This document shows, piece after piece, positions 1 through 64,000 of a stretch of DNA of 64,000 nt. Under the pieces are notes generated by a model. That model was given only the letters and a program-made list of their open reading frames with translations. It ran no database searches and was not told the DNA's origin. Source of the stretch: Microbacterium sp. SORGH_AS_0888 (GTDB lineage: Bacteria > Actinomycetota > Actinomycetes > Actinomycetales > Microbacteriaceae); assembly GCF_030818905.1 (NCBI RefSeq), contig NZ_JAUTAZ010000001.1, forward strand, positions 1,116,001-1,180,000. The letters are read 5' to 3'. Each line of letters begins with the position of its first letter. The stretch's first letter is position 1. A program made the position numbers and the translations under genes.

Positions 1-1
1 T

Positions 2-412
2 CGAGCCGATCGATGGGCTGAGCGGATTCCGCATGTCGTCGATGCGACCCTGACGCGGTTCGACACCGGTGGGGAGCTACTCCGGCTCGTCACGCAGGCG
101 AAGGATGGATCCACCCACGAGACCGCTTCGTATCGTGTGGTCTTGTCTGATTCGTCGATCGTGTACAAGCAGATAGAAACCCCTGGAGCGCTAGTCAGCC
201 ATCGTGGAGAGTGGCACGTCTTCGCGGAAGACGGCCAGACGTTCGTGAAGAGCGTGCATGAGTACGCGGTAACCCGGGCGACTGTGACGAATCTCCTCGG
301 CCCGGAGGCCTCACTCGCCAAGGCCATCGAAATCGCCGGCACGAACCTTATGCACAACAGCACGCAGACGATCAAACTGATCGGCTCTACAACCGCGAAG
401 GTCGCTGAGTGA
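2..412 (+). CDS. Polyketide aromatase/cyclase, SRPBCC fold (C-terminal part)
   Basis: The frame is open from the first bases of the window, so only the last 136 residues are seen and the start lies to the left. The visible part matches the steroidogenic-acute-regulatory-like fold of polyketide aromatase/cyclases: an AERIPHV segment, a GEWHVF strand and a long C-terminal helix rich in alanine and asparagine. Enzymes of this kind fold and dehydrate the poly-beta-keto chain while it is bound to the carrier protein. The stop codon overlaps the GTG of the next gene (GTGA), which implies translational coupling to the hydroxylase. Family call is fairly firm; ring specificity cannot be read from this fragment. 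Confidence 0.75.
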   Translation, partial: RADRWAERIPHVVDATLTRFDTGGELLRLVTQAKDGSTHETASYRVVLSDSSIVYKQIETPGALVSHRGEWHVFAEDGQTFVKSVHEYAVTRATVTNLLGPEASLAKAIEIAGTNLMHNSTQTIKLIGSTTAKVAE

Positions 413-1788
413 CGCAGACTCAAGCGCATGTCGACACTGAGGTGAGCGTGATCGGAGCGGGACCAGTCGGCTCCTTGCTCTCCGGGATACTCGCCCTCAA
501 CGACATCGACGTGTGCATCTTCGACGAGAGTGTCGACGTCCTCGAAGGTCCGCGTGCTATGGCTGTGAACGCCCGCGCGGCGCAGATCTTCGATGTTCTC
601 GATCTCAAGGATGGTCTCCTTACGGCGTCGCCGTCCGCTTTCGGCCACTACGGGCGCCAGAAGGTGGATCTCGGTTGCGTTGACACTCCGTGGCCCGGAA
701 TGTGGCCGATTCTTCAACAGGCCCTTAACCAAGCGCTGATCGATTGGGCCCTCGAGGCGGGTGCACAACTCGTGCGCGGCACACGCTACCTGTCGTCGCG
801 CATGCGCCCTGACGGCATGGTCCACGCTGCCTTCAGCGGCAGCCTCATCAAGTCAAGCAGCTCCCGCATCTTGGTCGGGTGCGACGGTGAAGACAGCGCG
901 GTGCGCTTGTGGACGGGAATGGGGCAGACAGCGGTCGCCGGTGAGCGACGGTTCGTCACCGCGAATGTGCGTGCTGCAGACATGCCGACCTACAGGTTCG
1001 AGCCGTTTGCCGACGGGGCTGTGGTCAGCTCAGGACAGATCGAAGATCAGCTGCACCGGATCATGATGCATGTTCCCGCTGCGGCACCCGCTATAACTAC
1101 TGCGCGCGACGTGGAGATTGCATGGGCCCAGACGACGGGGGCACCGCTCCAAGGGAAGGTCCTCTCGTGGGGGTTACAAACGGACCGCAGAGTTGTGTCG
1201 GATTCGTTCCGTGACGGCGAGGTCGTCCTCGCCGGCGACGCGGCTCACAGTCAGCTTCCCGTGGGTGGGTGCTCGCTCAATTACGGGATAGAGGACGCCT
1301 TCAACCTCGCCTGGAGGATCAAGCACACCATCGACACAGGCACGTCGCGATTGCTCGATGACTATGCTGCCGAACGCAAATTCGCAGCGCGGCGACTCCA
1401 CGAACTGGTGAACACACAGGTGCAGGAGCTCTACGAGACTTATCTAATCGATCGTGGCTCGGCCGGTACGTCGTCGGCCACGGGAGTACAAGACCCAGCC
1501 GCGTTCCTCTCAGGTACTGACATCGACTATTCGTCGTGCGGGACGAATACCGAGAAACTGCTGTCGCCTGCCAGAGTCTCTCTTACTCACTCGCAGCTAC
1601 TCGGACTTAAGGACGCGCAAAGGTCACTCCAGTACAGCCGCATCGGCTCAATTGATGGATCCTTCCGGGCTTCTCCGTCACTGCAGAAGCTGCGCAACAT
1701 CGAGCAGCGTTCCGAACTCCATGGTCCGACTTCGGATCAGGACTTCCTTCTCGTGCGACCCGACGGGTACGTGCTGACCAATGCTTAG
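409..1788 (+). CDS. FAD-dependent aromatic hydroxylase (PF01494 type)
   Basis: This is a 459-residue flavoprotein monooxygenase that would hydroxylate an aromatic polyketide intermediate using NAD(P)H and oxygen. The N-terminal Rossmann motif GAGPVG is at residues 16-21, a GCDG segment lies near residue 165, and the second FAD motif GDAAH is near residue 276, followed by the usual glycine-rich turn. The C-terminus ends in a LVRPDGYV segment typical of the class that includes PgaE and RdmE. It starts at GTG 409, overlapping the cyclase stop, so both are probably made from one mRNA. Substrate and position of hydroxylation are unknown. Confidence 0.85.
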   Translation: MTQTQAHVDTEVSVIGAGPVGSLLSGILALNDIDVCIFDESVDVLEGPRAMAVNARAAQIFDVLDLKDGLLTASPSAFGHYGRQKVDLGCVDTPWPGMWPILQQALNQALIDWALEAGAQLVRGTRYLSSRMRPDGMVHAAFSGSLIKSSSSRILVGCDGEDSAVRLWTGMGQTAVAGERRFVTANVRAADMPTYRFEPFADGAVVSSGQIEDQLHRIMMHVPAAAPAITTARDVEIAWAQTTGAPLQGKVLSWGLQTDRRVVSDSFRDGEVVLAGDAAHSQLPVGGCSLNYGIEDAFNLAWRIKHTIDTGTSRLLDDYAAERKFAARRLHELVNTQVQELYETYLIDRGSAGTSSATGVQDPAAFLSGTDIDYSSCGTNTEKLLSPARVSLTHSQLLGLKDAQRSLQYSRIGSIDGSFRASPSLQKLRNIEQRSELHGPTSDQDFLLVRPDGYVLTNA

Positions 1789-1815
1789 ACACAGTCTAAA
1801 AAAAGGGAGGTGAAT

Positions 1816-2712
1816 ATGACGACGCACATCGCCATCGCCCCAGGCCATGCATCATCGATGAATGATGTAATGCGGCGACTTGAGCACTATATCAGTATCC
1901 CTAATCAGCGAAATTCCATCACGGCCCTCTCGCGCGATGCTGGCTTTGACCTGAAACGCGCTCTGGCCGCATACGGAAAGGCAGAGCCTCTAGCGAATCG
2001 CTTCGCACAGCCTCTTCAGTTCCTTCTCGGCTATGCCGCTTGGACGTCGGTCAATGACCACCACAGGATTGTCGACGGCGTCGCTGGCCACAGCCTCGGC
2101 GAGTTTCTGGCCATCGCGATCGCCGGATCGGTGAGTTGGCCCGACAGCCTTCGGTTAGTTTCGCGCTGTGGCATGGTTATGGACGCCGTGCACCGGATCA
2201 GGCCGGGCGCGATGAGCGCCCTGCTCGGTTTCAACGTGACTGAGACATCGCAGCTGTGCGCAGACGCCCTTGGCGCTGTCCCGGGTGCGCTGGGGATCGC
2301 CAATGTCAACCTGGCCGATCAAATCGTCGTCAGTGGCGATCTCCGGTGCGTGGAGGAACTGGAACGACGCGCCCAGACCAGGGAGGGGAAGCGGGTCGTT
2401 CGTCTCGGTATCGCTGGGGCGGCACACTCGTCGATCTATGCCGGTCACGATCCGATGCACGCCACCTTACGGAGAATATCGATCGCGCATCCGAGGGTCC
2501 CACTGTATCTCTCCACACGCTCAGGACGCATTTCAGGCGCGGACGATGTCCGGCTGGCCCTCGCGGAAATCCTTACTCATCGCGTGGATTGGGTTCGAAC
2601 TCTCGGATCCATCGCGGCTGAGCATTCCGACTTCTCACTGGAACTGATCTTCCCAGATCGAGGGATGACGAGCATTCTCAGACGCGCCGGTTATTCGAAC
2701 CGAGCAGTCTGA
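1816..2712 (+). CDS. Acyltransferase-like protein, degenerate FabD family
   Basis: A 298-residue member of the malonyl-CoA:ACP transacylase family. The nucleophile elbow GHSLGE (Ser93), the carboxylate-binding arginine (Arg117) and a histidine in the AAHSS segment are present. The N-terminal GQGxQ oxyanion motif is replaced by PGHAS, so transacylase activity may be altered. ATG 1816 is chosen over GTG 1810 because the strong GGAGG lies 5 bases before it. A second acyltransferase follows. Paired acyltransferase-like proteins in type II polyketide clusters can load a special starter unit or hydrolyse wrong starters (ZhuC-like editing); which one applies here is inference. Confidence 0.8.
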   Translation: MTTHIAIAPGHASSMNDVMRRLEHYISIPNQRNSITALSRDAGFDLKRALAAYGKAEPLANRFAQPLQFLLGYAAWTSVNDHHRIVDGVAGHSLGEFLAIAIAGSVSWPDSLRLVSRCGMVMDAVHRIRPGAMSALLGFNVTETSQLCADALGAVPGALGIANVNLADQIVVSGDLRCVEELERRAQTREGKRVVRLGIAGAAHSSIYAGHDPMHATLRRISIAHPRVPLYLSTRSGRISGADDVRLALAEILTHRVDWVRTLGSIAAEHSDFSLELIFPDRGMTSILRRAGYSNRAV

Positions 2713-2753
2713 GCAGCAACATACGAACGATAATTATTTGAAGGAGAGAAGCG

Positions 2754-3725
2754 TTGAGCGCCTCGGTACGACGTCCTATTGCATTCCTCTCTGGGGGTCA
2801 AGGTTCGCAATTTGTCGGGATGGGTATTGCGCAATTCGAGAATGACGTCGTGTTCCGGAGCACCGTGAAGGCTCTGCTTGCAGGACCACGGTTGGCTTCG
2901 ATCCTCGATGCCTGGCTGGAGGGTTCGCAAGAGGCATTCACGCGGTCTGCCTACACGCAGCCGTTGCTGGTCGCGCTTGGCATCGCATCGGCGCGGTCCC
3001 TCGCATCCCGCGGGCTCTATCCGAGCGCCCTACTCGGGCACAGTGCAGGAGAGTTCTCGCTCGCTGTCTTTGCCGGCTTGATTGATGACGAGGCTACACG
3101 GGTTGTGCTTGCACGTCGATCCGAAATTCTGGATGAGGGCCCGAGTGGGTCGATGCGGGCCGTACGAAGTGACTCTGAAACAATTACCTCGCTGCTTCGA
3201 GAACACGGTCTTCGGGCATGGATAGCAGCAGAGAACTCCCCCACACAGTGCCTTGTCTCCGCGGAACTCGGCGTTCTAGAAAAACTTGCAGAAATAGCGC
3301 AAGCGCGATCGATCCTTACAGTTCCCGCGATGTCCGACATGCCGTTCCACTCGCCGCTTGTGAAGGAGAAGGCACTCCAGCTCGAAGAGTCACTAAGCAC
3401 GGCCCGTCTATCCAGCCTGCGAGTCCCGATGGTCTCAGGTTCGACCGGGAGTTGGGTTTCTGACGCGCAGAGTGAACAGGCCAATTTCTGGGCCGAGCAA
3501 CTGTGGCGGCCTGTGAAGTTCTGGTCGGCCCTGGACATGCTGCTCAACGACGACTGGATCATCGTCGATCTTGGTCCGGGCACAGGCCTCTCGGCGATCG
3601 CCGCGAGCCATCCGAAGGTGAGATCAGGGCAGTCCGAGGTCGTCTCACTTATGCCCACCAAAGGCGCCAACTCTTTCACTGACTGGGTCGAGAAGATCCA
3701 GTATGTCCAGAAGAATAGCCTGTAA
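2754..3725 (+). CDS. Malonyl-CoA:ACP acyltransferase
   Basis: A 323-residue free-standing acyltransferase with the complete FabD motif set: GQGSQ at residues 15-19, GHSAGE with Ser97, an arginine pair near 121, and PFHSP with His199. It should transfer malonyl (or another acyl) from CoA to an acyl carrier protein. TTG 2754 is the likely start because AAGGAGA lies 6 bases upstream and the GQGSQ motif then sits at the usual distance from the N-terminus. It follows the degenerate acyltransferase by 41 bases and its stop overlaps the next ATG by one base, so it belongs to the same operon. Confidence 0.85.
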   Translation: MSASVRRPIAFLSGGQGSQFVGMGIAQFENDVVFRSTVKALLAGPRLASILDAWLEGSQEAFTRSAYTQPLLVALGIASARSLASRGLYPSALLGHSAGEFSLAVFAGLIDDEATRVVLARRSEILDEGPSGSMRAVRSDSETITSLLREHGLRAWIAAENSPTQCLVSAELGVLEKLAEIAQARSILTVPAMSDMPFHSPLVKEKALQLEESLSTARLSSLRVPMVSGSTGSWVSDAQSEQANFWAEQLWRPVKFWSALDMLLNDDWIIVDLGPGTGLSAIAASHPKVRSGQSEVVSLMPTKGANSFTDWVEKIQYVQKNSL

Positions 3726-4228
3726 TGGGAATTCGCGACACCTCGGACTCGATGGAACGTTCAGCAGAACGCGCTTTGAAGACCGTCAAGAAATTCGTAC
3801 TATATACACTCCCCAGTTGCCGTCAAGTTGCGCGCGACTTCAACCTGAAGTCTACCGATCTTCAGATTCTGCATCTCATTCATCTGAGAAGCTCACCCAC
3901 AACGGCAGCCACGCTATGCTCCATGTCAGGCTTGCCCTCCAGCACCATGACTAGAATCCTCGATCGTCTTGAGGAACGCGGCTTCATCGTCCGCCTCGCG
4001 GCCTTGGAAGACCGGCGGCTTCGACTGATTTCGACAGTGCCCGAGCGTGTGGAATCAATCATCGCGCAATTCGCCCCGGCTAAGAACAAGATCGAAGAAG
4101 AACTCTCCCGCTGCTCGGAAGGAGAGCTCGATCGGCTCCGCGAATTTCTCGAAGGCGTTACTACGGTTCAGTTTCTACTGATGAATTATCGAGCGACGAG
4201 ATCACAGCCAAAGGAGAGAATTCGATGA
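3725..4228 (+). CDS. MarR-family transcriptional regulator
   Basis: A 167-residue winged-helix regulator. A DLQILHLI helix near residue 50 is followed by the recognition segment with STMTRILDRLEERGFIVR and the wing with the DRR motif. The ATG overlaps the stop of the acyltransferase (TAATG) and its own stop overlaps the ATG of the next hydroxylase (ATGA), so the regulator is co-transcribed inside the operon. It is a likely cluster-situated regulator answering to the pathway product or an intermediate. No operator was identified for it. Confidence 0.85.
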   Translation: MGIRDTSDSMERSAERALKTVKKFVLYTLPSCRQVARDFNLKSTDLQILHLIHLRSSPTTAATLCSMSGLPSSTMTRILDRLEERGFIVRLAALEDRRLRLISTVPERVESIIAQFAPAKNKIEEELSRCSEGELDRLREFLEGVTTVQFLLMNYRATRSQPKERIR

Positions 4229-5640
4229 GAACTACCGAAGTGGTAATCGTCGGGGCCGGACCAAGCGGACTGATGCTAGCCCTCGATCTGATTAAGCAAG
4301 GCGTCAGATGCATGATCCTCGAGAAGCGAAACTCGATCGAATCTAATCTAACTCGTGCATTCTCAGTGCATGCACGTACGCTCGAGATCCTCCACACGCG
4401 TGGACTCGCCGACGCTATACGATCCAAAGGTCGACCAGTTAGCTCTATCCCTCTGCTGTGGGGCATGCATGTGCGCTTCGATCGCGTCGGGTCAATTTTT
4501 CCGGAGATGCTCGTCATTCCACAATTTGAGATCGAGAGAGTTCTACTCGAGCAGTTTCTAGCGCTTGGAGGTTCAATCACGTACAGCGCGGAGTTCCTCG
4601 GCATGGAACAGGCGACCGATTCGATATCGGTGCGCTTTCGGCATCGGGACCAAGAGGAGAGCATTCAGGCCGAGTATCTGGTCGGTGCAGACGGCCATCA
4701 TAGCGGCGTGCGCCACACCCTGGGTATTGACTTTGTCGGCTCGTGCGTCTTACCGTCGGTCATCATCGCTGACGCCCGGCTATCGCGCCCCTCGTCCGAG
4801 CCCCTGTCGCTTGTCGCCAACGCAAAAGGTTTCGTCTTCATCGCGCCGTTCGGAGACGGCTACCACCGGGTGCTTGGTTGGGACGCCAGCCTAACGCCAC
4901 ATGACGATGACTCCCAGGACTTCGATCGGCTTGCCCTGATGGTCGCCAACATCCTCGGAGAAGACATTGGTATCAACGATCCGCGATGGATATCGCGCTT
5001 CAGTAGCCACGAGCGCGTCGCAACGACATACCGACGTGGCAATGCCTTCCTCATCGGGGACGCCGCACATGTCCACTCGCCCGCAGGCGGACTGGGGATG
5101 AACCTTGGCCTCCAAGATGCCGTCAACCTCGGCTGGAAAGTCGGCGCCGTTCTGCGCCGGGGGGCTCCGGTGGCGCTTCTCGACTCCTACGAGCGAGAGA
5201 TGCGGCCACTGGGTCACCGAGCCGTCAAAGACTCTGGGCAGCTTATCCGCGAAGCGACAAGACGCAGTGGTATTTCGGCGTCCATTAAGGACACGCTGCT
5301 GGCCGGTGCGGCAAGGATCAGACCCTTGAAGGACCTGATAGAACGCGGGCTAGGACGATCGATTTCGGGAACGAACTCGGCAATGCTCTCTCGCTCGCTT
5401 CGACGATTCGCTCTCGACCGTCACGCAGGGACCTTCGCAAGTGAACTCATGAGCAACCGGGAGGTCCTTGAGGGCCTTCGCAAGTACAAGCACGTCCTGG
5501 TGGTGCCAGGCGGCTACTCCGTCCCCGGTAATCCGGAGTTGCACGAGCGTTCCGTCAGAGTCGAGATCGATCACGGATTCCGAGGTGATCATCCTCGTCT
5601 TCTTCGACCCGACGGATATATCGATGACTGGAGGCTTTGA
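4225..5640 (+). CDS. FAD-dependent aromatic hydroxylase (PF01494 type)
   Basis: A second flavin monooxygenase of 471 residues, clearly diverged from the one at 409. The FAD-binding GAGPSG is at residues 10-15, the GADGHHSGVR segment is near residue 154, and GDAAHVHSPAGG lies near residue 279. The C-terminal thioredoxin-like tail ends in LLRPDGYIDDW. AAGGAGAG lies just before the ATG, which overlaps the stop of the MarR gene. Two such enzymes in one cluster suggest two oxidative steps, such as hydroxylation and quinone formation or oxidative rearrangement. Codon use is visibly lower in GC than in the core genome. Confidence 0.87.
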   Translation: MRTTEVVIVGAGPSGLMLALDLIKQGVRCMILEKRNSIESNLTRAFSVHARTLEILHTRGLADAIRSKGRPVSSIPLLWGMHVRFDRVGSIFPEMLVIPQFEIERVLLEQFLALGGSITYSAEFLGMEQATDSISVRFRHRDQEESIQAEYLVGADGHHSGVRHTLGIDFVGSCVLPSVIIADARLSRPSSEPLSLVANAKGFVFIAPFGDGYHRVLGWDASLTPHDDDSQDFDRLALMVANILGEDIGINDPRWISRFSSHERVATTYRRGNAFLIGDAAHVHSPAGGLGMNLGLQDAVNLGWKVGAVLRRGAPVALLDSYEREMRPLGHRAVKDSGQLIREATRRSGISASIKDTLLAGAARIRPLKDLIERGLGRSISGTNSAMLSRSLRRFALDRHAGTFASELMSNREVLEGLRKYKHVLVVPGGYSVPGNPELHERSVRVEIDHGFRGDHPRLLRPDGYIDDWRL

Positions 5641-5644
5641 CGCG

Positions 5645-6343
5645 GTGCGCCCACCTCAGACATGGGTGTCTTCCACCGGGCTCCTGGCAGTGTCGTGGAG
5701 TAACGACGCAGTACATGATCTTGATGGCTCCCCCGCCACCAACCACGCAATCACCACGACGATGTCGTCTCATCGCGCTGCCGAGTTCGCCATCGGCCGG
5801 GTCTGTGCACGCACGGCAATCCAGACGCTAGGGGGCCGCCACGAGAACCTCGAGCGTCTGCCCGACGGATCCGTCGCGTGGCCAAATGGCTGGACCGGGA
5901 GCATTACTCATACGCGACGAGTGGTCATCGCCTGCGTAGCGAGAACCACACTGCTGCACGGCATCGGCGTGGACCTCGAACCGAACCTTCCGCTTCCGGA
6001 AGCATCCTCCCTTGCGCTGGCGAAGGACTGCTTCGTCGGACCAGCCGCAGAACTGCAGGCTGAGGGATCGCGCGTGGGATTTTCGGCACGCGAAGCCGCA
6101 TTCAAAGCACTGAGCTCCATCCAGCGTTTGGTGCCTATCCTCTCTATGACAGTCACAGTAATGATGGAGACGCAAGACGGTGGCCAATTCGTCGTCTCCA
6201 TACCAGGGGCCTCGGTCGACCACGTCGAAGGAAGATGGTGGCTTGTCGCCGAGAGCTTCCTTTTGACGGCTGCTATCGTGCGCGAACGAGATGTCAGCCC
6301 CTACTCGTCGTCGGACGAGGGAGCTCCCGGGTCCAGCCTGTAG
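5645..6343 (+). CDS. 4'-phosphopantetheinyl transferase
   Basis: A Sfp-type enzyme of about 232 residues that would activate the acyl carrier protein by attaching phosphopantetheine from CoA. The family motifs are visible: GSITHT near residue 86, the metal-binding GVDLEP near residue 108, and FSAREAAFKAL near residue 147 (the usual FSxKEA helix, here with Arg). GTG 5645 is chosen because GGAGG lies 10 bases before it; an upstream ATG at 5624, overlapping the hydroxylase, is the alternative. It closes the plus-strand operon and overlaps the convergent MarR gene by 43 bases. Confidence 0.85.
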   Translation: MRPPQTWVSSTGLLAVSWSNDAVHDLDGSPATNHAITTTMSSHRAAEFAIGRVCARTAIQTLGGRHENLERLPDGSVAWPNGWTGSITHTRRVVIACVARTTLLHGIGVDLEPNLPLPEASSLALAKDCFVGPAAELQAEGSRVGFSAREAAFKALSSIQRLVPILSMTVTVMMETQDGGQFVVSIPGASVDHVEGRWWLVAESFLLTAAIVRERDVSPYSSSDEGAPGSSL

Positions 6344-6762
6344 AAGGAGCTCACCGCCTCAAGGTATCGAGCAACTGCATCGAGCTCTTCCACGGAGAAG
6401 GTTGAGCTGAGCTCGTCGAACTTGTCGGTCGTTGGGCCGTAGAAGTGATGCAGGGGAGCGATGTTCTCCTCGACCAGTTCCAGGACAGTCCGACGCCGAT
6501 CGGTTGGATCAGATGTCCGCCGGACGTAACCAGCAGATTCAAGCCGATCGATGAGCTTTGTCACAGTGCTCGTTGGCATCGCCGTAACATCGCTGATCTG
6601 ACGGGGCGTCCGCACGTCCGAACGCATGACTAAGAGATGTAGAGTCTGAAGATCTGTCACGAGCAGACCGTACTTGCGAGCAACACGTTCGTTGCCCAAT
6701 ATGGCTGTCACTAGCTGTTCTTGTAGTGCAACGCGAACTCTTACAACTTGATCTCTCGTCAT
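6301..6762 (-). CDS. MarR-family transcriptional regulator
   Basis: A regulator of about 153 residues with the MarR winged helix: LQTLHLL helix, the segment TPRQISDVTAMPTSTVTKLI (recognition helix) and a DRRR wing. ATG 6762 fits the AGGGAG site 11 bases upstream; a GTG four codons earlier is possible but too near that site. It converges on the phosphopantetheinyl transferase gene and shares its last 43 bases with it. It lies last in a minus-strand set with a Bax1-I-like membrane protein and an NAD(P)-binding protein. Its target is unknown; control of this set or of export of the product are possibilities. Confidence 0.82.
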   Translation of the reverse strand: MTRDQVVRVRVALQEQLVTAILGNERVARKYGLLVTDLQTLHLLVMRSDVRTPRQISDVTAMPTSTVTKLIDRLESAGYVRRTSDPTDRRRTVLELVEENIAPLHHFYGPTTDKFDELSSTFSVEELDAVARYLEAVSSFYRLDPGAPSSDDE

Positions 6763-6812
6763 GTGTCGCCACACTCCCTAATCACCCTCGACGGGACAAT
6801 CCACATGGTGTA

Positions 6813-7562
6813 TTATCCCGATCTTACCAGGCCGCGTCGCAGCAGCTTGCGAGGCGCGTCTCCCCAGGGCCAGATGATGGTGGCGATGATGCCCTGGGCA
6901 GCTCGCCAGGGGTGGGTCGGCTCCACGTCGTCGAAGTGGACCAGATCAGCTCGCGCGACACGACGTACAAGGGCGCAGGAAGCGAGCGGGACCAGCAACA
7001 GCCCCAGCAGAAGGCCGATCGGGATCCCGAGAAGAATCTGCGAACCTGCGCCCCAAGCAGCCTGGATAGGCAAACCCATGCCGGCGAAGCCGAGGTTGTG
7101 AAGGACGAAGACCAGATACGCGGTAACGGCAACGAGTGCCACCCGATTGAGCTGGGAAGTCGAGCGAACGCGAGCAGTGGAGAGTACCGCTAGCGCACCG
7201 ATGGTTGTCGAGAACGCCGCAAAGGACAGCTGGATCGCGATACCCGGAAGGATGCTCTCGCCGTGAGTCACGACCCCGCCAAGCAACAGCCCTTCAGAAA
7301 GCACGAAGCACACGACCCTCGTACGTAGATATGTCGTCGAGTTCGAGGGCCAGAACGCTAGAGCGAGACACCCGATCACTCCAGTGATCCACGCCCCAGG
7401 TGTCGCCCCTTCGAGCGTTTGCGATGTTGTGACAGTGCCGACCGTCCAGGCAACGCCGAGGAGCGCGGCAGGATGGAGGAGGACGAAGAAGATCGCCGAC
7501 AGCCCAAGTGTCCTCGGTACGACCTGTCCGCCAGCCAGCCCCCGGTCGCGACGGCGAATCAT
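6813..7562 (-). CDS. Bax inhibitor-1/YccA-like membrane protein
   Basis: A 249-residue integral membrane protein with about six hydrophobic segments (roughly residues 18-40, 56-76, 82-100, 105-128, 138-160 and 170-196). The C-terminal part, with an LVHFDDVE segment after the last long helix and then PWRAAQGIIATIIWPW and a LRR end, resembles the DFDxIE-plus-WxxxLGL tail of actinobacterial Bax1-I proteins. Role unknown; relatives elsewhere are membrane ion-leak or stress proteins. It lies 27 bases downstream of the NAD(P)-binding protein on the same strand. No strong ribosome site is seen before ATG 7562. Confidence 0.65.
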   Translation of the reverse strand: MIRRRDRGLAGGQVVPRTLGLSAIFFVLLHPAALLGVAWTVGTVTTSQTLEGATPGAWITGVIGCLALAFWPSNSTTYLRTRVVCFVLSEGLLLGGVVTHGESILPGIAIQLSFAAFSTTIGALAVLSTARVRSTSQLNRVALVAVTAYLVFVLHNLGFAGMGLPIQAAWGAGSQILLGIPIGLLLGLLLVPLASCALVRRVARADLVHFDDVEPTHPWRAAQGIIATIIWPWGDAPRKLLRRGLVRSG

Positions 7563-7589
7563 GTTCGCCCCGTCGACGCGGCCGAACGT

Positions 7590-8225
7590 TTAGTTGGCAA
7601 CATAGACATGTTTCCTCCCGAGGTCGCCGCGCTCAGCGATGTCGATCAGCGCAGCGGCCATATCGGTCGCCGTGATAGCCCAGCCACGCGCCAGTGGGCC
7701 GTCAGCACTCAGTCGGTAGTCGCCTTTGCCCTCCTTTGGCCGGATGCGCGGGGCACGAATCGCCGTCCACTGCACATCGCTCTCCCACAGAACGACATCC
7801 ATACGACGCATGTCGTCGTACGTCGCGCCTATGAAGTGCTGCAGCAGAGGAAGGACGACCCAAAGCTTAAACAGACCTTGATGTGCCCAATGCTCAGCTA
7901 CCTCTGAAGAGATCACCACAAGCCTCGTTACACCATGAGCCCGCATGCCTTCGATCAGATTCTTGGTGCCTGCGGAGTAGAGCTTCGTGGGGGACTTCGA
8001 AGCACCTATACCAACAGTGCTAATGACTGCATCCACGCCGGCTACAAGAGGCTCGACGTCACGCGCGTTTAGGATGTCGACCGCAACCTTGGTGAGGGCT
8101 GGATGGTCCATCGTTAGCGTCGTCGTCTTGCGGGCAATCGCCACCACATCGTGCCCTCGATCAAGCGCCTGTTGCACAACTTGCTGACCCACGGAGCCCG
8201 TTGCTCCCGGTACCAAAATACGCAT
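7590..8225 (-). CDS. NAD(P)H-binding (NmrA/atypical SDR) protein
   Basis: A 211-residue Rossmann protein. It begins MRILVPGATGSVGQQVV, the glycine-rich dinucleotide motif of atypical short-chain dehydrogenases, and has a DAVISTVG strand near residue 70. It lacks a clear YxxxK pair, so it may be a flavin/NAD(P)H reductase, an epimerase-like protein or a redox-sensing NmrA relative. The start is well supported: GAGGAGGAA lies directly before ATG 8225. It is the first gene of the minus-strand set, and repeated AGTCCC elements lie upstream of it. Confidence 0.8.
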   Translation of the reverse strand: MRILVPGATGSVGQQVVQQALDRGHDVVAIARKTTTLTMDHPALTKVAVDILNARDVEPLVAGVDAVISTVGIGASKSPTKLYSAGTKNLIEGMRAHGVTRLVVISSEVAEHWAHQGLFKLWVVLPLLQHFIGATYDDMRRMDVVLWESDVQWTAIRAPRIRPKEGKGDYRLSADGPLARGWAITATDMAAALIDIAERGDLGRKHVYVAN

Positions 8226-8258
8226 CGTTTCCTCCTCCGCAGCGTCCGCACGACCGGT

Positions 8259-8330
8259 TTAGTCCCGCACTCGGATATTCCACCTTCGGGACTAAGATTA
8301 GCATGCGACTCCAGTCCCGTGGAGGACTGG
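8259..8330. promoter_or_regulatory. Inverted repeats built on AGTCCC upstream of the NAD(P)-binding gene
   Basis: TTAGTCCCG at 8259-8267 is the exact reverse complement of CGGGACTAA at 8287-8295, and CCAGTCC at 8311-8317 pairs with GGACTGG at 8324-8330. A further AGTCCC follows at 8333. This cluster lies 34-105 bases upstream of the divergent start at 8225, where a regulator could bind. No regulator gene is adjacent on the right, so the partner is unknown. Confidence 0.45.
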
Positions 8331-8487
8331 CCAGTCCCTGTCAAGATCGTGGTGTGGAATATCGCGGGGTGGGTGCAGCGATCGGTGTCGCTTCCATTGG
8401 CGTGGCACTTCGAGATCGCACGTTTGATCACGCGTTGCCGGGTCGGGGTGCGGCGGCGCGAAGCAGGTCACGGATCACGACGGTGCC

Positions 8488-8794
8488 AGTTTGGCCGTCG
8501 AGGTCGATTCCCCCCTGCGCGGGTTCGATCTGAACCGGATCTGGTGCGGCATCGTCGCCCTGGCCACCGACCTGTCAGCGTGGGCCACACTCCGCGCCCA
8601 CCCGCAGCACGAGGCGTGCCAGCGGGAGCTCAAGCACCTCCGGCACCGGGCTCTTCGCGTTCCCTGCAGCCCTCGCCCGACACGGCCGACGCGCGATCCT
8701 GTACCTCTCCCACCGACCTCGATGGGCAGGGACCATGTTCGCCGCGATCGACAGATCAACCCGCCTCGGCGGACCGACGAAAAAACAAGGCTAG
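8488..8794 (+). pseudogene. IS1380-type transposase C-terminal remnant, frameshifted
   Basis: A stretch in one frame (from 8491) reads SPLRGFDLNRIWCGIVALATDLSAW in two blocks, and after a one-base shift near 8646-8650 the next frame reads LFAFPAALARHGRRAILYL and runs to TAG 8792-8794. This order of blocks matches the C-terminal end of IS1380-family transposases of actinobacteria. The N-terminal two thirds, including the first catalytic residues, are absent. It is therefore a decayed insertion between two gene sets and shows past recombination at this junction. Confidence 0.65.
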
Positions 8795-8865
8795 CTCGAC
8801 AGACAAGCATCCTCAGTTCCCGACAAGAACCTAGTGACGAGGCTGATCGGATCACGGCCGGTCAG

Positions 8866-9861
8866 CTACCTCGCTGCGATGTCGATGACGAGCTTGCCAC
8901 GAACGTGGCCGGTGGCCAGTTCTGTGAACGCCTCGCGTACCGCCGCGATCTCGAAGGGATACGCGCGCGCTATCGCCGTCTTGACGGCACCGCTCGCTAC
9001 CAGGGCAGCGACTTCCTCGAGATCGCCGGGCTGCGCGTGCCGTGAGCCCGTGAACCGGGCACCGCGGAGGATCGCTTTCGGGGAGGGCACGAGGGTTCCG
9101 ATGGTGGAGCCGCGGAGCCCGAGCGAGAAACCGAGCTTGACATACTCTCCGCCGTAGCAGTCGAGTATCTTCGTGACGGGGCCGGGGGCCGCTGCGAGGA
9201 CTCGATCCTTCACGCCTGCGCCGTGGGCCACGGGGATGACCCCGAGTGAGCGCAGGAAGTCGGCGTTGCTTTCGCCTGCGATGCCGATGACCGTAGCGCC
9301 GCGGTGAGTCGCGAGTTGCACGGCAAGCGACCCGACACCGCCCGCCGCAGCACTGATTACGACGACGTCGCCACTCCGGACATCGATTTCGCGGAGGGCC
9401 CCACAGGCCGTCTGAGCGCTGACGCCGAGCGTCGCGGCGCTCTCGATGCTGAGAGACTCGGGCTTGTGGACAACGTCATCGACGGGGGCAATCAGGCTCT
9501 CTGCGAGTGAGCCGCGCTTGGTCTTTGCACCTGGGGCACCTCGCAAGGTGCCGAGGACCACGTCGCCGACGGCGAAGTCGTTGACCTGGCTTCCGACTGC
9601 GTCGATGGTCCCTACGAAGTCGTGCCCGACTCGTTTGGGGAATTTCGGCGAGAACCACTCTGCGGGCTTGGAGAGTGCGGCGACGAAGCCGACCACTCGC
9701 ACAGGCGGAGCGCCGTGAAAGACCTTCTCATCCATCGGGTTGAGTCCGGCTGCCTCGACCCTGATCCGCACCTCGCCGAGTCCGGGCTCTTCGGCGGTTG
9801 TGTCGACCATCTCCAGCACCTCAGTACCGCCGAACCGGCGGTACTGGATTACTCTGCTCAT
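8866..9861 (-). CDS. NADP-dependent quinone oxidoreductase (zinc-free MDR family)
   Basis: A 331-residue medium-chain dehydrogenase/reductase. The GroES-like N-terminal half has AAGLNPMDEKV and GHDFVGTIDAVG; the cofactor half has SAAAGGVGSLAVQLA near residue 168. The zinc-ligand cysteines are absent, as in quinone oxidoreductases. It would reduce quinones or enones with NADPH. It is divergent from a MarR gene, and a perfect palindrome lies between the two starts, so it is probably the target of that regulator. Induction by quinones or other reactive electrophiles is the usual logic for such pairs. Confidence 0.85.
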   Translation of the reverse strand: MSRVIQYRRFGGTEVLEMVDTTAEEPGLGEVRIRVEAAGLNPMDEKVFHGAPPVRVVGFVAALSKPAEWFSPKFPKRVGHDFVGTIDAVGSQVNDFAVGDVVLGTLRGAPGAKTKRGSLAESLIAPVDDVVHKPESLSIESAATLGVSAQTACGALREIDVRSGDVVVISAAAGGVGSLAVQLATHRGATVIGIAGESNADFLRSLGVIPVAHGAGVKDRVLAAAPGPVTKILDCYGGEYVKLGFSLGLRGSTIGTLVPSPKAILRGARFTGSRHAQPGDLEEVAALVASGAVKTAIARAYPFEIAAVREAFTELATGHVRGKLVIDIAAR

Positions 9862-9927
9862 CGCATCTCCTCATCATCCGGTCTGTGCACTCGCGCGGAC
9901 GAACCGACACTTCCTGATCACACATGT

Positions 9928-9944
9928 ACTATGAGAACCATAGT
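9928..9944. promoter_or_regulatory. Palindromic operator between oxidoreductase and MarR genes
   Basis: ACTATG-AGAAC-CATAGT is a perfect 6-bp inverted repeat with a 5-base centre. It lies 67 bases upstream of the oxidoreductase start and 12 bases upstream of the MarR start. Size, symmetry and position are those of a MarR dimer site that represses both genes. Confidence 0.7.
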
Positions 9945-9956
9945 AAACGAGGTGGC

Positions 9957-10469
9957 ATGTACAAGACGACCCCCGGCGGGAACCCGACGGTCGAGCAGGC
10001 GGTGCTGGCCTTGCGGCGGCTCAACAGTGCATTGACCGTGAGTAACCGTGTCGTCGGAGCACGGCTCGACATCCGAGACGGGGACCTCGCCGTGCTGGAC
10101 TCGTTGCATCAGGATGGGCCGCAGACACCCACCGAGCTAGCGCGCCGCACGTGGACCCATATCGCAACCATGACCGGCATACTGACTCGCCTTGAACGCG
10201 CCGGATGGGTCGAGCGACACCGCAACGAGAACGACGGCCGCTCGGCACGTATCCACGCGACCGGCGTCGACCGTCTGGGCAACACATACGCGAGGGTAAA
10301 CGAGCGCCTCGCTGGCCTCCTGGCCTCCTGGACGCCCGATCAGCTGGACGCACTCACCCGGTTCCTTTCGGAGGCAAGTGGCGTAATCGTGGCATCCTCA
10401 GAAGAGATCGATCGAGAGTCACACGACATTGACCCAGGCTCACCCTCCGACTCGACGATGACTTCATAA
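9957..10469 (+). CDS. MarR-family transcriptional regulator
   Basis: A 170-residue MarR protein with a DLAVLDSL helix, the recognition region TPTELARRTWTHIATMTGIL, and a DGRSARIHAT wing. ATG 9957, with GAGGTGG just upstream, is preferred over ATG 9924, because the longer form would make the protein read through the palindrome at 9928-9944. Divergent placement from the quinone oxidoreductase makes it the likely repressor of that gene and of itself. The C-terminal 25 residues are acidic and serine-rich and lie outside the fold. Confidence 0.87.
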   Translation: MYKTTPGGNPTVEQAVLALRRLNSALTVSNRVVGARLDIRDGDLAVLDSLHQDGPQTPTELARRTWTHIATMTGILTRLERAGWVERHRNENDGRSARIHATGVDRLGNTYARVNERLAGLLASWTPDQLDALTRFLSEASGVIVASSEEIDRESHDIDPGSPSDSTMTS

Positions 10470-10585
10470 GCATCGAGATCCGCACGGCTGCCGTATTCGG
10501 AGCCAACGGTCCCACCGAAAGAGCAGCTGCTCGGGCAAGGGGGCAGTTCCAGCGCCATCACGCGGGGCCCCGGGTGATGCTGACC

Positions 10586-11161
10586 CTAGCGTAGAAGTCG
10601 AACGACCGCCGCCAGCAGAACGTGAGCGTCGGCCTCCGGCTCCAAGGTCTGACGTACCGTCGCGCCCTGGAAAAGGAGCATGATCGTTTCGGTCGCGTCG
10701 GCAGCGAGCCGCTGTACGTCACCATCCTGGGTCGCGGCCCACGGAAGCAGCGCCTCGTGGAGGAGCTCCCGCACCTGCGCGATCTTGTCGCGGGCGAGCC
10801 CGGCAAGCAACGGGTCATGGGGCGCTTCGGCCCAGATCTGGACGAGCATCTCAGTCACGCCGGCTCCGGCCATCTCGTCGTAGAGACGGACGAGGATCTC
10901 AGCCGGCGTCGGCGCGGCGCCCTCGCGCGTCATCGCGGCGAGCGAGGCCCGACGCGCCTCGAGCAGCGACTCGGAAGTGAACCGGGTGAGCTCTGCTTTG
11001 CCTGGGAAGTGCGAGTAGATCGACCCGGCCGAGAGTCCCGACTCGGTGATGATGTCGGCCATCGAGGTGCCGGCGAAGCCGTTGCGCGCGAAACAGCGTC
11101 GAGCTGCGTCCGCGATCTGCGACATCCGATCATGACGCGTGGCTTCCGTGAGTCGGGGCAT
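10586..11161 (-). CDS. TetR-family transcriptional regulator
   Basis: A 191-residue TetR protein. The N-terminal helix-turn-helix reads IADAARRCFARNGFAGTSMA then SGLSAGSIYSHFPGKAEL, which is the canonical recognition segment. It is divergent from the membrane protein at 11226, with a palindrome between them, and so is probably its repressor. The C-terminal ligand domain is too diverse to name an inducer. Confidence 0.87.
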   Translation of the reverse strand: MPRLTEATRHDRMSQIADAARRCFARNGFAGTSMADIITESGLSAGSIYSHFPGKAELTRFTSESLLEARRASLAAMTREGAAPTPAEILVRLYDEMAGAGVTEMLVQIWAEAPHDPLLAGLARDKIAQVRELLHEALLPWAATQDGDVQRLAADATETIMLLFQGATVRQTLEPEADAHVLLAAVVRLLR

Positions 11162-11197
11162 ACAAGAAGAATATCCGCTCTGCTAACATGCCCCAAG

Positions 11198-11211
11198 AGA
11201 ATAATCATTCT
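11198..11211. promoter_or_regulatory. Palindromic operator between TetR and membrane protein genes
   Basis: AGAAT-AATC-ATTCT is a perfect inverted repeat in the 64-base gap between the divergent starts at 11161 and 11226. It is the only such symmetry there and fits a TetR dimer site. Confidence 0.6.
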
Positions 11212-11225
11212 GTTTGGAGCTGTTC

Positions 11226-12278
11226 ATGTCCTCTGCTCGTCCGCACACCCGATGGGCGCTCGCGATCGGCTTCGGCGTTGTCGGAGCCCTCGTCGTGACA
11301 CTCGTCGTACTCGCCTTCCTCTGGCCAACCAAGACCGCCAAGGCCCACGACATCCCGATCGGCATCACCGGGCCGACGCCAGCTGTATCGGCGATCGAGC
11401 AGGCGCTGGACGAGAACGCGGACGGCGTGTTCGCTTTCGTCGACGCGTCCGACCGGGATGGTGCCATCTCCCAGATCCAGACACGCCAAACCTATGGCGC
11501 GATCGTGCTCTCATCAGGGGCGCCGGAGGTGCTCACGGCGCCGGCAGCGAGTACTACGGTTGCTCAGCTGCTCGGGGGCGTCGCTGCACGACTGCAGGCC
11601 CAGCTGACGCAGCAGGTCGCAACCGCAGGAGGCGATGCGAGCACCGTCTCGGTCGCCGTGACCCCTGTCGTGTCGTTGTCCGCCGATGACCCGAACGGCA
11701 CAGGCCTCACAGCCGCGTCGTTCCCGCTGACGATGGGCGGGATGATCGGCGGCATCCTGATCTCGCTCCTCGTCGTAGGCGTCTTCCGGCGGCTCGTTGC
11801 ACTTGCCGGCTTCGCGGTCGCCGCGGGGCTGTTGCTCTCTCTCGTGCTCCACACCTGGTTCGGCTACCTGCAGGGGGACTTCTGGGTCATTGCGCTGGCG
11901 ATGGGTATGTCGGTGCTCGCAACATCGGCCTTCATCGTCGGCTGCACCTCGCTGATAGGCAACCCCGGCATTGGAATCGGCGCAGTGCTCACCATGCTCG
12001 TCGGCAACCCGCTCGCGGCCGCTGCCGTGCCATGGCAGTTCCTCGCCGCGCCCTGGGGAGCGATCGGCCAATTCTTCGTGCCCGGCGCGGCGAACACACT
12101 GCTGCGGACGCTCAGCTACTTCCCCGACGCCGACCCGTCCGGCCAGTGGTGGATCCTCGCCGGGTGGACGCTGGTCGGTCTCGTACTCGCGGTCAGCGGA
12201 CATTTCCGCAGTGCCCCCAGTATGCATGTGCCGGATGCAACACTCGACGAGCCCGCCGAGAACCACGCAACAGCGTGA
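11226..12278 (+). CDS. Membrane protein, ABC-2/YhgE-Pip-like
   Basis: A 350-residue protein with an N-terminal transmembrane helix (about residues 10-33), an extracytoplasmic domain to about residue 165, and five or six hydrophobic helices in the second half. This layout is that of ABC-2-type permeases and of the YhgE/Pip membrane proteins, but no ATPase gene is next to it. ATG 11226 has TGGAG 6 bases upstream; an ATG at 11214 is less likely because it lies too near the operator. It is probably controlled by the divergent TetR protein. Transported substrate unknown. Confidence 0.65.
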   Translation: MSSARPHTRWALAIGFGVVGALVVTLVVLAFLWPTKTAKAHDIPIGITGPTPAVSAIEQALDENADGVFAFVDASDRDGAISQIQTRQTYGAIVLSSGAPEVLTAPAASTTVAQLLGGVAARLQAQLTQQVATAGGDASTVSVAVTPVVSLSADDPNGTGLTAASFPLTMGGMIGGILISLLVVGVFRRLVALAGFAVAAGLLLSLVLHTWFGYLQGDFWVIALAMGMSVLATSAFIVGCTSLIGNPGIGIGAVLTMLVGNPLAAAAVPWQFLAAPWGAIGQFFVPGAANTLLRTLSYFPDADPSGQWWILAGWTLVGLVLAVSGHFRSAPSMHVPDATLDEPAENHATA

Positions 12279-12660
12279 GGCCAATGACCACCATTCGCGC
12301 GGCTCAAATAAACTGAGCAATCGTAACGGGCTTCGATGTCCATCTCAGCCCATTGGGGGTGACGCTGCGAGTGCTCGACACTCACCCCTACAAGAAGCGG
12401 CGGCGTGTCCCACCGGCGGTGATGGACAGTGCGGAAGTCGATCCCGTCCGAGAACGTCGTGACCAGCAGTGGCGCGGGCTGTGACATCTGATCGAATAAA
12501 TCCCGTTCCAGCGCTGATTGCCGGTCGTGTGTGGGAGAAGCCTGGCGCTGGAGGGCAACGTCTCGAAGTCGGCTGGCGCGATGGCAAGGACGCGGAAATC
12601 GCGCCTGGGTAGGAGCGGCCCAGGCGCGCTCGTACGGGCGCGCGTTCTGCTGGGCGGCCC
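12279..12660. other. Gene-free stretch with inverted repeats, possible left border of the element
   Basis: No convincing gene is seen. The stretch holds several inverted repeats: GAGTG/CACTC at 12369-12383 inside GGGGTGA/TCACCCC, TCCAGCGC/GCGCTGGA at 12506-12513 and 12544-12551, and GCGCCTGGG/CCCAGGCGC at 12601-12609 and 12619-12627. The first element-specific CGTACCT motif follows at 12661. The border of the mobile element or its transfer origin could lie here, but no copy of the tRNA-Pro sequence was found in it. Confidence 0.4.
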
Positions 12661-12675
12661 CGTACCTGCTGGGTG
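12661..12675 (+). promoter_or_regulatory. Element motif CGTACCT, site 1
   Basis: CGTACCTGCTGGGTG, 57 bases before the methyltransferase ATG. TACC and GGGTG form an imperfect dyad. Confidence 0.5.
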
Positions 12676-12732
12676 ATCCTGTTCGTCGCACACGAAGGCG
12701 GACAGGGCCCGAACAGCAGGGAGCCTCCGCCT

Positions 12733-13812
12733 ATGTCCGATCCGTCATCGCCGACCCGTCGTCTGACCGAGCTTCCGGCGCCGGTGTTCACCCACGACCG
12801 CGCGACCCTCTACCTCGGGGACGCCGTCGAGTTCCTCCCGCTGCTGGCCGCGGGGAGCATCGACGCGCTGGTCACCGACCCGCCCTACGGGCTGAGCTTC
12901 AACGGGCACACGTGGGACGACGCATCCGGGTTCCGCGATTCGCTGCCGCACGTGGACACGAGCAGCATGAGTGCACCGGAGGTGTTCGAGGCGTGGTGCA
13001 CGGCCTGGGCTGCAGGTGCACTGCACGCGCTGAAGCCCGGTGCACACGTTGCAGCGTTCGGTGGTGCACGCACGTGGCATCGCATGGTGCGTGGCATCGA
13101 GAATGCGGGGTTCGAGATCCGCGACCAGATCGCGTGGCTGCACACCACCGGGATGCCCAAGAGTATAGACCTCTCGCACGCGATCGATAAGCACCACGGC
13201 GCGCACCGCCCCGACCGCACCGTGCAGACCGATGACCGCGACGGCGTGCTGGGCGCGACTCGCACCGTCACTTCCAAGGGCACCCCGGTGACCGAGGACG
13301 CGCAGCGGTGGGAGGGATGGGGCACGGGACTGCGGCCGGCGTTCGAGCCGATCGTCATCGCCCGCAAACCCCCGGAGGGCAACACACTCCGAAACGTCCT
13401 CGCCCACGGCGTCGGCGGGATCAACATCGACCAGGCCCGGTTCGCCGATGACCGGTGGCCGATGAACGTCGCCCTCGACCCCGGGCAGGCTGACGCGCTG
13501 GATGTGCTGACGGGAACGTGGCAGGGCGAGTCGTTGTCGCGGAAGTTCCCGATCTTCCGGTTCGAGCACAAGCCCGACGCCCGCGAGCGGCCCCGCGCGT
13601 TCGGCATCTCGCATTCGACGGTGAAGCCGCTCGGACTGATGCGGTGGCTCGTCACCCTGCTCACCCCGCCCGGTGGTGTCGTGCTCGAGCCGTTCACCGG
13701 TTCGGGAACGACGGTCGAAGCGGCCCTCATGGCCGGATGCCGAGTGGTCGCCATCGAACGCGACAAGGACTACATCCCGCTCGTTGCCTCCCGGGTGGAC
13801 CGCCAGATCTGA
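12733..13812 (+). CDS. DNA methyltransferase, N4/N6-amino (DPPY) type
   Basis: A 359-residue adenine-N6 or cytosine-N4 methyltransferase. The catalytic TDPPYGLSFNG lies near residue 55, and the SAM-binding motif FTGSGTT lies near the C-terminus, so the motif order is that of the beta class. ATG 12733 has an AGGGAG 10 bases before it. No restriction nuclease is adjacent, so it is an orphan methyltransferase, which mobile elements often carry to escape host restriction or to mark their own DNA. It stands first in the element and is followed by a strong hairpin. Confidence 0.85.
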   Translation: MSDPSSPTRRLTELPAPVFTHDRATLYLGDAVEFLPLLAAGSIDALVTDPPYGLSFNGHTWDDASGFRDSLPHVDTSSMSAPEVFEAWCTAWAAGALHALKPGAHVAAFGGARTWHRMVRGIENAGFEIRDQIAWLHTTGMPKSIDLSHAIDKHHGAHRPDRTVQTDDRDGVLGATRTVTSKGTPVTEDAQRWEGWGTGLRPAFEPIVIARKPPEGNTLRNVLAHGVGGINIDQARFADDRWPMNVALDPGQADALDVLTGTWQGESLSRKFPIFRFEHKPDARERPRAFGISHSTVKPLGLMRWLVTLLTPPGGVVLEPFTGSGTTVEAALMAGCRVVAIERDKDYIPLVASRVDRQI

Positions 13813-13816
13813 GCAC

Positions 13817-13858
13817 GGCCACCAGCGGCCTGCGCGACCGCTCGGGCCGCTGGTGGCC
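13817..13858. terminator. Bidirectional hairpin terminator
   Basis: GGCCACCAGCGGCC at 13817-13830 pairs perfectly with GGCCGCTGGTGGCC at 13845-13858, a 14-bp stem with a 14-base loop. It fills the gap between the convergent methyltransferase and aldo/keto reductase genes. There is no T-run, as is common for actinobacterial terminators. Confidence 0.7.
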
Positions 13859-13866
13859 GCTGGCAG

Positions 13867-14880
13867 TTACGTGTCGGCGCGTTCGCGTGTGTCGCTGGTC
13901 CAGTTCGGGTCATCGAAGTCCGAGCGCTCACCCCTGACCTGGGCCGACAGGTCATCGAGGACGTGTAGCTCGTCGGCGGTGAGGACGATCGATATGGCGG
14001 CGGCGTTCTCCGCGATGCGTTCGGGGCGGCGGGTTCCGGGGATGGGAACAACCGGCACGCCAAGCCGGTCGCCCGCTGCGTACAGCCAGGCCAGCGCGAT
14101 CTGCGCGGGCGTCGCCTCGTGGTCGCCGGCGATCCCGGTCAGCGCTGCGACGACGGTCTGGTTGCCCGCGAAGGCATCGCCGGTGAACCGGGTGAGCCCT
14201 GCCCGCCAGTCACCGGCGAAGACAGCGGGATCGCTCAGGGCTCCTGTGAGGAAGCCTCGCCCCAGGGGTGAGTAGGGCACGAAGCCGATCCCGAGCCTGG
14301 CGGCTGTCGGTGCGACGGCGCGTTCGACGTCGCGGCTCCAGACCGACCATTCGCTCTGCACGGCCGTCATGGGATGGACCCGGTGCGCGGCCTCCAGTTC
14401 GTCGGCGGTCACCTCCGACAACCCCAGATGGCGGACCTTGCCAGCAGCCACTAGCTCGGCCATCGCGCCGACGGTGTCCTCGATCGGTACCGAGACCTCG
14501 CGACGGTGCAGGTAGTACAGGTCGATCGTGTCGATGCCGAGCCTGGTGAGGCTCGCGTCCACGGCCTCGCGCACGTATGCGGGGTCGTTGCGGGCGCGCA
14601 TGGTCTTGTTCGCGATGGAGCCGGTGATGCCGAACTTGGTGGCGATCGTCATCTCCCCGCGGCGGGTCTTCGCGACCTCTCCGACGGTGCGTTCGCTGTC
14701 GCCGTCGCCGTAGATGTCGGCGGTGTCGATGAACGTGACCCCAAGGTCGAGAGCATGGTTCAGCGCGTCCAGGTTCTCTCCGTGCGTGCTGGCGCCGTAC
14801 ACACCGGTCAGGGCCATCGCGCCGAACCCGAGGCGGCTGACGGTCAGACCGTCGCCGAGAAGGGTCATCGGAACAGTCAT
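13867..14880 (-). CDS. Aldo/keto reductase
   Basis: A 337-residue NADP-dependent oxidoreductase with the TIM-barrel signatures: GFGAMALTGVYG near the N-terminus, FIDTADIYGDG with the catalytic Asp and Tyr near residue 57, TKFG with the catalytic Lys, YYLHR with the catalytic His, and PIPGTRRPERI near residue 285. ATG 14880 is preceded by GAAGGAGAA. The ATG overlaps the stop of the MerR gene by four bases, so regulator and enzyme form one operon. It is probably cargo of the element and may detoxify reactive carbonyls. Confidence 0.9.
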   Translation of the reverse strand: MTVPMTLLGDGLTVSRLGFGAMALTGVYGASTHGENLDALNHALDLGVTFIDTADIYGDGDSERTVGEVAKTRRGEMTIATKFGITGSIANKTMRARNDPAYVREAVDASLTRLGIDTIDLYYLHRREVSVPIEDTVGAMAELVAAGKVRHLGLSEVTADELEAAHRVHPMTAVQSEWSVWSRDVERAVAPTAARLGIGFVPYSPLGRGFLTGALSDPAVFAGDWRAGLTRFTGDAFAGNQTVVAALTGIAGDHEATPAQIALAWLYAAGDRLGVPVVPIPGTRRPERIAENAAAISIVLTADELHVLDDLSAQVRGERSDFDDPNWTSDTRERADT

Positions 14881-15362
14881 CGTGGTTCTCCTTCTGTTGC
14901 GGTGAGGGGCTGCACGGCGGCGACTTCGGGCGAGACGGGGCGGCCGTCGCAGTCGAGGCCCGCACCGATCAGGTAGCGGTAGTGGGTCACCTTCTCTTCC
15001 AGGGAGACAAGGTGCTGATCGAGCTCCGCCTGCCGCCTGTGGATGCGATCGCGGTGGGCTTCGAGGATCGCCAGGCGTCGCCCGTGCGTCGCGGCGCCGC
15101 CGGTGACCAGGCGGGAGAACTCCCGCATCTCCTCCGTCGGCATCCCGCTCTCGCGGAGCTTGGCGAGCATCTCCACCAGCGCCGCGTCCCTGCGCGTGTA
15201 CTGGCGGCGGCGATCCGGTCCCCGGCGTACCGCGGGCAGCAGCCCTTCCCGCTCGTACCAGCGCAGGGTGTCCTGACTCAGCCCGCTCAGCCGCGCGACC
15301 TCTGCGATGCCGAGGCTCGCGTCCGTATCGTCCAGCACCTCGAATGCGACCTGTGTGCTCAT
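14877..15362 (-). CDS. MerR-family transcriptional regulator
   Basis: A 161-residue MerR protein. The DNA-binding part reads IAEVARLSGLSQDTLRWYER and EGLLPAVRRGPDRRRQYTRR, followed by a long dimerisation helix to about residue 130. It belongs to the metal-free aldo/keto-reductase-linked group, since no cysteine cluster for metal is present (one Cys only, near residue 138). It is transcribed with the reductase from a promoter that has the 19-base spacer and dyad typical of MerR targets, so it should activate its own operon. Confidence 0.9.
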   Translation of the reverse strand: MSTQVAFEVLDDTDASLGIAEVARLSGLSQDTLRWYEREGLLPAVRRGPDRRRQYTRRDAALVEMLAKLRESGMPTEEMREFSRLVTGGAATHGRRLAILEAHRDRIHRRQAELDQHLVSLEEKVTHYRYLIGAGLDCDGRPVSPEVAAVQPLTATEGEPR

Positions 15363-15368
15363 GCGGCA

Positions 15369-15399
15369 ACGCTATGTCCTGGAGTTCACTCCAACGCAA
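15369..15399 (-). promoter_or_regulatory. MerR-type promoter with 19-base spacer, probably leaderless
   Basis: On the minus strand TTGCGT (15399-15394) is followed by 19 bases and then TAGCGT (15374-15369). The spacer holds the dyad TGGAGT-GA-ACTCCA. The long spacer with a central dyad is the hallmark of MerR-activated promoters. The -10 box ends 6 bases before the ATG at 15362, so the mRNA probably starts at or next to the start codon. Confidence 0.75.
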
Positions 15400-15539
15400 G
15401 CCCACCATCCGCCACTGCCGCCACATGTCCGGGCACGCGCGACGGGCTTTCGAATCGTTCCGCGGAGAAGAGACCATGCCGGTGACCTGCCGGTCAGATC
15501 TCGCCTCAAGACCTGCCCTATCCGCCTACCTATCGAGAG

Positions 15540-15561
15540 GCCCGGGCGGTTCCGCCCGGGC
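15540..15561. repeat. Perfect hairpin upstream of small unknown gene
   Basis: GCCCGGGCGG and CCGCCCGGGC form a perfect 10-bp stem with a 2-base loop, 28 bases before the ATG at 15589. It could act as a terminator for read-through or a site on mRNA. Confidence 0.5.
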
Positions 15562-15588
15562 GATCTCGAAATGGGAGGACGAGCACAG

Positions 15589-16071
15589 ATGGACATCGAC
15601 CCTGCCAAGATCACCCAGGCACCACGAGCCGAAACGAACCGGGACGCAGGGCGGCCGCGGATGCTGTGTCTCGGGGTGGTCGTTTGGTCGGATGACCCGG
15701 ATGTCGAACCGACCGTCCTCGCGCACGACAGCCCCGTGGTGGTCGCGCACGCTACGGCGCTGGCGATCCACGAGGTGCTTGAGGATTCGCCGGCCTATGT
15801 GGGCGCGTCGGAGTTCCTCGAGACGCACCGCGGTCCTCGGGACTGGCGCACCCCCGAGGACGTCGATGCCTGGCTTGAAGCGCTTCGGGAGGCGACCCCG
15901 CACCCGGCGTACTCGTTCCACCAGATCCCCGTCGGCGGCGGCAACGAGAAGGGAGACGACGCCGCTGCCTCCCTCCATCACGCGATGCAGGAGCGTGAAC
16001 GCGCGCTCACCGCGGATGCTCCCGCCGGGCCGGGCGGTGCTCAGATGCCGCGCCCGGGCCTCACGCGATGA
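15589..16071 (+). CDS. Unknown protein
   Basis: A 160-residue acidic, soluble protein without a recognised domain. It is rich in Asp, Glu and Pro, and has a central segment HATALAIHEVLEDSPAYVG that may be helical. ATG 15589 is chosen because GGGAGG lies 11 bases upstream; longer forms would read through the hairpin at 15540. It stands alone on the plus strand between the MerR gene and a second unknown gene. No function can be given. Confidence 0.55.
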   Translation: MDIDPAKITQAPRAETNRDAGRPRMLCLGVVVWSDDPDVEPTVLAHDSPVVVAHATALAIHEVLEDSPAYVGASEFLETHRGPRDWRTPEDVDAWLEALREATPHPAYSFHQIPVGGGNEKGDDAAASLHHAMQERERALTADAPAGPGGAQMPRPGLTR

Positions 16072-16280
16072 CTGTCATGAGGACCCCGCCGGGTGAGAAG
16101 GCGACGATTCGACGCATATCTGCGACTCCAGCGCGCATCTTCCTCGAGATCCCTTCGCGTGCACGCGTCCTGCGGGTAACTCAGGTTCCGACCGCTCATT
16201 ACTGCCCGGGTCGCACGCCCGCACCGAGCCCTCCGCCCCGCGGCCGACGGCTCGCCCACTGATCAAAGGAGGTCACTACC

Positions 16281-17633
16281 ATGCCTGATGACGAGACCGC
16301 GCCACCCCTGGGCTATACGCCCGAACCGCTCGAGCCGCGCCGCGTGGTGATCGAGTTCGACGTCCTCGCCCGCTCGGACGCCGAAGCGGAGCACATGGTT
16401 CAGGAGGTGCTGATCGCGGAGTTCGCCGGACTGCCGGATCAACTTCGCACGGACGGGGACCGTGTGTTCGGGGAGGACTTCGGCGACGACGTCTCCCACA
16501 TCTTCTCCTGGGCCCCAGGCCCCGCCACCGCGCTGGGCGCGGGTGCGATGGGGGTGCCGTCGGTGGAGTGGGCGGCGCTTGAGGGGTCGGGGATCCCGGA
16601 GATCGTCGCCGGAATGTTTCCACCCGAACCCGCTGAGGCCGACTACCGGCGCCCGGACGGGACGGTGGACGTTGACAGGCTGGAGGATGCACGGGAGCAG
16701 TGGCGCGACGAATGCCTCGATCTCGCCGTGGCCGCCTCGCGCCTGCCAGAGGCGCTCAAGGGGATCGACCGTGCCGAGCGGGTACGCGCCGGGTTGATCG
16801 AATTGTTGGAGCGAGATCCGCTGCCGGTAGAGCCGAGGAAGGAGGATTACCTCGTGACGGTGTCCCCGAGCTATGAGGGCGAGTACGAGGACGCCCGTTA
16901 CCGGTGGGACCACGTCCAGTGGGAAGCGGACTTCAAAGCCGCCGCTCTTCGCCATGAGACCGCCCTACGGGACCTCCTTACCGAGAACGGACAGCCGTCG
17001 TCTACCGTGGCAGAGTTCGGTGTCGTCGCGCCGGCCGATCTGCTCGCGATCCAGACGCTCCGCGAGCTCGTCGAACACGACACGACCGGCCCCAGTGCAT
17101 CGCTGCTACCCGTTCCTGTGCAGGAGCAGCTGAAGGCCATGCTGTTCGCCGCCGACCCCGACGTGCGGGTTCCGGATCCGGATGACCCGGCGGGGCCGCC
17201 GATCTATGAAGGGCCCGCGTCGGACGCGCACGCATGGATCGACAGGGGTGTGTATGACGCGACCGGGCCGGACGGGCAGGGCGAGTTCCGGCTCGTCGTC
17301 GGACCCGTCCCTAATGGGCGCGAGCGGACGGCGTCGGCGGCGTTCCCGCCGGCGGAGCACGACAGCACGGTCGTGAACGAGATCGCCCGAATCCTCGAAC
17401 AGCACACCGAGAACCACACCCCAGCCGAGGTGCTCGCGCAGATCAACCAGGCGATCCTCCACACAGGCCGTACCGGCATGCTGACCCCGCAACCTGTAGA
17501 GCCGCCGACGCTGCTCGAGCGCGGCGGACTGCTCAGCGAACTCCTCGCCGAACGGGAACGCCGACTCAGCCCCGAACCCGACGATCCGGACCGCCCCGCA
17601 CCGGGCGGAAAACCACCTGGGCGCAGCTTCTGA
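16281..17633 (+). CDS. Unknown 450-residue protein of the element
   Basis: Start is firm: AAAGGAGGT lies 8 bases before ATG 16281. The protein is acidic and soluble, with no signal peptide or membrane helix. It has three parts that look separable: about 1-110 (with an FDVLARSDAEAEHMV segment), a helical middle at about 130-260 rich in charged residues, and a C-terminal part with a helix VVNEIARILEQHTENHTPAE near residue 370 followed by a Pro-rich tail. No catalytic motif is recognised. It lies upstream of the replication genes and lacks the CG(C/T)ACCT motif in its 5' gap. Confidence 0.7.
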   Translation: MPDDETAPPLGYTPEPLEPRRVVIEFDVLARSDAEAEHMVQEVLIAEFAGLPDQLRTDGDRVFGEDFGDDVSHIFSWAPGPATALGAGAMGVPSVEWAALEGSGIPEIVAGMFPPEPAEADYRRPDGTVDVDRLEDAREQWRDECLDLAVAASRLPEALKGIDRAERVRAGLIELLERDPLPVEPRKEDYLVTVSPSYEGEYEDARYRWDHVQWEADFKAAALRHETALRDLLTENGQPSSTVAEFGVVAPADLLAIQTLRELVEHDTTGPSASLLPVPVQEQLKAMLFAADPDVRVPDPDDPAGPPIYEGPASDAHAWIDRGVYDATGPDGQGEFRLVVGPVPNGRERTASAAFPPAEHDSTVVNEIARILEQHTENHTPAEVLAQINQAILHTGRTGMLTPQPVEPPTLLERGGLLSELLAERERRLSPEPDDPDRPAPGGKPPGRSF

Positions 17634-17640
17634 TCTGTCG

Positions 17641-17725
17641 ACGTGGCGACGCGCGAGTTGACGATTTCTGGCATGTTCCAGACTTTTCCGCGCATCCTGC
17701 CAGGAATCGCTCGCGTTGGCAGGAC
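17641..17725. other. Less GC-rich gap with inverted repeat upstream of Prim-Pol
   Basis: The gap 17634-17883 holds no gene. Within it TCCTGCCA at 17695-17702 pairs with TGGCAGGA at 17717-17724, and next to it is the window's local AT-richer patch with TTGACG at 17659. The place directly upstream of the replication protein suits a promoter or a replication origin; neither can be proved here. Confidence 0.3.
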
Positions 17726-17810
17726 GACGGCGGGTAGGGGTTGAGGTCTCTCGTCTCCCGAGAATGCTCGTGAGCCGGCAACACCCGACCCCGGTCGGTG
17801 GCATTGCTGC

Positions 17811-17825
17811 CGCACCTTCCAGGTG
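17811..17825 (+). promoter_or_regulatory. Element motif CGCACCT, site 2
   Basis: CGCACCTTCCAGGTG, 58 bases before the Prim-Pol start. CACCT-TCC-AGGTG is a perfect palindrome, the most symmetrical copy of the set. Confidence 0.55.
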
Positions 17826-17883
17826 ACACGGCGCACGAGCATCCCACCCCTCGTGCGCCGTGTCCCGGAAGGAGGTGCTGCTC

Positions 17884-18783
17884 GTGACCGTTCCCGACCC
17901 TACCGGCTGGAACCTGCCCACCACCCTTCCCGGTGCTCACCTCGATGCGGCGCTCGCCTACGCGGCGGCGGGTGTGTCGGTGTTCCCGTGCGCGCCGAGC
18001 GCGAAGACGCCACTGACGACGCGCGGGTTCCACGATGCGACGACAGATCCTCGGCGGATCCGGTCGTGGTGGTCATGGATGCCGGAGGCGAACATCGCCC
18101 TGCGCACCGGCACCCGCATCGATGTCGTCGACGTGGACGTGCACGGCGTCGGCAACGGGTTCCCGGTGCTGCGGACGCTGCAACGAGACGGGCTGATCGA
18201 CGGGTGGGGCGCGGCGGTCCGCTCCCCGTCCGGCGGCCTGCACCTCTACTACCCGTCCGACCCGAACCGTCCACAAGGGTCGTGGTCGCGTGGACGGTCG
18301 CATGTGGACTTCCGTGGCACCGGCGGCTACATCATCGCCCCGCCTTCCACCATCACCGCCCCGGACGGCACGACCGCGGCATACGAGATGATCGCGCACG
18401 GGCGGCGCCCGAGACCGGTCGACGCCGACACGCTCCGCGACATCCTCACCCCAACGCCACCACCGGCCCCCCAGCGCCAGCTCCCGTCGGGCGGGGTGGA
18501 CGAGCAGATCGCCGAGCGCCTCTCCGACTGGGTCGCACGGCTGGCGGAGGGCAACCGGAACGCCGGGTTGTTCTGGGCGGCGTGCCGCCTCGCCGAAGCC
18601 GGGCTCAGCGAAGACGAGACGACCGCCGCCCTCGAGACTGCGGCGCTGTCGACCGGGCTGGAGGTGCGGGAGACGCGCGGTACGATCCACTCCGCCCACC
18701 GCACCATTACCGGCAGCAACAGCGGCGGCGCCGTGTCCTCATCATCCGGACGGGCATCCGCAAGTCCGGAGGCCGGGCGATGA
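17884..18783 (+). CDS. Bifunctional DNA primase/polymerase (Prim-Pol)
   Basis: A 299-residue protein of the archaeo-eukaryotic primase superfamily (PF09250). The N-terminal AALAYAAAGVSVFPCAPSAK is followed by the metal-binding VVDVDVHG near residue 80, the SPSGGLHLYY strand near residue 117 and DFRGTGGYIIAPPS near residue 142. It would prime and extend DNA during replication of the excised circle. GTG 17884 has AAGGAGGTG just upstream. It is shorter than Prim-Pol/helicase fusions and no helicase is adjacent, so host helicase must be used. Its stop overlaps the DUF2637 start (ATGA). Confidence 0.88.
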   Translation: MTVPDPTGWNLPTTLPGAHLDAALAYAAAGVSVFPCAPSAKTPLTTRGFHDATTDPRRIRSWWSWMPEANIALRTGTRIDVVDVDVHGVGNGFPVLRTLQRDGLIDGWGAAVRSPSGGLHLYYPSDPNRPQGSWSRGRSHVDFRGTGGYIIAPPSTITAPDGTTAAYEMIAHGRRPRPVDADTLRDILTPTPPPAPQRQLPSGGVDEQIAERLSDWVARLAEGNRNAGLFWAACRLAEAGLSEDETTAALETAALSTGLEVRETRGTIHSAHRTITGSNSGGAVSSSSGRASASPEAGR

Positions 18784-19562
18784 CCTCCCTCGAACAGCAC
18801 CCGCCCCAGCAGACCGTCGGCCGAGTATCCGGCGGGCCCGGCGGCGGGGTGACCCGTGGCGTGGTGACGCTCGCTGTCGCCGGGACGGTGCTGCTGGCGT
18901 TGGGGGCGTTCTGGCTGTCGTTCACGACCCTCCGGGATCTCGCCGTGCTCTCCGGGATCCCCGAGGGGCAAGCATGGGTGTGGCCGTTGATCGTCGACGG
19001 GGTGATCCTCGAGGCGACGATCAGCGTCGTCGCGCTGCGCAACTCCGCCCGCCCCGCGCGGCGATTCGCGTGGGTGCTGCTCGCCGCCGGCGCCGGAGTA
19101 TCCGTCGCAGCGAACATCACCCACGCGATCGTCACCGCCCACACCCAGGTCCCGGCGCTCATCGCGTCGCTGGTCGCGTCCGTGCCCCCACTGGTGCTCC
19201 TGGCGATGACCCACCTCACCGTCGAACTCACCCGCAACAGCGCACAGCCATCCGAGGCGCCGAGAAGCCGCCCGGATGCCTTGCCGCCGCTCTCCAGCGG
19301 CGAAGGATACGAGCGGGATCGTGCCTGGCGCGCGGACGCGAGCACGGACACCCCGACCGCGCGCGCCGAGCCGCAGGATGAGCCCGGGCCGGTCGGGTCG
19401 GGGATGCCGCGTCGGCGGGAGCTGCGGGAGCGGGCGCGGGAGTTGCGTGCGCGGGGGTTGTCGCGTCGTGCGGTGGCGGCGGAGCTCGGGGTGCATCCGA
19501 CGACGGTCGGCCGGTGGGAGCACGCACCTGACCGTCAACAGGACGGAGCAGACGATGACTGA
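18780..19562 (+). CDS. DUF2637 membrane protein with C-terminal helix-turn-helix
   Basis: A 260-residue protein with four hydrophobic helices at about residues 28-48, 58-78, 88-108 and 114-132, matching the DUF2637 (SpdB-like) region found in actinobacterial plasmids and integrated elements. After a polar linker, residues of about 210-245 read RARGLSRRAVAAELGVHPTT, a helix-turn-helix. So it joins a membrane domain to a DNA-binding domain; proteins of this type are linked to plasmid spread or stability. ATG 18780 overlaps the Prim-Pol stop; the end overlaps the next gene by 8 bases. Confidence 0.8.
   Translation: MTSLEQHPPQQTVGRVSGGPGGGVTRGVVTLAVAGTVLLALGAFWLSFTTLRDLAVLSGIPEGQAWVWPLIVDGVILEATISVVALRNSARPARRFAWVLLAAGAGVSVAANITHAIVTAHTQVPALIASLVASVPPLVLLAMTHLTVELTRNSAQPSEAPRSRPDALPPLSSGEGYERDRAWRADASTDTPTARAEPQDEPGPVGSGMPRRRELRERARELRARGLSRRAVAAELGVHPTTVGRWEHAPDRQQDGADDD
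19523..19538 (+). promoter_or_regulatory. Element motif CGCACCT, site 3 (inside a gene)
   Basis: CGCACCTGACCGTCAA lies in the last codons of the DUF2637 gene, 16 bases before the next start at 19555. It is the only copy in the set that overlaps coding sequence. Confidence 0.35.
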
Positions 19563-19998
19563 CCCCACCCCGCCAACGGCCCACCCAGCGGATCTGGACT
19601 CGCGCGACCCAGGCACCGACCGGCCTCTGGACGAGGACCGGGAGGCCGACACCAGCGAGCACACCCCGGAGGGTGATCCGGAGCGGGCGTCCCCGTTCGC
19701 GACCCGCGGCGACCCCAGCACCACGACCACCGCCGACGCTCCGGAGGGGCCGCAGCCTGCCGGGGTGCGGTGGGTGCGGCCGACCGACCTCGCAGCCCAG
19801 GCCGGCGCGGCCGTGCTCGCCCGGGGCGCAGCCGCGAACACGCAGCTACATGACGCCGTCGCCGACGGGCTGCGTGAGCTGCGCGCGAACCTCGCCGACC
19901 GGCTCGCCCACCGCCAGACGCACCTCGAACCGGAAGCTACGACGACGGGCCCGACGACGCGGGAGCGCCCGCTCGCCAGGACGGGGGTGAGCCGGTGA
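19555..19998 (+). CDS. Unknown hydrophilic protein
   Basis: A 147-residue protein. The first 60 residues are acidic and low in complexity (Thr, Asp, Glu, Pro); the second part from about residue 70 has a helix with LAAQAGAAVLARGAA and ELRANLADRLAHRQTHL. ATG 19555 overlaps the end of the DUF2637 gene, so it is translated with it. It may be an adaptor of the DUF2637 protein; no domain is recognised. Confidence 0.65.
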   Translation: MTDPTPPTAHPADLDSRDPGTDRPLDEDREADTSEHTPEGDPERASPFATRGDPSTTTTADAPEGPQPAGVRWVRPTDLAAQAGAAVLARGAAANTQLHDAVADGLRELRANLADRLAHRQTHLEPEATTTGPTTRERPLARTGVSR

Positions 19999-20201
19999 CC
20001 TCTCACTGTCCTGGCCGCACCCGACTGCCAGAACACACCCGCACCCCGTAACCACAACCGCCGCCGGCTGCCTCACCGTCGCACCAGCCGGCACCACACG
20101 CAGACCCCCATCACCAGGGCCGGTCTGACGGTCCCGCTCGCCCTCTCGCAGCCCGCCCAGCTCGGTACGAGGCAGAGACGGGGTCGTGTCGGGACGGGTG
20201 T

Positions 20202-20216
20202 CGCACCTTCCAGATA
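20202..20216 (+). promoter_or_regulatory. Element motif CGCACCT, site 4
   Basis: CGCACCTTCCAGATA, 31 bases before the ATG at 20248, preceded by GGGTGT so that GGTG-TCG-CACC is also symmetrical. Confidence 0.5.
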
Positions 20217-20247
20217 CCGACGGATTCTTCATCTTCAGGGAGTCACC

Positions 20248-21066
20248 ATGAACCCGACACCATCGGGCCCGGATTTCACGACCAGCGAGGGCCTGCGCGC
20301 GCTGCTGCGGGAACTGAACGAGCACGACGCGTGGGCGACGAGCCCGGTCGCGGCTGAGCTGATGGCCTACGCCACCCGCAAGTACGCACCCCTCGCGAAG
20401 GCCTGGCACCGGGCCCCGGAGGACGCCGCCTACGAGGCGTTCATCGCGATGCGCAAGCGCACCACCACCAAGGCGGATGACCCGTGGGCGGCGATCACCC
20501 GCGCGGTCGCGCTCGGCATCGCCGCCGAAGTCCACGCCGACCGCAACATGACCAGCCAGGACAAGGCCCGCCGTCCCGAGAGGCGTCCCGACGAGGAACC
20601 GGTGCGCGCCGGGCACTACGAGGAGTTCTTCTACGACATCCACCCCCACACCCCGCCCCTCGCCGATGCGGCGGATGGGGATCATTCGGTGGATCGGGTG
20701 ATCCGCGCGACGTGCGTGTTCCTCGTCCTGACCGACTGGCCTGCCCGTCCCGTCGAGCAGGCCGTGGAGTACATCGCCCACCGCGCCACCGGCCTGTCCT
20801 CCGGCGATTCCGCCGTCGACGTCGTCTCCCGCGACCTGCACATCGCCCTGCGCCTCGGATACACGCCCGAAGCCTGGGCAGCACTGGTGCGGCTCGTGGT
20901 CGGCACGAACACCGGCCGGCGCCGCACCGGGCAGTACGGACTGTTCGCCCGTGTGCTCCTCGGCGATGACGTCGCCGACCTGCTCCGCGACGATGACCTC
21001 GTTGCGGCGTCCCGCCGGAGCGCGCACGTACCTGACAAGTGGGAGCGAAACGGGGGTGTGTCATGA
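20248..21066 (+). CDS. Unknown protein with weak resemblance to sigma-factor region 2
   Basis: A 272-residue soluble protein. Residues 40-95 hold APEDAAYEAFIAMRKR and DDPWAAITRAVALGIAAE, which recall the PEDAxQEAF and WL-TVA helices of sigma-70 region 2. The middle (about 150-185) has a CVFLVLTDWPARPVEQAVEY helix and the end holds short basic helices that could read DNA. The likeness is by eye and weak. Its ATG has AGGGAG upstream, and its stop overlaps the ParB-like gene (ATGA), so the two are coupled. A DNA-binding or regulatory role for the element is possible. Confidence 0.65.
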   Translation: MNPTPSGPDFTTSEGLRALLRELNEHDAWATSPVAAELMAYATRKYAPLAKAWHRAPEDAAYEAFIAMRKRTTTKADDPWAAITRAVALGIAAEVHADRNMTSQDKARRPERRPDEEPVRAGHYEEFFYDIHPHTPPLADAADGDHSVDRVIRATCVFLVLTDWPARPVEQAVEYIAHRATGLSSGDSAVDVVSRDLHIALRLGYTPEAWAALVRLVVGTNTGRRRTGQYGLFARVLLGDDVADLLRDDDLVAASRRSAHVPDKWERNGGVS

Positions 21067-22250
21067 GCCGTGGGCATCTGGTGCTCGAGCACGCGATCGA
21101 CCAGATCACCGAGGGCCACTCCTACCGCCGCGACCTCGGCGACCTGGAGGAGCTGACGGAGTCTGTCCGCCGGTTCGGGCTGCTCTCACCGATCGTGATC
21201 ACCACCGGCAACGTCCTCATCTCCGGCAACCGGCGCCTGGCCGTCATGCGCACCCTCGGGCACCGCACCGTGCCCGTCTGGATCGTCCCCGGGGTCTCAG
21301 ACAAGCTGTCGATGGTCCTCGCGATCCAAGACGAGAACACCCTCCACAAGATGCTCGCCCCACTCGAGCAAGCCGAGCTCTACGCAGAGCTGAAAGAGCT
21401 CTACGCGGAAGAGAACGCCCGCAAGCAGGAAGCCACCCAGTTCGGTGCGACCACACCGTCCGAGTCGCCGAGCGGGGGCGTGCCCCCGTCCCAGGGTTCG
21501 GGTGGGGGTAACGGTGGTGTCGATTCGACACCACCGTTACCCCCGAGAGGTGAGGGGCAGAAGACGCGGGTGCAGGCGGCGAAGGCCGTCACCGGGCGGG
21601 ACTCGCACGGGATGCTCGACCAGGTCGTGGAACTGAAGCAGATCGCTGCCAGCGAGGCGGAGCACCCCGAGGTGCGGCAGGCGGCAGCCGAGGCGCTGCT
21701 GGAGTTGAACACGGACGGGAAGGTCAACGGCCGGTTCCTGCGGGTGAAGCTGCTGCAGGCGATCCACACGCTGCGCCGGTGGGCGACGCACCCGGATGAA
21801 CCCGACCCCGTCCGTGCGGCGGCCACGTCAGAGCTCGCCCTGCTGGAAGGGCAGGAGCATCCGAAGGACGCGCTGAAGGAAGCCACCCGTGCGATCGGGT
21901 ACCTCACCCAGCTGCGCGCAGACGTCGCAGCCGCAGCCGGGCCGGCCGGGTGGAAGGACGCGGATCCGCTGCTGCGGGAGAAGCACGCGATCCGCAAGCT
22001 CGTCGACCTGCTCCGCCGCGAGCACGGCTGGTGGGACCGCTACGACCCCGCCGACTTCGGGAAGTACGCCGACGACGAGCAGTGGGAGCTCGTCGAGACC
22101 TGCATCACCGAAGCCGCCCGATTCCTCGACCACGCCCGCACCGCCCGCGATCACGCCACTGCTCACCACGAGGTCGATGCTGAGGACGAGGACGCGGACG
22201 GTCCTGCTGACGGAGACTCCTCGGAGGGGGTGCCCGGTGCCGACGTATGA
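21063..22250 (+). CDS. ParB/Srx-domain protein
   Basis: A 395-residue protein. The ParB N-terminal fold is at residues 5-100, with ELTESVRRFGLLSPIVITTG and the box LISGNRRLAVMRTLG (the GERRxxA-like segment), then a DENTLHKMLAPLEQAELY segment as in ParB proteins. A Gly/Ser/Pro linker at about 138-165 joins it to a helical C-terminal half. The linker is encoded by two palindromes, one of 41 bp. A CTP-switch ParB role in partition or in regulation is the family expectation; no ParA gene is next to it. Confidence 0.83.
   Translation: MSRGHLVLEHAIDQITEGHSYRRDLGDLEELTESVRRFGLLSPIVITTGNVLISGNRRLAVMRTLGHRTVPVWIVPGVSDKLSMVLAIQDENTLHKMLAPLEQAELYAELKELYAEENARKQEATQFGATTPSESPSGGVPPSQGSGGGNGGVDSTPPLPPRGEGQKTRVQAAKAVTGRDSHGMLDQVVELKQIAASEAEHPEVRQAAAEALLELNTDGKVNGRFLRVKLLQAIHTLRRWATHPDEPDPVRAAATSELALLEGQEHPKDALKEATRAIGYLTQLRADVAAAAGPAGWKDADPLLREKHAIRKLVDLLRREHGWWDRYDPADFGKYADDEQWELVETCITEAARFLDHARTARDHATAHHEVDAEDEDADGPADGDSSEGVPGADV
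21473..21544. repeat. Two palindromes inside the ParB-like gene, one of 41 bp and perfect
   Basis: CGGGGGC (21473-21479) and GCCCCCG (21482-21488) form a first stem. The arm at 21504-21523, beginning GGGGGTAACGG, is the exact reverse complement of the arm at 21525-21544 with one base (21524) between, a 20-bp perfect dyad. Both lie in the linker-coding region, where protein constraint is low. A ParB-binding (parS-like) site, a transfer-origin hairpin or an inserted palindromic element are all possible. Confidence 0.85.
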
Positions 22251-22683
22251 GGACCCGAAGCGGGATGCGGACGAGCTGGCCGAGACCGCGCGGGCGCTCG
22301 CATACGCCACCCGGTTCGTCGACACCCCGGCCGATACGTACGAGGTGCTCGGGGCGCTGCATCTGTCGTTTACCAGGCTGCAGCAGGGCCTCGTCCAGCT
22401 CGCCGCCTGGCACCAGTCGCACCGGGAGGACGCGGCGACCGACGATGGGGACCGCCACACCGGGAACACCCACACGACGAAGGCCGCAGCATGGCTCTCC
22501 GCGGCAGCCGCGGCCGTCGGGCAGGCCGCCGACACGGTGATGGCTGCGCAGGGCGAGAACGGGCACATCGCCTGGCGACCTGTCCGTTCGACCGTGCTGT
22601 CCGAAGTGCTTGAGGAACGCGCCGCTGCTCTCGACCCCGTCCCGAGCCGCAGTCCGCATGGCGTGGTGAGAGGCGTGGCGTGA
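22237..22683 (+). CDS. Unknown helical protein
   Basis: A 148-residue protein, mainly helical by composition, with DADELAETARALAYATRFVD and an alanine-rich WLSAAAAAVGQAADTV segment. GTG 22237 is preceded by GGAGGGGGT and overlaps the end of the ParB-like gene by 14 bases, so it is coupled to it. It could form coiled coils and assist the ParB-like protein. No domain recognised. Confidence 0.65.
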   Translation: MPTYEDPKRDADELAETARALAYATRFVDTPADTYEVLGALHLSFTRLQQGLVQLAAWHQSHREDAATDDGDRHTGNTHTTKAAAWLSAAAAAVGQAADTVMAAQGENGHIAWRPVRSTVLSEVLEERAAALDPVPSRSPHGVVRGVA

Positions 22684-22713
22684 CGAGGTAGGACCGCGGG
22701 TCGACAGGGGTGG

Positions 22714-22728
22714 CGCACCTACCGGGTG
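22714..22728 (+). promoter_or_regulatory. Element motif CGCACCT, site 5
   Basis: CGCACCTACCGGGTG, 36 bases before the ATG at 22765, again with GGGTGG directly upstream. Confidence 0.5.
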
Positions 22729-22764
22729 TGCCACCCCTTGTCGTTCCCGGGAAGGAACCCTGTC

Positions 22765-23454
22765 ATGTCGTCACCTCTCACCGATGACCGCCTGCGCCGG
22801 CGGCGCCGGCTGATCATCACCCTCACCGCGACCGGCCTGGTCGTCCTGACCTTCGCCGGCGTCGGCATCTACGGGTTCGTCGCCCGCCCCGACCAGACCC
22901 CGCCACCGGTCGCCACGAGCAGCACGCCCGTGACCCCGACCGTGAGCCCGAGCGCCCAGCCCACGGTCGGGGCGTTGCCGGGGCTGCCTGCGACGGATGA
23001 CCCGCAGGAGTACGCGGGAGCGGTCGCGCATGCCCTGTTCGACTGGGACACCTTCACCCTTCACACCCCCGCCGACCACCGCGCCGTGCTCATCGACGAC
23101 GCGGACCCGTCCGGCACCGAGACGCCCGGCCTGGTCACCGACCTCGACGGGTACGTCCCTTCGGTTGAGACGTGGCGGGATCTGTCCGAGTACCGCACCC
23201 GGCAGTCCCTCATGATCGATCGGATCTTCGTACCGGAGCAGTGGGACGAGGCGGTCGCGGCGGCGAACGGGCAGATCACGGACGGCACGATCGCGTACAC
23301 GATCGAGGGCACCCGACACCGGGAAGGCGTCTGGTACGACGCCCCGGTCGCAAGCGACCACCCGGTCGTGTTCACCGTGTTCGTCGCGTGCGAGCCCGTG
23401 TTCGACCGGTGTCACCTGCTGCGCCTGTCCCAGCTCGACAACCCCCTCCGCTGA
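22765..23454 (+). CDS. Single-pass membrane protein of the transfer apparatus
   Basis: A 229-residue protein with a basic N-terminus (RLRRRRR), one transmembrane helix at about residues 16-38, a Thr/Pro/Ser-rich linker to about residue 70, and a globular outer domain of about 155 residues with EYAGAVAHALFDWDTF. This layout, and the place at the head of the type IV genes, resemble the VirB8/TcpC class of channel proteins. ATG 22765 with GGAAGGA upstream is preferred over a GTG at 22726, which lies in the motif. Confidence 0.65.
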   Translation: MSSPLTDDRLRRRRRLIITLTATGLVVLTFAGVGIYGFVARPDQTPPPVATSSTPVTPTVSPSAQPTVGALPGLPATDDPQEYAGAVAHALFDWDTFTLHTPADHRAVLIDDADPSGTETPGLVTDLDGYVPSVETWRDLSEYRTRQSLMIDRIFVPEQWDEAVAAANGQITDGTIAYTIEGTRHREGVWYDAPVASDHPVVFTVFVACEPVFDRCHLLRLSQLDNPLR

Positions 23455-23468
23455 GAGGGGGTGTTGTC

Positions 23469-24626
23469 GTGAAGAAGCTCCTCGCCTTCGGGCTCGTTGG
23501 GCTCCTCCTCGCACCGGTGCTCGGGCTGCTCAGCGTCGGTGTGCTCATGAACCCTGCCATCACGAGCCAGGCGGCGTGTGTCGCGTCGGATGTGCAGCTC
23601 GGTCCGGTGCCGGACGAGCTCGAGGTCACCATCGCCGGCGGGCACACGTTCACGTTGAACAAGACGCAGCTCACCCACGCCGCCACCATCATCATCACCG
23701 GCGCCGCAACACCCGGGGTCGGGCGGGACGGGATCCTCATCGCCCTGATGGCGGCGCTGACGGAATCGACGCTACGGCAGCTGGCGAACACGGGCACCTA
23801 CCCGGAGTCCGGGAACTACCCCAACGATGGCAACGGCTCCGACCACGACTCCTTAGGCCTGTTCCAGATGAGGCCGCAGTCTGGGTGGGGCACCGTCGCC
23901 GAGCTGATGGACCCGAGCTACCAGGCCGAGGCGTTCTATGGCGGACCCGACGGCCCGAACGGTGGTTCCCCGCGCGGCCTGCTCGACATCCCTGGCTGGG
24001 AACAGATGGGAAAAGGCGAAGCCGCGCAAGCCGTGGAAGTGTCGGCGTACCCGGACCGGTACAACAACTACGAGCCCGTCGCCCGCATCATCCTCGACAC
24101 CCTCACCTCCAGCCCCGAAACGAACGGCGCAGACAGGGGGATCCCGGAGACGAGCCGCCTGGTGTTCCCGCTGCCGACAGGCAGTTACGTCCGCACCGAC
24201 GGGTTCGGACCCCGCGTACACCCCATCACCGGCAAGGTCCGTCTACACGCGGGAGTGGATTGGGCAGCCCCGGACGGGACGGCGATCTTCGCCCTCGCAG
24301 ACGGTGTCGTCACCTACGCGGGCATGGTCGGCGGCACGTCCGGGCAGATCACGATCGAGCACACCATCGACGGGCACCCGGTGGCGACGATCTACATCCA
24401 TATGTGGGCGCACGGCATCCACGTCCAAGCCGGGGACCACGTGATCGCAGGTCAGCACATCGGTGACGTCGGCAGCAGCGGCCAATCCACCGGCCCTCAC
24501 CTCCATTTCGAAGTCCATCCGGGCGGTGCCGACGACCCCGCGGTCGACCCAGAGGTGTGGCTCGCAGAGCACGACGTCGCCGGTATCGACGCTCCGACCG
24601 GTGGCAGGCCCTCCTGCACCATCTGA
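23469..24626 (+). CDS. Secreted M23 peptidase with lysozyme-like domain
   Basis: A 385-residue cell-wall enzyme. A signal peptide or anchor covers residues 1-30. The domain at about 60-200 has ALMAALTESTLRQL and DHDSLGLFQMRPQSGWG, a lysozyme/transglycosylase-like fold. The C-terminal M23 domain has the zinc ligands in HAGVDWA and HLHFE, with GFGPRVHPITG before them. It would open peptidoglycan so that the conjugation channel can pass, the job of VirB1-like proteins. GTG 23469 has a GAGGGGG site upstream. Confidence 0.88.
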   Translation: MKKLLAFGLVGLLLAPVLGLLSVGVLMNPAITSQAACVASDVQLGPVPDELEVTIAGGHTFTLNKTQLTHAATIIITGAATPGVGRDGILIALMAALTESTLRQLANTGTYPESGNYPNDGNGSDHDSLGLFQMRPQSGWGTVAELMDPSYQAEAFYGGPDGPNGGSPRGLLDIPGWEQMGKGEAAQAVEVSAYPDRYNNYEPVARIILDTLTSSPETNGADRGIPETSRLVFPLPTGSYVRTDGFGPRVHPITGKVRLHAGVDWAAPDGTAIFALADGVVTYAGMVGGTSGQITIEHTIDGHPVATIYIHMWAHGIHVQAGDHVIAGQHIGDVGSSGQSTGPHLHFEVHPGGADDPAVDPEVWLAEHDVAGIDAPTGGRPSCTI

Positions 24627-24654
24627 CCGCCAGGGACGGACACGGGGCGGGTGG

Positions 24655-24669
24655 CGCACCTGACAGATG
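24655..24669 (+). promoter_or_regulatory. Element motif CGCACCT, site 6
   Basis: CGCACCTGACAGATG, 35 bases before the ATG at 24705, with GGGTGG directly upstream. Confidence 0.5.
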
Positions 24670-24704
24670 CCCGCCCGCCCCGCCGTTCGTCAGGAGCCCC
24701 ACCC

Positions 24705-25001
24705 ATGCATGTCCTTGCCACGCTGATCCAGGCCGAGAACGTCTACCCGGACCTCAGCGGCGTCGGCGGCAAGGAGACTCTATTATCCATCGTTGGGGCG
24801 CTGCTGACGTTCGTGCTGATCGTTGCCGTGCTGATGCTCATCGTCTCGGCGATCGTCTGGGCGGTCTCTTCCGACCACGGCAACTCCCACACCGCCGCGA
24901 AAAGCAAGGCAGGGCTGTTGGTCGCCGTCGGGGCTGCCGCCCTCGCAGGCGCCGGGGTCGCGTGGATGAACTTCCTTCTGAACCTCGGCGACACGCTCTA
25001 A
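24705..25001 (+). CDS. VirB2-like small membrane protein (DUF6112 type)
   Basis: A 98-residue protein with two transmembrane helices at about residues 28-52 and 66-88 joined by a short polar loop (SSDHGNSHTAAKSKA). Size and layout match VirB2/TrbC pilin subunits. ATG 24705 has CAGGAG 8 bases upstream; longer forms would translate through the CGCACCT motif. A paralogue lies at 25579, with one unknown gene between them. Confidence 0.75.
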   Translation: MHVLATLIQAENVYPDLSGVGGKETLLSIVGALLTFVLIVAVLMLIVSAIVWAVSSDHGNSHTAAKSKAGLLVAVGAAALAGAGVAWMNFLLNLGDTL

Positions 25002-25080
25002 CGATCAGGCTCCGGCCTGGGTGTTCCGTGACGCGGCCGGTTCGGCGGATTACCGTGGAAGGACGGCGAGGAGGTGCAGG

Positions 25081-25500
25081 ATGCAGCTGACCATTCAGGG
25101 TGGACGTCTCCTTCCGGAGTGGGTGCTGGAGTTTCTTGGCATGGGCAAGGGCCCCGCACTGCCGGCGTTTTTCTGCACCGACGCGTTCGGTCGGCACGTG
25201 ACGATCATCGGCTTCGACGAGGACCTCTTCCACGAGATCAACGACGCCGACGACGACACGGTCGCCGGCGCAGCAGTGCCGGTGGAGAAGTTCCCCGTGT
25301 CCGTGATGGGGTGGCCCGAGGACTGGGCGAAGGACCACTCGCTGCGCGAGACGATCCGCATCGACCCGCGCGGCCTGCCGCCCGCTGAACAGGTCGAGCA
25401 GTACCTCGCTGACGGCACCGTGGACGGCGTCCCGTTCGAGGCGGTCGACCGTGACCTGTTCACCCGCATGGCCGACATCCTCCGCAACCGCGGCCACTGA
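25081..25500 (+). CDS. Unknown soluble protein between the two pilin-like genes
   Basis: A 139-residue protein beginning MQLTIQGGRLLPEWVLEFLG. It is acidic, has no signal peptide or membrane helix, and has several aromatic residues (GWPEDWAKDH). The start has GAGGAGG upstream. It has its own 80-base gap, without the CG(C/T)ACCT motif. An immunity, exclusion or chaperone role would fit the place but nothing in the sequence shows it. Confidence 0.65.
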   Translation: MQLTIQGGRLLPEWVLEFLGMGKGPALPAFFCTDAFGRHVTIIGFDEDLFHEINDADDDTVAGAAVPVEKFPVSVMGWPEDWAKDHSLRETIRIDPRGLPPAEQVEQYLADGTVDGVPFEAVDRDLFTRMADILRNRGH

Positions 25501-25518
25501 CGCCGCAGCGCCGGCAGA

Positions 25519-25534
25519 CGCACCTGTCCAGGTG
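25519..25534 (+). promoter_or_regulatory. Element motif CGCACCT, site 7
   Basis: CGCACCTGTCCAGGTG, 44 bases before the ATG at 25579. CACCT and AGGTG are a perfect dyad with four bases between. Confidence 0.5.
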
Positions 25535-25578
25535 ACCCCTCCCACTCCGGAGAGGGACCGCCTGTGAAGGAGCCTTGC

Positions 25579-25914
25579 ATGTCTGCCGTCCTCGACACCC
25601 TCACCACCGCCTTCCCCGCCGCTGCCGGGCTGGTCTCCGCGGAGATCGACGTCACCCCGAACGACTCGGGCCTACCCGGGATCGCAGCTCTCCGCACCAT
25701 CGTCGGGGCGGTGATGACGATCGGTCTTATCCTCTCTGTCCTCGCTCTGATCATCTCCGCCATCGTGTGGGGATTCGGCGCGAACAGCTCGAACCCGCAC
25801 CTGGCCTCGCGCGGCAAGATCGGCGTGCTGATTTCCTGCGGTGCCGCGATCATCACCGGAGCGTCCGTGACGCTGATCAACTTCTTCTGGAACGTCGGCC
25901 AGACCGTCTCTTGA
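25579..25914 (+). CDS. VirB2-like small membrane protein (DUF6112 type), second copy
   Basis: A 111-residue paralogue of the protein at 24705: two transmembrane helices at about residues 40-64 and 80-104 and the shared pattern LIISAIVWGFGANSSN against LIVSAIVWAVSSDHGN. ATG 25579 has AAGGAG 6 bases upstream; GTG 25564 is an alternative. Two pilin-like genes in tandem suggest two pilus or channel subunits. It is followed after 33 bases by the VirB6-like gene. Confidence 0.75.
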   Translation: MSAVLDTLTTAFPAAAGLVSAEIDVTPNDSGLPGIAALRTIVGAVMTIGLILSVLALIISAIVWGFGANSSNPHLASRGKIGVLISCGAAIITGASVTLINFFWNVGQTVS

Positions 25915-25947
25915 CCACCACCTCGACCTCACGAAGGGAGGGGTGAC

Positions 25948-27450
25948 GTGGCTGGCATCTGTGACGTCCCCATCATCAGCAACGTCTGCAACACCGTCGG
26001 CGAAGGCGCAGCCACCCTGATCAGCGCCCCGTTCGACTGGCTTGCCCAAGCCATTGGCGCGGCTGCGTCCTGGCTGTTCCAGGGCGTGTGGGCGCTGTTC
26101 GACACGACGACCCTCGTCGACCTGTCCGATCCGGGCTACATCGGGGTGTACAACGTGATCTTCGGGATCGGCATCTTCATCATGTTGATCTTCTTCTGCC
26201 TCCAGTTGATCATCGGCCTCATTCGCCGCGACCCCGGATCCCTCTCCCGCGCCGCCCTCGGACTCGCCAAGAGCGTGCTCGGGTCGTTCCTAGTGATCAC
26301 GCTGACCGCGACGCTCCTCGAGGTCGTGGACCAGCTGACCATTGGGGTGATCCAGGCGACCGGGACGACTCTGGAGGAGATGGGCGGGAAGATCGGCGTC
26401 CTCATCGCTGGACTGACCGCGATCAACCTCACCGCTCCCGGGGCGGGAGCGATGATCACGATCTTCCTCAGCTTCCTCGCCATCTGCGCCGCAGCGATCG
26501 TGTGGTTCTCGCTGTTGATCCGCAAAGCCCTCATCTTGGTCGCGGTCGTGATGGCGCCCATCGCCTTAGCCGGTGGGTCGTGGGATGCGACCCGGGGCTG
26601 GTTCGGGAAATGGGCGTCGTTCGTGCTCGCCCTGATCTTCTCGAAGCTCGTGATCGTGATCGTGTTCCTCGTCGCGATTAACCAGGTCAACGCCCCCATC
26701 GACCTCGACCTGGCATCCATCGCGGACCCGGTCGCGGGCATCGTGCTGATGTTCGTCGCCGCGTTCGCGCCGTACATGGTCTACAAGTTCATCAGCTTCG
26801 TCGGCTTCGACCTGCACCACGTCATGTCCGCCGAACAGGAAGCCAAGCAGTCCATGAACCGACCCATGCCGCTGCCGACTAAACCCGACGGCGACGGCCC
26901 GAAGAAGATCCTCGACGGGGCCGGCGACGGCAATCCGCCAAGCGGGAGCAACGGCGGAGGCGGAAACCCTCCCCCGCCGCCTCCTGGTGGGCCGTCGCCT
27001 GCGTCTGCCGAGACGGCCGGCGCAGGAGCGAGCGAGACGGCGGCCGCTGGGAGCGGAGGCGCGGCCGGAGCTGCGGGTGGCGGAGCTGCCGCGGGCGGTG
27101 GCGGCGCGGCTGCGGGTGGTGCCGGAGCTGCGGCAGGCCCGGTCGGGCTCGCGGTCGTCGGTGGCGCAGCAGTCGTCAAGGGCGCTGCGGAGGCCGGCCC
27201 GAAGGCCGGGAACGCGATCGGCCGGGCCGCGGAGGGCCACGCGGACGCCGCCTCCGATGGACAGGCCCCGCCACCAAACACCCCCGGGAACCAGCCCGCC
27301 CGGCCGACACCGCCGAGCAGCCCGCCGCCGGCCGACGCCCCGCAGACTCCTCCGCCGGCGTCGACACCGCCGCCACCGTCTTCGTCACCGAAGCCGCATG
27401 GGGACGGTGGGGCGCCGAAGCCCCCGCCACCTCCGGAACCGAAGCCATAG
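25948..27450 (+). CDS. VirB6/TrbL-like channel membrane protein
   Basis: A 500-residue protein. Residues 30-310 hold about six or seven transmembrane helices, including GVYNVIFGIGIFIMLIFFCL and a long hydrophobic pair near 170-205, the arrangement of VirB6/TrbL proteins of the inner-membrane channel. From about residue 325 the protein is a low-complexity tail rich in Gly, Ala and Pro that probably lies in the cytoplasm. GTG 25948 has GGGAGGGG upstream. It follows the pilin-like genes and precedes the ATPase genes, the usual order of a type IV secretion set. Confidence 0.8.
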   Translation: MAGICDVPIISNVCNTVGEGAATLISAPFDWLAQAIGAAASWLFQGVWALFDTTTLVDLSDPGYIGVYNVIFGIGIFIMLIFFCLQLIIGLIRRDPGSLSRAALGLAKSVLGSFLVITLTATLLEVVDQLTIGVIQATGTTLEEMGGKIGVLIAGLTAINLTAPGAGAMITIFLSFLAICAAAIVWFSLLIRKALILVAVVMAPIALAGGSWDATRGWFGKWASFVLALIFSKLVIVIVFLVAINQVNAPIDLDLASIADPVAGIVLMFVAAFAPYMVYKFISFVGFDLHHVMSAEQEAKQSMNRPMPLPTKPDGDGPKKILDGAGDGNPPSGSNGGGGNPPPPPPGGPSPASAETAGAGASETAAAGSGGAAGAAGGGAAAGGGGAAAGGAGAAAGPVGLAVVGGAAVVKGAAEAGPKAGNAIGRAAEGHADAASDGQAPPPNTPGNQPARPTPPSSPPPADAPQTPPPASTPPPPSSSPKPHGDGGAPKPPPPPEPKP

Positions 27451-27498
27451 GCCCAGAGCATCAGCCAGGAGAAGGGAGGTGATGACAAGTTCCGTCGG

Positions 27499-27534
27499 TG
27501 TGGGCGGCAGCACGAGATCGTGCTGCCGCCCACA
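27499..27534. repeat. Perfect 17-bp hairpin between VirB6-like and SCO6880-like genes
   Basis: TGTGGGCGGCAGCACGA (27499-27515) is the reverse complement of 27518-27534 with a 2-base loop. It is the most stable simple hairpin of the element. A ribosome-site-like GGGAGGTGATG lies just upstream at 27474-27484. A terminator or transcript-processing site between two transfer units is likely; there is no T-run. Confidence 0.75.
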
Positions 27535-27548
27535 GCCATTCCTGGGCG

Positions 27549-27563
27549 CGTACCTGACCGGCG
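27549..27563 (+). promoter_or_regulatory. Element motif CGTACCT, site 8
   Basis: CGTACCTGACCGGCG, 33 bases before the ATG at 27597. Confidence 0.5.
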
Positions 27564-27596
27564 ACCACCGATCCTTCACCCGTCTTGGAGCTCCGT

Positions 27597-29057
27597 ATGG
27601 CTACCGCATCCCCTGTGAACGAGTTCGAACTGTCCCCGGTGAAGTTCTCCCGCCTCACCAAGCGCGGGATCATCCTGGGCCTGTCACTGCCGCAGGTGAT
27701 CGCGCTCGCTGTCGCGGTGGCAGTGTTCGTCGCCTCCCTCTACACCGGCGGCCCCGCCGCCCTCTACACCTCACCCGTCTGGGGCACCGCGCTCGCCCTC
27801 ACCTGGGCAGGGGTCGGCGGGCGCAAGCTCGTCGAGTGGGTGCCGATCAGCCTGCACTGGGTGGCACGGTCGTCGCTCGGGCAGACCCGATACCGGCGCC
27901 GCATCGCCAAACCCCGACCCGCGGGGACGCTCGCACTCCCAGGGGATGCGGCGCCGCTTCGCCAGTACGAGGACCCCGACACCGGGGCGGTGATGGTCCA
28001 CGACCCGCACGCGCAGACCCTGACCGTTCTGGTGGAGGTGACGCATCCGTCGTTCATCCTCCTCGACCCCGGTGAGCAGGAACGCCGTGTCCACGCCTGG
28101 GGCCGGGTGCTGTCCACCGCGTGCCGCTCCATCCGCATCGCCCGCCTCCAGGTCCTCGAACGCACCGTCCCCGACTCCGGACAAGGACTGGCGCAATGGT
28201 GGGCCGAGCAGGGCACCGACGACGACTCCTGGGTTGCCCGCACCTACCGAGAGCTCATCGACCGGGCAGGACCCACCGGGGAACGCCACATCTCCACGAT
28301 CTCCCTCTCCCTCGACATGCGCGCAGCCACCCGGCCGATCCGCGCCGCCGGCGGCGGCCTCACAGGCGCAGCCGGAGTGCTACGGCAGGAGATGAACACC
28401 CTCACCACGGCGCTGCGCACCGCCGACCTCAAACCCAGCGCGTGGTACACGCCCGGGCAGCTCGCGATCATCCTCCGCTCCGCCTACGACCCCGCCATCG
28501 CCACCACCCTCGAACGCGCAGGCGACATCGGCAAAGACCTCGCCGCCGCAGGACCCGTCGCCGTCGAGGAAACGTGGGACGGGCTGCGGTCCGACTCCGC
28601 GCATCACGTGGTGCTGTGGATCAGCGAGTGGCCGCGGGCGCTGGTGTATCCGGGGTTCCTCGCCCCACTGCTGCTGAGCTCCGGGATCCGGCGGGCGTTC
28701 ACGCTGCTGTGTGACCCGATCCGCTCCGACCAGGCCGCCCGCGACATCCGCAAGAAGAAGACGGAATACATCTCCGACGCCGCCCAGCGGCAGAAGGTCG
28801 GGCAGATCGAAGACGCCCAGCAGACCGCCGAATACCAGGACGTCCTCCAGCAGGAAGCCGACCTCACCACCGGCCACGGCGTCCTGCGATACACCGGCCT
28901 CATCGCCATCTCCGCACCCACCACGGAAGAGCTCGAGGCCGCGGTCGCCGCGATCGAACAAGCCGCGATCCAGGCCTCCTGCGAGACCAGGCGCCTCGTC
29001 GGGCAACAGGCCCAAGCGTTCGTCGCCGCCGCACTGCCACTGTGCCGCGGGATCTGA
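27597..29057 (+). CDS. SCO6880-like conjugation protein (PrgI-like N-terminus)
   Basis: A 486-residue protein with two transmembrane helices near the N-terminus (about residues 28-48 and 52-74) and a large cytoplasmic domain. The pattern, an N-terminal VirB3/PrgI-like hairpin followed by a region like the N-terminal half of VirB4, is that of SCO6880-type proteins found in actinobacterial conjugative elements. No Walker motifs are present, since the ATPase half is encoded by the next gene. TTGGAG lies 6 bases before ATG 27597. It would link the channel to the ATPase. Confidence 0.8.
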   Translation: MATASPVNEFELSPVKFSRLTKRGIILGLSLPQVIALAVAVAVFVASLYTGGPAALYTSPVWGTALALTWAGVGGRKLVEWVPISLHWVARSSLGQTRYRRRIAKPRPAGTLALPGDAAPLRQYEDPDTGAVMVHDPHAQTLTVLVEVTHPSFILLDPGEQERRVHAWGRVLSTACRSIRIARLQVLERTVPDSGQGLAQWWAEQGTDDDSWVARTYRELIDRAGPTGERHISTISLSLDMRAATRPIRAAGGGLTGAAGVLRQEMNTLTTALRTADLKPSAWYTPGQLAIILRSAYDPAIATTLERAGDIGKDLAAAGPVAVEETWDGLRSDSAHHVVLWISEWPRALVYPGFLAPLLLSSGIRRAFTLLCDPIRSDQAARDIRKKKTEYISDAAQRQKVGQIEDAQQTAEYQDVLQQEADLTTGHGVLRYTGLIAISAPTTEELEAAVAAIEQAAIQASCETRRLVGQQAQAFVAAALPLCRGI

Positions 29058-29085
29058 GCCGAGCGACCCGACAGCGGCTGATCGG

Positions 29086-29100
29086 CGTACCTGACGGATG
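29086..29100 (+). promoter_or_regulatory. Element motif CGTACCT, site 9
   Basis: CGTACCTGACGGATG, 32 bases before the ATG at 29133. Confidence 0.5.
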
Positions 29101-29132
29101 TCCCACGTTCGTTCAGAGGAAGGCACCTGCGC

Positions 29133-30653
29133 ATGGGAACCGACGGTTCGAAGAAGCAGCTCTATTCGACAGTGCTCGTCGAGGACGGCACGGAGAAACG
29201 CGCCCGCCGCGCGCGGGAACGCGCCGCCCGCCAGGTCGTCGCCCGCGATCACGCCACCCAGCGCCGGCAAGCCCGGGAGCGCGCGGATGCGGAGCGCGCG
29301 GAGGCCCGCTCGACCCTCTACCTGCCGCCCGGCGGGGAGCCGGGGAAGGCGGGGTTGAGGTCGTACCGGCCGTTCCGAGTGCCGGCGCATCAGGACACGT
29401 CGGCGGCGCTACGGGGCGCGTATCCGTTCCTCGCCGAAGGCGGCCTCGGCAGTCAGGGCGTGTTCATCGGCCAGGACATGTACTCCGGCGGCAGCTTCGT
29501 CTACGACCCGTGGCGGCTGTACCAGCGGGGCATCATCACCGCCCCGAACCTCGTCCTCGCCGGAATCGTCGGCTCCGGGAAATCCTCGCTCGCAAAGTCG
29601 CTCTACACGCGGTCGATTCCGTTCGGTCGGCGCGTCTACGTCCCCGGCGACCCGAAAGGCGAGCACACGCCCGTCGCCGAAGCCGTCGGCGGGAAGGCGA
29701 TCGTCCTCGGCCACGGGCTCCGCAACCGCCTCAACCCCCTGGATGAGGGCTACCGGCCCGCAGGCCTCAGCGACGCCGAATGGGCATCCACCGTCGCCGC
29801 ACGCCGCCGCGACCTCATCGGCGCCCTCGCCGAGACCGTGCTGGAACGTGCGCTGTCTCCGTTGGAGCACACGGTCATCGACATCGCCCTCCAAGCCGTG
29901 GTGTCGACGGCGTCGGTGCCGATCCTGCCGATGGTCGTCGACCGCATCCTCACCCCCGACCCGGGCGGGGACGAGCGTCTCGCCGAGGACGGGCGCCTGG
30001 TCGGTCACGCCCTCCGGCGCCTGGTTGCAGGTGACGTCGCGGGCCTGTTCGACGGGCCCAGCACGGTGTCATTCGATCCGTCGTTGCCGATGATCACTCT
30101 CGACCTGTCCCGCGTGGTGGAGAACTCCACGTTGATCTCGGTGTTGATGACGTGTTCGTCCGCGTGGATGGAATCCGCGCTCCTGGACCCGAACGGTGGG
30201 CAGCGGTGGGTCGTCTACGACGAGGCCTGGAGGCTCATGTCCCACCCGGCCCTGTTGCGGCGGATGGACGCGCATTGGCGGCTCGCCCGCCACTACGGGA
30301 TCGCGAACCTGTTGATCTTCCACAAGCTCACCGACCTCGACAACGTCGGCGACCAGGGCTCGGCCATGCGCAGCCTCGCCAACTCGCTGTTGGCGAATGC
30401 CGAGTCGCGGATCATCTACCGGCAGGAGTCGGATCAGATCGGGACGACCGCGAAGATGCTGGGCCTGACCGGCACCGAGCAGAAGCTGCTGCCGACGCTC
30501 GGGACGGGGCAGGGGCTGTGGCGGATCAAGGAGTCCAGCTATGTGGTTCAGCACCAGCTGCATCCGGAGGAGTTGCGGGCCTTCGACACGACCCAGCGCA
30601 TGGGCCAGATCCCGCGGAAAAACGCCGCAGAAGCCCCGAAATGGGGCCTGTGA
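29133..30653 (+). CDS. VirB4-like conjugation ATPase
   Basis: A 506-residue ATPase that powers the conjugation channel from the cytoplasmic side. Walker A is GIVGSGKSS at residues 144-152, and Walker B is VVYDEAWRL near residue 361, followed by HYGIANLLIFHKLTDL with the conserved polar segment. A basic N-terminal stretch (residues 20-58, rich in Arg and Ala) precedes the catalytic domain. AGAGGAAGG lies upstream of the ATG. Together with the preceding protein it makes up a complete VirB4 function. Confidence 0.9.
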   Translation: MGTDGSKKQLYSTVLVEDGTEKRARRARERAARQVVARDHATQRRQARERADAERAEARSTLYLPPGGEPGKAGLRSYRPFRVPAHQDTSAALRGAYPFLAEGGLGSQGVFIGQDMYSGGSFVYDPWRLYQRGIITAPNLVLAGIVGSGKSSLAKSLYTRSIPFGRRVYVPGDPKGEHTPVAEAVGGKAIVLGHGLRNRLNPLDEGYRPAGLSDAEWASTVAARRRDLIGALAETVLERALSPLEHTVIDIALQAVVSTASVPILPMVVDRILTPDPGGDERLAEDGRLVGHALRRLVAGDVAGLFDGPSTVSFDPSLPMITLDLSRVVENSTLISVLMTCSSAWMESALLDPNGGQRWVVYDEAWRLMSHPALLRRMDAHWRLARHYGIANLLIFHKLTDLDNVGDQGSAMRSLANSLLANAESRIIYRQESDQIGTTAKMLGLTGTEQKLLPTLGTGQGLWRIKESSYVVQHQLHPEELRAFDTTQRMGQIPRKNAAEAPKWGL

Positions 30654-31188
30654 TGAGCGTACGTCTCATTCCCGTTTCGCACCAGGGATCCGGCTTGTCC
30701 TCGCCCCGGGAGATGGTCCCGTGGTGCTGAGTGAGGAGGAGTTGGCGCGGAACATGATGGCGCTCGATGACGGTCTGCACCGCATCGAGAAGCAGTTCGA
30801 CGAGCACGTCGTGTTCTTCGACGAGGACCCGCTGACCTTCGGCGGCGGGCACTTCGTCCTCTACCCCGTGGACGGCTCGTCGCCTCGGTTCGCGATCGAG
30901 GAGCAGTATCCGCTCGGGGTCGACTGGTCCGATGAGGGTCGAGTACCGACGTCATGGACGTGGGTGGCCGAGGCGTATCTGCCCCAACCGGACGGCTCCT
31001 ATATGTGGGTGCCGCACGGCGAAGGCGAGGTCGCCTCGGCCGACTATGCCATCCTTCTGCAGATCGCGGAAGGGTGGGCAGAAGCTCTCAGCGCAGCGCT
31101 CGAACGCGAACAATCGCTTGCCCCCGACCCAGTTCGTGTCGCTGACACGGCTTCGGCGACACGACCGCCGACGGATCGCTCTATGTGA
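30653..31188 (+). CDS. Unknown protein, probable one-base frameshift near its start
   Basis: The main frame is open well before GTG 30721 and encodes FAPGIRLVLAPGDGPVVLSEEE and then about 145 more residues of an acidic soluble protein with DEDPLTFGGGHFVLYPVDG. ATG 30653, which overlaps the VirB4 stop (TGATG), lies in another frame and yields only 25 residues. The coding character before GTG 30721 suggests that the two frames were once joined and that one base was lost near 30675-30682. If not, the gene starts at GTG 30721 after a CGGGAGA site and covers 30721-31188. Function unknown. Confidence 0.55.
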
Positions 31189-31224
31189 CGCGCCCCGGCG
31201 GGAGGGTGCGCATGTTCCGGGACG

Positions 31225-31832
31225 TCACATCAGTGCGTTCCAAAGTCCAATCGTCGCGAGCGCAACGGGCGCGAACAGCGCCACGACAAGGAACAGCGCG
31301 AAGAACATGAGCGATCCGAAGAACGCGCCGAGCCGCTGGTAAGGGAAACTGCTCGCCGCTCCCAGGGCGTACGCGACCTCGGCGATACCGAGGGCAATGA
31401 ACATCATCGTCAGACTGCCCCCGAGTGCCGCGTATCCGACCAGTACGACGAATCGCAGCATGTCGTTGTTCGGGGCGATGTCGACCTCGACTGTCCTCGA
31501 CAGCGCTCGCCCGTCGCGCCAGAACGCCGCCACGCTCGCGAGAGCAAGGATCGCACCAACGATGAGCGTTGTCGCCGCGATGAGTGGGGGTCTGCGGCTG
31601 CATCGATCACGGTGCCCAGCCAGGTGACGACGGGGTCCAGCAGACTCAGCTGCAGTTTCTCGATGAGCGTGTCTCGGAGTACGTCCTGCGGCGGATGGCC
31701 CGTCCACAGCACGGCCAGTGCCAGCAAGAGCACGGCCCACAACAGGAGCGTGATGAACCACTTCTTCTTCAGGATGTCGAGCACGCTATTCGCGGTCGTG
31801 TTCGCTTTCGTGATGAACTCGGTCGGATCCAT
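31225..31832 (-). pseudogene. Small membrane protein, broken by a one-base frameshift
   Basis: The first frame, from ATG 31832, gives about 80 residues with one transmembrane helix (WFITLLLWAVLLLALAVLW); it then loses coding character. From about 31590 a second frame continues with PLIAATTLIVGAILALASV and two or three more helices, ending at 31225. The switch lies at five G (plus strand 31586-31590), consistent with loss of one base. It is the only minus-strand gene among the transfer genes, so it is probably an insertion of unrelated cargo. Function unknown. Confidence 0.6.
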
Positions 31833-31907
31833 CCCTCTCTTGTAACAGCGACTTCTGACGTCCCCACGGGTCCGGCCACTGAGGTGAGGCCTGCTCCGCT
31901 CCTGCCG

Positions 31908-31922
31908 CGTACCTGTGCAATA
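31908..31922 (+). promoter_or_regulatory. Element motif CGTACCT, site 10 (touches start codon)
   Basis: CGTACCTGTGCAATA directly abuts the ATG at 31922, unlike the other copies, which lie 16-58 bases upstream. If the motif is a promoter core, this gene would have a leaderless mRNA. Confidence 0.45.
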
Positions 31923-32461
31923 TGGCTCGCAAGAACACCCCGCCCTGGAAGCACCGCACTAGCCGTGGACAAGATCAGCGACAGCGCGCAGTCCCGCCGG
32001 TTCTGCCGCAGATCGTTCTCAAGGCGGTCAGCGCCGACACGTTGATCGCGACCGTGAACGGCGACAGGATAAACGCCACCCCGATCGCCAGGACCGAGGT
32101 CCACACGGCGGTCACCGAGCTCGTCGCTCACCTCGGGGCACCGACACGCGTGGAGGTGCGAGAGCTGGACGGCACCGTCTACGCCGACATCCTCACCCCA
32201 CCCGCCCAAGCTGCCGATGGGCGGGCAGCCAGCGAGCCCGACACGGCGCGGCGGGCGGCACCGGAGCTCGTGGAATTCGCCGGGGACGGGTACGTGGCCG
32301 GTGAGGACGTCGCGATCGCGGTGATTCTCCGGCACACGTCCGCCGACCACACCGGCCACGCCCGTGCCCTCCTCGACCGGGCAGAGCTCGCAGACGCGTC
32401 CGGCGAGCTGATCCTGCTCGGGCGGATCTCCGAGACGCTGTCGATCCACCGCACTGACTGA
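31922..32461 (+). CDS. Unknown basic-to-acidic protein
   Basis: A 179-residue soluble protein. The first 30 residues are strongly basic (KHRTSRGQDQRQR), the rest acidic with two beta-rich stretches (VNGDRINATPIARTEVHTAV and VEVRELDGTVYADIL) and an end like AEDVAIAVIL-helix proteins. There is no ribosome site before the ATG, which directly follows the CGTACCT motif. It lies just upstream of the coupling protein gene. No domain recognised. Confidence 0.6.
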   Translation: MARKNTPPWKHRTSRGQDQRQRAVPPVLPQIVLKAVSADTLIATVNGDRINATPIARTEVHTAVTELVAHLGAPTRVEVRELDGTVYADILTPPAQAADGRAASEPDTARRAAPELVEFAGDGYVAGEDVAIAVILRHTSADHTGHARALLDRAELADASGELILLGRISETLSIHRTD

Positions 32462-32509
32462 ACAAGACACCGGCTCCGCGAGGCGCTGTCGGAGCGCGGT
32501 GTCGGGTGT

Positions 32510-32525
32510 CGCACCTGTTCTCCTG
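32510..32525 (+). promoter_or_regulatory. Element motif CGCACCT, site 11
   Basis: CGCACCTGTTCTCCTG, 46 bases before the ATG at 32572, preceded by GGGTGT. Confidence 0.45.
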
Positions 32526-32571
32526 CCCCTCGCCATCACCGACGTGTGTGGGGCAGGAAGGCACTTCTGTC

Positions 32572-34353
32572 ATGTTTGGTCCTGTGCAGGCGAAACCCGC
32601 GAACGACCTGTTCATCAACCTCGCCCTCGGCGCGATCGTCACAGCTGCCTGCTTCGCCGGTCTCCTGCGTGTTGCGGGGTCGGTGACGGCGTTCCTCGCC
32701 GGGCTCCCGCAGCCCACCGGCGGTGTCAGCTCCGGCATCGCCGTCCTCGCCTCACCCCTCGACCCCGGGGCCGCGTTGGGGGCGGCGGGGCTGAACGCGT
32801 TTCTGTACTGGCTCGTCGTCGCTGTCTTCCTCACCGCCCTCACCGCGGCGGGATTCTTCATCGCCCGCGCGATCCTCCGAGGCCGGGGCCGGGTCGATCC
32901 GCATCGGCTCGCCGGTACCGCAACCGGTGCGGAGGCCGCCGCGGTCGCGTCCCGGAAGGCGCTGGTGAAGAAGGCCGCGACCTTGCGGCCATCCCTCGCA
33001 GGCGAGAAGGCGCAGCCCGAGGACGTCGGATATCTGCTGGGGACGTCGAAGGGCGGGCAGGTGTGGGCGACGGTCGAGGACTCGATCCTCCTCATCGGGC
33101 CGCCCCGGTCGGGCAAGGGACTGCATGTGGTGATCAACGCGATCCTCGACGCGCCCGGGGCGGTAATCACGACCTCCACCCGGCCCGACAACCTCACCGC
33201 CACGCTCAAAGCCCGACAGAAGAAGGGTGAGGTGGCGGTGTTCGATCCGCAGCATCTCGCGCCAGGGCTGCCGGCAGGGATGCGGTGGTCGCCGGTGCGG
33301 GGCTGCCAGGACCCGCTGACGGCGATGATCCGCGCGAAAGGACTGGCGACCGCGACCGGGTTTGGCGGGGTGCAGGACGCCGGGTTCTGGGAAGGGAAGA
33401 CCACCGCAGCGATCCAAGCGCTCCTGCACGCCGCGGCACTCGACGGGCGGGATGCGAAGACCCTCTACCAGTGGGCTCTCAATCCGACGCTCGCCGCCGA
33501 CGCCGTCCGGATCCTCTCCTCCCACCCCGACGCCGCCGAAGGCTGGGCGGACAGCCTGGATGCGATGGTGCAGTCCGATCCGCGCACGAGGGACTCGATC
33601 TGGCAGGGCGTCTCCCTCGCCTTCGCGGCGCTGGCCGATCCCCGCGTCCTCGACGCCGTCTCACCCGCACAAGGTGAGGAGTTCGATCCGGAGACGTTCC
33701 TCCTCGGCAACGGCACCCTCTACCTCCTCGCCACGGGAGCGGGGGCCGGCGCATCGTCGGCGCTGGTGGCGGCGTTCATTGAAGACCTCGTCGAGACAGC
33801 CCGGAAGATCGCCGCCCGCTCCCCGGGCGCGCGGATGGACCCGCCGCTGCTGCTCGCCCTGGACGAGATCGGGAACCTCGCACCGTTGCCCAGCCTTCCG
33901 ACGTTGATGGCCGAAGGCGGCGGCACCGGCATCACCTCGCTGCCCGTGCTGCAGTCTTTGGCGCAGGCGCGGGAGAAGTGGGGTGAGAACCAGGCGAACG
34001 CGATCTGGGACGCCTCCATCGTGAAGATCATCCTCGGCGGCGCCTCCAACTCCCGCGACCTCCAGGACCTGTCCACGCTGATCGGGGACAGGGATGAGAC
34101 CACCGACTCCGTCACCACCGACGCGTACGGCGCGCACTCGAACCAGCGGTCGATCCGGCGAGTGCCGATCCTCCCGCCCGACGTGCTGCGCACCCTCCCG
34201 TTCGGCACCGGAGTCGTGATGCTCCGCACCGCACGCCCCATCATCACCCGCCTTCGCCCCTGGCCGGCCAGGCCCGACGCCGACGCCCTGAAGGCGCAGC
34301 GGGGCGAGATCGAGAAGGCCCTCCAGGCCGGCACGACGCCGGCGGCGGAGTGA
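32572..34353 (+). CDS. VirD4/TraG-type coupling protein
   Basis: A 593-residue ATPase that delivers the DNA-protein complex to the channel. Two transmembrane helices are at about residues 15-45 and 80-103. Walker A is IGPPRSGKGLH at about 174-184 and Walker B is LLLALDEIGNLAPLP near residue 425, followed by GITSLPVLQSLAQ, the TraG/VirD4 signature. AGGAAGG lies upstream of the ATG. It is the firmest sign that the element can move DNA between cells, or be mobilised. Confidence 0.93.
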   Translation: MFGPVQAKPANDLFINLALGAIVTAACFAGLLRVAGSVTAFLAGLPQPTGGVSSGIAVLASPLDPGAALGAAGLNAFLYWLVVAVFLTALTAAGFFIARAILRGRGRVDPHRLAGTATGAEAAAVASRKALVKKAATLRPSLAGEKAQPEDVGYLLGTSKGGQVWATVEDSILLIGPPRSGKGLHVVINAILDAPGAVITTSTRPDNLTATLKARQKKGEVAVFDPQHLAPGLPAGMRWSPVRGCQDPLTAMIRAKGLATATGFGGVQDAGFWEGKTTAAIQALLHAAALDGRDAKTLYQWALNPTLAADAVRILSSHPDAAEGWADSLDAMVQSDPRTRDSIWQGVSLAFAALADPRVLDAVSPAQGEEFDPETFLLGNGTLYLLATGAGAGASSALVAAFIEDLVETARKIAARSPGARMDPPLLLALDEIGNLAPLPSLPTLMAEGGGTGITSLPVLQSLAQAREKWGENQANAIWDASIVKIILGGASNSRDLQDLSTLIGDRDETTDSVTTDAYGAHSNQRSIRRVPILPPDVLRTLPFGTGVVMLRTARPIITRLRPWPARPDADALKAQRGEIEKALQAGTTPAAE

Positions 34354-34367
34354 TCCGGGGTGGGCTT

Positions 34368-34382
34368 CGTACCTGTCGGTTA
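34368..34382 (+). promoter_or_regulatory. Element motif CGTACCT, site 12
   Basis: CGTACCTGTCGGTTA, 43 bases before the ATG at 34426. Confidence 0.45.
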
Positions 34383-34425
34383 GCCCCGCCCCGCCGGGCG
34401 GGCGTGATCGACAAGGAGAGCAGTC

Positions 34426-34947
34426 ATGGTGATCCGCACGAAGGAGTCCCTCTCGGGTTTCGTCGCTTCCGACCCGGAGCTGACGTTCACCAGCAAGGGC
34501 GATGCCCGCCTGTACCTGCGGGTCGGGCAGCCGCAGGTGAAGTTCGAAGACGACGGCACGTTCACGCAGCTGGACCCGACGTTCACGGACCTGGTGATGT
34601 TCCGCAAGTCCGCCGAACGCGCCCACGACCAGTTCCGCAAGGGCGACAACTTCATCGCCGAGGGCGAGACCCGCACCTACACCGGCCAGGACGGTGCCGA
34701 GCGCGAGCAGTTCGTCGCCTCCCGCATCGGGCACGACAACAACATCACCCGCTACAGCGTCGACCGCACCCCGCCCCAACGCGACGGCGCCGAACGCGAG
34801 ACCCCGGGTCGGGAGACGGCCTCCCGGGAGCCGGCCGCGCAGGAGACAGCGCAGCAGGCGGTCGCGGCGCGGGAGGCGGCGCTGGAGCCCGACCCGGAGC
34901 CTTCCGCGAGCACGACCAGCGTGCAGCGCGAAGCCCTCACCCGATAA
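34426..34947 (+). CDS. Single-stranded DNA-binding protein (element type)
   Basis: A 173-residue protein. Residues 1-110 match the OB fold of SSB: LSGFVASDPELTFTSKGDARLYLRV at the start, FTDLVMFRKSAERAHDQFRKGDNFIAEGE in the middle. The C-terminal 60 residues are Glu/Arg-rich and lack the usual acidic DDIPF tip, so contacts with host replication proteins may differ. AAGGAGAG lies before the ATG. It would coat the transferred strand during conjugation. Confidence 0.85.
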   Translation: MVIRTKESLSGFVASDPELTFTSKGDARLYLRVGQPQVKFEDDGTFTQLDPTFTDLVMFRKSAERAHDQFRKGDNFIAEGETRTYTGQDGAEREQFVASRIGHDNNITRYSVDRTPPQRDGAERETPGRETASREPAAQETAQQAVAAREAALEPDPEPSASTTSVQREALTR

Positions 34948-35066
34948 GCCGCGGGTGCGGCGACCAGCCCAACGCCTCCACCTGGCCGCCACACCCGCAC
35001 CCTCCGACGCACCGAGTCCCGCACGGGCGCGGCCCTCGTTCTTCCTTTGACCCCATGGAGCTTCTG

Positions 35067-35726
35067 ATGAGCGACACCCCGACTCCACCGCCAGCCGAGG
35101 ACGAGCCGCCGGCCCCGCATCCGGGAACGATGCGTCCGGATGACCTGCCGCCGGAGATCGTGGCCGAGGCGAAGCGGATCGCGAAGGAACAGTTCACCTC
35201 GGAGATGACCCAGGTCCTGTCCGCCACGCCCCGGCCGATCAACTGGCGCACCCTCCCGCCTGGCGATCTCGAACGCGAGCTCCTCGAGCTGAACCAATGG
35301 GTCGACTGGCTCCGGCACACCTACGGGCTGCCCGCGCAGGTGGTCCCGCCGATGTGGCACCGGCACCCGGAGCTACTGTGGGAACTGTCCGCGCTGCGGC
35401 AGCACTGGCTGTTCTGCTTCGACCCCGCAGCCAAGGGCAACCAGGCACTCGCCTGGCACCACGACTTCGCCGTCGCACGCGAACGCCTCCGCGACTGGGT
35501 CACCATCTCCGGCACCCGCCTGGACCGGGACCGGCCCACACCCGTGGCCGCCTGGCCCGGCGGGGAAGCCGAGGGCTGGGTCGCGCCGGAGAGCACGGAG
35601 AAGCGAGTCATCGAACGCACCAAGGACTTCGTCGCCTTCGTCGAAGAACAGGTCACGTCACGGGTTGCCGAGCAGGACGCGACGATCCGGGAGATCGTGA
35701 ACATCGACTGGAGCGAGCGACCATGA
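35067..35726 (+). CDS. DUF4913 protein
   Basis: A 219-residue soluble protein. The conserved part (about residues 70-185) has LNQWVDWLRHTYGLPAQVVP, PPMWHRHPELLWELSALRQH and GNQALAWHHDFAVARERL, the DUF4913 pattern seen in actinobacterial conjugative elements. ATG 35067 has GGAG 6 bases upstream. It overlaps the excisionase start (ATGA). The function of the family is unknown; its constant place near the integrase suggests transfer or excision control. Confidence 0.82.
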   Translation: MSDTPTPPPAEDEPPAPHPGTMRPDDLPPEIVAEAKRIAKEQFTSEMTQVLSATPRPINWRTLPPGDLERELLELNQWVDWLRHTYGLPAQVVPPMWHRHPELLWELSALRQHWLFCFDPAAKGNQALAWHHDFAVARERLRDWVTISGTRLDRDRPTPVAAWPGGEAEGWVAPESTEKRVIERTKDFVAFVEEQVTSRVAEQDATIREIVNIDWSERP

Positions 35727-35932
35727 ACGAACACGCCCCCGATAGCCTCGTCTCCCCGCTGCGGGATAGCCGGGAGGTAGCCGCGTTCTTGCGGGTGTCA
35801 GAGTCCACGCTGTCGCGATGGCGGGCCGAGCGGAAAGGTCCCCCGTTCATCCGGATCGGCGGTGTGACCCGGTATCGCATCGAACAGGTCGAACGATGGC
35901 TGAATTCCCTTGATGCCGATGAGCACGGCTGA
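35723..35932 (+). CDS. Excisionase, AlpA/MerR-like helix-turn-helix
   Basis: A 69-residue DNA-binding protein: DSREVAAFLRVSESTLSRWR followed by the GPPFIRIGGVTRYR wing and an RWLNSL helix. This is the HTH_17 fold of recombination directionality factors. It overlaps both neighbours, the DUF4913 gene by 4 bases and the integrase start by about 20, so excisionase and integrase are made together. Confidence 0.88.
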   Translation: MNEHAPDSLVSPLRDSREVAAFLRVSESTLSRWRAERKGPPFIRIGGVTRYRIEQVERWLNSLDADEHG

Positions 35933-37145
35933 ACCGAGCGGTCCGCAGCCGGTGCCGCCGATCGGGGTGAAAGTCACCACCGATCTGGAACACCGCCCCT
36001 CCGGGATCCGCGCCCGTGCCCGCTGGATCGACCCACACACCAGGAAGCGAGTCACCCGCGCACTCGTCGTCCCCGATGAAGATGCCGCGGAAGAGTTCTT
36101 CACCGGGCTACGCGCGTCCGCGCGGCTCGGGATCGATACCCGCATCCCCCTCGCGGACTACGTCGAGATGATAGGTGACCGGTGGGCGCGCGGGCTGGAT
36201 CCGACCTCCACCCTCGACGGCTACAAGGTTGGGCTGCGTCTGCGGGTGCTTCCCGCGCTCGGGCATCTGCCGCTATCCGACATCAGTGCGGGCATGATCG
36301 ATCGCACCATCGACCAGTGGGAACTGCGCCACTCCGCATCGACGTTGAAGAACACGATCGCGCCGCTCGTGCGCGTGTTCGACGAAGCTGTCCGGGACGA
36401 GCTCATCGCCACCAACCCCGCCCGGCAACGCTCCCGCCGCAGCTTCGGGAAGTCCGCGCTGACCCTGGTCGAGAAAGACGCCTCGCCCAGGGCGCACGCG
36501 CTCCCGAACCTCCAGGCGCTGAACCAGCTCGCCGAACGTTGCGGGAGCGTGCACCAGTCATATTCCGATTTCGTCATGCTCTGCGCGCTCCTCGCCTCCC
36601 GCGGCTCGGAGGTCTCAGGCCTCCAAGTCGGAGACATCGACCACGACACCCGGATCGTCACGATCCGCAGGCAAACCTTCCCCGGCGCGGGAGGGCTCGT
36701 CACCAAGCAGACCAAGGGACGCGACATCCGCCGCGTCCCCGTCCTGGAACCCCTCGTCCCGATCCTCGAGCGCCTCACCACCGGCCGGGAGCCGGACGAG
36801 CGGCTCCTGACCGGGCCACGCGGCGGGGTGCTCACCACGGCGACCGTCCGCGACGCGACGAAATGGGACGACGTGGTCGCCGAGCTCGGACTGCCCAACC
36901 TCACCAGACACGGCCTCCGCCACACCGGAGCAACCTGGCTCGCCGACGCAGGAGTCCCCTTGCATGTGTTGCAAGGCATCCTCGGGCACAAGTCACTGGA
37001 GACCACGCGCGGATACCTCCACCCCGACCACCGGCACCTCGCCGATGCCGCAACACAGGCCAACGCGTTCCTCAACGCACAGACCGAAACCCCAGCCCAG
37101 GACGCGCCCTATGTGTCACGCCGCAGGCCGTCGCCGGGGCGGTAG
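35913..37145 (+). CDS. Tyrosine-type integrase
   Basis: A recombinase of about 410 residues that inserts and removes the element at tRNA-Pro. After an N-terminal arm-binding and core-binding part, the catalytic domain shows the first Arg in LASRGSEVSGL near residue 228, a Lys in the QTKGRDIRRVPV strand, HGLRH near residue 333, GHKS near 359 and the nucleophile Tyr in TTRGYLH near 367. Start is uncertain: ATG 35913 or 35919 (or TTG 35910), with no ribosome site, since it is coupled to the excisionase. The tRNA lies 178 bases downstream. Confidence 0.92.
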   Translation: MPMSTAEPSGPQPVPPIGVKVTTDLEHRPSGIRARARWIDPHTRKRVTRALVVPDEDAAEEFFTGLRASARLGIDTRIPLADYVEMIGDRWARGLDPTSTLDGYKVGLRLRVLPALGHLPLSDISAGMIDRTIDQWELRHSASTLKNTIAPLVRVFDEAVRDELIATNPARQRSRRSFGKSALTLVEKDASPRAHALPNLQALNQLAERCGSVHQSYSDFVMLCALLASRGSEVSGLQVGDIDHDTRIVTIRRQTFPGAGGLVTKQTKGRDIRRVPVLEPLVPILERLTTGREPDERLLTGPRGGVLTTATVRDATKWDDVVAELGLPNLTRHGLRHTGATWLADAGVPLHVLQGILGHKSLETTRGYLHPDHRHLADAATQANAFLNAQTETPAQDAPYVSRRRPSPGR

Positions 37146-37163
37146 AGGCGTGGAAAACGGGCT

Positions 37164-37200
37164 CCAGGTCCCGGCCAGGTCCCGGCTCTGGATAAGAGCC
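37164..37200. repeat. Tandem 11-bp repeat and hairpin downstream of integrase
   Basis: CCAGGTCCCGG occurs twice in direct succession (37164-37174 and 37175-37185), followed by the hairpin GGCTCT-GGATA-AGAGCC (37184-37200). Direct repeats between an integrase and its attachment site are usual for arm-type binding sites. Confidence 0.4.
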
Positions 37201-37284
37201 GCCGCCAGGGTTCCTCGGGGTGCACCGGCAAGGGGGCGCGGATGCTTCCATAAACCCTCCGAAAGCGGCCACAGGAACGACGAA

Positions 37285-37319
37285 GCCCCGACGAGAAATG
37301 GCTTCTCATCGGTGCTTTT
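37285..37319 (+). terminator. Terminator between integrase and tRNA-Pro
   Basis: The arms 37285-37297 and 37303-37315 form a 13-bp stem with two mismatches, followed by TTTT on the plus strand. It would stop integrase transcription before it runs antisense into the tRNA; it may also act for the tRNA from the other side. Confidence 0.65.
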
Positions 37320-37322
37320 CTG

Positions 37323-37396
37323 TCGGGATGACAGGATTTGAACCTGCGACCCCCTGACCCCCAGTCAGGTGCGCTACCAAGCTGCGCCACATCCCG
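37323..37396 (-). tRNA. tRNA-Pro (anticodon GGG)
   Basis: On the minus strand the acceptor stem CGGGATG/CATCCCG, D arm GCGCAGCTTGGTAGCGC, anticodon arm CCTGA-CTGGGGG-TCAGG with anticodon GGG, and T arm GCAGG-TTCAAAT-CCTGT form a complete cloverleaf. CCA is not encoded (the end reads ACAG). The integrase lies past its 3' end, so it is the attachment target or the copy rebuilt by the element. Confidence 0.92.
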
Positions 37397-37432
37397 TTGT
37401 TCACTTTTCAGGCTGAAACAGCCGCTAACCCA

Positions 37433-37476
<44 letters not shown>

Positions 37477-37544
37477 GTCGAGCTGCCCGCACGCGGACAA
37501 CTCCACTATCCTACCCGGTCCGAGCAGCCACGGCGAACGCGACC

Positions 37545-38735
37545 TCAGATGGCATGTTCGAAGCCGTTCCGGCGCCGTCGCACGACGGCATCCGCTTCCA
37601 CCGCAGCGACGACGAGCACCAGCAGGACAGCGGCGACCGCGTACTCGGCGACCGGCAGCATCCCGGCGAACAGGATCAGCACCGCTCCGCCCAGCACGGC
37701 GACGGAGGCGGGCACGGACAGCGAACCGCGCAGCACGAGAAGCCACGTGAACACGAGGAACACCGCGACGGGGATCGTGAGCGCGAGGCCGGCGGCCTCG
37801 GCGTCCAGATGAGCAGTGCCCAGGATGTGGTCGACCTCGACCTCGACGCCCGCCGAGACGGCACCCGCCGCGGCGAAGACGAGGTAGTGCCCGTAGCCGA
37901 AGAAGAAGCCGGCCCGCGACGACGTCAGCCGTTCCGCGGGCTCTCGGGCGAAGTAGATCCACCACATCCCTGCGGCGACCACGAGCCCCGACACCGCCAG
38001 CCACACCAGCTCTCCGACGTGCTCGCCCTCGCCCACGGCCTCGAAGATCGCCGTCGCCGACGCCAGCAGGCTCTCGCCCAGCAGGATCAGCGTGAACAGA
38101 CCGTACCGCTCCGCGATGTGGTGCGGGTGCCAGGGGGTCGCCCGGCGCGACTCCGCGATGACCGGCACCGCGATCTCGGCCACCATCAGCACGAAGAAGG
38201 TGATTAACTGCCACCGCGCGTCGAGCAGGTAGATCCGTGCGACCCACAGCACCTGCACGATCGTGATGCCGACCGCGAACGTCCACGCCGTCGCCCGGTA
38301 CCCGGGGTCCGACACCGCCGCCCGCACCCACTGCGCGACCATCGCCAACCGCATAATGACGTAGCCCCACGTGACCCAGAAGAAGTCCTGCGAGACCATC
38401 GCATCGTGGATGCCCGCGGCGAGCACGAGCACACCGCCCATCTGCACGATCGTCACGATCCGATACGCCCAGTCGTCCGTGTCGAACGCGGACGCGAACC
38501 ACGTGAAGTTCACCCAGGCCCACCAGATCGCGAAGAAGACCATGAGGTACGAGAGCACGCCGTCACCGATGTGCCCCTCGGCCAGCAGATGGTGGAGATT
38601 CACCGAGGCCTGCGACACCGCGACCACGAAGACGAGGTCGAAGAGCAGCTCGAGCGGGGTCGCGACGCGGCCGCGGGCGGAGTTGTCGCGGGCGCGCACG
38701 CGACGCAGCCCGAGGATGCCGAGGCTCGAAGTCAT
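37545..38735 (-). CDS. Low-temperature-requirement A (LtrA) family membrane protein
   Basis: A 396-residue membrane protein with about ten transmembrane helices. The N-terminal ATPLELLFDLVFVVAVSQAS is the LtrA signature, followed by FFAIWWAWVNFTWFASAFD and, near the middle, HIAERYGLFTLILLGESLLA. Biochemical role is unknown; the Listeria namesake supports growth in the cold. ATG 38735 is chosen because CATAAT lies 7 bases upstream, giving a leaderless mRNA; a longer form from 38798 would overlap the divergent gene. Confidence 0.88.
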   Translation of the reverse strand: MTSSLGILGLRRVRARDNSARGRVATPLELLFDLVFVVAVSQASVNLHHLLAEGHIGDGVLSYLMVFFAIWWAWVNFTWFASAFDTDDWAYRIVTIVQMGGVLVLAAGIHDAMVSQDFFWVTWGYVIMRLAMVAQWVRAAVSDPGYRATAWTFAVGITIVQVLWVARIYLLDARWQLITFFVLMVAEIAVPVIAESRRATPWHPHHIAERYGLFTLILLGESLLASATAIFEAVGEGEHVGELVWLAVSGLVVAAGMWWIYFAREPAERLTSSRAGFFFGYGHYLVFAAAGAVSAGVEVEVDHILGTAHLDAEAAGLALTIPVAVFLVFTWLLVLRGSLSVPASVAVLGGAVLILFAGMLPVAEYAVAAVLLVLVVAAVEADAVVRRRRNGFEHAI

Positions 38736-38742
38736 GCCGACG

Positions 38743-38764
38743 ATTATGCCGAGCGCGGTAGCGT
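38743..38764. promoter_or_regulatory. Divergent promoters, both probably leaderless
   Basis: On the minus strand CATAAT (38748-38743) lies 7 bases before the LtrA ATG; on the plus strand TAGCGT (38759-38764) lies 6 bases before the ATG at 38771. Both spacings place the transcript start at the start codon. No -35 box is assigned. Confidence 0.45.
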
Positions 38765-38770
38765 GAGCGA

Positions 38771-39472
38771 ATGCGCATCGCCGGTTCGACCCCCGCACGG
38801 GGCCGCTGGTGGGGCTTCCTCCCCTACGCGACCCTCAGCGCCGTGCACGTGGGCGCCCTTGCGGTCGATGCGGAACCGCTCGCGTCATTCACGAAGCTCA
38901 CCCTGATGCCGCTTCTCGCCCTCGCCCTCCTCTGGGCGGGCCGAGGAACGTCGTGGGGAACGCCCTTCGCCCTGCTGTTCGCCGCGCTCGCCTTCTCCTG
39001 GCTCGGCGACGGTGCGGCGACCTTCTTCCCGTTCGCCCCCACCGTCCCCGCGATGCTCCTCTGCTTCGGAGCGGCGCACATCTGTTACCTCGTGCTGTTC
39101 TCCCGCCGGCTCGCGCGACGCCGCTTGCCCCGCTGGAGCGCGGTCTACGCACTGTGGTGGATCGGGATGCTGCTGCTCCTCGGCCCTGCGCTGCTCCCCG
39201 CCGGCGGCGTCGGGCTCCTCGTCGGCGTCGCCGTCTACGGACTTCTCCTGGCGGCGACCGCCGCGACCGCCGCCCGCTGCACACCGGCGATCGCCCTCGG
39301 AGGCGCGCTGTTCCTGTGCTCGGACACCGTGCTGGCGTTCCGGCTCTTCACCCCCGACTCGATGCCGGGCTGGACCAGCCCGCTCGTCATGGTCGCGTAC
39401 TGCCTGGGCCAGGGTCTGCTCGTCGCCGGCAGCGCCGCGCTGCTCGTCCACCGCCCGGAGGTCCCACGATGA
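38771..39472 (+). CDS. YhhN/TMEM86-family membrane protein (lysoplasmalogenase-like)
   Basis: A 233-residue membrane protein with about seven hydrophobic helices. FTKLTLMPLLALALL near residue 40 and FSWLGDGAATF near residue 78, with the conserved Asp after the GD pair, are the YhhN pattern, as is the GGALFLCSDTVLAFRLF segment near residue 178 (conserved Ser-Asp). Eukaryotic relatives cleave lysoplasmalogens; the bacterial substrate is uncertain. Its stop overlaps the start of the S4-domain gene. Confidence 0.85.
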   Translation: MRIAGSTPARGRWWGFLPYATLSAVHVGALAVDAEPLASFTKLTLMPLLALALLWAGRGTSWGTPFALLFAALAFSWLGDGAATFFPFAPTVPAMLLCFGAAHICYLVLFSRRLARRRLPRWSAVYALWWIGMLLLLGPALLPAGGVGLLVGVAVYGLLLAATAATAARCTPAIALGGALFLCSDTVLAFRLFTPDSMPGWTSPLVMVAYCLGQGLLVAGSAALLVHRPEVPR

Positions 39473-39846
39473 CGGATGCCGCGACCGCTGTCCGCGTCGA
39501 TGTCTGGCTCTGGGCGATCCGCGTCTACAAGACTCGATCCGCCGCCACGACGGCCTGCCGCGCCGGGCACGTCCGTGTCGGCGGCGACCGCGCGAAGGCC
39601 GCGCAGCCGGTGCGGGTGGGAGACGAGCTGCGCGTGCGCATCCAGGGCTTCGACCGCATCCTCGTCGTCCGTCAGCTGCTGACCAAGCGGGTCGGCGCAC
39701 CCGTGGCTGCGACCGCCTACGACGACCTCACCCCTCCGCCCCCGCCCCGGGAGCTGACGGCGTCCGTGCCGGTGCGCGACCGCGGCGCCGGCCGTCCCAC
39801 CAAGCGCGAACGGCGCGACATCGACCGGCTCCGCGGTCGCGACTGA
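39469..39846 (+). CDS. S4-domain RNA-binding protein, Hsp15 (HslR)-like
   Basis: A 125-residue protein. The S4 domain begins at residue 8: VRVDVWLWAIRVYKTRSAAT and VRVGGDRAKAAQPVRVGDEL, then a basic tail with RPTKRERRDIDRLR. Hsp15 proteins bind 50S subunits with stalled nascent chains. ATG 39469 overlaps the stop of the YhhN gene. Confidence 0.87.
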   Translation: MTDAATAVRVDVWLWAIRVYKTRSAATTACRAGHVRVGGDRAKAAQPVRVGDELRVRIQGFDRILVVRQLLTKRVGAPVAATAYDDLTPPPPPRELTASVPVRDRGAGRPTKRERRDIDRLRGRD

Positions 39847-39853
39847 GCCGGGA

Positions 39854-41323
39854 TCAGTGGGCGGCGGCCCTCTCGGTGACGCCGGCCGCGCGCGGGGGGC
39901 GCCGCACGAAGAACGAGAGCAGGAACGCGACGGACGCGACGATCGCCCCGGTGAGGAACGCGATGTGGACGCCGTGCGCCATCGCCTCGGTCGCTGCGGA
40001 ACCGCTCTGTGCGGCGGATGCGGAACCCACCGCGAGCAGGGTCACGAACACCGCTGTGCCCGCCGCGCCCGCGACCTGCTGGAGCGTCGTGACCGTCGCA
40101 CTGCCGTGGGAGTACAGCGAGACCGGCAGCGTTCCCAGCGCGGAGGTCATCAGCGGGGTGAGGACGAAGCCGAGACCGAGGCTCAACATCATGTGTGCGG
40201 CGATGACCCAGCCGATCGAGGTCGTCTGGTCGAACGTCGTCATGGCCCACAGACCGGCCGTCGCGACCGCGGCGCCGGGGATGACGAGGGGCCTCGGCCC
40301 GAACCGGTCGAACAGGGTGCCCACGAGCGGTGCTACCAGCCCCATCAGCGCCCCGCCTGGCAGGAGCATGAGCCCGACCGTGAGCGTGTCGAGTCCGAGC
40401 ACCTGCTGCAGATACATCGGGAGCAGCACGAGCGTGCCGAACAGCGCGGCCATCATGACGACCACGAGCACGACGGCGATGCTGAACGAGGGCGAGCGGA
40501 AGGTCCGAAGGTCGAGCAGCGCCGAATCCGTGCGCTGCAGCAGCAGCTGACGCCACACGAACAGGGCGAGCGCGATCACACCGACGACCAGCGGGATGGC
40601 CGGCGGTATCGCCGCCTCGCCCGATGCCGCCTCACCGATCGAGCTCAGCCCGAACACGATCCCGCCGAAGCCGAACGCCGACAGCACGAGCGAGAGCACG
40701 TCCAGGCGAGCGTCGCGGGTCTCGGTGACGTTACGCACCCACAGCGCGCCGAGGATCAGCGCCACGATCGCGATCGGCAGCACGATCCAGAACATCCACC
40801 GCCAGTCGAGCACCGAAAGGATGAGACCCGACACGGTCGGACCGATCGCGGGCGCGACCGCGATCACGATGCTGATGACGCCCATCATGCGCCCGCGACG
40901 TTCGGGCGCGACCACGGTCAGCACGGTGGTCATGAGCAGCGGCATCATGATCGCCGTTCCCATCGCCTGCACGATCCTGCCCACAAGCAGCATCCCGAAC
41001 CCGGGAGCGAGCGCGGCGATCAGCGTCCCGACCGCGAACAGCATCATCGCCGTGAGGTACAGGCTCCGCAGCGGGAAGCGCGAGAGGAGGAAGCCCGTCA
41101 GCGGAATGATGATCGCCATCGTCAGCAGGAACCCGGTGGTCAGCCACTGCGCCGTCGCGGCGCTGATCGACAGATCGACCATCAGCCGCGGCAGCGCCAC
41201 GCTCATGATCGTCTCGTTCAAGATCACCACGAACGCCGAGACCACGAGCAGGGCGATAACCGGCCCGCTGCGCACAGCGGTGGGAACGGTGGAGGAGTGG
41301 GGAGAACGGGTGCCGAGGGACAT
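39854..41323 (-). CDS. MFS drug exporter, DHA2 (EmrB/QacA) family
   Basis: A 489-residue transporter with 14 predicted helices. The N-terminal VVILNETIMSVALPRLMVDL motif and WLTTGFLLTMAIIIPLTGFL, then GRIVQAMGTAIMMPLLM (motif C region) mark the proton-driven DHA2 family. It would export drugs or other amphiphiles. The promoter is close to consensus and fully covered by a palindrome, and a TetR gene is divergent, so it is probably induced when its substrate binds that repressor. Confidence 0.93.
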   Translation of the reverse strand: MSLGTRSPHSSTVPTAVRSGPVIALLVVSAFVVILNETIMSVALPRLMVDLSISAATAQWLTTGFLLTMAIIIPLTGFLLSRFPLRSLYLTAMMLFAVGTLIAALAPGFGMLLVGRIVQAMGTAIMMPLLMTTVLTVVAPERRGRMMGVISIVIAVAPAIGPTVSGLILSVLDWRWMFWIVLPIAIVALILGALWVRNVTETRDARLDVLSLVLSAFGFGGIVFGLSSIGEAASGEAAIPPAIPLVVGVIALALFVWRQLLLQRTDSALLDLRTFRSPSFSIAVVLVVVMMAALFGTLVLLPMYLQQVLGLDTLTVGLMLLPGGALMGLVAPLVGTLFDRFGPRPLVIPGAAVATAGLWAMTTFDQTTSIGWVIAAHMMLSLGLGFVLTPLMTSALGTLPVSLYSHGSATVTTLQQVAGAAGTAVFVTLLAVGSASAAQSGSAATEAMAHGVHIAFLTGAIVASVAFLLSFFVRRPPRAAGVTERAAAH

Positions 41324-41376
41324 CGAAGCCTTTCAAAGGACGCAGGGGCGCGAATGAGCCGCTTCCGCGCCCTGAA

Positions 41377-41406
41377 AGAATATGGCAGTTACTGCCACTT
41401 TGTCAA
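41377..41406 (-). promoter_or_regulatory. Consensus promoter of the exporter with overlapping TetR operator
   Basis: On the minus strand TTGACA (41406-41401), an 18-base spacer and TATTCT (41382-41377). The spacer holds TGGCAGT-T-ACTGCCA (41383-41397), a perfect 7-bp dyad. Repressor bound there would block polymerase; the divergent TetR start is 29 bases away, so both genes are probably controlled from one site. Confidence 0.82.
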
Positions 41407-41425
41407 TCTATGCAACAATGGCCGC

Positions 41426-42058
41426 ATGTCCTCCCCCGCCGCCGCGCAGCCAGGCCTGCGAGAACGCCGACGCCGCGAGACCTACCTCGAGTTCTCCAAC
41501 GCCGCGATGGACCTGTTCGAGCAGCACGGTGTCCACGGCACGACCGTCGACGACATCGCGCGACGCGCCGGCGCCTCACCCCGCACCTTCTTCCGCTACT
41601 TCGCCACGAAGGAGGAGGCGATCTTCGCGAGCGCCGACGAGTCCGAGGAGTTCGTCCGCGTCGCGATCGCGGCGATCCACGGCGGCGAGGACACGTTCCG
41701 CGCGATCGAGGCGCAGTGGATGCTGATGCTCGACGATTTCGACGACCGCCGCGACGAGCACACCCGCTTCCTGCGGATTCGCCGGCTCATCATCGGCGAG
41801 CCGACGCTCCTCGCCGTCGCGCTGCGCCGCGAAGCCGAGCAGATCGATCAGCTGACCGAGGCCGCGGCACAGGCGACGGATGCGGATCCCCTCACGCTCC
41901 GCGCGGGCATCGCCACGCTCGCCCTCGCCATCCGCCTCACCTTCGACGAGTGGTCCCGCTGCGCCGAGCTCGGCCTGAACACACCCGCTCGGACGATCTA
42001 CGACGAGGTCCGGGCGGGCATCGCCGACCTCACCCGCCGTCTCGGCGCAGACCGCTGA
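41426..42058 (+). CDS. TetR-family regulator
   Basis: A 210-residue TetR protein: TYLEFSNAAMDLFEQHGVHG and TTVDDIARRAGASPRTFFRY give the helix-turn-helix, followed by FATKEEAIFA. The C-terminal domain has EEFVRVAIAAI and a long helical part as in the AcrR/MftR-like groups. It is divergent from the DHA2 exporter with one palindrome between and is its likely repressor. Confidence 0.9.
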   Translation: MSSPAAAQPGLRERRRRETYLEFSNAAMDLFEQHGVHGTTVDDIARRAGASPRTFFRYFATKEEAIFASADESEEFVRVAIAAIHGGEDTFRAIEAQWMLMLDDFDDRRDEHTRFLRIRRLIIGEPTLLAVALRREAEQIDQLTEAAAQATDADPLTLRAGIATLALAIRLTFDEWSRCAELGLNTPARTIYDEVRAGIADLTRRLGADR

Positions 42059-42065
42059 GTCAGCA

Positions 42066-42458
42066 TCAGCGCGGGCACGACGCGAACCGTCGGATGCCGG
42101 CATCCAACCCCGCACACACGACCGCCGTCACCGCGTAGACGAGGATGTCGCGCACATCGAAGCCCGTGCCGAGCACGAGCCGCACCGGCGGCGCCGCCGC
42201 GCTCCAGACTGCGGGAAGCCCCGTCAGCTGCAACAGCTCGACCGCGACACACCACGCAGCGGCCACGGCACCCGCGCCCCACACGGACCAGCGTGGCGCG
42301 AGCAGCACGACGAGCAGGTACACCAGCGCCGCGTACAGCGCGTCGCCCGCGACGTCGGTCGCCGCCGATGCCGGCCCCGCGTGCACCGCAAGCCCCGCGA
42401 CGATCGCGACGACGGCGAGTGCCGCCGCGACGATCCTCCGGCGTGCGGACCGGCTCAC
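42066..42458 (-). CDS. DUF2809 membrane protein
   Basis: A 130-residue protein with four hydrophobic helices. The DUF2809 pattern is seen in GDALYAALVYLLVVLLAP, then AWCVAVELLQLTGLP and RLVLGTGFDVRDILVYAV. Function unknown. It overlaps the NUDIX gene by 4 bases (ATGA) and is probably co-translated with it. Confidence 0.8.
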   Translation of the reverse strand: MSRSARRRIVAAALAVVAIVAGLAVHAGPASAATDVAGDALYAALVYLLVVLLAPRWSVWGAGAVAAAWCVAVELLQLTGLPAVWSAAAPPVRLVLGTGFDVRDILVYAVTAVVCAGLDAGIRRFASCPR

Positions 42459-43351
42459 TCCCCCGCGGCGAGCCAGGACGGACCCTGCGTGCGGGCACCG
42501 AGCGCCGCGACCCGCTCCCGCAGCTCCCGGTCGCTCGTCACGACCGTGACCTCGCGCCCGGCCTCCACGAGCCGCTGCGCCTCGGCGACGATCGCGTCGT
42601 CGCCGGAGGCCGGAGCCCGGACGACGGCGATGTCCGCGACGTCCTCGACCGCGCGCGCCTGGCCCTCCACGACCACCGTGACCTCGGGGAACCAGCGATC
42701 GGCGGCCAAGCCGAGCCGCTGCGCCGCCACGCCGTCGTCCACGAGAGCGCCCAGGCGCTCGAGCAGGCGAGCCGTCGCACCCGCCCGGTCACGCCACCAG
42801 CCGTCGGGCACGGAGCCGACGACGTTCGCGGCATCGACCACGACCGCCGGGCGTACCGACAGCAGCCCGCGCAGCATGGGCCAGGCCGCCCCGAAACCCG
42901 GATGCAGCGGATAGGAGTCGACCTCGTCCACCGGGACCCACGCCAGCTCTCGGCTCTCCGGGTCGCTGATGACCGGCTCGAACGGGGCCGCGACATCCGC
43001 GACGAGGGTCGAGTAGGTCCACACGGTCTCGTCGAGCACGCTCATGAAGCGCGGTCGCACGGCCCCGGCGGGAACCCCCGCCTCCTCGGCCGACTCGCGG
43101 AGCGCGCCATCCACGGCAGACTCGCCCTCGTGACGCGCACCGCCCGGGAGTCCCCACGTGTCGCCGAAGTGGCTCCACGCCACCCGGTGCTGCAGGAGCA
43201 CGCCGCGCCGCGCATCGATCGCGAGCAGCCCCGCGGCACCGAAGCGCCCCCAGTACCGCGTCCCGTCGTCGGCCACGACCCACGCATCACCGGGATCGCG
43301 AGGCCCGTGCGGGCGGCGCGGCTCTCCGGGCTGCGGGGGCACGATCGTCAC
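42455..43351 (-). CDS. NUDIX hydrolase fused to a NYN/PIN-like domain
   Basis: A 298-residue protein with two domains. The N-terminal NUDIX box GGARHEGESAVDGALRESAE and the following EAG lie near residue 70, with the metal-binding REXXEE core kept. From about residue 165 a second domain starts with RPAVVVDAANVVGS, has an acidic centre (ASGDDAIVAEA) and ends with VTVVTSDRELRERVAALGA, the pattern of NYN/PIN-type nucleases. The first may hydrolyse a nucleotide, the second cut RNA; whether they act together is unknown. Confidence 0.8.
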   Translation of the reverse strand: MTIVPPQPGEPRRPHGPRDPGDAWVVADDGTRYWGRFGAAGLLAIDARRGVLLQHRVAWSHFGDTWGLPGGARHEGESAVDGALRESAEEAGVPAGAVRPRFMSVLDETVWTYSTLVADVAAPFEPVISDPESRELAWVPVDEVDSYPLHPGFGAAWPMLRGLLSVRPAVVVDAANVVGSVPDGWWRDRAGATARLLERLGALVDDGVAAQRLGLAADRWFPEVTVVVEGQARAVEDVADIAVVRAPASGDDAIVAEAQRLVEAGREVTVVTSDRELRERVAALGARTQGPSWLAAGE

Positions 43352-43436
43352 GCCCTCAGCTTTTCACACCGCGGGCGCACGTCGCTGCGCATCGTCACAG
43401 AAGCTCGCCGCCGCAGCGACCGGAGACACCCGGCCG

Positions 43437-44963
43437 TCAGCGCTTCTGGCGACGCTCCCGCACCCGCATGTTGACGACGATCGGCGAGCCCTCGAAGCCG
43501 TAGAGCTCGCGCAGCCGCCGCTGGATGAACCGGCGGTAGCCAGGGTCGAGGAATCCGGTCGTGAACAGCACGAAGGTCGGCGGACGGGTGCCCGCCTGCG
43601 TGCCGAACAGGATGCGGGGCTGCTTGCCGCCGCGGAGGGGATGCGGGTGCTCGGCGACCAGCTCGGCGAGGAACGCGTTGAACTTGCCGGTCGGGATCCG
43701 CTGGTCCCACGACTCGAGCGCCGTCTCCAGCGCCGGGACGAGCTTGTCGAGGTGACGGCCGGTGCGCGCGGAGATGTTCACCCGCGGCGCCCACGACACG
43801 TGCGCGAGGTCCTGCTCGATCTCCCGCTCGAGGTAGCGACGCCGGTCGATGCCCTCCATGTCGTCGTCGTTCAGCCGGTCCCATTTGTTGAACGCGAGCA
43901 CGAGGGCCCGGCCGGACTCGAGCACCATGTCGATGATCCGCACGTCCTGCTCGCTGAGCGGCTGCGAGACATCCAGCACGACGACCGCGACCTCCGCCTT
44001 CTCGAGCGCGGCCGAGGTGCGCAGCGACGCATAGAAGTCGGCGCCCTGCTGCAGGTGCACGCGGCGGCGGATGCCGGCGGTGTCGACCAGGCGCCACAGC
44101 CTGCCGCCGAGCTCCACGATCTCGTCGACCGGGTCGCGGGTCGTGCCCGCGAGCTCGTTCACGACGACGCGCTCCTCGCCCGCCGCCTTGTTCAGCAGCG
44201 ACGACTTGCCCACGTTCGGGCGACCGAGGATCGCGACCCGGCGCGGACCGCCGATCTCGTGCCCGGCGACCGCGGAGACCTCCGGCAGCACCTTCATGAC
44301 CTCGTCGAGCAGGTCGGCGACACCGCGACCGTGGATGGCGGAGACCGCGTGCGGCTCCCCCAGCCCGAGGTTCCACAGCGCCGCCGCCTCCGGCTCCTGC
44401 CGGGCGTCGTCGATCTTGTTCGCGACCAGCAGCACGGGCTTGCCGCTGCGGCGGAGCAGGCGCACCACCTGCTCGTCGGTCGAGGTGGCCCCGACCATGG
44501 CGTCCACGACGAAGAGCACGACGTCGGCGAGATCGATCGCGATCTCGGCCTGTGCCGCGACCGACTTGTCGATGCCGCGCGCATCGGGCTCCCATCCGCC
44601 GGTGTCGACGAGCGAGAATCGGCGGTCCATCCACTCCGCCTTGTAGGTCACGCGATCGCGCGTGACGCCCGGGGTGTCCTCCACGACGGCCTCGCGGCGG
44701 CCGAGGATGCGGTTCACGAGCGCCGACTTGCCGACGTTCGGGCGCCCGACGATCGCGACGACCGGAAGCGCCGGCAGGTATTCGATGCCGTCGTCCGCGC
44801 CCGTGAGGCCCTCGAGCAGAGCGGCGTCGTCCGCATCCAGGTCGTAGTCGGCCAGGGAGGCGCGCAAGGCCTCCGCGCGCTGCTCGGCGAGGGTCTCATC
44901 GATCTCGGCGAGACGCTCGGCGAGCTGATCGGGCCCGCCTTCGTACTCCTCGTCACCGCTCAT
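43437..44963 (-). CDS. der: Ribosome biogenesis GTPase Der
   Basis: A 508-residue double GTPase needed for 50S assembly. The two G domains have GRPNVGKS at 73-80 and again at 247-254, each with its DTPG/DTAG and NKxD motifs (NKID, NKWD), and a C-terminal KH-like domain follows from about residue 415. An extra acidic N-terminal stretch of about 65 residues is usual for actinobacterial Der. Its ATG overlaps the stop of cmk, so both form one unit with tyrA. Confidence 0.97.
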
Positions 44964-45637
44964 TGGTCATTCCTTTCCCTCACGACGGCGAGGACCGCGT
45001 CCACGGTCCCGTCGAAGTCGAGGTGGGTCGAGTCGACGACGATGACGCCGTCGGCGGCGGTCATGAACTCCGACACGGTGGCGTCGGAGGCATCACGCCG
45101 CTGCAGCGATGCGGCGACGGCCGCCGCATCCTGCGCCGTCGTCTCGGCGCTGCGCCGTGCGGCGCGCACCTCCTCGGCGGCGGTGAGAAGGATGCGCACG
45201 GGCGCATCCGGGGCGACGACGGTCGTGATGTCGCGTCCCTCGACCACGACCCCCGAACGCCCGGAGGTCTCGATCAGGTGCCGGAACAGCGCGGTGGCCG
45301 CCTGTCGCACCAGCGGGATCCGAGCGACGCCGCTGACGACGTCGGTCACCCGCGGCTCGCGGATCGCCTCGGTCACGGAGGTCTCCCCCACTCGCACCCA
45401 GAAGTCGTCGGGGTCGAGGGAGATCGTGTAGTCGAACGCGCCGAGCGCATCCACGACAGCCGTCGCGTCGGACGTGTCGAGCTCGCGGTCGAGCGCGAAC
45501 CACGCGAGCGCACGGTAGGCGGCGCCGGTGTCGAGGTAGCCGTAACCGAGACGGCGGGCGACCTCTTTCGACACCGACGACTTGCCGCTGCCGGCGGGCC
45601 CGTCGATCGCGACGACGGTCGGTGTCGCTTCACTCAT
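44960..45637 (-). CDS. cmk: Cytidylate kinase
   Basis: A 225-residue kinase that phosphorylates CMP and dCMP. The P-loop is [10 protein letters not shown] near residue 12, DTGAAYRA near residue 36 and [11 protein letters not shown] near residue 128; the C-terminal part has RRSAETT and RRDASDATV. It overlaps der by 4 bases and tyrA by 8, giving a tightly packed operon. Confidence 0.96.
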
Positions 45638-46752
45638 TGCTCATGCTCGCAATCCTCCAGCCCCGATCGGTCAGGCCCGCGATGGCGCGGCCCGCCGCGG
45701 CGGGGTCGACGCTGATCTCGGCCAGACCGAACTGCGCGCCGGGCGAGTGCTCCAGCCGCAGGTCCTCCACGTTGACGTCGAGCTCGCCGAGCTCGCCGAA
45801 GAGCCGGCCGAGCTGGCCGGCGCGGTCGTCGACCATGACGACGATCTGCTCGAACCGCCGGTTCTGGCCGTGCTTGCCGGGCAGCCGCTCGACGCCGCGG
45901 TTGCCCCGGCGGATCGTGTCGGCGATCGTCCGGCGCGCGCCGGCGGCTGCGGGGTCACGCAGCGCGTCGGCGACCGTGGCGAGATCCGCGGCGAGCGCAT
46001 CCAGCACCTCGACCACCGGCGCGGCGTTCGCGTCGAGGATCTGCACCCACAGCTCCGGGGCGGAGGCCGCGATGCGCGTCGTGTCGCGGACGCCCTGTCC
46101 GGCCAGGCTGAGGGCGCCGTCGGGGGCGTCGACGAACCGGGCCGCGAGCAGGCTCGCGACCAGCTGCGGTGTGTGCGAGACCAGTGCCACGGAGCGGTCG
46201 TGCTCTTCGGGCCCCATCTCGATCGGAGTCGCACCGAGGTCGAGGGCGAGCCCCTCGACGCGGGCGAGGTCGGCCGCGCTGGTCTCCGAATCCCGGCACA
46301 CGACCCACGGCCGTCCGACGAACAGGTCGGCGCGGGCAGCGATCGCGCCGCCCCGCTCTCGTCCCGCGAGCGGGTGCGAGCCGATGTAGCGATGGAGGTC
46401 GGCGCCGCGCTCGCGCAACGCGAGGTACGGCTCGAGCTTGACGCTCGCGACATCCGTCACGACGGCGTCGGGGGTGGTCCCGCAGCTCCCGCTCGACGAC
46501 GTCGGCGACGACATCCGGGGGAACCGCGACCACGACGATGGCGGGCACGTCATCGGGACGCTCCGCGCGGCCGGCGCCGTAGTCGATCGCGAGCCGGAGC
46601 TGCGCGGGCGAGGTGTCGGCGAGCGCCACGTCGACGCCGAGCGCGGTCAACGCATGGCCGATGCTCGCGCCGAGCAGGCCCGCGCCGACCACGCGCACCG
46701 TCCCGGTGGTGCGGGCGGCTACGCGCTCATGCGCGATCGAGGGGTTGCTCAC
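45630..46752 (-). pseudogene. tyrA: Prephenate dehydrogenase, broken by a one-base frameshift
   Basis: GTG 46752 (overlapping the rluB stop, GTGA) begins a frame with VRVVGAGLLGASIGHAL, the NAD-binding motif, up to DVVADVVERELRDHP. After five C (plus-strand G at 46470-46474) the frame must shift by one base to continue PDAVVTDVASVK, then GSHPLAGRERGG with the catalytic His and a C-terminal ACT-like part to the stop at 45630. Four C would restore one protein of about 373 residues. If real, tyrosine synthesis would be lost; a base-calling error in the run is equally likely. Confidence 0.85.
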
Positions 46753-47543
46753 GGGGTCTCCTGGCCGGACGGCGGCTCGTCCGCCGCACGACGCGCGAGG
46801 GTCATCAGCGCGCCGCGTTCCACTGTAGTCAACTCCCTCGCCCTGCCCACCGGGAGCGTGCCCAGGTGCAGAGGGCCGAACTGCCGTCGGACGAGGTCGT
46901 GCACGGGGTGGCCGGTCTCGGCCATCATGCGACGGACGATGCGGTTGCGCCCGGAGTGCAGCGTCAGCTCCACCAGGCTGGAGTCCGCGTTCGCGTCGAG
47001 CAGTCTGGCCTTGTCCGCGGCGATGGGGCCGTCGTCGAGCTCGACGCCGCGGGTGAGACGCGCGATCGTCTGAGGGGCGACACGGCCGGCGACGCGCGCG
47101 ATGTAGACCTTGGTCACGCCGAACGACGGGTGGGCGAGGACGTGCGCGAGACCGCCGTCGTTCGTGAGCACGAGCAGGCCGCTCGTGTCCGCGTCCAAGC
47201 GGCCGACGTTGAAGAGCCGTTCCTCCCAGTCGGCGGTGAAGCGGCGGAGGTCGGGGCGACCGTGCTCGTCGCGCATCGTGCTCACGACCCCGGTGGGCTT
47301 GTTGAGCATGACGTAGCGCTTGCTCGGGTCGAGCTGCACCGCGGTGCCGTCGACATCCACGAGGTCGTTCTCGGGGTCGATGCGGGAGCCCAGCTCCGTG
47401 ACGGTCACGCCGTTCACGCGCACGCGACCCGCGACGATCATGTCCTCCGCGACACGCCGGGACGCGACCCCAGCGTTCGCGAGCACCTTCTGCAGCCGTA
47501 CGCCCTCGGTCTCCACGCGCCGCTCCTCCGCTCCGCTCATCAT
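46749..47543 (-). CDS. rluB: rRNA pseudouridine synthase, RsuA/RluB family
   Basis: A 264-residue enzyme that makes pseudouridine in 23S rRNA. The S4 domain is at residues 15-60 (VRLQKVLANAGVASRRVAED), and the catalytic domain has NVGRLDADTSGLLVLTNDG with the catalytic Asp near residue 118, and the LHSGRNRIVRRM motif near 200. It lies between tyrA and scpB, as in most actinobacteria. Confidence 0.93.
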   Translation of the reverse strand: MMSGAEERRVETEGVRLQKVLANAGVASRRVAEDMIVAGRVRVNGVTVTELGSRIDPENDLVDVDGTAVQLDPSKRYVMLNKPTGVVSTMRDEHGRPDLRRFTADWEERLFNVGRLDADTSGLLVLTNDGGLAHVLAHPSFGVTKVYIARVAGRVAPQTIARLTRGVELDDGPIAADKARLLDANADSSLVELTLHSGRNRIVRRMMAETGHPVHDLVRRQFGPLHLGTLPVGRARELTTVERGALMTLARRAADEPPSGQETP

Positions 47544-47574
47544 CGCTCCTCTCCCCGCTCGCTCGCCTCATCCA

Positions 47575-47647
47575 TGTCCCACTTTGGACCGCTGGGAGGT
47601 CCTGCCAGCGGTCCAAAGTGGGACACCGCCCGGCACGAAGTGGGACA
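47575..47647. repeat. Perfect 21-bp inverted repeat with a third partial arm
   Basis: The arm 47575-47595, beginning TGTCCCACTTTGG, is the exact reverse complement of 47605-47625, with a 9-base loop. AAGTGGGACA recurs at 47638-47647. It fills the 145-base gap between scpB and rluB. It looks like a REP-type or miniature mobile element; it may also work as a terminator. Confidence 0.8.
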
Positions 47648-47688
47648 TGATGCGGGACGGGCAACGGATGCGGCGGGCACAGCGACGC

Positions 47689-48270
47689 TCATCGCACGAG
47701 CTCCTCGTCGAAGCCGTCGGAACCGTCGTCGAGCAGCGGCGAGATGTGCGGCAGCTCCTCGAGCGAGTTCAGCCCCAGGTGGCCGAGGAGAGCGTCCGTC
47801 GTGCCGTACAGGATCGCCCCCGTCTCGGGGTCCTGCCCGACCTCGGTGATGAGGCCGCGCGCGACGAGCGTGCGCACGACGGAGTCGACGTTGACGGCAC
47901 GGATCGAGGCCACCTGCCCGCGGGTCACGGGCTGCTTGTAGGCGATGACGGCGAGCGTCTCGAGCGCCGCCTGCGACAGCCGCGACGGTGTCTGTCCCCC
48001 GATGAACGCGGCCACCAGGTCGTCGTAGTCGTCGCGCACGTAGATGCGCCAGCCGCCGCCGACCTCGCGCAGCTCGAACCCGCGTCGAGGACCGCCCGCC
48101 TCCCCGTCGTAGTCGGCCACCAGGGTCTCGATCGCCTGCCGCACGGCGGCGACCGGGGCCGCCACGGCCGTCGCGAGGCTCACGAGGCTCTGCGGCTCGT
48201 CGACGACGAACAGGATCGCCTCGAGCTGGCGGGCGAGGACGGGCACGGATGCGGTGGGCTCATCGGTCAT
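47689..48270 (-). CDS. scpB: Segregation and condensation protein B
   Basis: A 193-residue winged-helix protein of the SMC-ScpA-ScpB complex. LARQLEAILFVVDEPQSL, RGFELREVGGGWRIYVR and the typical LSQAALETLAVIAYKQPVTR and GLITEVGQDPETGAILYGTT are seen. ATG 48270 is chosen because it overlaps the scpA end by 11 bases; a start at 48300 would overlap more. The C-terminal tail is acidic. Confidence 0.95.
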   Translation of the reverse strand: MTDEPTASVPVLARQLEAILFVVDEPQSLVSLATAVAAPVAAVRQAIETLVADYDGEAGGPRRGFELREVGGGWRIYVRDDYDDLVAAFIGGQTPSRLSQAALETLAVIAYKQPVTRGQVASIRAVNVDSVVRTLVARGLITEVGQDPETGAILYGTTDALLGHLGLNSLEELPHISPLLDDGSDGFDEELVR

Positions 48271-49096
48271 AGTCGGCTCCCAGTGTCGCAAGGTTCTCAT
48301 CGGACCACCGCTGCGCGCTCCACCGGAGAGTCAGCTCGCCCAGCGGCTCCAGCTGTTCGAACGAGAGCGCGGCGTGCCGGTACAGCTCGAGGATGGAGAG
48401 GAAGCGGGCGACCACCACGCCGGGCGCCGTCACTCCCGCGACGAGCTCCCGGAAGGTCAGCGTGCCACGATCTCGCAGCAGGGTCACCACGATCGCCGCC
48501 TGCTCGCGGATGCTCACGAGCGGCGCGTGCAGATGGTCGAGCCCGACGGAGGGGATCTCCTTGGGCGCGAGCGCCAGCATCGCGAGGGCCGCGAAGTCGT
48601 CGGGCGTCAGCGTCCACACGAGCTCCGGCGCCTGCTGCCGGTACTTCTCGTCGAGCCGCACGCTGCGCACGTGCCGCTTGCCCTCGCGGTCGAGGCAGCG
48701 GGCGAACCATGCCGAGACCTCCTTGAACGCGCGGTACTGCAGCAGGCGGGCGAACAGCAGGTCGCGGGCCTCGAGCACGGCGACCGACTCCGCGTCCACG
48801 AGCTCGCCCTGCGGCAGCAGGCCCACGATCTTCATGTCCAACAGCGTCGCGGCGACCACGAGGAACTCGGAGGCCTCATCGAGCTCCTGCTCCGGGCCGA
48901 GGCCGCGCAGATAGGAGATGAACTCGTCGGTGACGGTGCTGAGAGCGACCTCGGTGATGTCGAGCTCGTGTTTGGAGATGAGGCTCAGGAGCAGATCGAA
49001 CGGCCCGTCGAACACGCCGAGCGACACTCGGAAGCCCGGCTCGACCGCATCCTGCCCCTCGGACGTCTCCGACGTCTCGTCAGGCGACGGCGCCAC
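48260..49096 (-). CDS. scpA: Segregation and condensation protein A (kleisin)
   Basis: A 278-residue kleisin that bridges the SMC heads. The N-terminal VSLGVFDGPFDLLLSLISKH and ELDITEVALSTVTDEFISYL are the ScpA signature, and the C-terminal winged helix has TFRELVAGV and FLSILELYRHAAL. GTG 49096 overlaps the parA end by 17 bases. With parA and scpB it forms the chromosome-organising operon. Confidence 0.95.
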   Translation of the reverse strand: MAPSPDETSETSEGQDAVEPGFRVSLGVFDGPFDLLLSLISKHELDITEVALSTVTDEFISYLRGLGPEQELDEASEFLVVAATLLDMKIVGLLPQGELVDAESVAVLEARDLLFARLLQYRAFKEVSAWFARCLDREGKRHVRSVRLDEKYRQQAPELVWTLTPDDFAALAMLALAPKEIPSVGLDHLHAPLVSIREQAAIVVTLLRDRGTLTFRELVAGVTAPGVVVARFLSILELYRHAALSFEQLEPLGELTLRWSAQRWSDENLATLGADYDR

Positions 49097-49979
49097 GGGC
49101 GACCAGCTCCCGCGCGAGTCGCAGGTAGGCCTGGGCCGCCGCGTGCTCGGGGGCGAACTCGGTGATCGGCATGCCCGAGACGGACGCGTCCGGGAACTTC
49201 ACGGTACGGCCGATGACGGTCTCCAGCACATCGTCGCCGAACGCCTCGACGACCCGCTCGAGCACCTCGCGCGAGTGGAGGGTGCGGGCGTCGTACATGG
49301 TCGCGAGCAGACCGTCGAGGGTGATCGTGGGGTTCAGCCGATCGCGCACCTTGTCGATCGTCTCGATCAGCAGCGCGACACCGCGCAGCGCGAAGAACTC
49401 GCACTCGAGCGGGATGATGACGCCGTGACTCGCGGTGAGCGCGTTGACCGTCAGGAGCCCGAGCGAGGGCTGGCAGTCGATGAGGATGACGTCGTACTCG
49501 GCCGTGACCTGGCGCAGCACCCGCGAGAGGATCGTCTCGCGGGCGACCTCGTTGACCAGGTGCACCTCGGCGGCGGACAGGTCGATGTTCGCGGGCAGCA
49601 CGTCGAGGCCCTCGACGGAGCTGTGCACGATCGCCTCGTGCGCGTCGCGCTTGGTGTCCAGCAGCAGGTCGTAGACCGTGGGCGCGTCGTGCGCCTGGAT
49701 GCCCAGGCCTGCCGACAGCGCGCCCTGCGGGTCGAAATCGACCGCGAGGACCCGGCGGCCGTACTCGGCGAGGGATGCCGCGAGGTTGATGGTCGTGGTG
49801 GTCTTGCCCACCCCGCCCTTCTGGTTGCAGAGCGCGATGATCCGGGCCGGGCCGTGCGAGGCGAGCGCCGGAGGCGTCGGGAAGCCGTGGTAGGGGCGGC
49901 CCGTCTCGCCGAGGATGACACCATCCTTCTTCTTCGCCCGGGCACTGTTGTCCGCCACCGATACTCCCGCCATAGACAT
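49080..49979 (-). CDS. parA: ParA-family chromosome partitioning ATPase
   Basis: A 299-residue deviant-Walker ATPase. CNQKGGVGKTTTTINLA at residues 51-67 has both signature lysines, followed by VDFDPQGALSAGLG and DVILIDCQPSLGLLT. It is the paralogue beside scpAB, not the one beside the replication origin, and is thought to help organise DNA together with them. Two start codons (49979 and 49973) are possible. Confidence 0.93.
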   Translation of the reverse strand: MSMAGVSVADNSARAKKKDGVILGETGRPYHGFPTPPALASHGPARIIALCNQKGGVGKTTTTINLAASLAEYGRRVLAVDFDPQGALSAGLGIQAHDAPTVYDLLLDTKRDAHEAIVHSSVEGLDVLPANIDLSAAEVHLVNEVARETILSRVLRQVTAEYDVILIDCQPSLGLLTVNALTASHGVIIPLECEFFALRGVALLIETIDKVRDRLNPTITLDGLLATMYDARTLHSREVLERVVEAFGDDVLETVIGRTVKFPDASVSGMPITEFAPEHAAAQAYLRLARELVARGAVA

Positions 49980-50065
49980 GCTCGGTCGATTCTAGTCGGG
50001 GCGAGCTTCTCCTCGCGGAGGCCCGCCGTTGTCCCCGGACCGGCGAGGACCGAGGCGGGCGACCG

Positions 50066-51062
50066 TCACGAGCCGTCGAGCGCGTCGGATCCGCCGCGGC
50101 GGGTCCGCTCGGCGACGAGGTCGACACGGTCGGCGACACGGACGTACGTCGTGCGGTCCCCCAGGGACTCCCGGACCGTGAAGACGCCGACGAAGTTGTA
50201 GTAGATGCCGCCGAACTGCTCGTCGACGGTGTGCGCGAACACGATCCAGCGGTCGCCAGGCCGCGGATCGTTGCGGCTGGGGCGGGACGGCCCGGCCCCC
50301 GCGTTCGCGCGCTTGTCGGTCTGGACGATCTCGGTGCCGTCGGCCGAGAGGACGTTCGACCAGAGGTCGTTGACGTAGAGCTTCGGCCACCAGAGGATCG
50401 TGTCCGCGCTGACCCGCCATACGGCCTTCATCTGATTCGGCCGGACCCCGAACAGCTCCCCGACGTCGGCCCGGGCTGTGCAGTTCCGTCCGGTCGCTCA
50501 CATGGATCGTGCCGCGCTCCCGCCAGTGGGCGACACTGGCGCGACGGCCGAACGCGAACGGCTCGAAGGTCCCCGCCGCGGTCTTCGCCTGCTTCACGGC
50601 GGCAACGCGAGCGATGAGCGCGTCGATCTGTGCGTTGAACTGCGCCATCGTCTTGCCGGCGACGACGAGGCGCTCGGGTTCCGCCGGGGCGTCGATCATG
50701 GACGACTGGCGGGTGGCGAGAGCCTTGAGGACATCCTCGGTGCGGGCGCGGTCCGCGCGTGCCTGGTCCGCGCCGCCGTGGTACGGCTCGTCGATCTCCA
50801 CGAACAGGTTGAACTGCGGGAAATACACGTCCATGAGCGCCCGGGTGCCGTCGGGCCGACGCACGAGCTGCTGGGTCACGACCTCGATCTCGGGGTCGTC
50901 GAGCAGATGGAAGATCCGAGAGGTGGCATACACCTCGTAGATCTTGTGCCCCGCCTTGCGGAGGCGGCCGGCCGCCCATGCCAGGTCGGCCGCCGGCGGC
51001 TCGCAGGGCGAGGGGTTGCCGCCGTCGACGCGGACGAGCGTGTGCAGCGGGTCAGAAGACAT
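50066..51062 (-). pseudogene. PD-(D/E)XK nuclease-like protein, broken by a one-base frameshift
   Basis: From ATG 51062 the first frame reads about 195 residues, with QQLVRRPDGTRALMDVYFP and LFVEIDEPYH, which resemble the D...ExD core of PD-(D/E)XK nucleases. At GGG near 50470-50475 the frame shifts, and the second frame continues VGELFGVRPNQMKAVWRVSA, then WIVFAHTVDEQFGGIYYNFV and GVF, a possible recognition domain, to the stop at 50066. Loss of one base would restore a protein of about 331 residues. It sits between the usually adjacent parA and xerD, so it may be an inserted defence gene. Confidence 0.6.
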
Positions 51063-51240
51063 CGTCGGATCCTTTCGATGGGGATGTCGAGGAGGTCACG
51101 GGCAGTTGTCGGCGCTCATCCCCTCACACGAGGAATCCCGCGCCGCGAGAACCCTTCCGGCCCGGCCCCGCCGCCGAGTCCGGACGAATCCGGACGCCGT
51201 TCTCCCGGCAGATGCGCGCGACCGCGCATGCGGGGGTGCG

Positions 51241-52164
51241 CTATCGCGCCCGCGGGTGCGCCGTGGTGTAGACGTCGCGGAGCGCGTCCACGCTCACGTG
51301 GGTGTAGATCTGCGTCGTCGCGACCGAGGCATGCCCCAGGAGCTCCTGGACGACACGCACGTCGGCACCCCCCTGCAGCAGGTGCGTCGCGAACGAGTGC
51401 CGCAGGGTGTGCGGCGAGACGTGCGCGGTCAGCTCCGCCCGCTCGGCCGCCCGCTGGATGATGAGCCAGGCACTCTGCCGCGACAGCGGGGCGCCCCGCA
51501 TCCCGAGGAACAGCCGTGGCGTGCCTCGACCGTTCGCCGCGAGCCCCGGGCGTGCCCGGGCGAGGTAGGCCGCCACCGCCGCCCGCGCATAGGAGCCGAC
51601 CGGGACGATGCGCTCCTTCGACCCCTTGCCGCGCACGCGCAGCACATCGCCGTGGGCGAGGTCGTCGACATCCAGCTGCACGACCTCGCTCACACGGGCG
51701 CCCGTCGCATAGAGCAGCTCGAGCAGCGCGCGGTCGCGCAGCCCCGCGGCGTCCGCGACCGTGTCGGCGCCCGGTTCCGGACCGGCCGCGGCCAGCAGCC
51801 TCTCGACCTGATCGATCGTGAGCGCCTTCGGGAGCCGCTGCGGGAGCTTGGGCGGCCGCAGCTTCGCCGCGGGGTCGGTCTCGACGATCCCCTCCTGTGC
51901 GAGGAACCGGTGGAGCCCCCGCACCGACGACTGCAGTCGGGCGAGGCTCGACGCCGCCGGCAGGGGGACGGCCGAGGCCCGGTCCGCGGCGAAGGCGGCG
52001 ACGAGCTCGGCGCTCACCGCCTCGATCTCGGCGACGCCGCGATCCGCGAGCCACCCGACGTAGCCCGCGAGGTCGCGCCGGTAGGCGGCGACCGTGTGGG
52101 CCGCGAGCCCCCGCTCGATCGTCACGTGCCGCAGATACACGTCCACGGCCCGGTCGAGACGCAT
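51241..52164 (-). CDS. xerD: Site-specific tyrosine recombinase XerD
   Basis: A 307-residue recombinase that resolves chromosome dimers at dif with XerC. The SAM-like N-terminal domain ([20 protein letters not shown]) and the catalytic residues are seen: Arg in [10 protein letters not shown], Lys in [25 protein letters not shown], and Tyr in TTQIYTHV. Neighbouring ADP-ribose pyrophosphatase is 1-2 bases upstream, so both are in one operon. Confidence 0.95.
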
Positions 52165-52165
52165 C

Positions 52166-52727
52166 TCAGTCCTCGCGCCGCAGCCGTTCCGCCGCGGCGA
52201 GCACACCGACCGCGAGGATGCCGTTGTGCATGCGTCCCGCGAGCACGGCCTCCACCGCCTCGGACAGCGGCACCCACTCCATCCGGATGTCGGCCTCTTC
52301 CTCCTCGCGTGCGAACGTCTCGCCCACGGGGCGCAGATCCCGCGCGAGGAAGAGGTGGATGACCTCGTCGTTGCCGCCGGGCGTCGTGAAGATGCTGACG
52401 AGATCATCCCACCGCGAGGCCGCGAGGTCGGCCTCCTCGGCGAGCTCACGCTGCGCAGCCTGGACGGGACGCTCTCCCGGGACGTCGAGGAGACCGGCGG
52501 GCACCTCCCAGTTGCGGTGACGGATCGGGTGCCGATACTGCTGGATCAGCAGCACGCGCCCCTGCTCGTCCACCGCGACGACGGCGACCGCCCCCGGATG
52601 GTCGACGTAGTCGCGCACGATCTCCCCGTCGCCGTAGCGGACCGTGTCGCTGCGCACGTCCCAGACCCGGCCCGCGTACACGAGCTCGCTCGAGACGACC
52701 TCGGGCGTGAACGGCTCGTCGCGCAGC

Positions 52728-52735
<8 letters not shown>
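52166..52735 (-). CDS. NUDIX hydrolase, ADP-ribose pyrophosphatase type
   Basis: A 189-residue NUDIX protein. [20 protein letters not shown] with RELAEEADL forms the NUDIX box near residues 88-115, and the [15 protein letters not shown] segment and the IEMEW-like IRMEWVPL strand are typical of ADP-ribose pyrophosphatases. It would cleave ADP-ribose to AMP and ribose 5-phosphate. ATG 52735 overlaps the pyrG end by 8 bases. Confidence 0.9.
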
Positions 52736-54434
<1,699 letters not shown>

Positions 54435-54448
54435 GGGCTTCCATCCTA

Positions 54449-56140
54449 TCAGTGGGCGGGTCGGGCGAGCGCGAGCAGTTCACGGGCGTGTTCGAGCGCG
54501 ACCTCGGAATCCGGCATCCCGGAGAGCAGACGGGCCATCTCGGCCTCGCGGTCGGCGCCGTCGAGTGTCTGCACACTGGAGGCGGTCACCGACCCGTCGT
54601 TCGCCTTGACGACGCGCAGGTGGTTGTCGGCGAACGCGGCGACCTGAGCGAGATGGGTGACGACGATGACCTGCGCGCTGCGGGCGAGGGTCGCCAGGCG
54701 CCGGCCGACCTCGATCGCCGCGGCACCGCCGATGCCCGCGTCGACCTCGTCGAACACGAACGTGGGAACGGGGTCGCCCGCGGCGATCACGACCTCGATC
54801 GCGAGCATGACGCGGCTGAGCTCGCCGCCGGACGCGCTCCGCGCCACCGGTCGTGGCTCCGCGCCCGGGTGCGGCGCGAGGAGGATCGCGACCTCGTCCC
54901 TCCCCGTCGCCGTGGCCGAGGTCGCGGTCACGGCGACCTCGACACGCGCATCCGGCAGCGCCAGGGCACGCAGCTCCTGCGTGACCGCGGTCGCAAGGCG
55001 TGCGGCGGCCTCGGTCCGAGCGGCCGTGAGCGCGGCGGCGGTCTCGTCCAGGACGGCCGCGGCGGCATCCCGCTCCTGTTCGAGCCGCTCGATGCGCGAG
55101 CCGTCGTCGTCGAGCTCGAGCAGACGCAGCCCGCCGTCGCGCGCGAGGTCGAGGGCCGCGTCGAGGCTGCCGTGTGCACGGACCAGCGCCGCCAGCACGG
55201 CTCGGCGCTCCTCGACCGCGGCCAGCTCGGCGGGACCGGCGTCGTCGAGATCGGCGAGGTAGCCGGCCACGGATGCCGCGAGCTCGGCGACGCGGTAGCC
55301 GAGCTCCTCGGCCTCGGCGGCGAACGTCGTGAGCGCCGGATCACCGCCGCGCTCGAGCGAGCGGCGGGCCTCCGCGAGGAGCGTGGCCGCGTCGGGGGCG
55401 TCGTCCTCGTTCGACAGCGCGTCATGGGCGGTCGCGGCGGCCATCCGCAGCTGCTCGAGGTTTCCGAGGCGCTCGGCGCGCAGGGCGAGCTCGGCGTCCT
55501 CTCCCGGCTGCGGGTCGGCGGCCTCGATCTCCGCGAGAGCCGCGCGCAGATCCGCCGCCTCGCGGGCGCGTTCGTCTCGGGTCCGCACGAGCTCCGAGAG
55601 CTCGACGTCGATCGACCGGGCGCGGTCGAAGGCGGCGGTGTAGGCGGCGAGGGCGTCCGCGACCGGGGCGCCCGCGAAACGGTCGAGCGCGTCGCGCTGG
55701 GCGGCGGCCGAGCGCAACCGCAGCTGGTCGGACTGACCGTGTACGACGATGAGGTGGTCGGCGAGATCCGCGAGGACACCAGCGGGAGCCGTGCGTCCTC
55801 CGACGGTCGCGCGGCTGCGCCCCTCCGCGCTCAGCGTTCGCCCGAGGAAGAGCTCGGCGCGTCCGTCGCCGAGCGGCTCCAGATCGCCGCCCGCCTCCGT
55901 CACGCGGTCGGCGACGGGCCCCTCTGCCGGCACGATCCAGGTGCCCTCGACAGCGGCCTGCGCGGCGCCCGCACGCACCGCCCCGGAGTCGGCCCGCTGA
56001 CCGAGCAGCAGTCCCAGGCCCGCAACGACCATGGTCTTGCCGGCACCGGTCTCCCCGGTGATGGCGGTGAAGCCGCGGCCGAGGGGCAGGGTCGCGTCCG
56101 CGATCACACCCAGGTCGCGCAAGCGCATCTCCTCGATCAC
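54449..56140 (-). CDS. recN: DNA repair protein RecN
   Basis: A 563-residue SMC-like repair ATPase. Walker A is [11 protein letters not shown] near residue 34, the middle is a long alanine-rich coiled coil, and the C-terminal half has the signature [15 protein letters not shown] and Walker [16 protein letters not shown] 56140, which overlaps the nadK stop, fits; ATG 56128 is an alternative. It acts at double-strand breaks. Confidence 0.95.
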
Positions 56141-57072
56141 GAGGGTCCGCCGATCGAGGTGCTGTCCGGACCGCGCCAGCCGGAGACGGGCAGGTGGAAC
56201 TTCTGCACGAGCCGCTCGGTGAAAGCCGGCGGATGCAGGCGGGCCAGCCGGACGGGCCGCGTCGAGCGCCGGACGACCACCCGCGCGCCGGGCGGCAGCT
56301 CGTGGGAGCGCCGACCGTCGCACCAGAGGATGCCGGTTCCCGCGTTGCGCGCGAGCACCTCGATCGCGACGGCCGCCTCGGGCCCGACCACGAGCGGTTT
56401 GGCGAACAGGGCGTGCGCCGACAGCGGCACGACCGCCATGGCCTCGACCGTGGGCCAGATGACCGGTCCACCGGCCGAGAAGTTGTATGCCGTGGAGCCC
56501 GTCGGCGTCGACACCACCACGCCGTCGCAGCCGAAGCTGGACAGCGGACGCGCGTCGATCTCGATCACGACCTCGAGCATGCGTTCGCGGCTCGCCTTCT
56601 CGACCGTGGCCTCGTTCAACGCCCAGGTCTCGTAGATGACGGTGCCGGAGACGTCCTTGACCCGGACCGAGAGCGCCAGACGCTCCTCCACCCGGTAGTC
56701 GCGCGTGATGACGCGGTCGACGGCGGCGTCCATGTCGTCGCGCTCGCTCTCGGCGAGGAAGCCGACATGGCCCATGTTGATGCCGAGCACGGGAGCTGCG
56801 GCACCCCGGACGAGCTCGGCCGCTCGCAGGATCGTGCCGTCGCCACCGAGAACGATCGCCAGCTCGACGTCGTCGAGCGGCACGTCGGCGCCGAGAGCGG
56901 GCAGCTGGGAGACCTCGGGCAGGAACGGCAGCAGCTCGCTGCGATCCTCGATCGCGAGCACCGGCGTGGCGCCGGCGGCCTGGAGCGCGGCGATCACCCG
57001 CTGCGCCGCCTCGACGGTGTCCTCCCGGTAGGCATGCGCGACGACGAGGATGTGTCGCTCCCCGTCGCTCAT
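56137..57072 (-). CDS. nadK: NAD kinase
   Basis: A 311-residue enzyme that makes NADP. VLGGDGTILRAAELV (catalytic GGDGT), INMGHVGFLAE, and VVSTPTGSTAYNFSAGGPV are the family motifs, in order. ATG 57072 overlaps the tlyA stop, and its own stop overlaps recN, as in the conserved tlyA-nadK-recN operon of actinobacteria. Confidence 0.97.
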   Translation of the reverse strand: MSDGERHILVVAHAYREDTVEAAQRVIAALQAAGATPVLAIEDRSELLPFLPEVSQLPALGADVPLDDVELAIVLGGDGTILRAAELVRGAAAPVLGINMGHVGFLAESERDDMDAAVDRVITRDYRVEERLALSVRVKDVSGTVIYETWALNEATVEKASRERMLEVVIEIDARPLSSFGCDGVVVSTPTGSTAYNFSAGGPVIWPTVEAMAVVPLSAHALFAKPLVVGPEAAVAIEVLARNAGTGILWCDGRRSHELPPGARVVVRRSTRPVRLARLHPPAFTERLVQKFHLPVSGWRGPDSTSIGGPS

Positions 57073-57869
57073 CCGTCTCCCGTCATGCGCTGGATCTCTG
57101 CCATCCATTCTGTCGGAGACTCGCCGTCCTCGGCGGCCAGCCGGACCAGGTACTCCCGATTGCCGTGCGTGCCGGGCAGCGGCGAGGGCAGCAGGCCGCG
57201 GGTGCGCAGCCCCTGATCCCACGCGGCCCAGAGCACGGTCTCGACGGCCTCCGCGCGCAGCGGCGGCTCGGTCACGAGACCGCCGCGCACGGCCGTGCGC
57301 CCGACCTCGAACTGCGGCTTGACCAGAAGGACGATCTCCGCAGCAGGGGCGGCGACCGCACGTACGGCCGGGAGCACGTGCACGAGCGAGATGAACGACA
57401 GGTCGCCCACGACGACGCCGGGCGCCGCGTCCACGCCGCTGGCTGCACGCAGCGACTCGGGAGTGAGGTAGCGCACGTTCATCCCCTCGATCGCGACGAC
57501 GCCGGGGTCGCGGGCGATCTCCGGGGCGAGCTGGCCGTGTCCGACGTCGATCGCGATCACGGGAGCGGCACCGCGCTCTCGGAGGACCTGCGTGAAACCT
57601 CCGGTCGATGCGCCCATGTCGAGCGCGGTGCGACCGTCGACCTCGATGCCGAAGCCGTCGAGCGCGGCGAGCAGCTTGTGCGCGGCACGGCTGACGTAGT
57701 GGTCGGCGCCGGCGACCTCCAGCCGGGCGTCGACTGCGACGCGGACGGAGGGTTTGACGACGGGTCGTCCGTCGACGCTCACGAGGCCTCCGGCCACCAG
57801 CGCAGCCGCATGTGTTCGGGAGCGGGCGAGCCCGCGGGAGGCGAGGGCCGCGTCGAGCCGCTCGGTCAT
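57069..57869 (-). CDS. tlyA: TlyA rRNA 2'-O-methyltransferase
   Basis: A 266-residue methyltransferase. The S4 domain covers residues 1-60 (RLDAALASRGLARSRTHAAA), and the FtsJ-like domain has DMGASTGGFTQVLRERGA near residue 85 and VLLVKPQFEVGR near residue 185. Members methylate 16S and 23S rRNA and affect capreomycin sensitivity. Its ATG overlaps the stop of a 50-residue gene upstream. Confidence 0.94.
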   Translation of the reverse strand: MTERLDAALASRGLARSRTHAAALVAGGLVSVDGRPVVKPSVRVAVDARLEVAGADHYVSRAAHKLLAALDGFGIEVDGRTALDMGASTGGFTQVLRERGAAPVIAIDVGHGQLAPEIARDPGVVAIEGMNVRYLTPESLRAASGVDAAPGVVVGDLSFISLVHVLPAVRAVAAPAAEIVLLVKPQFEVGRTAVRGGLVTEPPLRAEAVETVLWAAWDQGLRTRGLLPSPLPGTHGNREYLVRLAAEDGESPTEWMAEIQRMTGDG

Positions 57870-58018
57870 GCGGTGGGCGGCGCGGACTCGAGGCGCCGCG
57901 AGAGGTCGTCGAGCAGCGCCGCATAGGCCGCAGCCCGCTGCGGGAGGGGCTGCTGCTCGATGACCTCGAGAGTGGGCAGCAGTCCGTCCGCGGCGTTCAC
58001 CGCATCCTCACCTGGCAT
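57866..58018 (-). CDS. Small unknown protein upstream of tlyA
   Basis: A 50-residue reading frame: MPGEDAVNAADGLLPTLEVI, then a Gln/Leu/Pro stretch and a helix AAAYAALLDDLSRRLE. The stop overlaps the tlyA ATG by two bases, in the manner of neighbouring genes, which speaks for translation. It is acidic and probably helical. Function unknown; the ribosome site is weak. Confidence 0.6.
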   Translation of the reverse strand: MPGEDAVNAADGLLPTLEVIEQQPLPQRAAAYAALLDDLSRRLESAPPTA

Positions 58019-58042
58019 GCGCCCAGGATACGCGGACCGGCC

Positions 58043-59074
58043 TCAGACGCGGTGGAACGGATCGGCGTAGAGCGCCTCGGGAACGCGGAATCCGAAGATC
58101 TGTCGGCCGGTGGCCCAGATCGCCGCCGCGCCCGCGCGGACGAGGTCGACGGGCCGCTCCCCCGCGCTGAGGATGACGACGTCGGCGCCGTCGATGCGCA
58201 CCGCCGCCGATCCCACCGTCGTCACATCGCCTTTGACCTTGACCGCGGGGTAGGGCTCGAACAGCTCGCGGAGGTCGGAGAGGATGTAGGTCGGACGCGA
58301 GGTCGGCGGTGCCGCCAGGACGTGCTTGGGGCGATCGATTCCGGTGAGCACGAGTGCCGACTCCATCCCGGCGGCCTGCGCGCCGGCGATGTCGGTGTCG
58401 AGACGGTCTCCGATGAAGAGCGGATGCTGCGCGTCGAAGCGCGCGACCGCTTCGCGGAAGATCGGCGTCTCTGGCTTCCCCGCGACCGTCGCGAGGCGGC
58501 CGACCGCGGTGTGCACGGCCGAGACGAGCGTCCCGTTTCCGGGCGCGATGCCGCGGGCCTGCGGGATCGTCCAGTCGGTGTTGGTCGCGATCCAGGGGAC
58601 GCCGCCCTCTTCCTCGGGCGTCTTCAGCGCGAACGCGGCCTCGGCCAGATCCGTCCACGCGACGTGGGGCGCGAATCCCTGGACGACCGCCGCGGGATCG
58701 TCGTCCGCGCTGCGGACGACCGTGAATCCGGCCTTCTCGACCTCGACGACGAGCCCCTCGCCGCCGACGACCAGCACGCGTGATCCGGCGGGGATGCGGT
58801 CGGCCAGCAGTCGCATGGCGGCCTGCGGGCTCGTGACGACGTCCTCCGGGGCGACCGTCAGCCCGAGCTCGCGCAGGTGGGCGGCGACGGACGCATCCGT
58901 CCGCGACGCATTGTTGGTGATGTAGCCGAGTCGACGGGACTCGCCCGCTCGGTTGAGGCTCTCGACCGCGTGCGGCAGCGCGCCGGCACCGGCGTACACG
59001 ACGCCGTCGAGGTCGGCGAGGACGACGTCGACACCGTCGAGCGGTGTGCGCGAACGCGAACGGAGTCCGATCAC
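58043..59074 (-). CDS. HAD hydrolase, class IIA (NagD-like phosphatase)
   Basis: A 343-residue phosphatase of the HAD-IIA group. Motif I is ADLDGVVYAG with the nucleophile Asp near residue 20, ITNNASRTD is motif II, a Lys lies in VAGKPETPIF, and GDRLDTDIAGA is the last acidic motif. Substrates could be p-nitrophenyl- or sugar-phosphates; specificity is not evident. The ATG overlaps the stop of the upstream gene. Confidence 0.92.
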   Translation of the reverse strand: MIGLRSRSRTPLDGVDVVLADLDGVVYAGAGALPHAVESLNRAGESRRLGYITNNASRTDASVAAHLRELGLTVAPEDVVTSPQAAMRLLADRIPAGSRVLVVGGEGLVVEVEKAGFTVVRSADDDPAAVVQGFAPHVAWTDLAEAAFALKTPEEEGGVPWIATNTDWTIPQARGIAPGNGTLVSAVHTAVGRLATVAGKPETPIFREAVARFDAQHPLFIGDRLDTDIAGAQAAGMESALVLTGIDRPKHVLAAPPTSRPTYILSDLRELFEPYPAVKVKGDVTTVGSAAVRIDGADVVILSAGERPVDLVRAGAAAIWATGRQIFGFRVPEALYADPFHRV

Positions 59075-60513
59075 TCCTCGCCCTCCCGATCCTCACCCTC
59101 GGTGGACGCGGGCTCGTCCGCGGCCTCGGGAGGCGCGTCCGGCGTGCCCTCGGCGGTCGGATGCCCCATGGCGTCTGCCTCGGGGTCCGCGGAGAGCTCG
59201 GGATCGTCGAGGAACTCCTCCTCGACGAGGATCTCCTCGTCCTCCCCCACACCGAGTGCCTGCGCCCAGACCTCGGCAGCGATCTCGGCGCGGCGCGCCC
59301 ACTCGGCCGCCTCGGCGGAGCGCCCGAGCTCGTCGAGCACGGCGGCGCGGGCGGCGAACAGATCGGCGCTCCACTCGAACGCGTTGTCAGGGTCCAGCTC
59401 GGGGATGTCGAGCTCGCGGAGCGCGCGCTCGGGCTCCCCGAGGTCGAGGCGGGCACCGGAGAGCGCGATCGCGAGCTGGGCGCGAGCCGCCGGCGGCAGC
59501 GTCGACCGGTCGACGGCACGCCCCTCCTCGATCGCACGGTCGGGGCGTCCGACGCCCCGCTCGCTGTCGACGATCAGGGCGATCTGGTCGTCGCGTCCCG
59601 AGATGCGGCGATAGGTGCGCAGCTCACGCAGAGCGAGCGCGTAGTCTCCGATCGCGTAGGCGGTGATCGCCGCCGACTCGCGGACGACCGCCACACGGCC
59701 GGCACGGCGGACGGCGGCCTGCGCATGCGCGTGCGCCAGCGTCGGATCCGTGTCGATCAGGCGGGCGGCCATGGCAAGGTGACGCGCGACGGAATCCGCA
59801 TTCTCCTTGCTGAGCGTCTTCAGCTCGTTGCGGGCGCTCGGGTGCAGGTCGCGCGCCGTGATCTCGTCGGGGAGAACGGGGTCCGCGTTGCGTGCGACCC
59901 TCTCCTCCGAACCGCGCGGCGGTCGCGACGTGCGTCCGCCGTCGCGCGACGGGCGGCGGTCGCCCCCGCGCTGGAGCCCGCCGTCGCGGCGCCCGGCGCC
60001 GTCATAGCGCGGGCCGCCGTCGCGGCGCGGGGCGCCATCACGACGAGGAGCACCATCCCTGCGCGGCGCGCCATCACGACGAGCAGCACCGTCCCTGCGG
60101 TACCCGCCGTCACGACCGGCAGCACCATCACGACGAGGAGCACCATCCCCGCGCGGCGCGCCATCACGACGAGCAGCACCGTCCCTGCGGTACCCGCCGT
60201 CACGACCGGCAACGCCATCACGACGAGGAGCACCATCCTGCCGGGAGCCGCCGCCGTAGCGCGCAGCGCCGCCGCCGCGAGGCGCGTCGTCGCGGCGCGG
60301 CCGGTCGTCACGACGCGGGGCGGCGTCGCGGCGCGGACCACCCTCGCGACGGGGACCGCCCTGGCGATGCGACGCGCCGTCGCGGGCGGGACGTCCGTCA
60401 CGTCCGTCACGCGACGACGCCCTGTCGGGACGAGCCGAGCTGGAGCGGTCCTGAGAGCGCGGCGGACGCCGCCCCTCGGGCGCGTTGTCGCCGTCTGCGG
60501 AACGATCGCTCAT
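59071..60513 (-). CDS. Protein with RG/RDG-repeat N-terminus and helical repeats
   Basis: A 480-residue protein in two parts. Residues 1-215 are a low-complexity tract of Arg, Gly, Asp and Pro with repeated RRDGAPRRDG units, encoded partly by a 90-bp tandem repeat. Residues 220-420 are helical, with TPR-like segments such as ARHLAMAARLIDTDPTLAHA and ALALRELRTYRRI. The C-terminus is acidic. Such a basic tract could bind RNA or drive condensation; the helical part is conserved next to tlyA in actinobacteria. GGAGGAG lies before ATG 60513, directly downstream of the rRNA terminator. Confidence 0.8.
   Translation of the reverse strand: MSDRSADGDNAPEGRRPPRSQDRSSSARPDRASSRDGRDGRPARDGASHRQGGPRREGGPRRDAAPRRDDRPRRDDAPRGGGAARYGGGSRQDGAPRRDGVAGRDGGYRRDGAARRDGAPRGDGAPRRDGAAGRDGGYRRDGAARRDGAPRRDGAPRRDGAPRRDGGPRYDGAGRRDGGLQRGGDRRPSRDGGRTSRPPRGSEERVARNADPVLPDEITARDLHPSARNELKTLSKENADSVARHLAMAARLIDTDPTLAHAHAQAAVRRAGRVAVVRESAAITAYAIGDYALALRELRTYRRISGRDDQIALIVDSERGVGRPDRAIEEGRAVDRSTLPPAARAQLAIALSGARLDLGEPERALRELDIPELDPDNAFEWSADLFAARAAVLDELGRSAEAAEWARRAEIAAEVWAQALGVGEDEEILVEEEFLDDPELSADPEADAMGHPTAEGTPDAPPEAADEPASTEGEDREGEE
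60034..60240. repeat. 90-bp tandem repeat in coding sequence
   Basis: The block 60061-60150 recurs with few changes at 60151-60240, and part of a third unit lies at 60034-60060. The period of 90 keeps the frame (30 residues). This is a site of likely length variation between strains. Confidence 0.88.
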
Positions 60514-60542
60514 CTCGACTCCTCCATGGTCTGTTAACGGGG

Positions 60543-60570
60543 AATGGCCACCCTGCGTTGGGTGGCCATT
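60543..60570 (-). terminator. rRNA operon terminator
   Basis: AATGGCCACCC (60543-60553) and GGGTGGCCATT (60560-60570) form a perfect 11-bp stem with a 6-base loop, directly downstream of 5S rRNA on the minus strand. Confidence 0.85.
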
Positions 60571-60583
60571 TCCTGAAAGAAGT

Positions 60584-60700
60584 CCGGCGGTGTCCTACTC
60601 TCCCACAGGGTCCCCCCTGCAGTACCATCGGCGCTGAGAGGCTTAGCTTCCGGGTTCGGAATGGGACCGGGCGTTTCCCTCTCGCTATGGCCGCCGAAAC
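60584..60700 (-). rRNA. rrf: 5S ribosomal RNA
   Basis: On the minus strand the sequence runs from GTTTCGGCGG, through the conserved CCCATTCCGAACCCGGAAGC loop and TAAGCC, to GACACCGCCGGAC. The 5' and 3' ends pair as helix I. Ends are placed by this pairing and may be off by a few bases. Confidence 0.95.
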
Positions 60701-60747
60701 ACTATTGATGTTTCAACCAAAAACACACAACAAAAGTCGTTTGTCGT

Positions 60748-60776
60748 GTGGTTCTCGACCGTACATCGAGAACCAC
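60748..60776 (-). other. Processing hairpin in the 23S-5S spacer
   Basis: GTGGTTCTCGA and TCGAGAACCAC form an 11-bp stem with a 7-base loop in the spacer between 23S and 5S. Such a duplex is a usual RNase III or spacer-folding element. Confidence 0.6.
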
Positions 60777-60812
60777 TCAGTGGACGCGGGCACCTAGAAC
60801 GGTGTGTTATCA

Positions 60813-63902
<3,090 letters not shown>

Positions 63903-64000
63903 TGAAATCACATGAGTTCGAATCGTCAATCGAAATTGACTAATGATCTTTAAGATCATCTTCACGAGATGAAAAATCATCTCGAAGATGCTCGCGTCCA
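63903..64000 (-). other. Part of the 16S-23S spacer
   Basis: The remaining 98 bases are AT-richer and hold two inverted repeats, GATCTTTAAGATC near 63946-63958 and ACGAGATG/CATCTCG near 63964-63985. These would flank and process the 23S precursor. No tRNA is seen in the visible part. Confidence 0.75.

Follow-up and report, generated by a model that had tools for sequence, protein, structure and literature searches.

The heptamer CGYACCT, which recurs before many genes of a conjugative element of Microbacterium sp. SORGH_AS_0888, is real and conserved, and is best explained as the element's promoter code. CGYACCT would be the core of a promoter common to the element's genes, in which GG at about -25/-24 is followed by CGYACCT (-14 to -8), frequently by GNC, and by an initiator consisting of a pyrimidine-purine step; no -35 box is recognisable. 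Its reader would most likely be RNA polymerase of the host equipped with a divergent sigma-like protein that the element itself encodes (20248-21063), a factor that would drive its own gene plus the T4SS, replication and SSB genes; some of the mRNAs would begin at the ATG. Since this protein combines a sigma region-2-like domain with a C-terminal domain that has no confident region-4 match, it would act like T4 gp55 at the -35-less late promoters, and control of conjugation by a gp55-like sigma system without -35 boxes is the reading that best fits the data, one that we consider probable. The motif, its conservation, the fixed +14 position, the fold match and the co-occurrence of motif and factor are observations, whereas the transcription start, the binding to polymerase, the identity of the reader and the read-through gate are inferred. 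A broader proposal has, in our judgement, about even chances: that a family of conjugative elements in many actinobacteria would share a gp55-like, region-2-only sigma factor missed by protein-family libraries, an element-wide GC-rich, -35-less YGYACCT (-14 to -8) regulon including the factor's own gene and leaderless mRNAs, and a -10 box doubling as an anti-Shine-Dalgarno arm that silences read-through.

To our knowledge, how actinobacterial conjugative elements stay silent and then activate the whole transfer apparatus is largely open. With what appears to be its own start signal before many genes, and with a very divergent sigma-like protein that may read it, the element could activate transfer without relying on the promoters normally used by the host. 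If true, this would amount to a testable switch made up of a single protein and about 13 promoters of the element, with start positions predicted to the base. Region-2-only sigma factors that need no -35 box, as documented in T4, would then extend to conjugation and to GC-rich promoters, and starts could be predicted for many related elements, including leaderless genes and short leader ORFs. In the literature surveyed, mostly open literature, nothing on sigma factors or promoter motifs of elements of this kind was recognised as the present system.

The sites lie in a window of 64,000 nucleotides, the whole stretch of DNA analysed, among genes for an integrase beside tRNA-Pro, a TraG/VirD4 coupling protein, a VirB4-like protein (presumably so, from its ATPase motifs), two DUF6112 proteins, a Prim-Pol and an SSB (Table 1). 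By its gene content, with an integrase at a tRNA, a coupling protein and a primase, this region belongs to the integrative conjugative elements of actinobacterial T4SS type. The search for its borders detected a partial copy of tRNA-Pro nearby, and a far-side repeat or second attachment site was not found within the window. RUSTI, described as a T4SS integrative element of cheese actinobacteria, likewise has a primase-polymerase, a coupling protein of the VirD4/TraG/TraD family, a tyrosine recombinase and a tRNA target (PMC5526665); the term "sigma factor" has no occurrence in the main text of that paper (PMC5526665).

Table 1 Putative promoter sites and genes of the element (TSS, transcription start; scores are those of the matrix trained on relatives).
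Feature	Position	Strand	Remarks
Putative element site before DNA methyltransferase gene	12661..12667	+	13.3 bits; predicted TSS 12675
Motif site before Prim-Pol gene	17811..17817	+	16.9 bits; predicted TSS 17825
Gene of HTH protein (DUF2637/HTH)	18780-19562		
Motif site before 147-aa ORF, overlapping the end of the DUF2637/HTH gene	19523..19529	+	18.1 bits; predicted TSS 19537
Motif site before sigma-like gene	20202..20208	+	18.1 bits; predicted TSS 20216
272-aa sigma-region-2-like protein, proposed promoter specificity factor	20248..21066	+	fold match of AlphaFold models
Added motif site before ParB-like gene	21027..21033	+	13.3 bits; predicted TSS 21041
ParB_N-domain protein, overlapping the end of the sigma-like gene	21063..22250	+	
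Motif site before gene 22765-23454 (no Pfam match)	22714..22720	+	17.6 bits; predicted TSS 22728
Motif site before DUF6112 gene a	24655..24661	+	19.9 bits; predicted TSS 24669
Motif site before DUF6112 gene b	25519..25525	+	9.8 bits, lowest matrix score of 12; predicted TSS ~25534
Motif site before conserved element gene 27597-29057 (no Pfam match)	27549..27555	+	15.8 bits; predicted TSS 27563
Motif site before VirB4-like gene	29086..29092	+	16.9 bits; predicted TSS 29100
VirB4-like protein	29133..30653	+	no Pfam match; query for related elements
Motif site with the ATG of gene 31922-32461 beginning at +14	31908..31914	+	14.9 bits; predicted leaderless mRNA
Motif site before TraG/VirD4 gene	32510..32516	+	14.6 bits; predicted TSS ~32525
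TraG/VirD4 coupling protein	32572..34353	+	PF12696, PF02534
Motif site before SSB gene	34368..34374	+	18.8 bits; predicted TSS 34382
Tyrosine integrase, adjoining tRNA-Pro 37322-37396	35910..37145	+	

All 12 CGYACCT copies claimed by the first-pass annotation were recovered on the + strand, together with both perfect dyads (17813-17825 and 25521-25534) and, at four of the sites, the preceding GGGTGNCG. Counted from the motif end, eight of the 12 sites, and not ten as had been stated, lie 31-58 bases before a start. The description of the motif as standing ahead of nearly every transcription unit holds for these 12 sites and for an overlooked 13th at 21027, 36 nt upstream of the ParB-like gene, and fails for the genes starting at 18780, 23469, 25948, 35067 and 35910, which have no directly upstream site in the motif list. 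From the first base of the motif to the start, as chosen in this analysis, the 13 window sites span 14-73 nt. CGYACCT occurs 35 times in the window compared to 17.3 ± 3.9 in shuffles, none of which (0/100) reached 35 or more. Between 12501 and 37400 there were 17 copies on the gene strand and 4 on the opposite one; 71 and 67 copies per strand in 400 kb of the same genome correspond to about 4.3 expected per strand in this interval. A Shine-Dalgarno sequence with an ORF start, or an ATG at +14, followed 11 of the 17 forward element sites compared to 6 of 136 control sites (p = 6e-9). Simpler patterns were unspecific genome-wide: the plain consensus with one mismatch allowed, on its own, gave 113 matches (55 for the reversed control pattern), and CGYACCT-N7-ATG gave 10 (12 for the control).

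The matrix scan that had been proposed as a check was carried out with a matrix built from the sites of relatives (206 of 311 used for training). The window, its nearest relative (L079) and all sites with 25 bases in common with the window were excluded from it, and the other members of the clade were retained. The scan bore out the enrichment of the extended motif in the element over 400 kb of its own genome. Exactly 13 forward matches of at least 8 bits were found in the element, namely the 12 claimed sites and 21027. Matches of at least 14 bits numbered 10 forward and 1 reverse in the element (24.9 kb), where 0.25 per strand would be expected from 400 kb of the genome, a density about 40 times higher; the sole reverse match (14.3 bits) is the tRNA-Pro itself, which contains GCGCACCTGAC. 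When the flanks were scored without the core, the claimed sites still beat control CGYACCT sites (p = 1.6e-7).

In the family search 67 of 398 genomes had the VirB4-like protein at E ≤1e-40, its closest relative being that of Microbacterium marinilacus (96%). The loci of relatives comprised 40 places and 80 named loci, with Leucobacter chinensis and M. marinilacus among the carriers. As these sets share loci, and three of the 40 places (L076-L078) belong to distant systems, duplicate sites were removed by comparing the sequence around them. Together with the window stretch, the 120 loci held 740 distinct forward copies of CGYACCT versus 231 reverse ones, and a few related loci had no strand bias. 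Among the matches listed for the clade nearest the window, CGYACCT was kept before most of the orthologous starts that have it in the window, with diverged flanks; the exceptions among these matches include CACACCT before the sigma-like gene in L039 and L081, and all starts of L051. The locus of a very distant homologue (L197) had five forward and no reverse copies, just one of the five being followed by an ORF start 30-75 nt downstream.

The position of the motif relative to gene starts points to a promoter. An ATG lies exactly 14 nt after the first base of the motif at 49 of the 740 distinct forward sites, compared to 6 and 7 sites at the neighbouring offsets 13 and 15 and to 2 of 231 in the reverse-strand control. 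Of these 49 ATGs, 35 open ORFs of at least 60 aa and eight open short ORFs whose stop overlaps a start codon, the remaining six falling in neither group; orthologues of gene 31922 or of the 22765 protein occur several times among them. By eye, two of these ORFs resemble DUF6112 proteins. No Shine-Dalgarno pattern was found at the 33 nonredundant ATG-at-14 sites. In leadered genes a pyrimidine-purine (YR) step stands at 13/14 in 80% of 196 nonredundant sites, which were selected independently of this position, versus 26% of 179 reverse controls, and every other YR step at positions 8-23 reached at most 36%. Leaderless and leadered sites both have GG at -11/-10 and G at -1. Within the window the step is at 13/14 in 11 of 13 sites, and one base later at 25519 and 32510. 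Columns -28 to -18 held at most 0.05 bits (283 leader sites), without conserved -35 columns. The arrangement is that of a -10-like box at a fixed distance from a start, as judged from the ATG peak and the YR step, with no -35 box; a -10-type box with transcription starting at position 14 would yield both features, and the motif is most likely a promoter rather than a dyad operator.

The leading, though unproven, candidate for the reader of the motif is the 272-aa protein, to judge from its predicted structure. In two AlphaFold models the best matches were to sigma region 2, whose fold is recognisable in the protein; among the best 35 matches of the structure search two were not sigma factors, both being Nab2 aligned to the C-terminal part. 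This part gave no confident match to region 4, and whole-chain structural alignments were obtained only at rmsd >11. The window protein had no match in Pfam (to E 10), NCBIfam or PHROGs, and hhalign against 14 host sigma factors returned a probability of 0.3%, a sequence link that is not significant; since the sequence profile test was negative, we say that the protein would work like a sigma factor or gp55 and claim no membership. Homologues numbered 1721 among 7995 scored candidates; outside this element type, plasmids gave one partial match and phages none. The site at 20202 makes autoactivation of the sigma-like gene possible.

A host sigma factor might instead read the promoter described here, with the 272-aa protein acting as co-activator, anti-sigma factor or otherwise. 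The 14 PF04542 matches in the host genome would provide such readers, and a sigma-like fold without a significant sequence link is not a demonstrated function. We consider this rather unlikely, given the 40-fold density of high-scoring sites in the element, the motif variants, which track the clade of the factor, and 18 distant T4SS loci of the same host family that have no candidate factor in the compared stretch and show no enrichment (42 forward versus 48 reverse copies). The sigma-like gene was absent from the compared stretch in 51 of 121 sequences, many of these stretches being short or cut.

The gp55-like reading has a precedent in phage T4, in which gp55 is described as the sigma of the late promoters, which are -35-less (PMC7892883, PMC2988020). 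The likeness lies in promoter geometry and sigma fold, here from sequence and predicted structure. The differences are CGYACCT instead of the T4 late box, a conserved GG about 10 nt upstream, a factor with a different, longer C-terminal part, and the host system, a conjugative element of actinobacteria. In ECF sigma factor regulons a small sigma activates its own gene and a dedicated promoter set. The system proposed here is alike in having a small sigma protein with its own gene and dedicated promoters; unlike ECF sigma factors, the element protein has no confident region-4 match and escapes detection by sigma profiles, and its promoters lack conserved -35 columns.

A DNA-binding regulator encoded by the element, such as the ParB-like or the HTH protein, could instead use the motif as its operator over otherwise ordinary promoters; we regard this as unlikely. 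Two perfect dyads in the window and the presence of ParB_N (21063-22250) and HTH (18780-19562) proteins favour an operator, whereas the orientation bias (740 versus 231) and the constant +14 distance to the ATG and to the YR step are promoter geometry. The AGGTG/GATG sequence, which had been taken as the second arm of the dyad, is perfect in only two window sites and is mostly not a dyad arm, because position 13 is C in 53% of the 196 leadered sites of relatives and breaks the A-T pair of the dyad; conserved there instead is the YR step at 13/14. The dyad operator was rejected on this ground, position 13 breaking the dyad in most relatives. Of the earlier alternative "promoter core or operator", the first half is favoured, as a promoter core for an element-encoded sigma-like factor, by the fixed +14 position in leaderless and leadered genes, the enrichment with held-out sites and the sigma region 2 fold, and the second half is disfavoured, the 3' arm probably acting as initiator.

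The motif may have a further role in RNA. At 22 of 203 sites its CCTNNC (positions 4-9) has a complement within or ahead of the Shine-Dalgarno sequence, compared to 7.4 ± 2.5 in swaps; at site 24655, for example, CCTGAC is complementary to GTCAGG at the Shine-Dalgarno. Within ten gene families exact pairing occurred in 24 of 162 leaders versus 11.5 ± 2.3 in within-family swaps (reached by 0/300 swaps), and with G-U pairs allowed in 40 versus 30.4 ± 3.5 (2/300), both counts being open to inflation by kinship inside families. Pairing examples vary on both sides in the SSB and DUF6112 families; no exact pairing was found in the TraG family. Predicted Shine-Dalgarno accessibility in 165 leaders was 0.319 for read-through RNA versus 0.376 with a swapped motif region (p = 2e-5); the swap controls vary by family, and in the primase family the native motif region had no lowering effect. 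RNA starting at position 14 reached 0.461, a gap to 0.319 that is partly trivial because this RNA is shorter. Read-through RNA tends to have the Shine-Dalgarno paired with CCTNNC, so that transcripts from a gene's own promoter would be the ones best translated; by these computed values such a gate would be a tendency in a minority of leaders.

For T4 I-TevI it is described that upstream transcripts fold and hide the ribosome site, and that transcripts of a dedicated late promoter cannot form the structure (PMC2988022); soc, e and others are likewise listed as regulated by ribosome-site sequestration (PMC2988022, a review). Compared with these cases the element's pairing is short and statistical (24/162 exact, 11.5 expected) and computed only. 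The pairing and the accessibility values would also suit a motif acting in RNA, as a leader element in which CCTNNC would either hide the Shine-Dalgarno or bind a regulator. We give this a slim chance: pairing involves a minority of leaders, weakens with G-U pairs and lacks an exact TraG case, the Rfam scan found nothing besides tRNA-Pro, a tRNA remnant and one sub-threshold match at chance level, and the +14 starts without Shine-Dalgarno and the GG at -11/-10 would be left unexplained. If the motif is a promoter, pairing would affect only read-through RNA, as in T4.

A sigma-54-like promoter, whose -24/-12 spacing equals that of GG...GY (10 nt between GG at -11/-10 and GY at 1/2), is very improbable and largely ruled out, as ACCT has no sigma-54 counterpart and sigma-54 is absent from the host genome (0 PF04552, Sigma54_DBD, matches, in a search positive in 4 of 14 control genomes).

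An outer RNA hairpin around the motif was rejected as a general feature, flank pairing over 203 sites being just slightly above partner swaps (z -2.7); it is striking in a few leaders (22714, 24655). By eye, a hairpin starts within about 2 bases of position 14 in TraG leaders of relatives, with a stem varying on both sides, and the predicted start of the site at 17811 (17825) coincides with the first base of a 15-bp inverted repeat.

Across the related elements, a GG dinucleotide lies at positions -11/-10 relative to the CGYACCT motif, with 10 nt separating it from the GY of the motif; sigma-54 promoters (-24/-12) have the same spacing, and the host genome encodes no sigma-54. In five of the related loci (L079, L088, L090, L091, L092), the motif upstream of the orthologue of the window gene 31922-32461 is followed by a short ORF of 19-25 codons, which begins at an ATG at +14 (the predicted transcription start, counted from the first base of the motif) and whose stop overlaps a start codon near that orthologue. 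These ORFs possibly encode leaderless leader peptides with translational coupling.

Two motif copies in the window are enclosed by long inverted repeats, with GGGGTGGC/GCCACCCC and a longer, GC-rich pair as their arms. By eye, some relatives have comparable stems, which vary on both sides; the repeats are possible terminators or insulators for upstream transcripts.

Features of the tRNA-Pro region and motif-enclosing inverted repeats
Feature	Coordinates	Strand	Remark
tRNA-Pro, complete	37322-37396	-	adjoins integrase
tRNA-Pro, second copy, degraded	37408-37476	-	80 bases from complete copy
Long inverted repeat	22707-22737		motif inside
Long inverted repeat	24644-24681		motif inside

A very distant relative of the element's sigma-like protein, the proposed reader of the motif, was found in the L197 locus (9737-10807, - strand; E 1e-6), where tblastn detected none of the element's other proteins; factors of this kind may thus include another family, represented by this protein.

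No attachment repeat was found within the window on the far side of the element. The degraded tRNA-Pro copy is 97.6% identical to the complete gene over 42 nt, and the pair is a possible trace of an integration event. The tRNA-Pro gene also contains GCGCACCTGAC (37367-37373, - strand), scored at 14.3 bits by the promoter matrix trained on relatives' sites, probably a coincidence.
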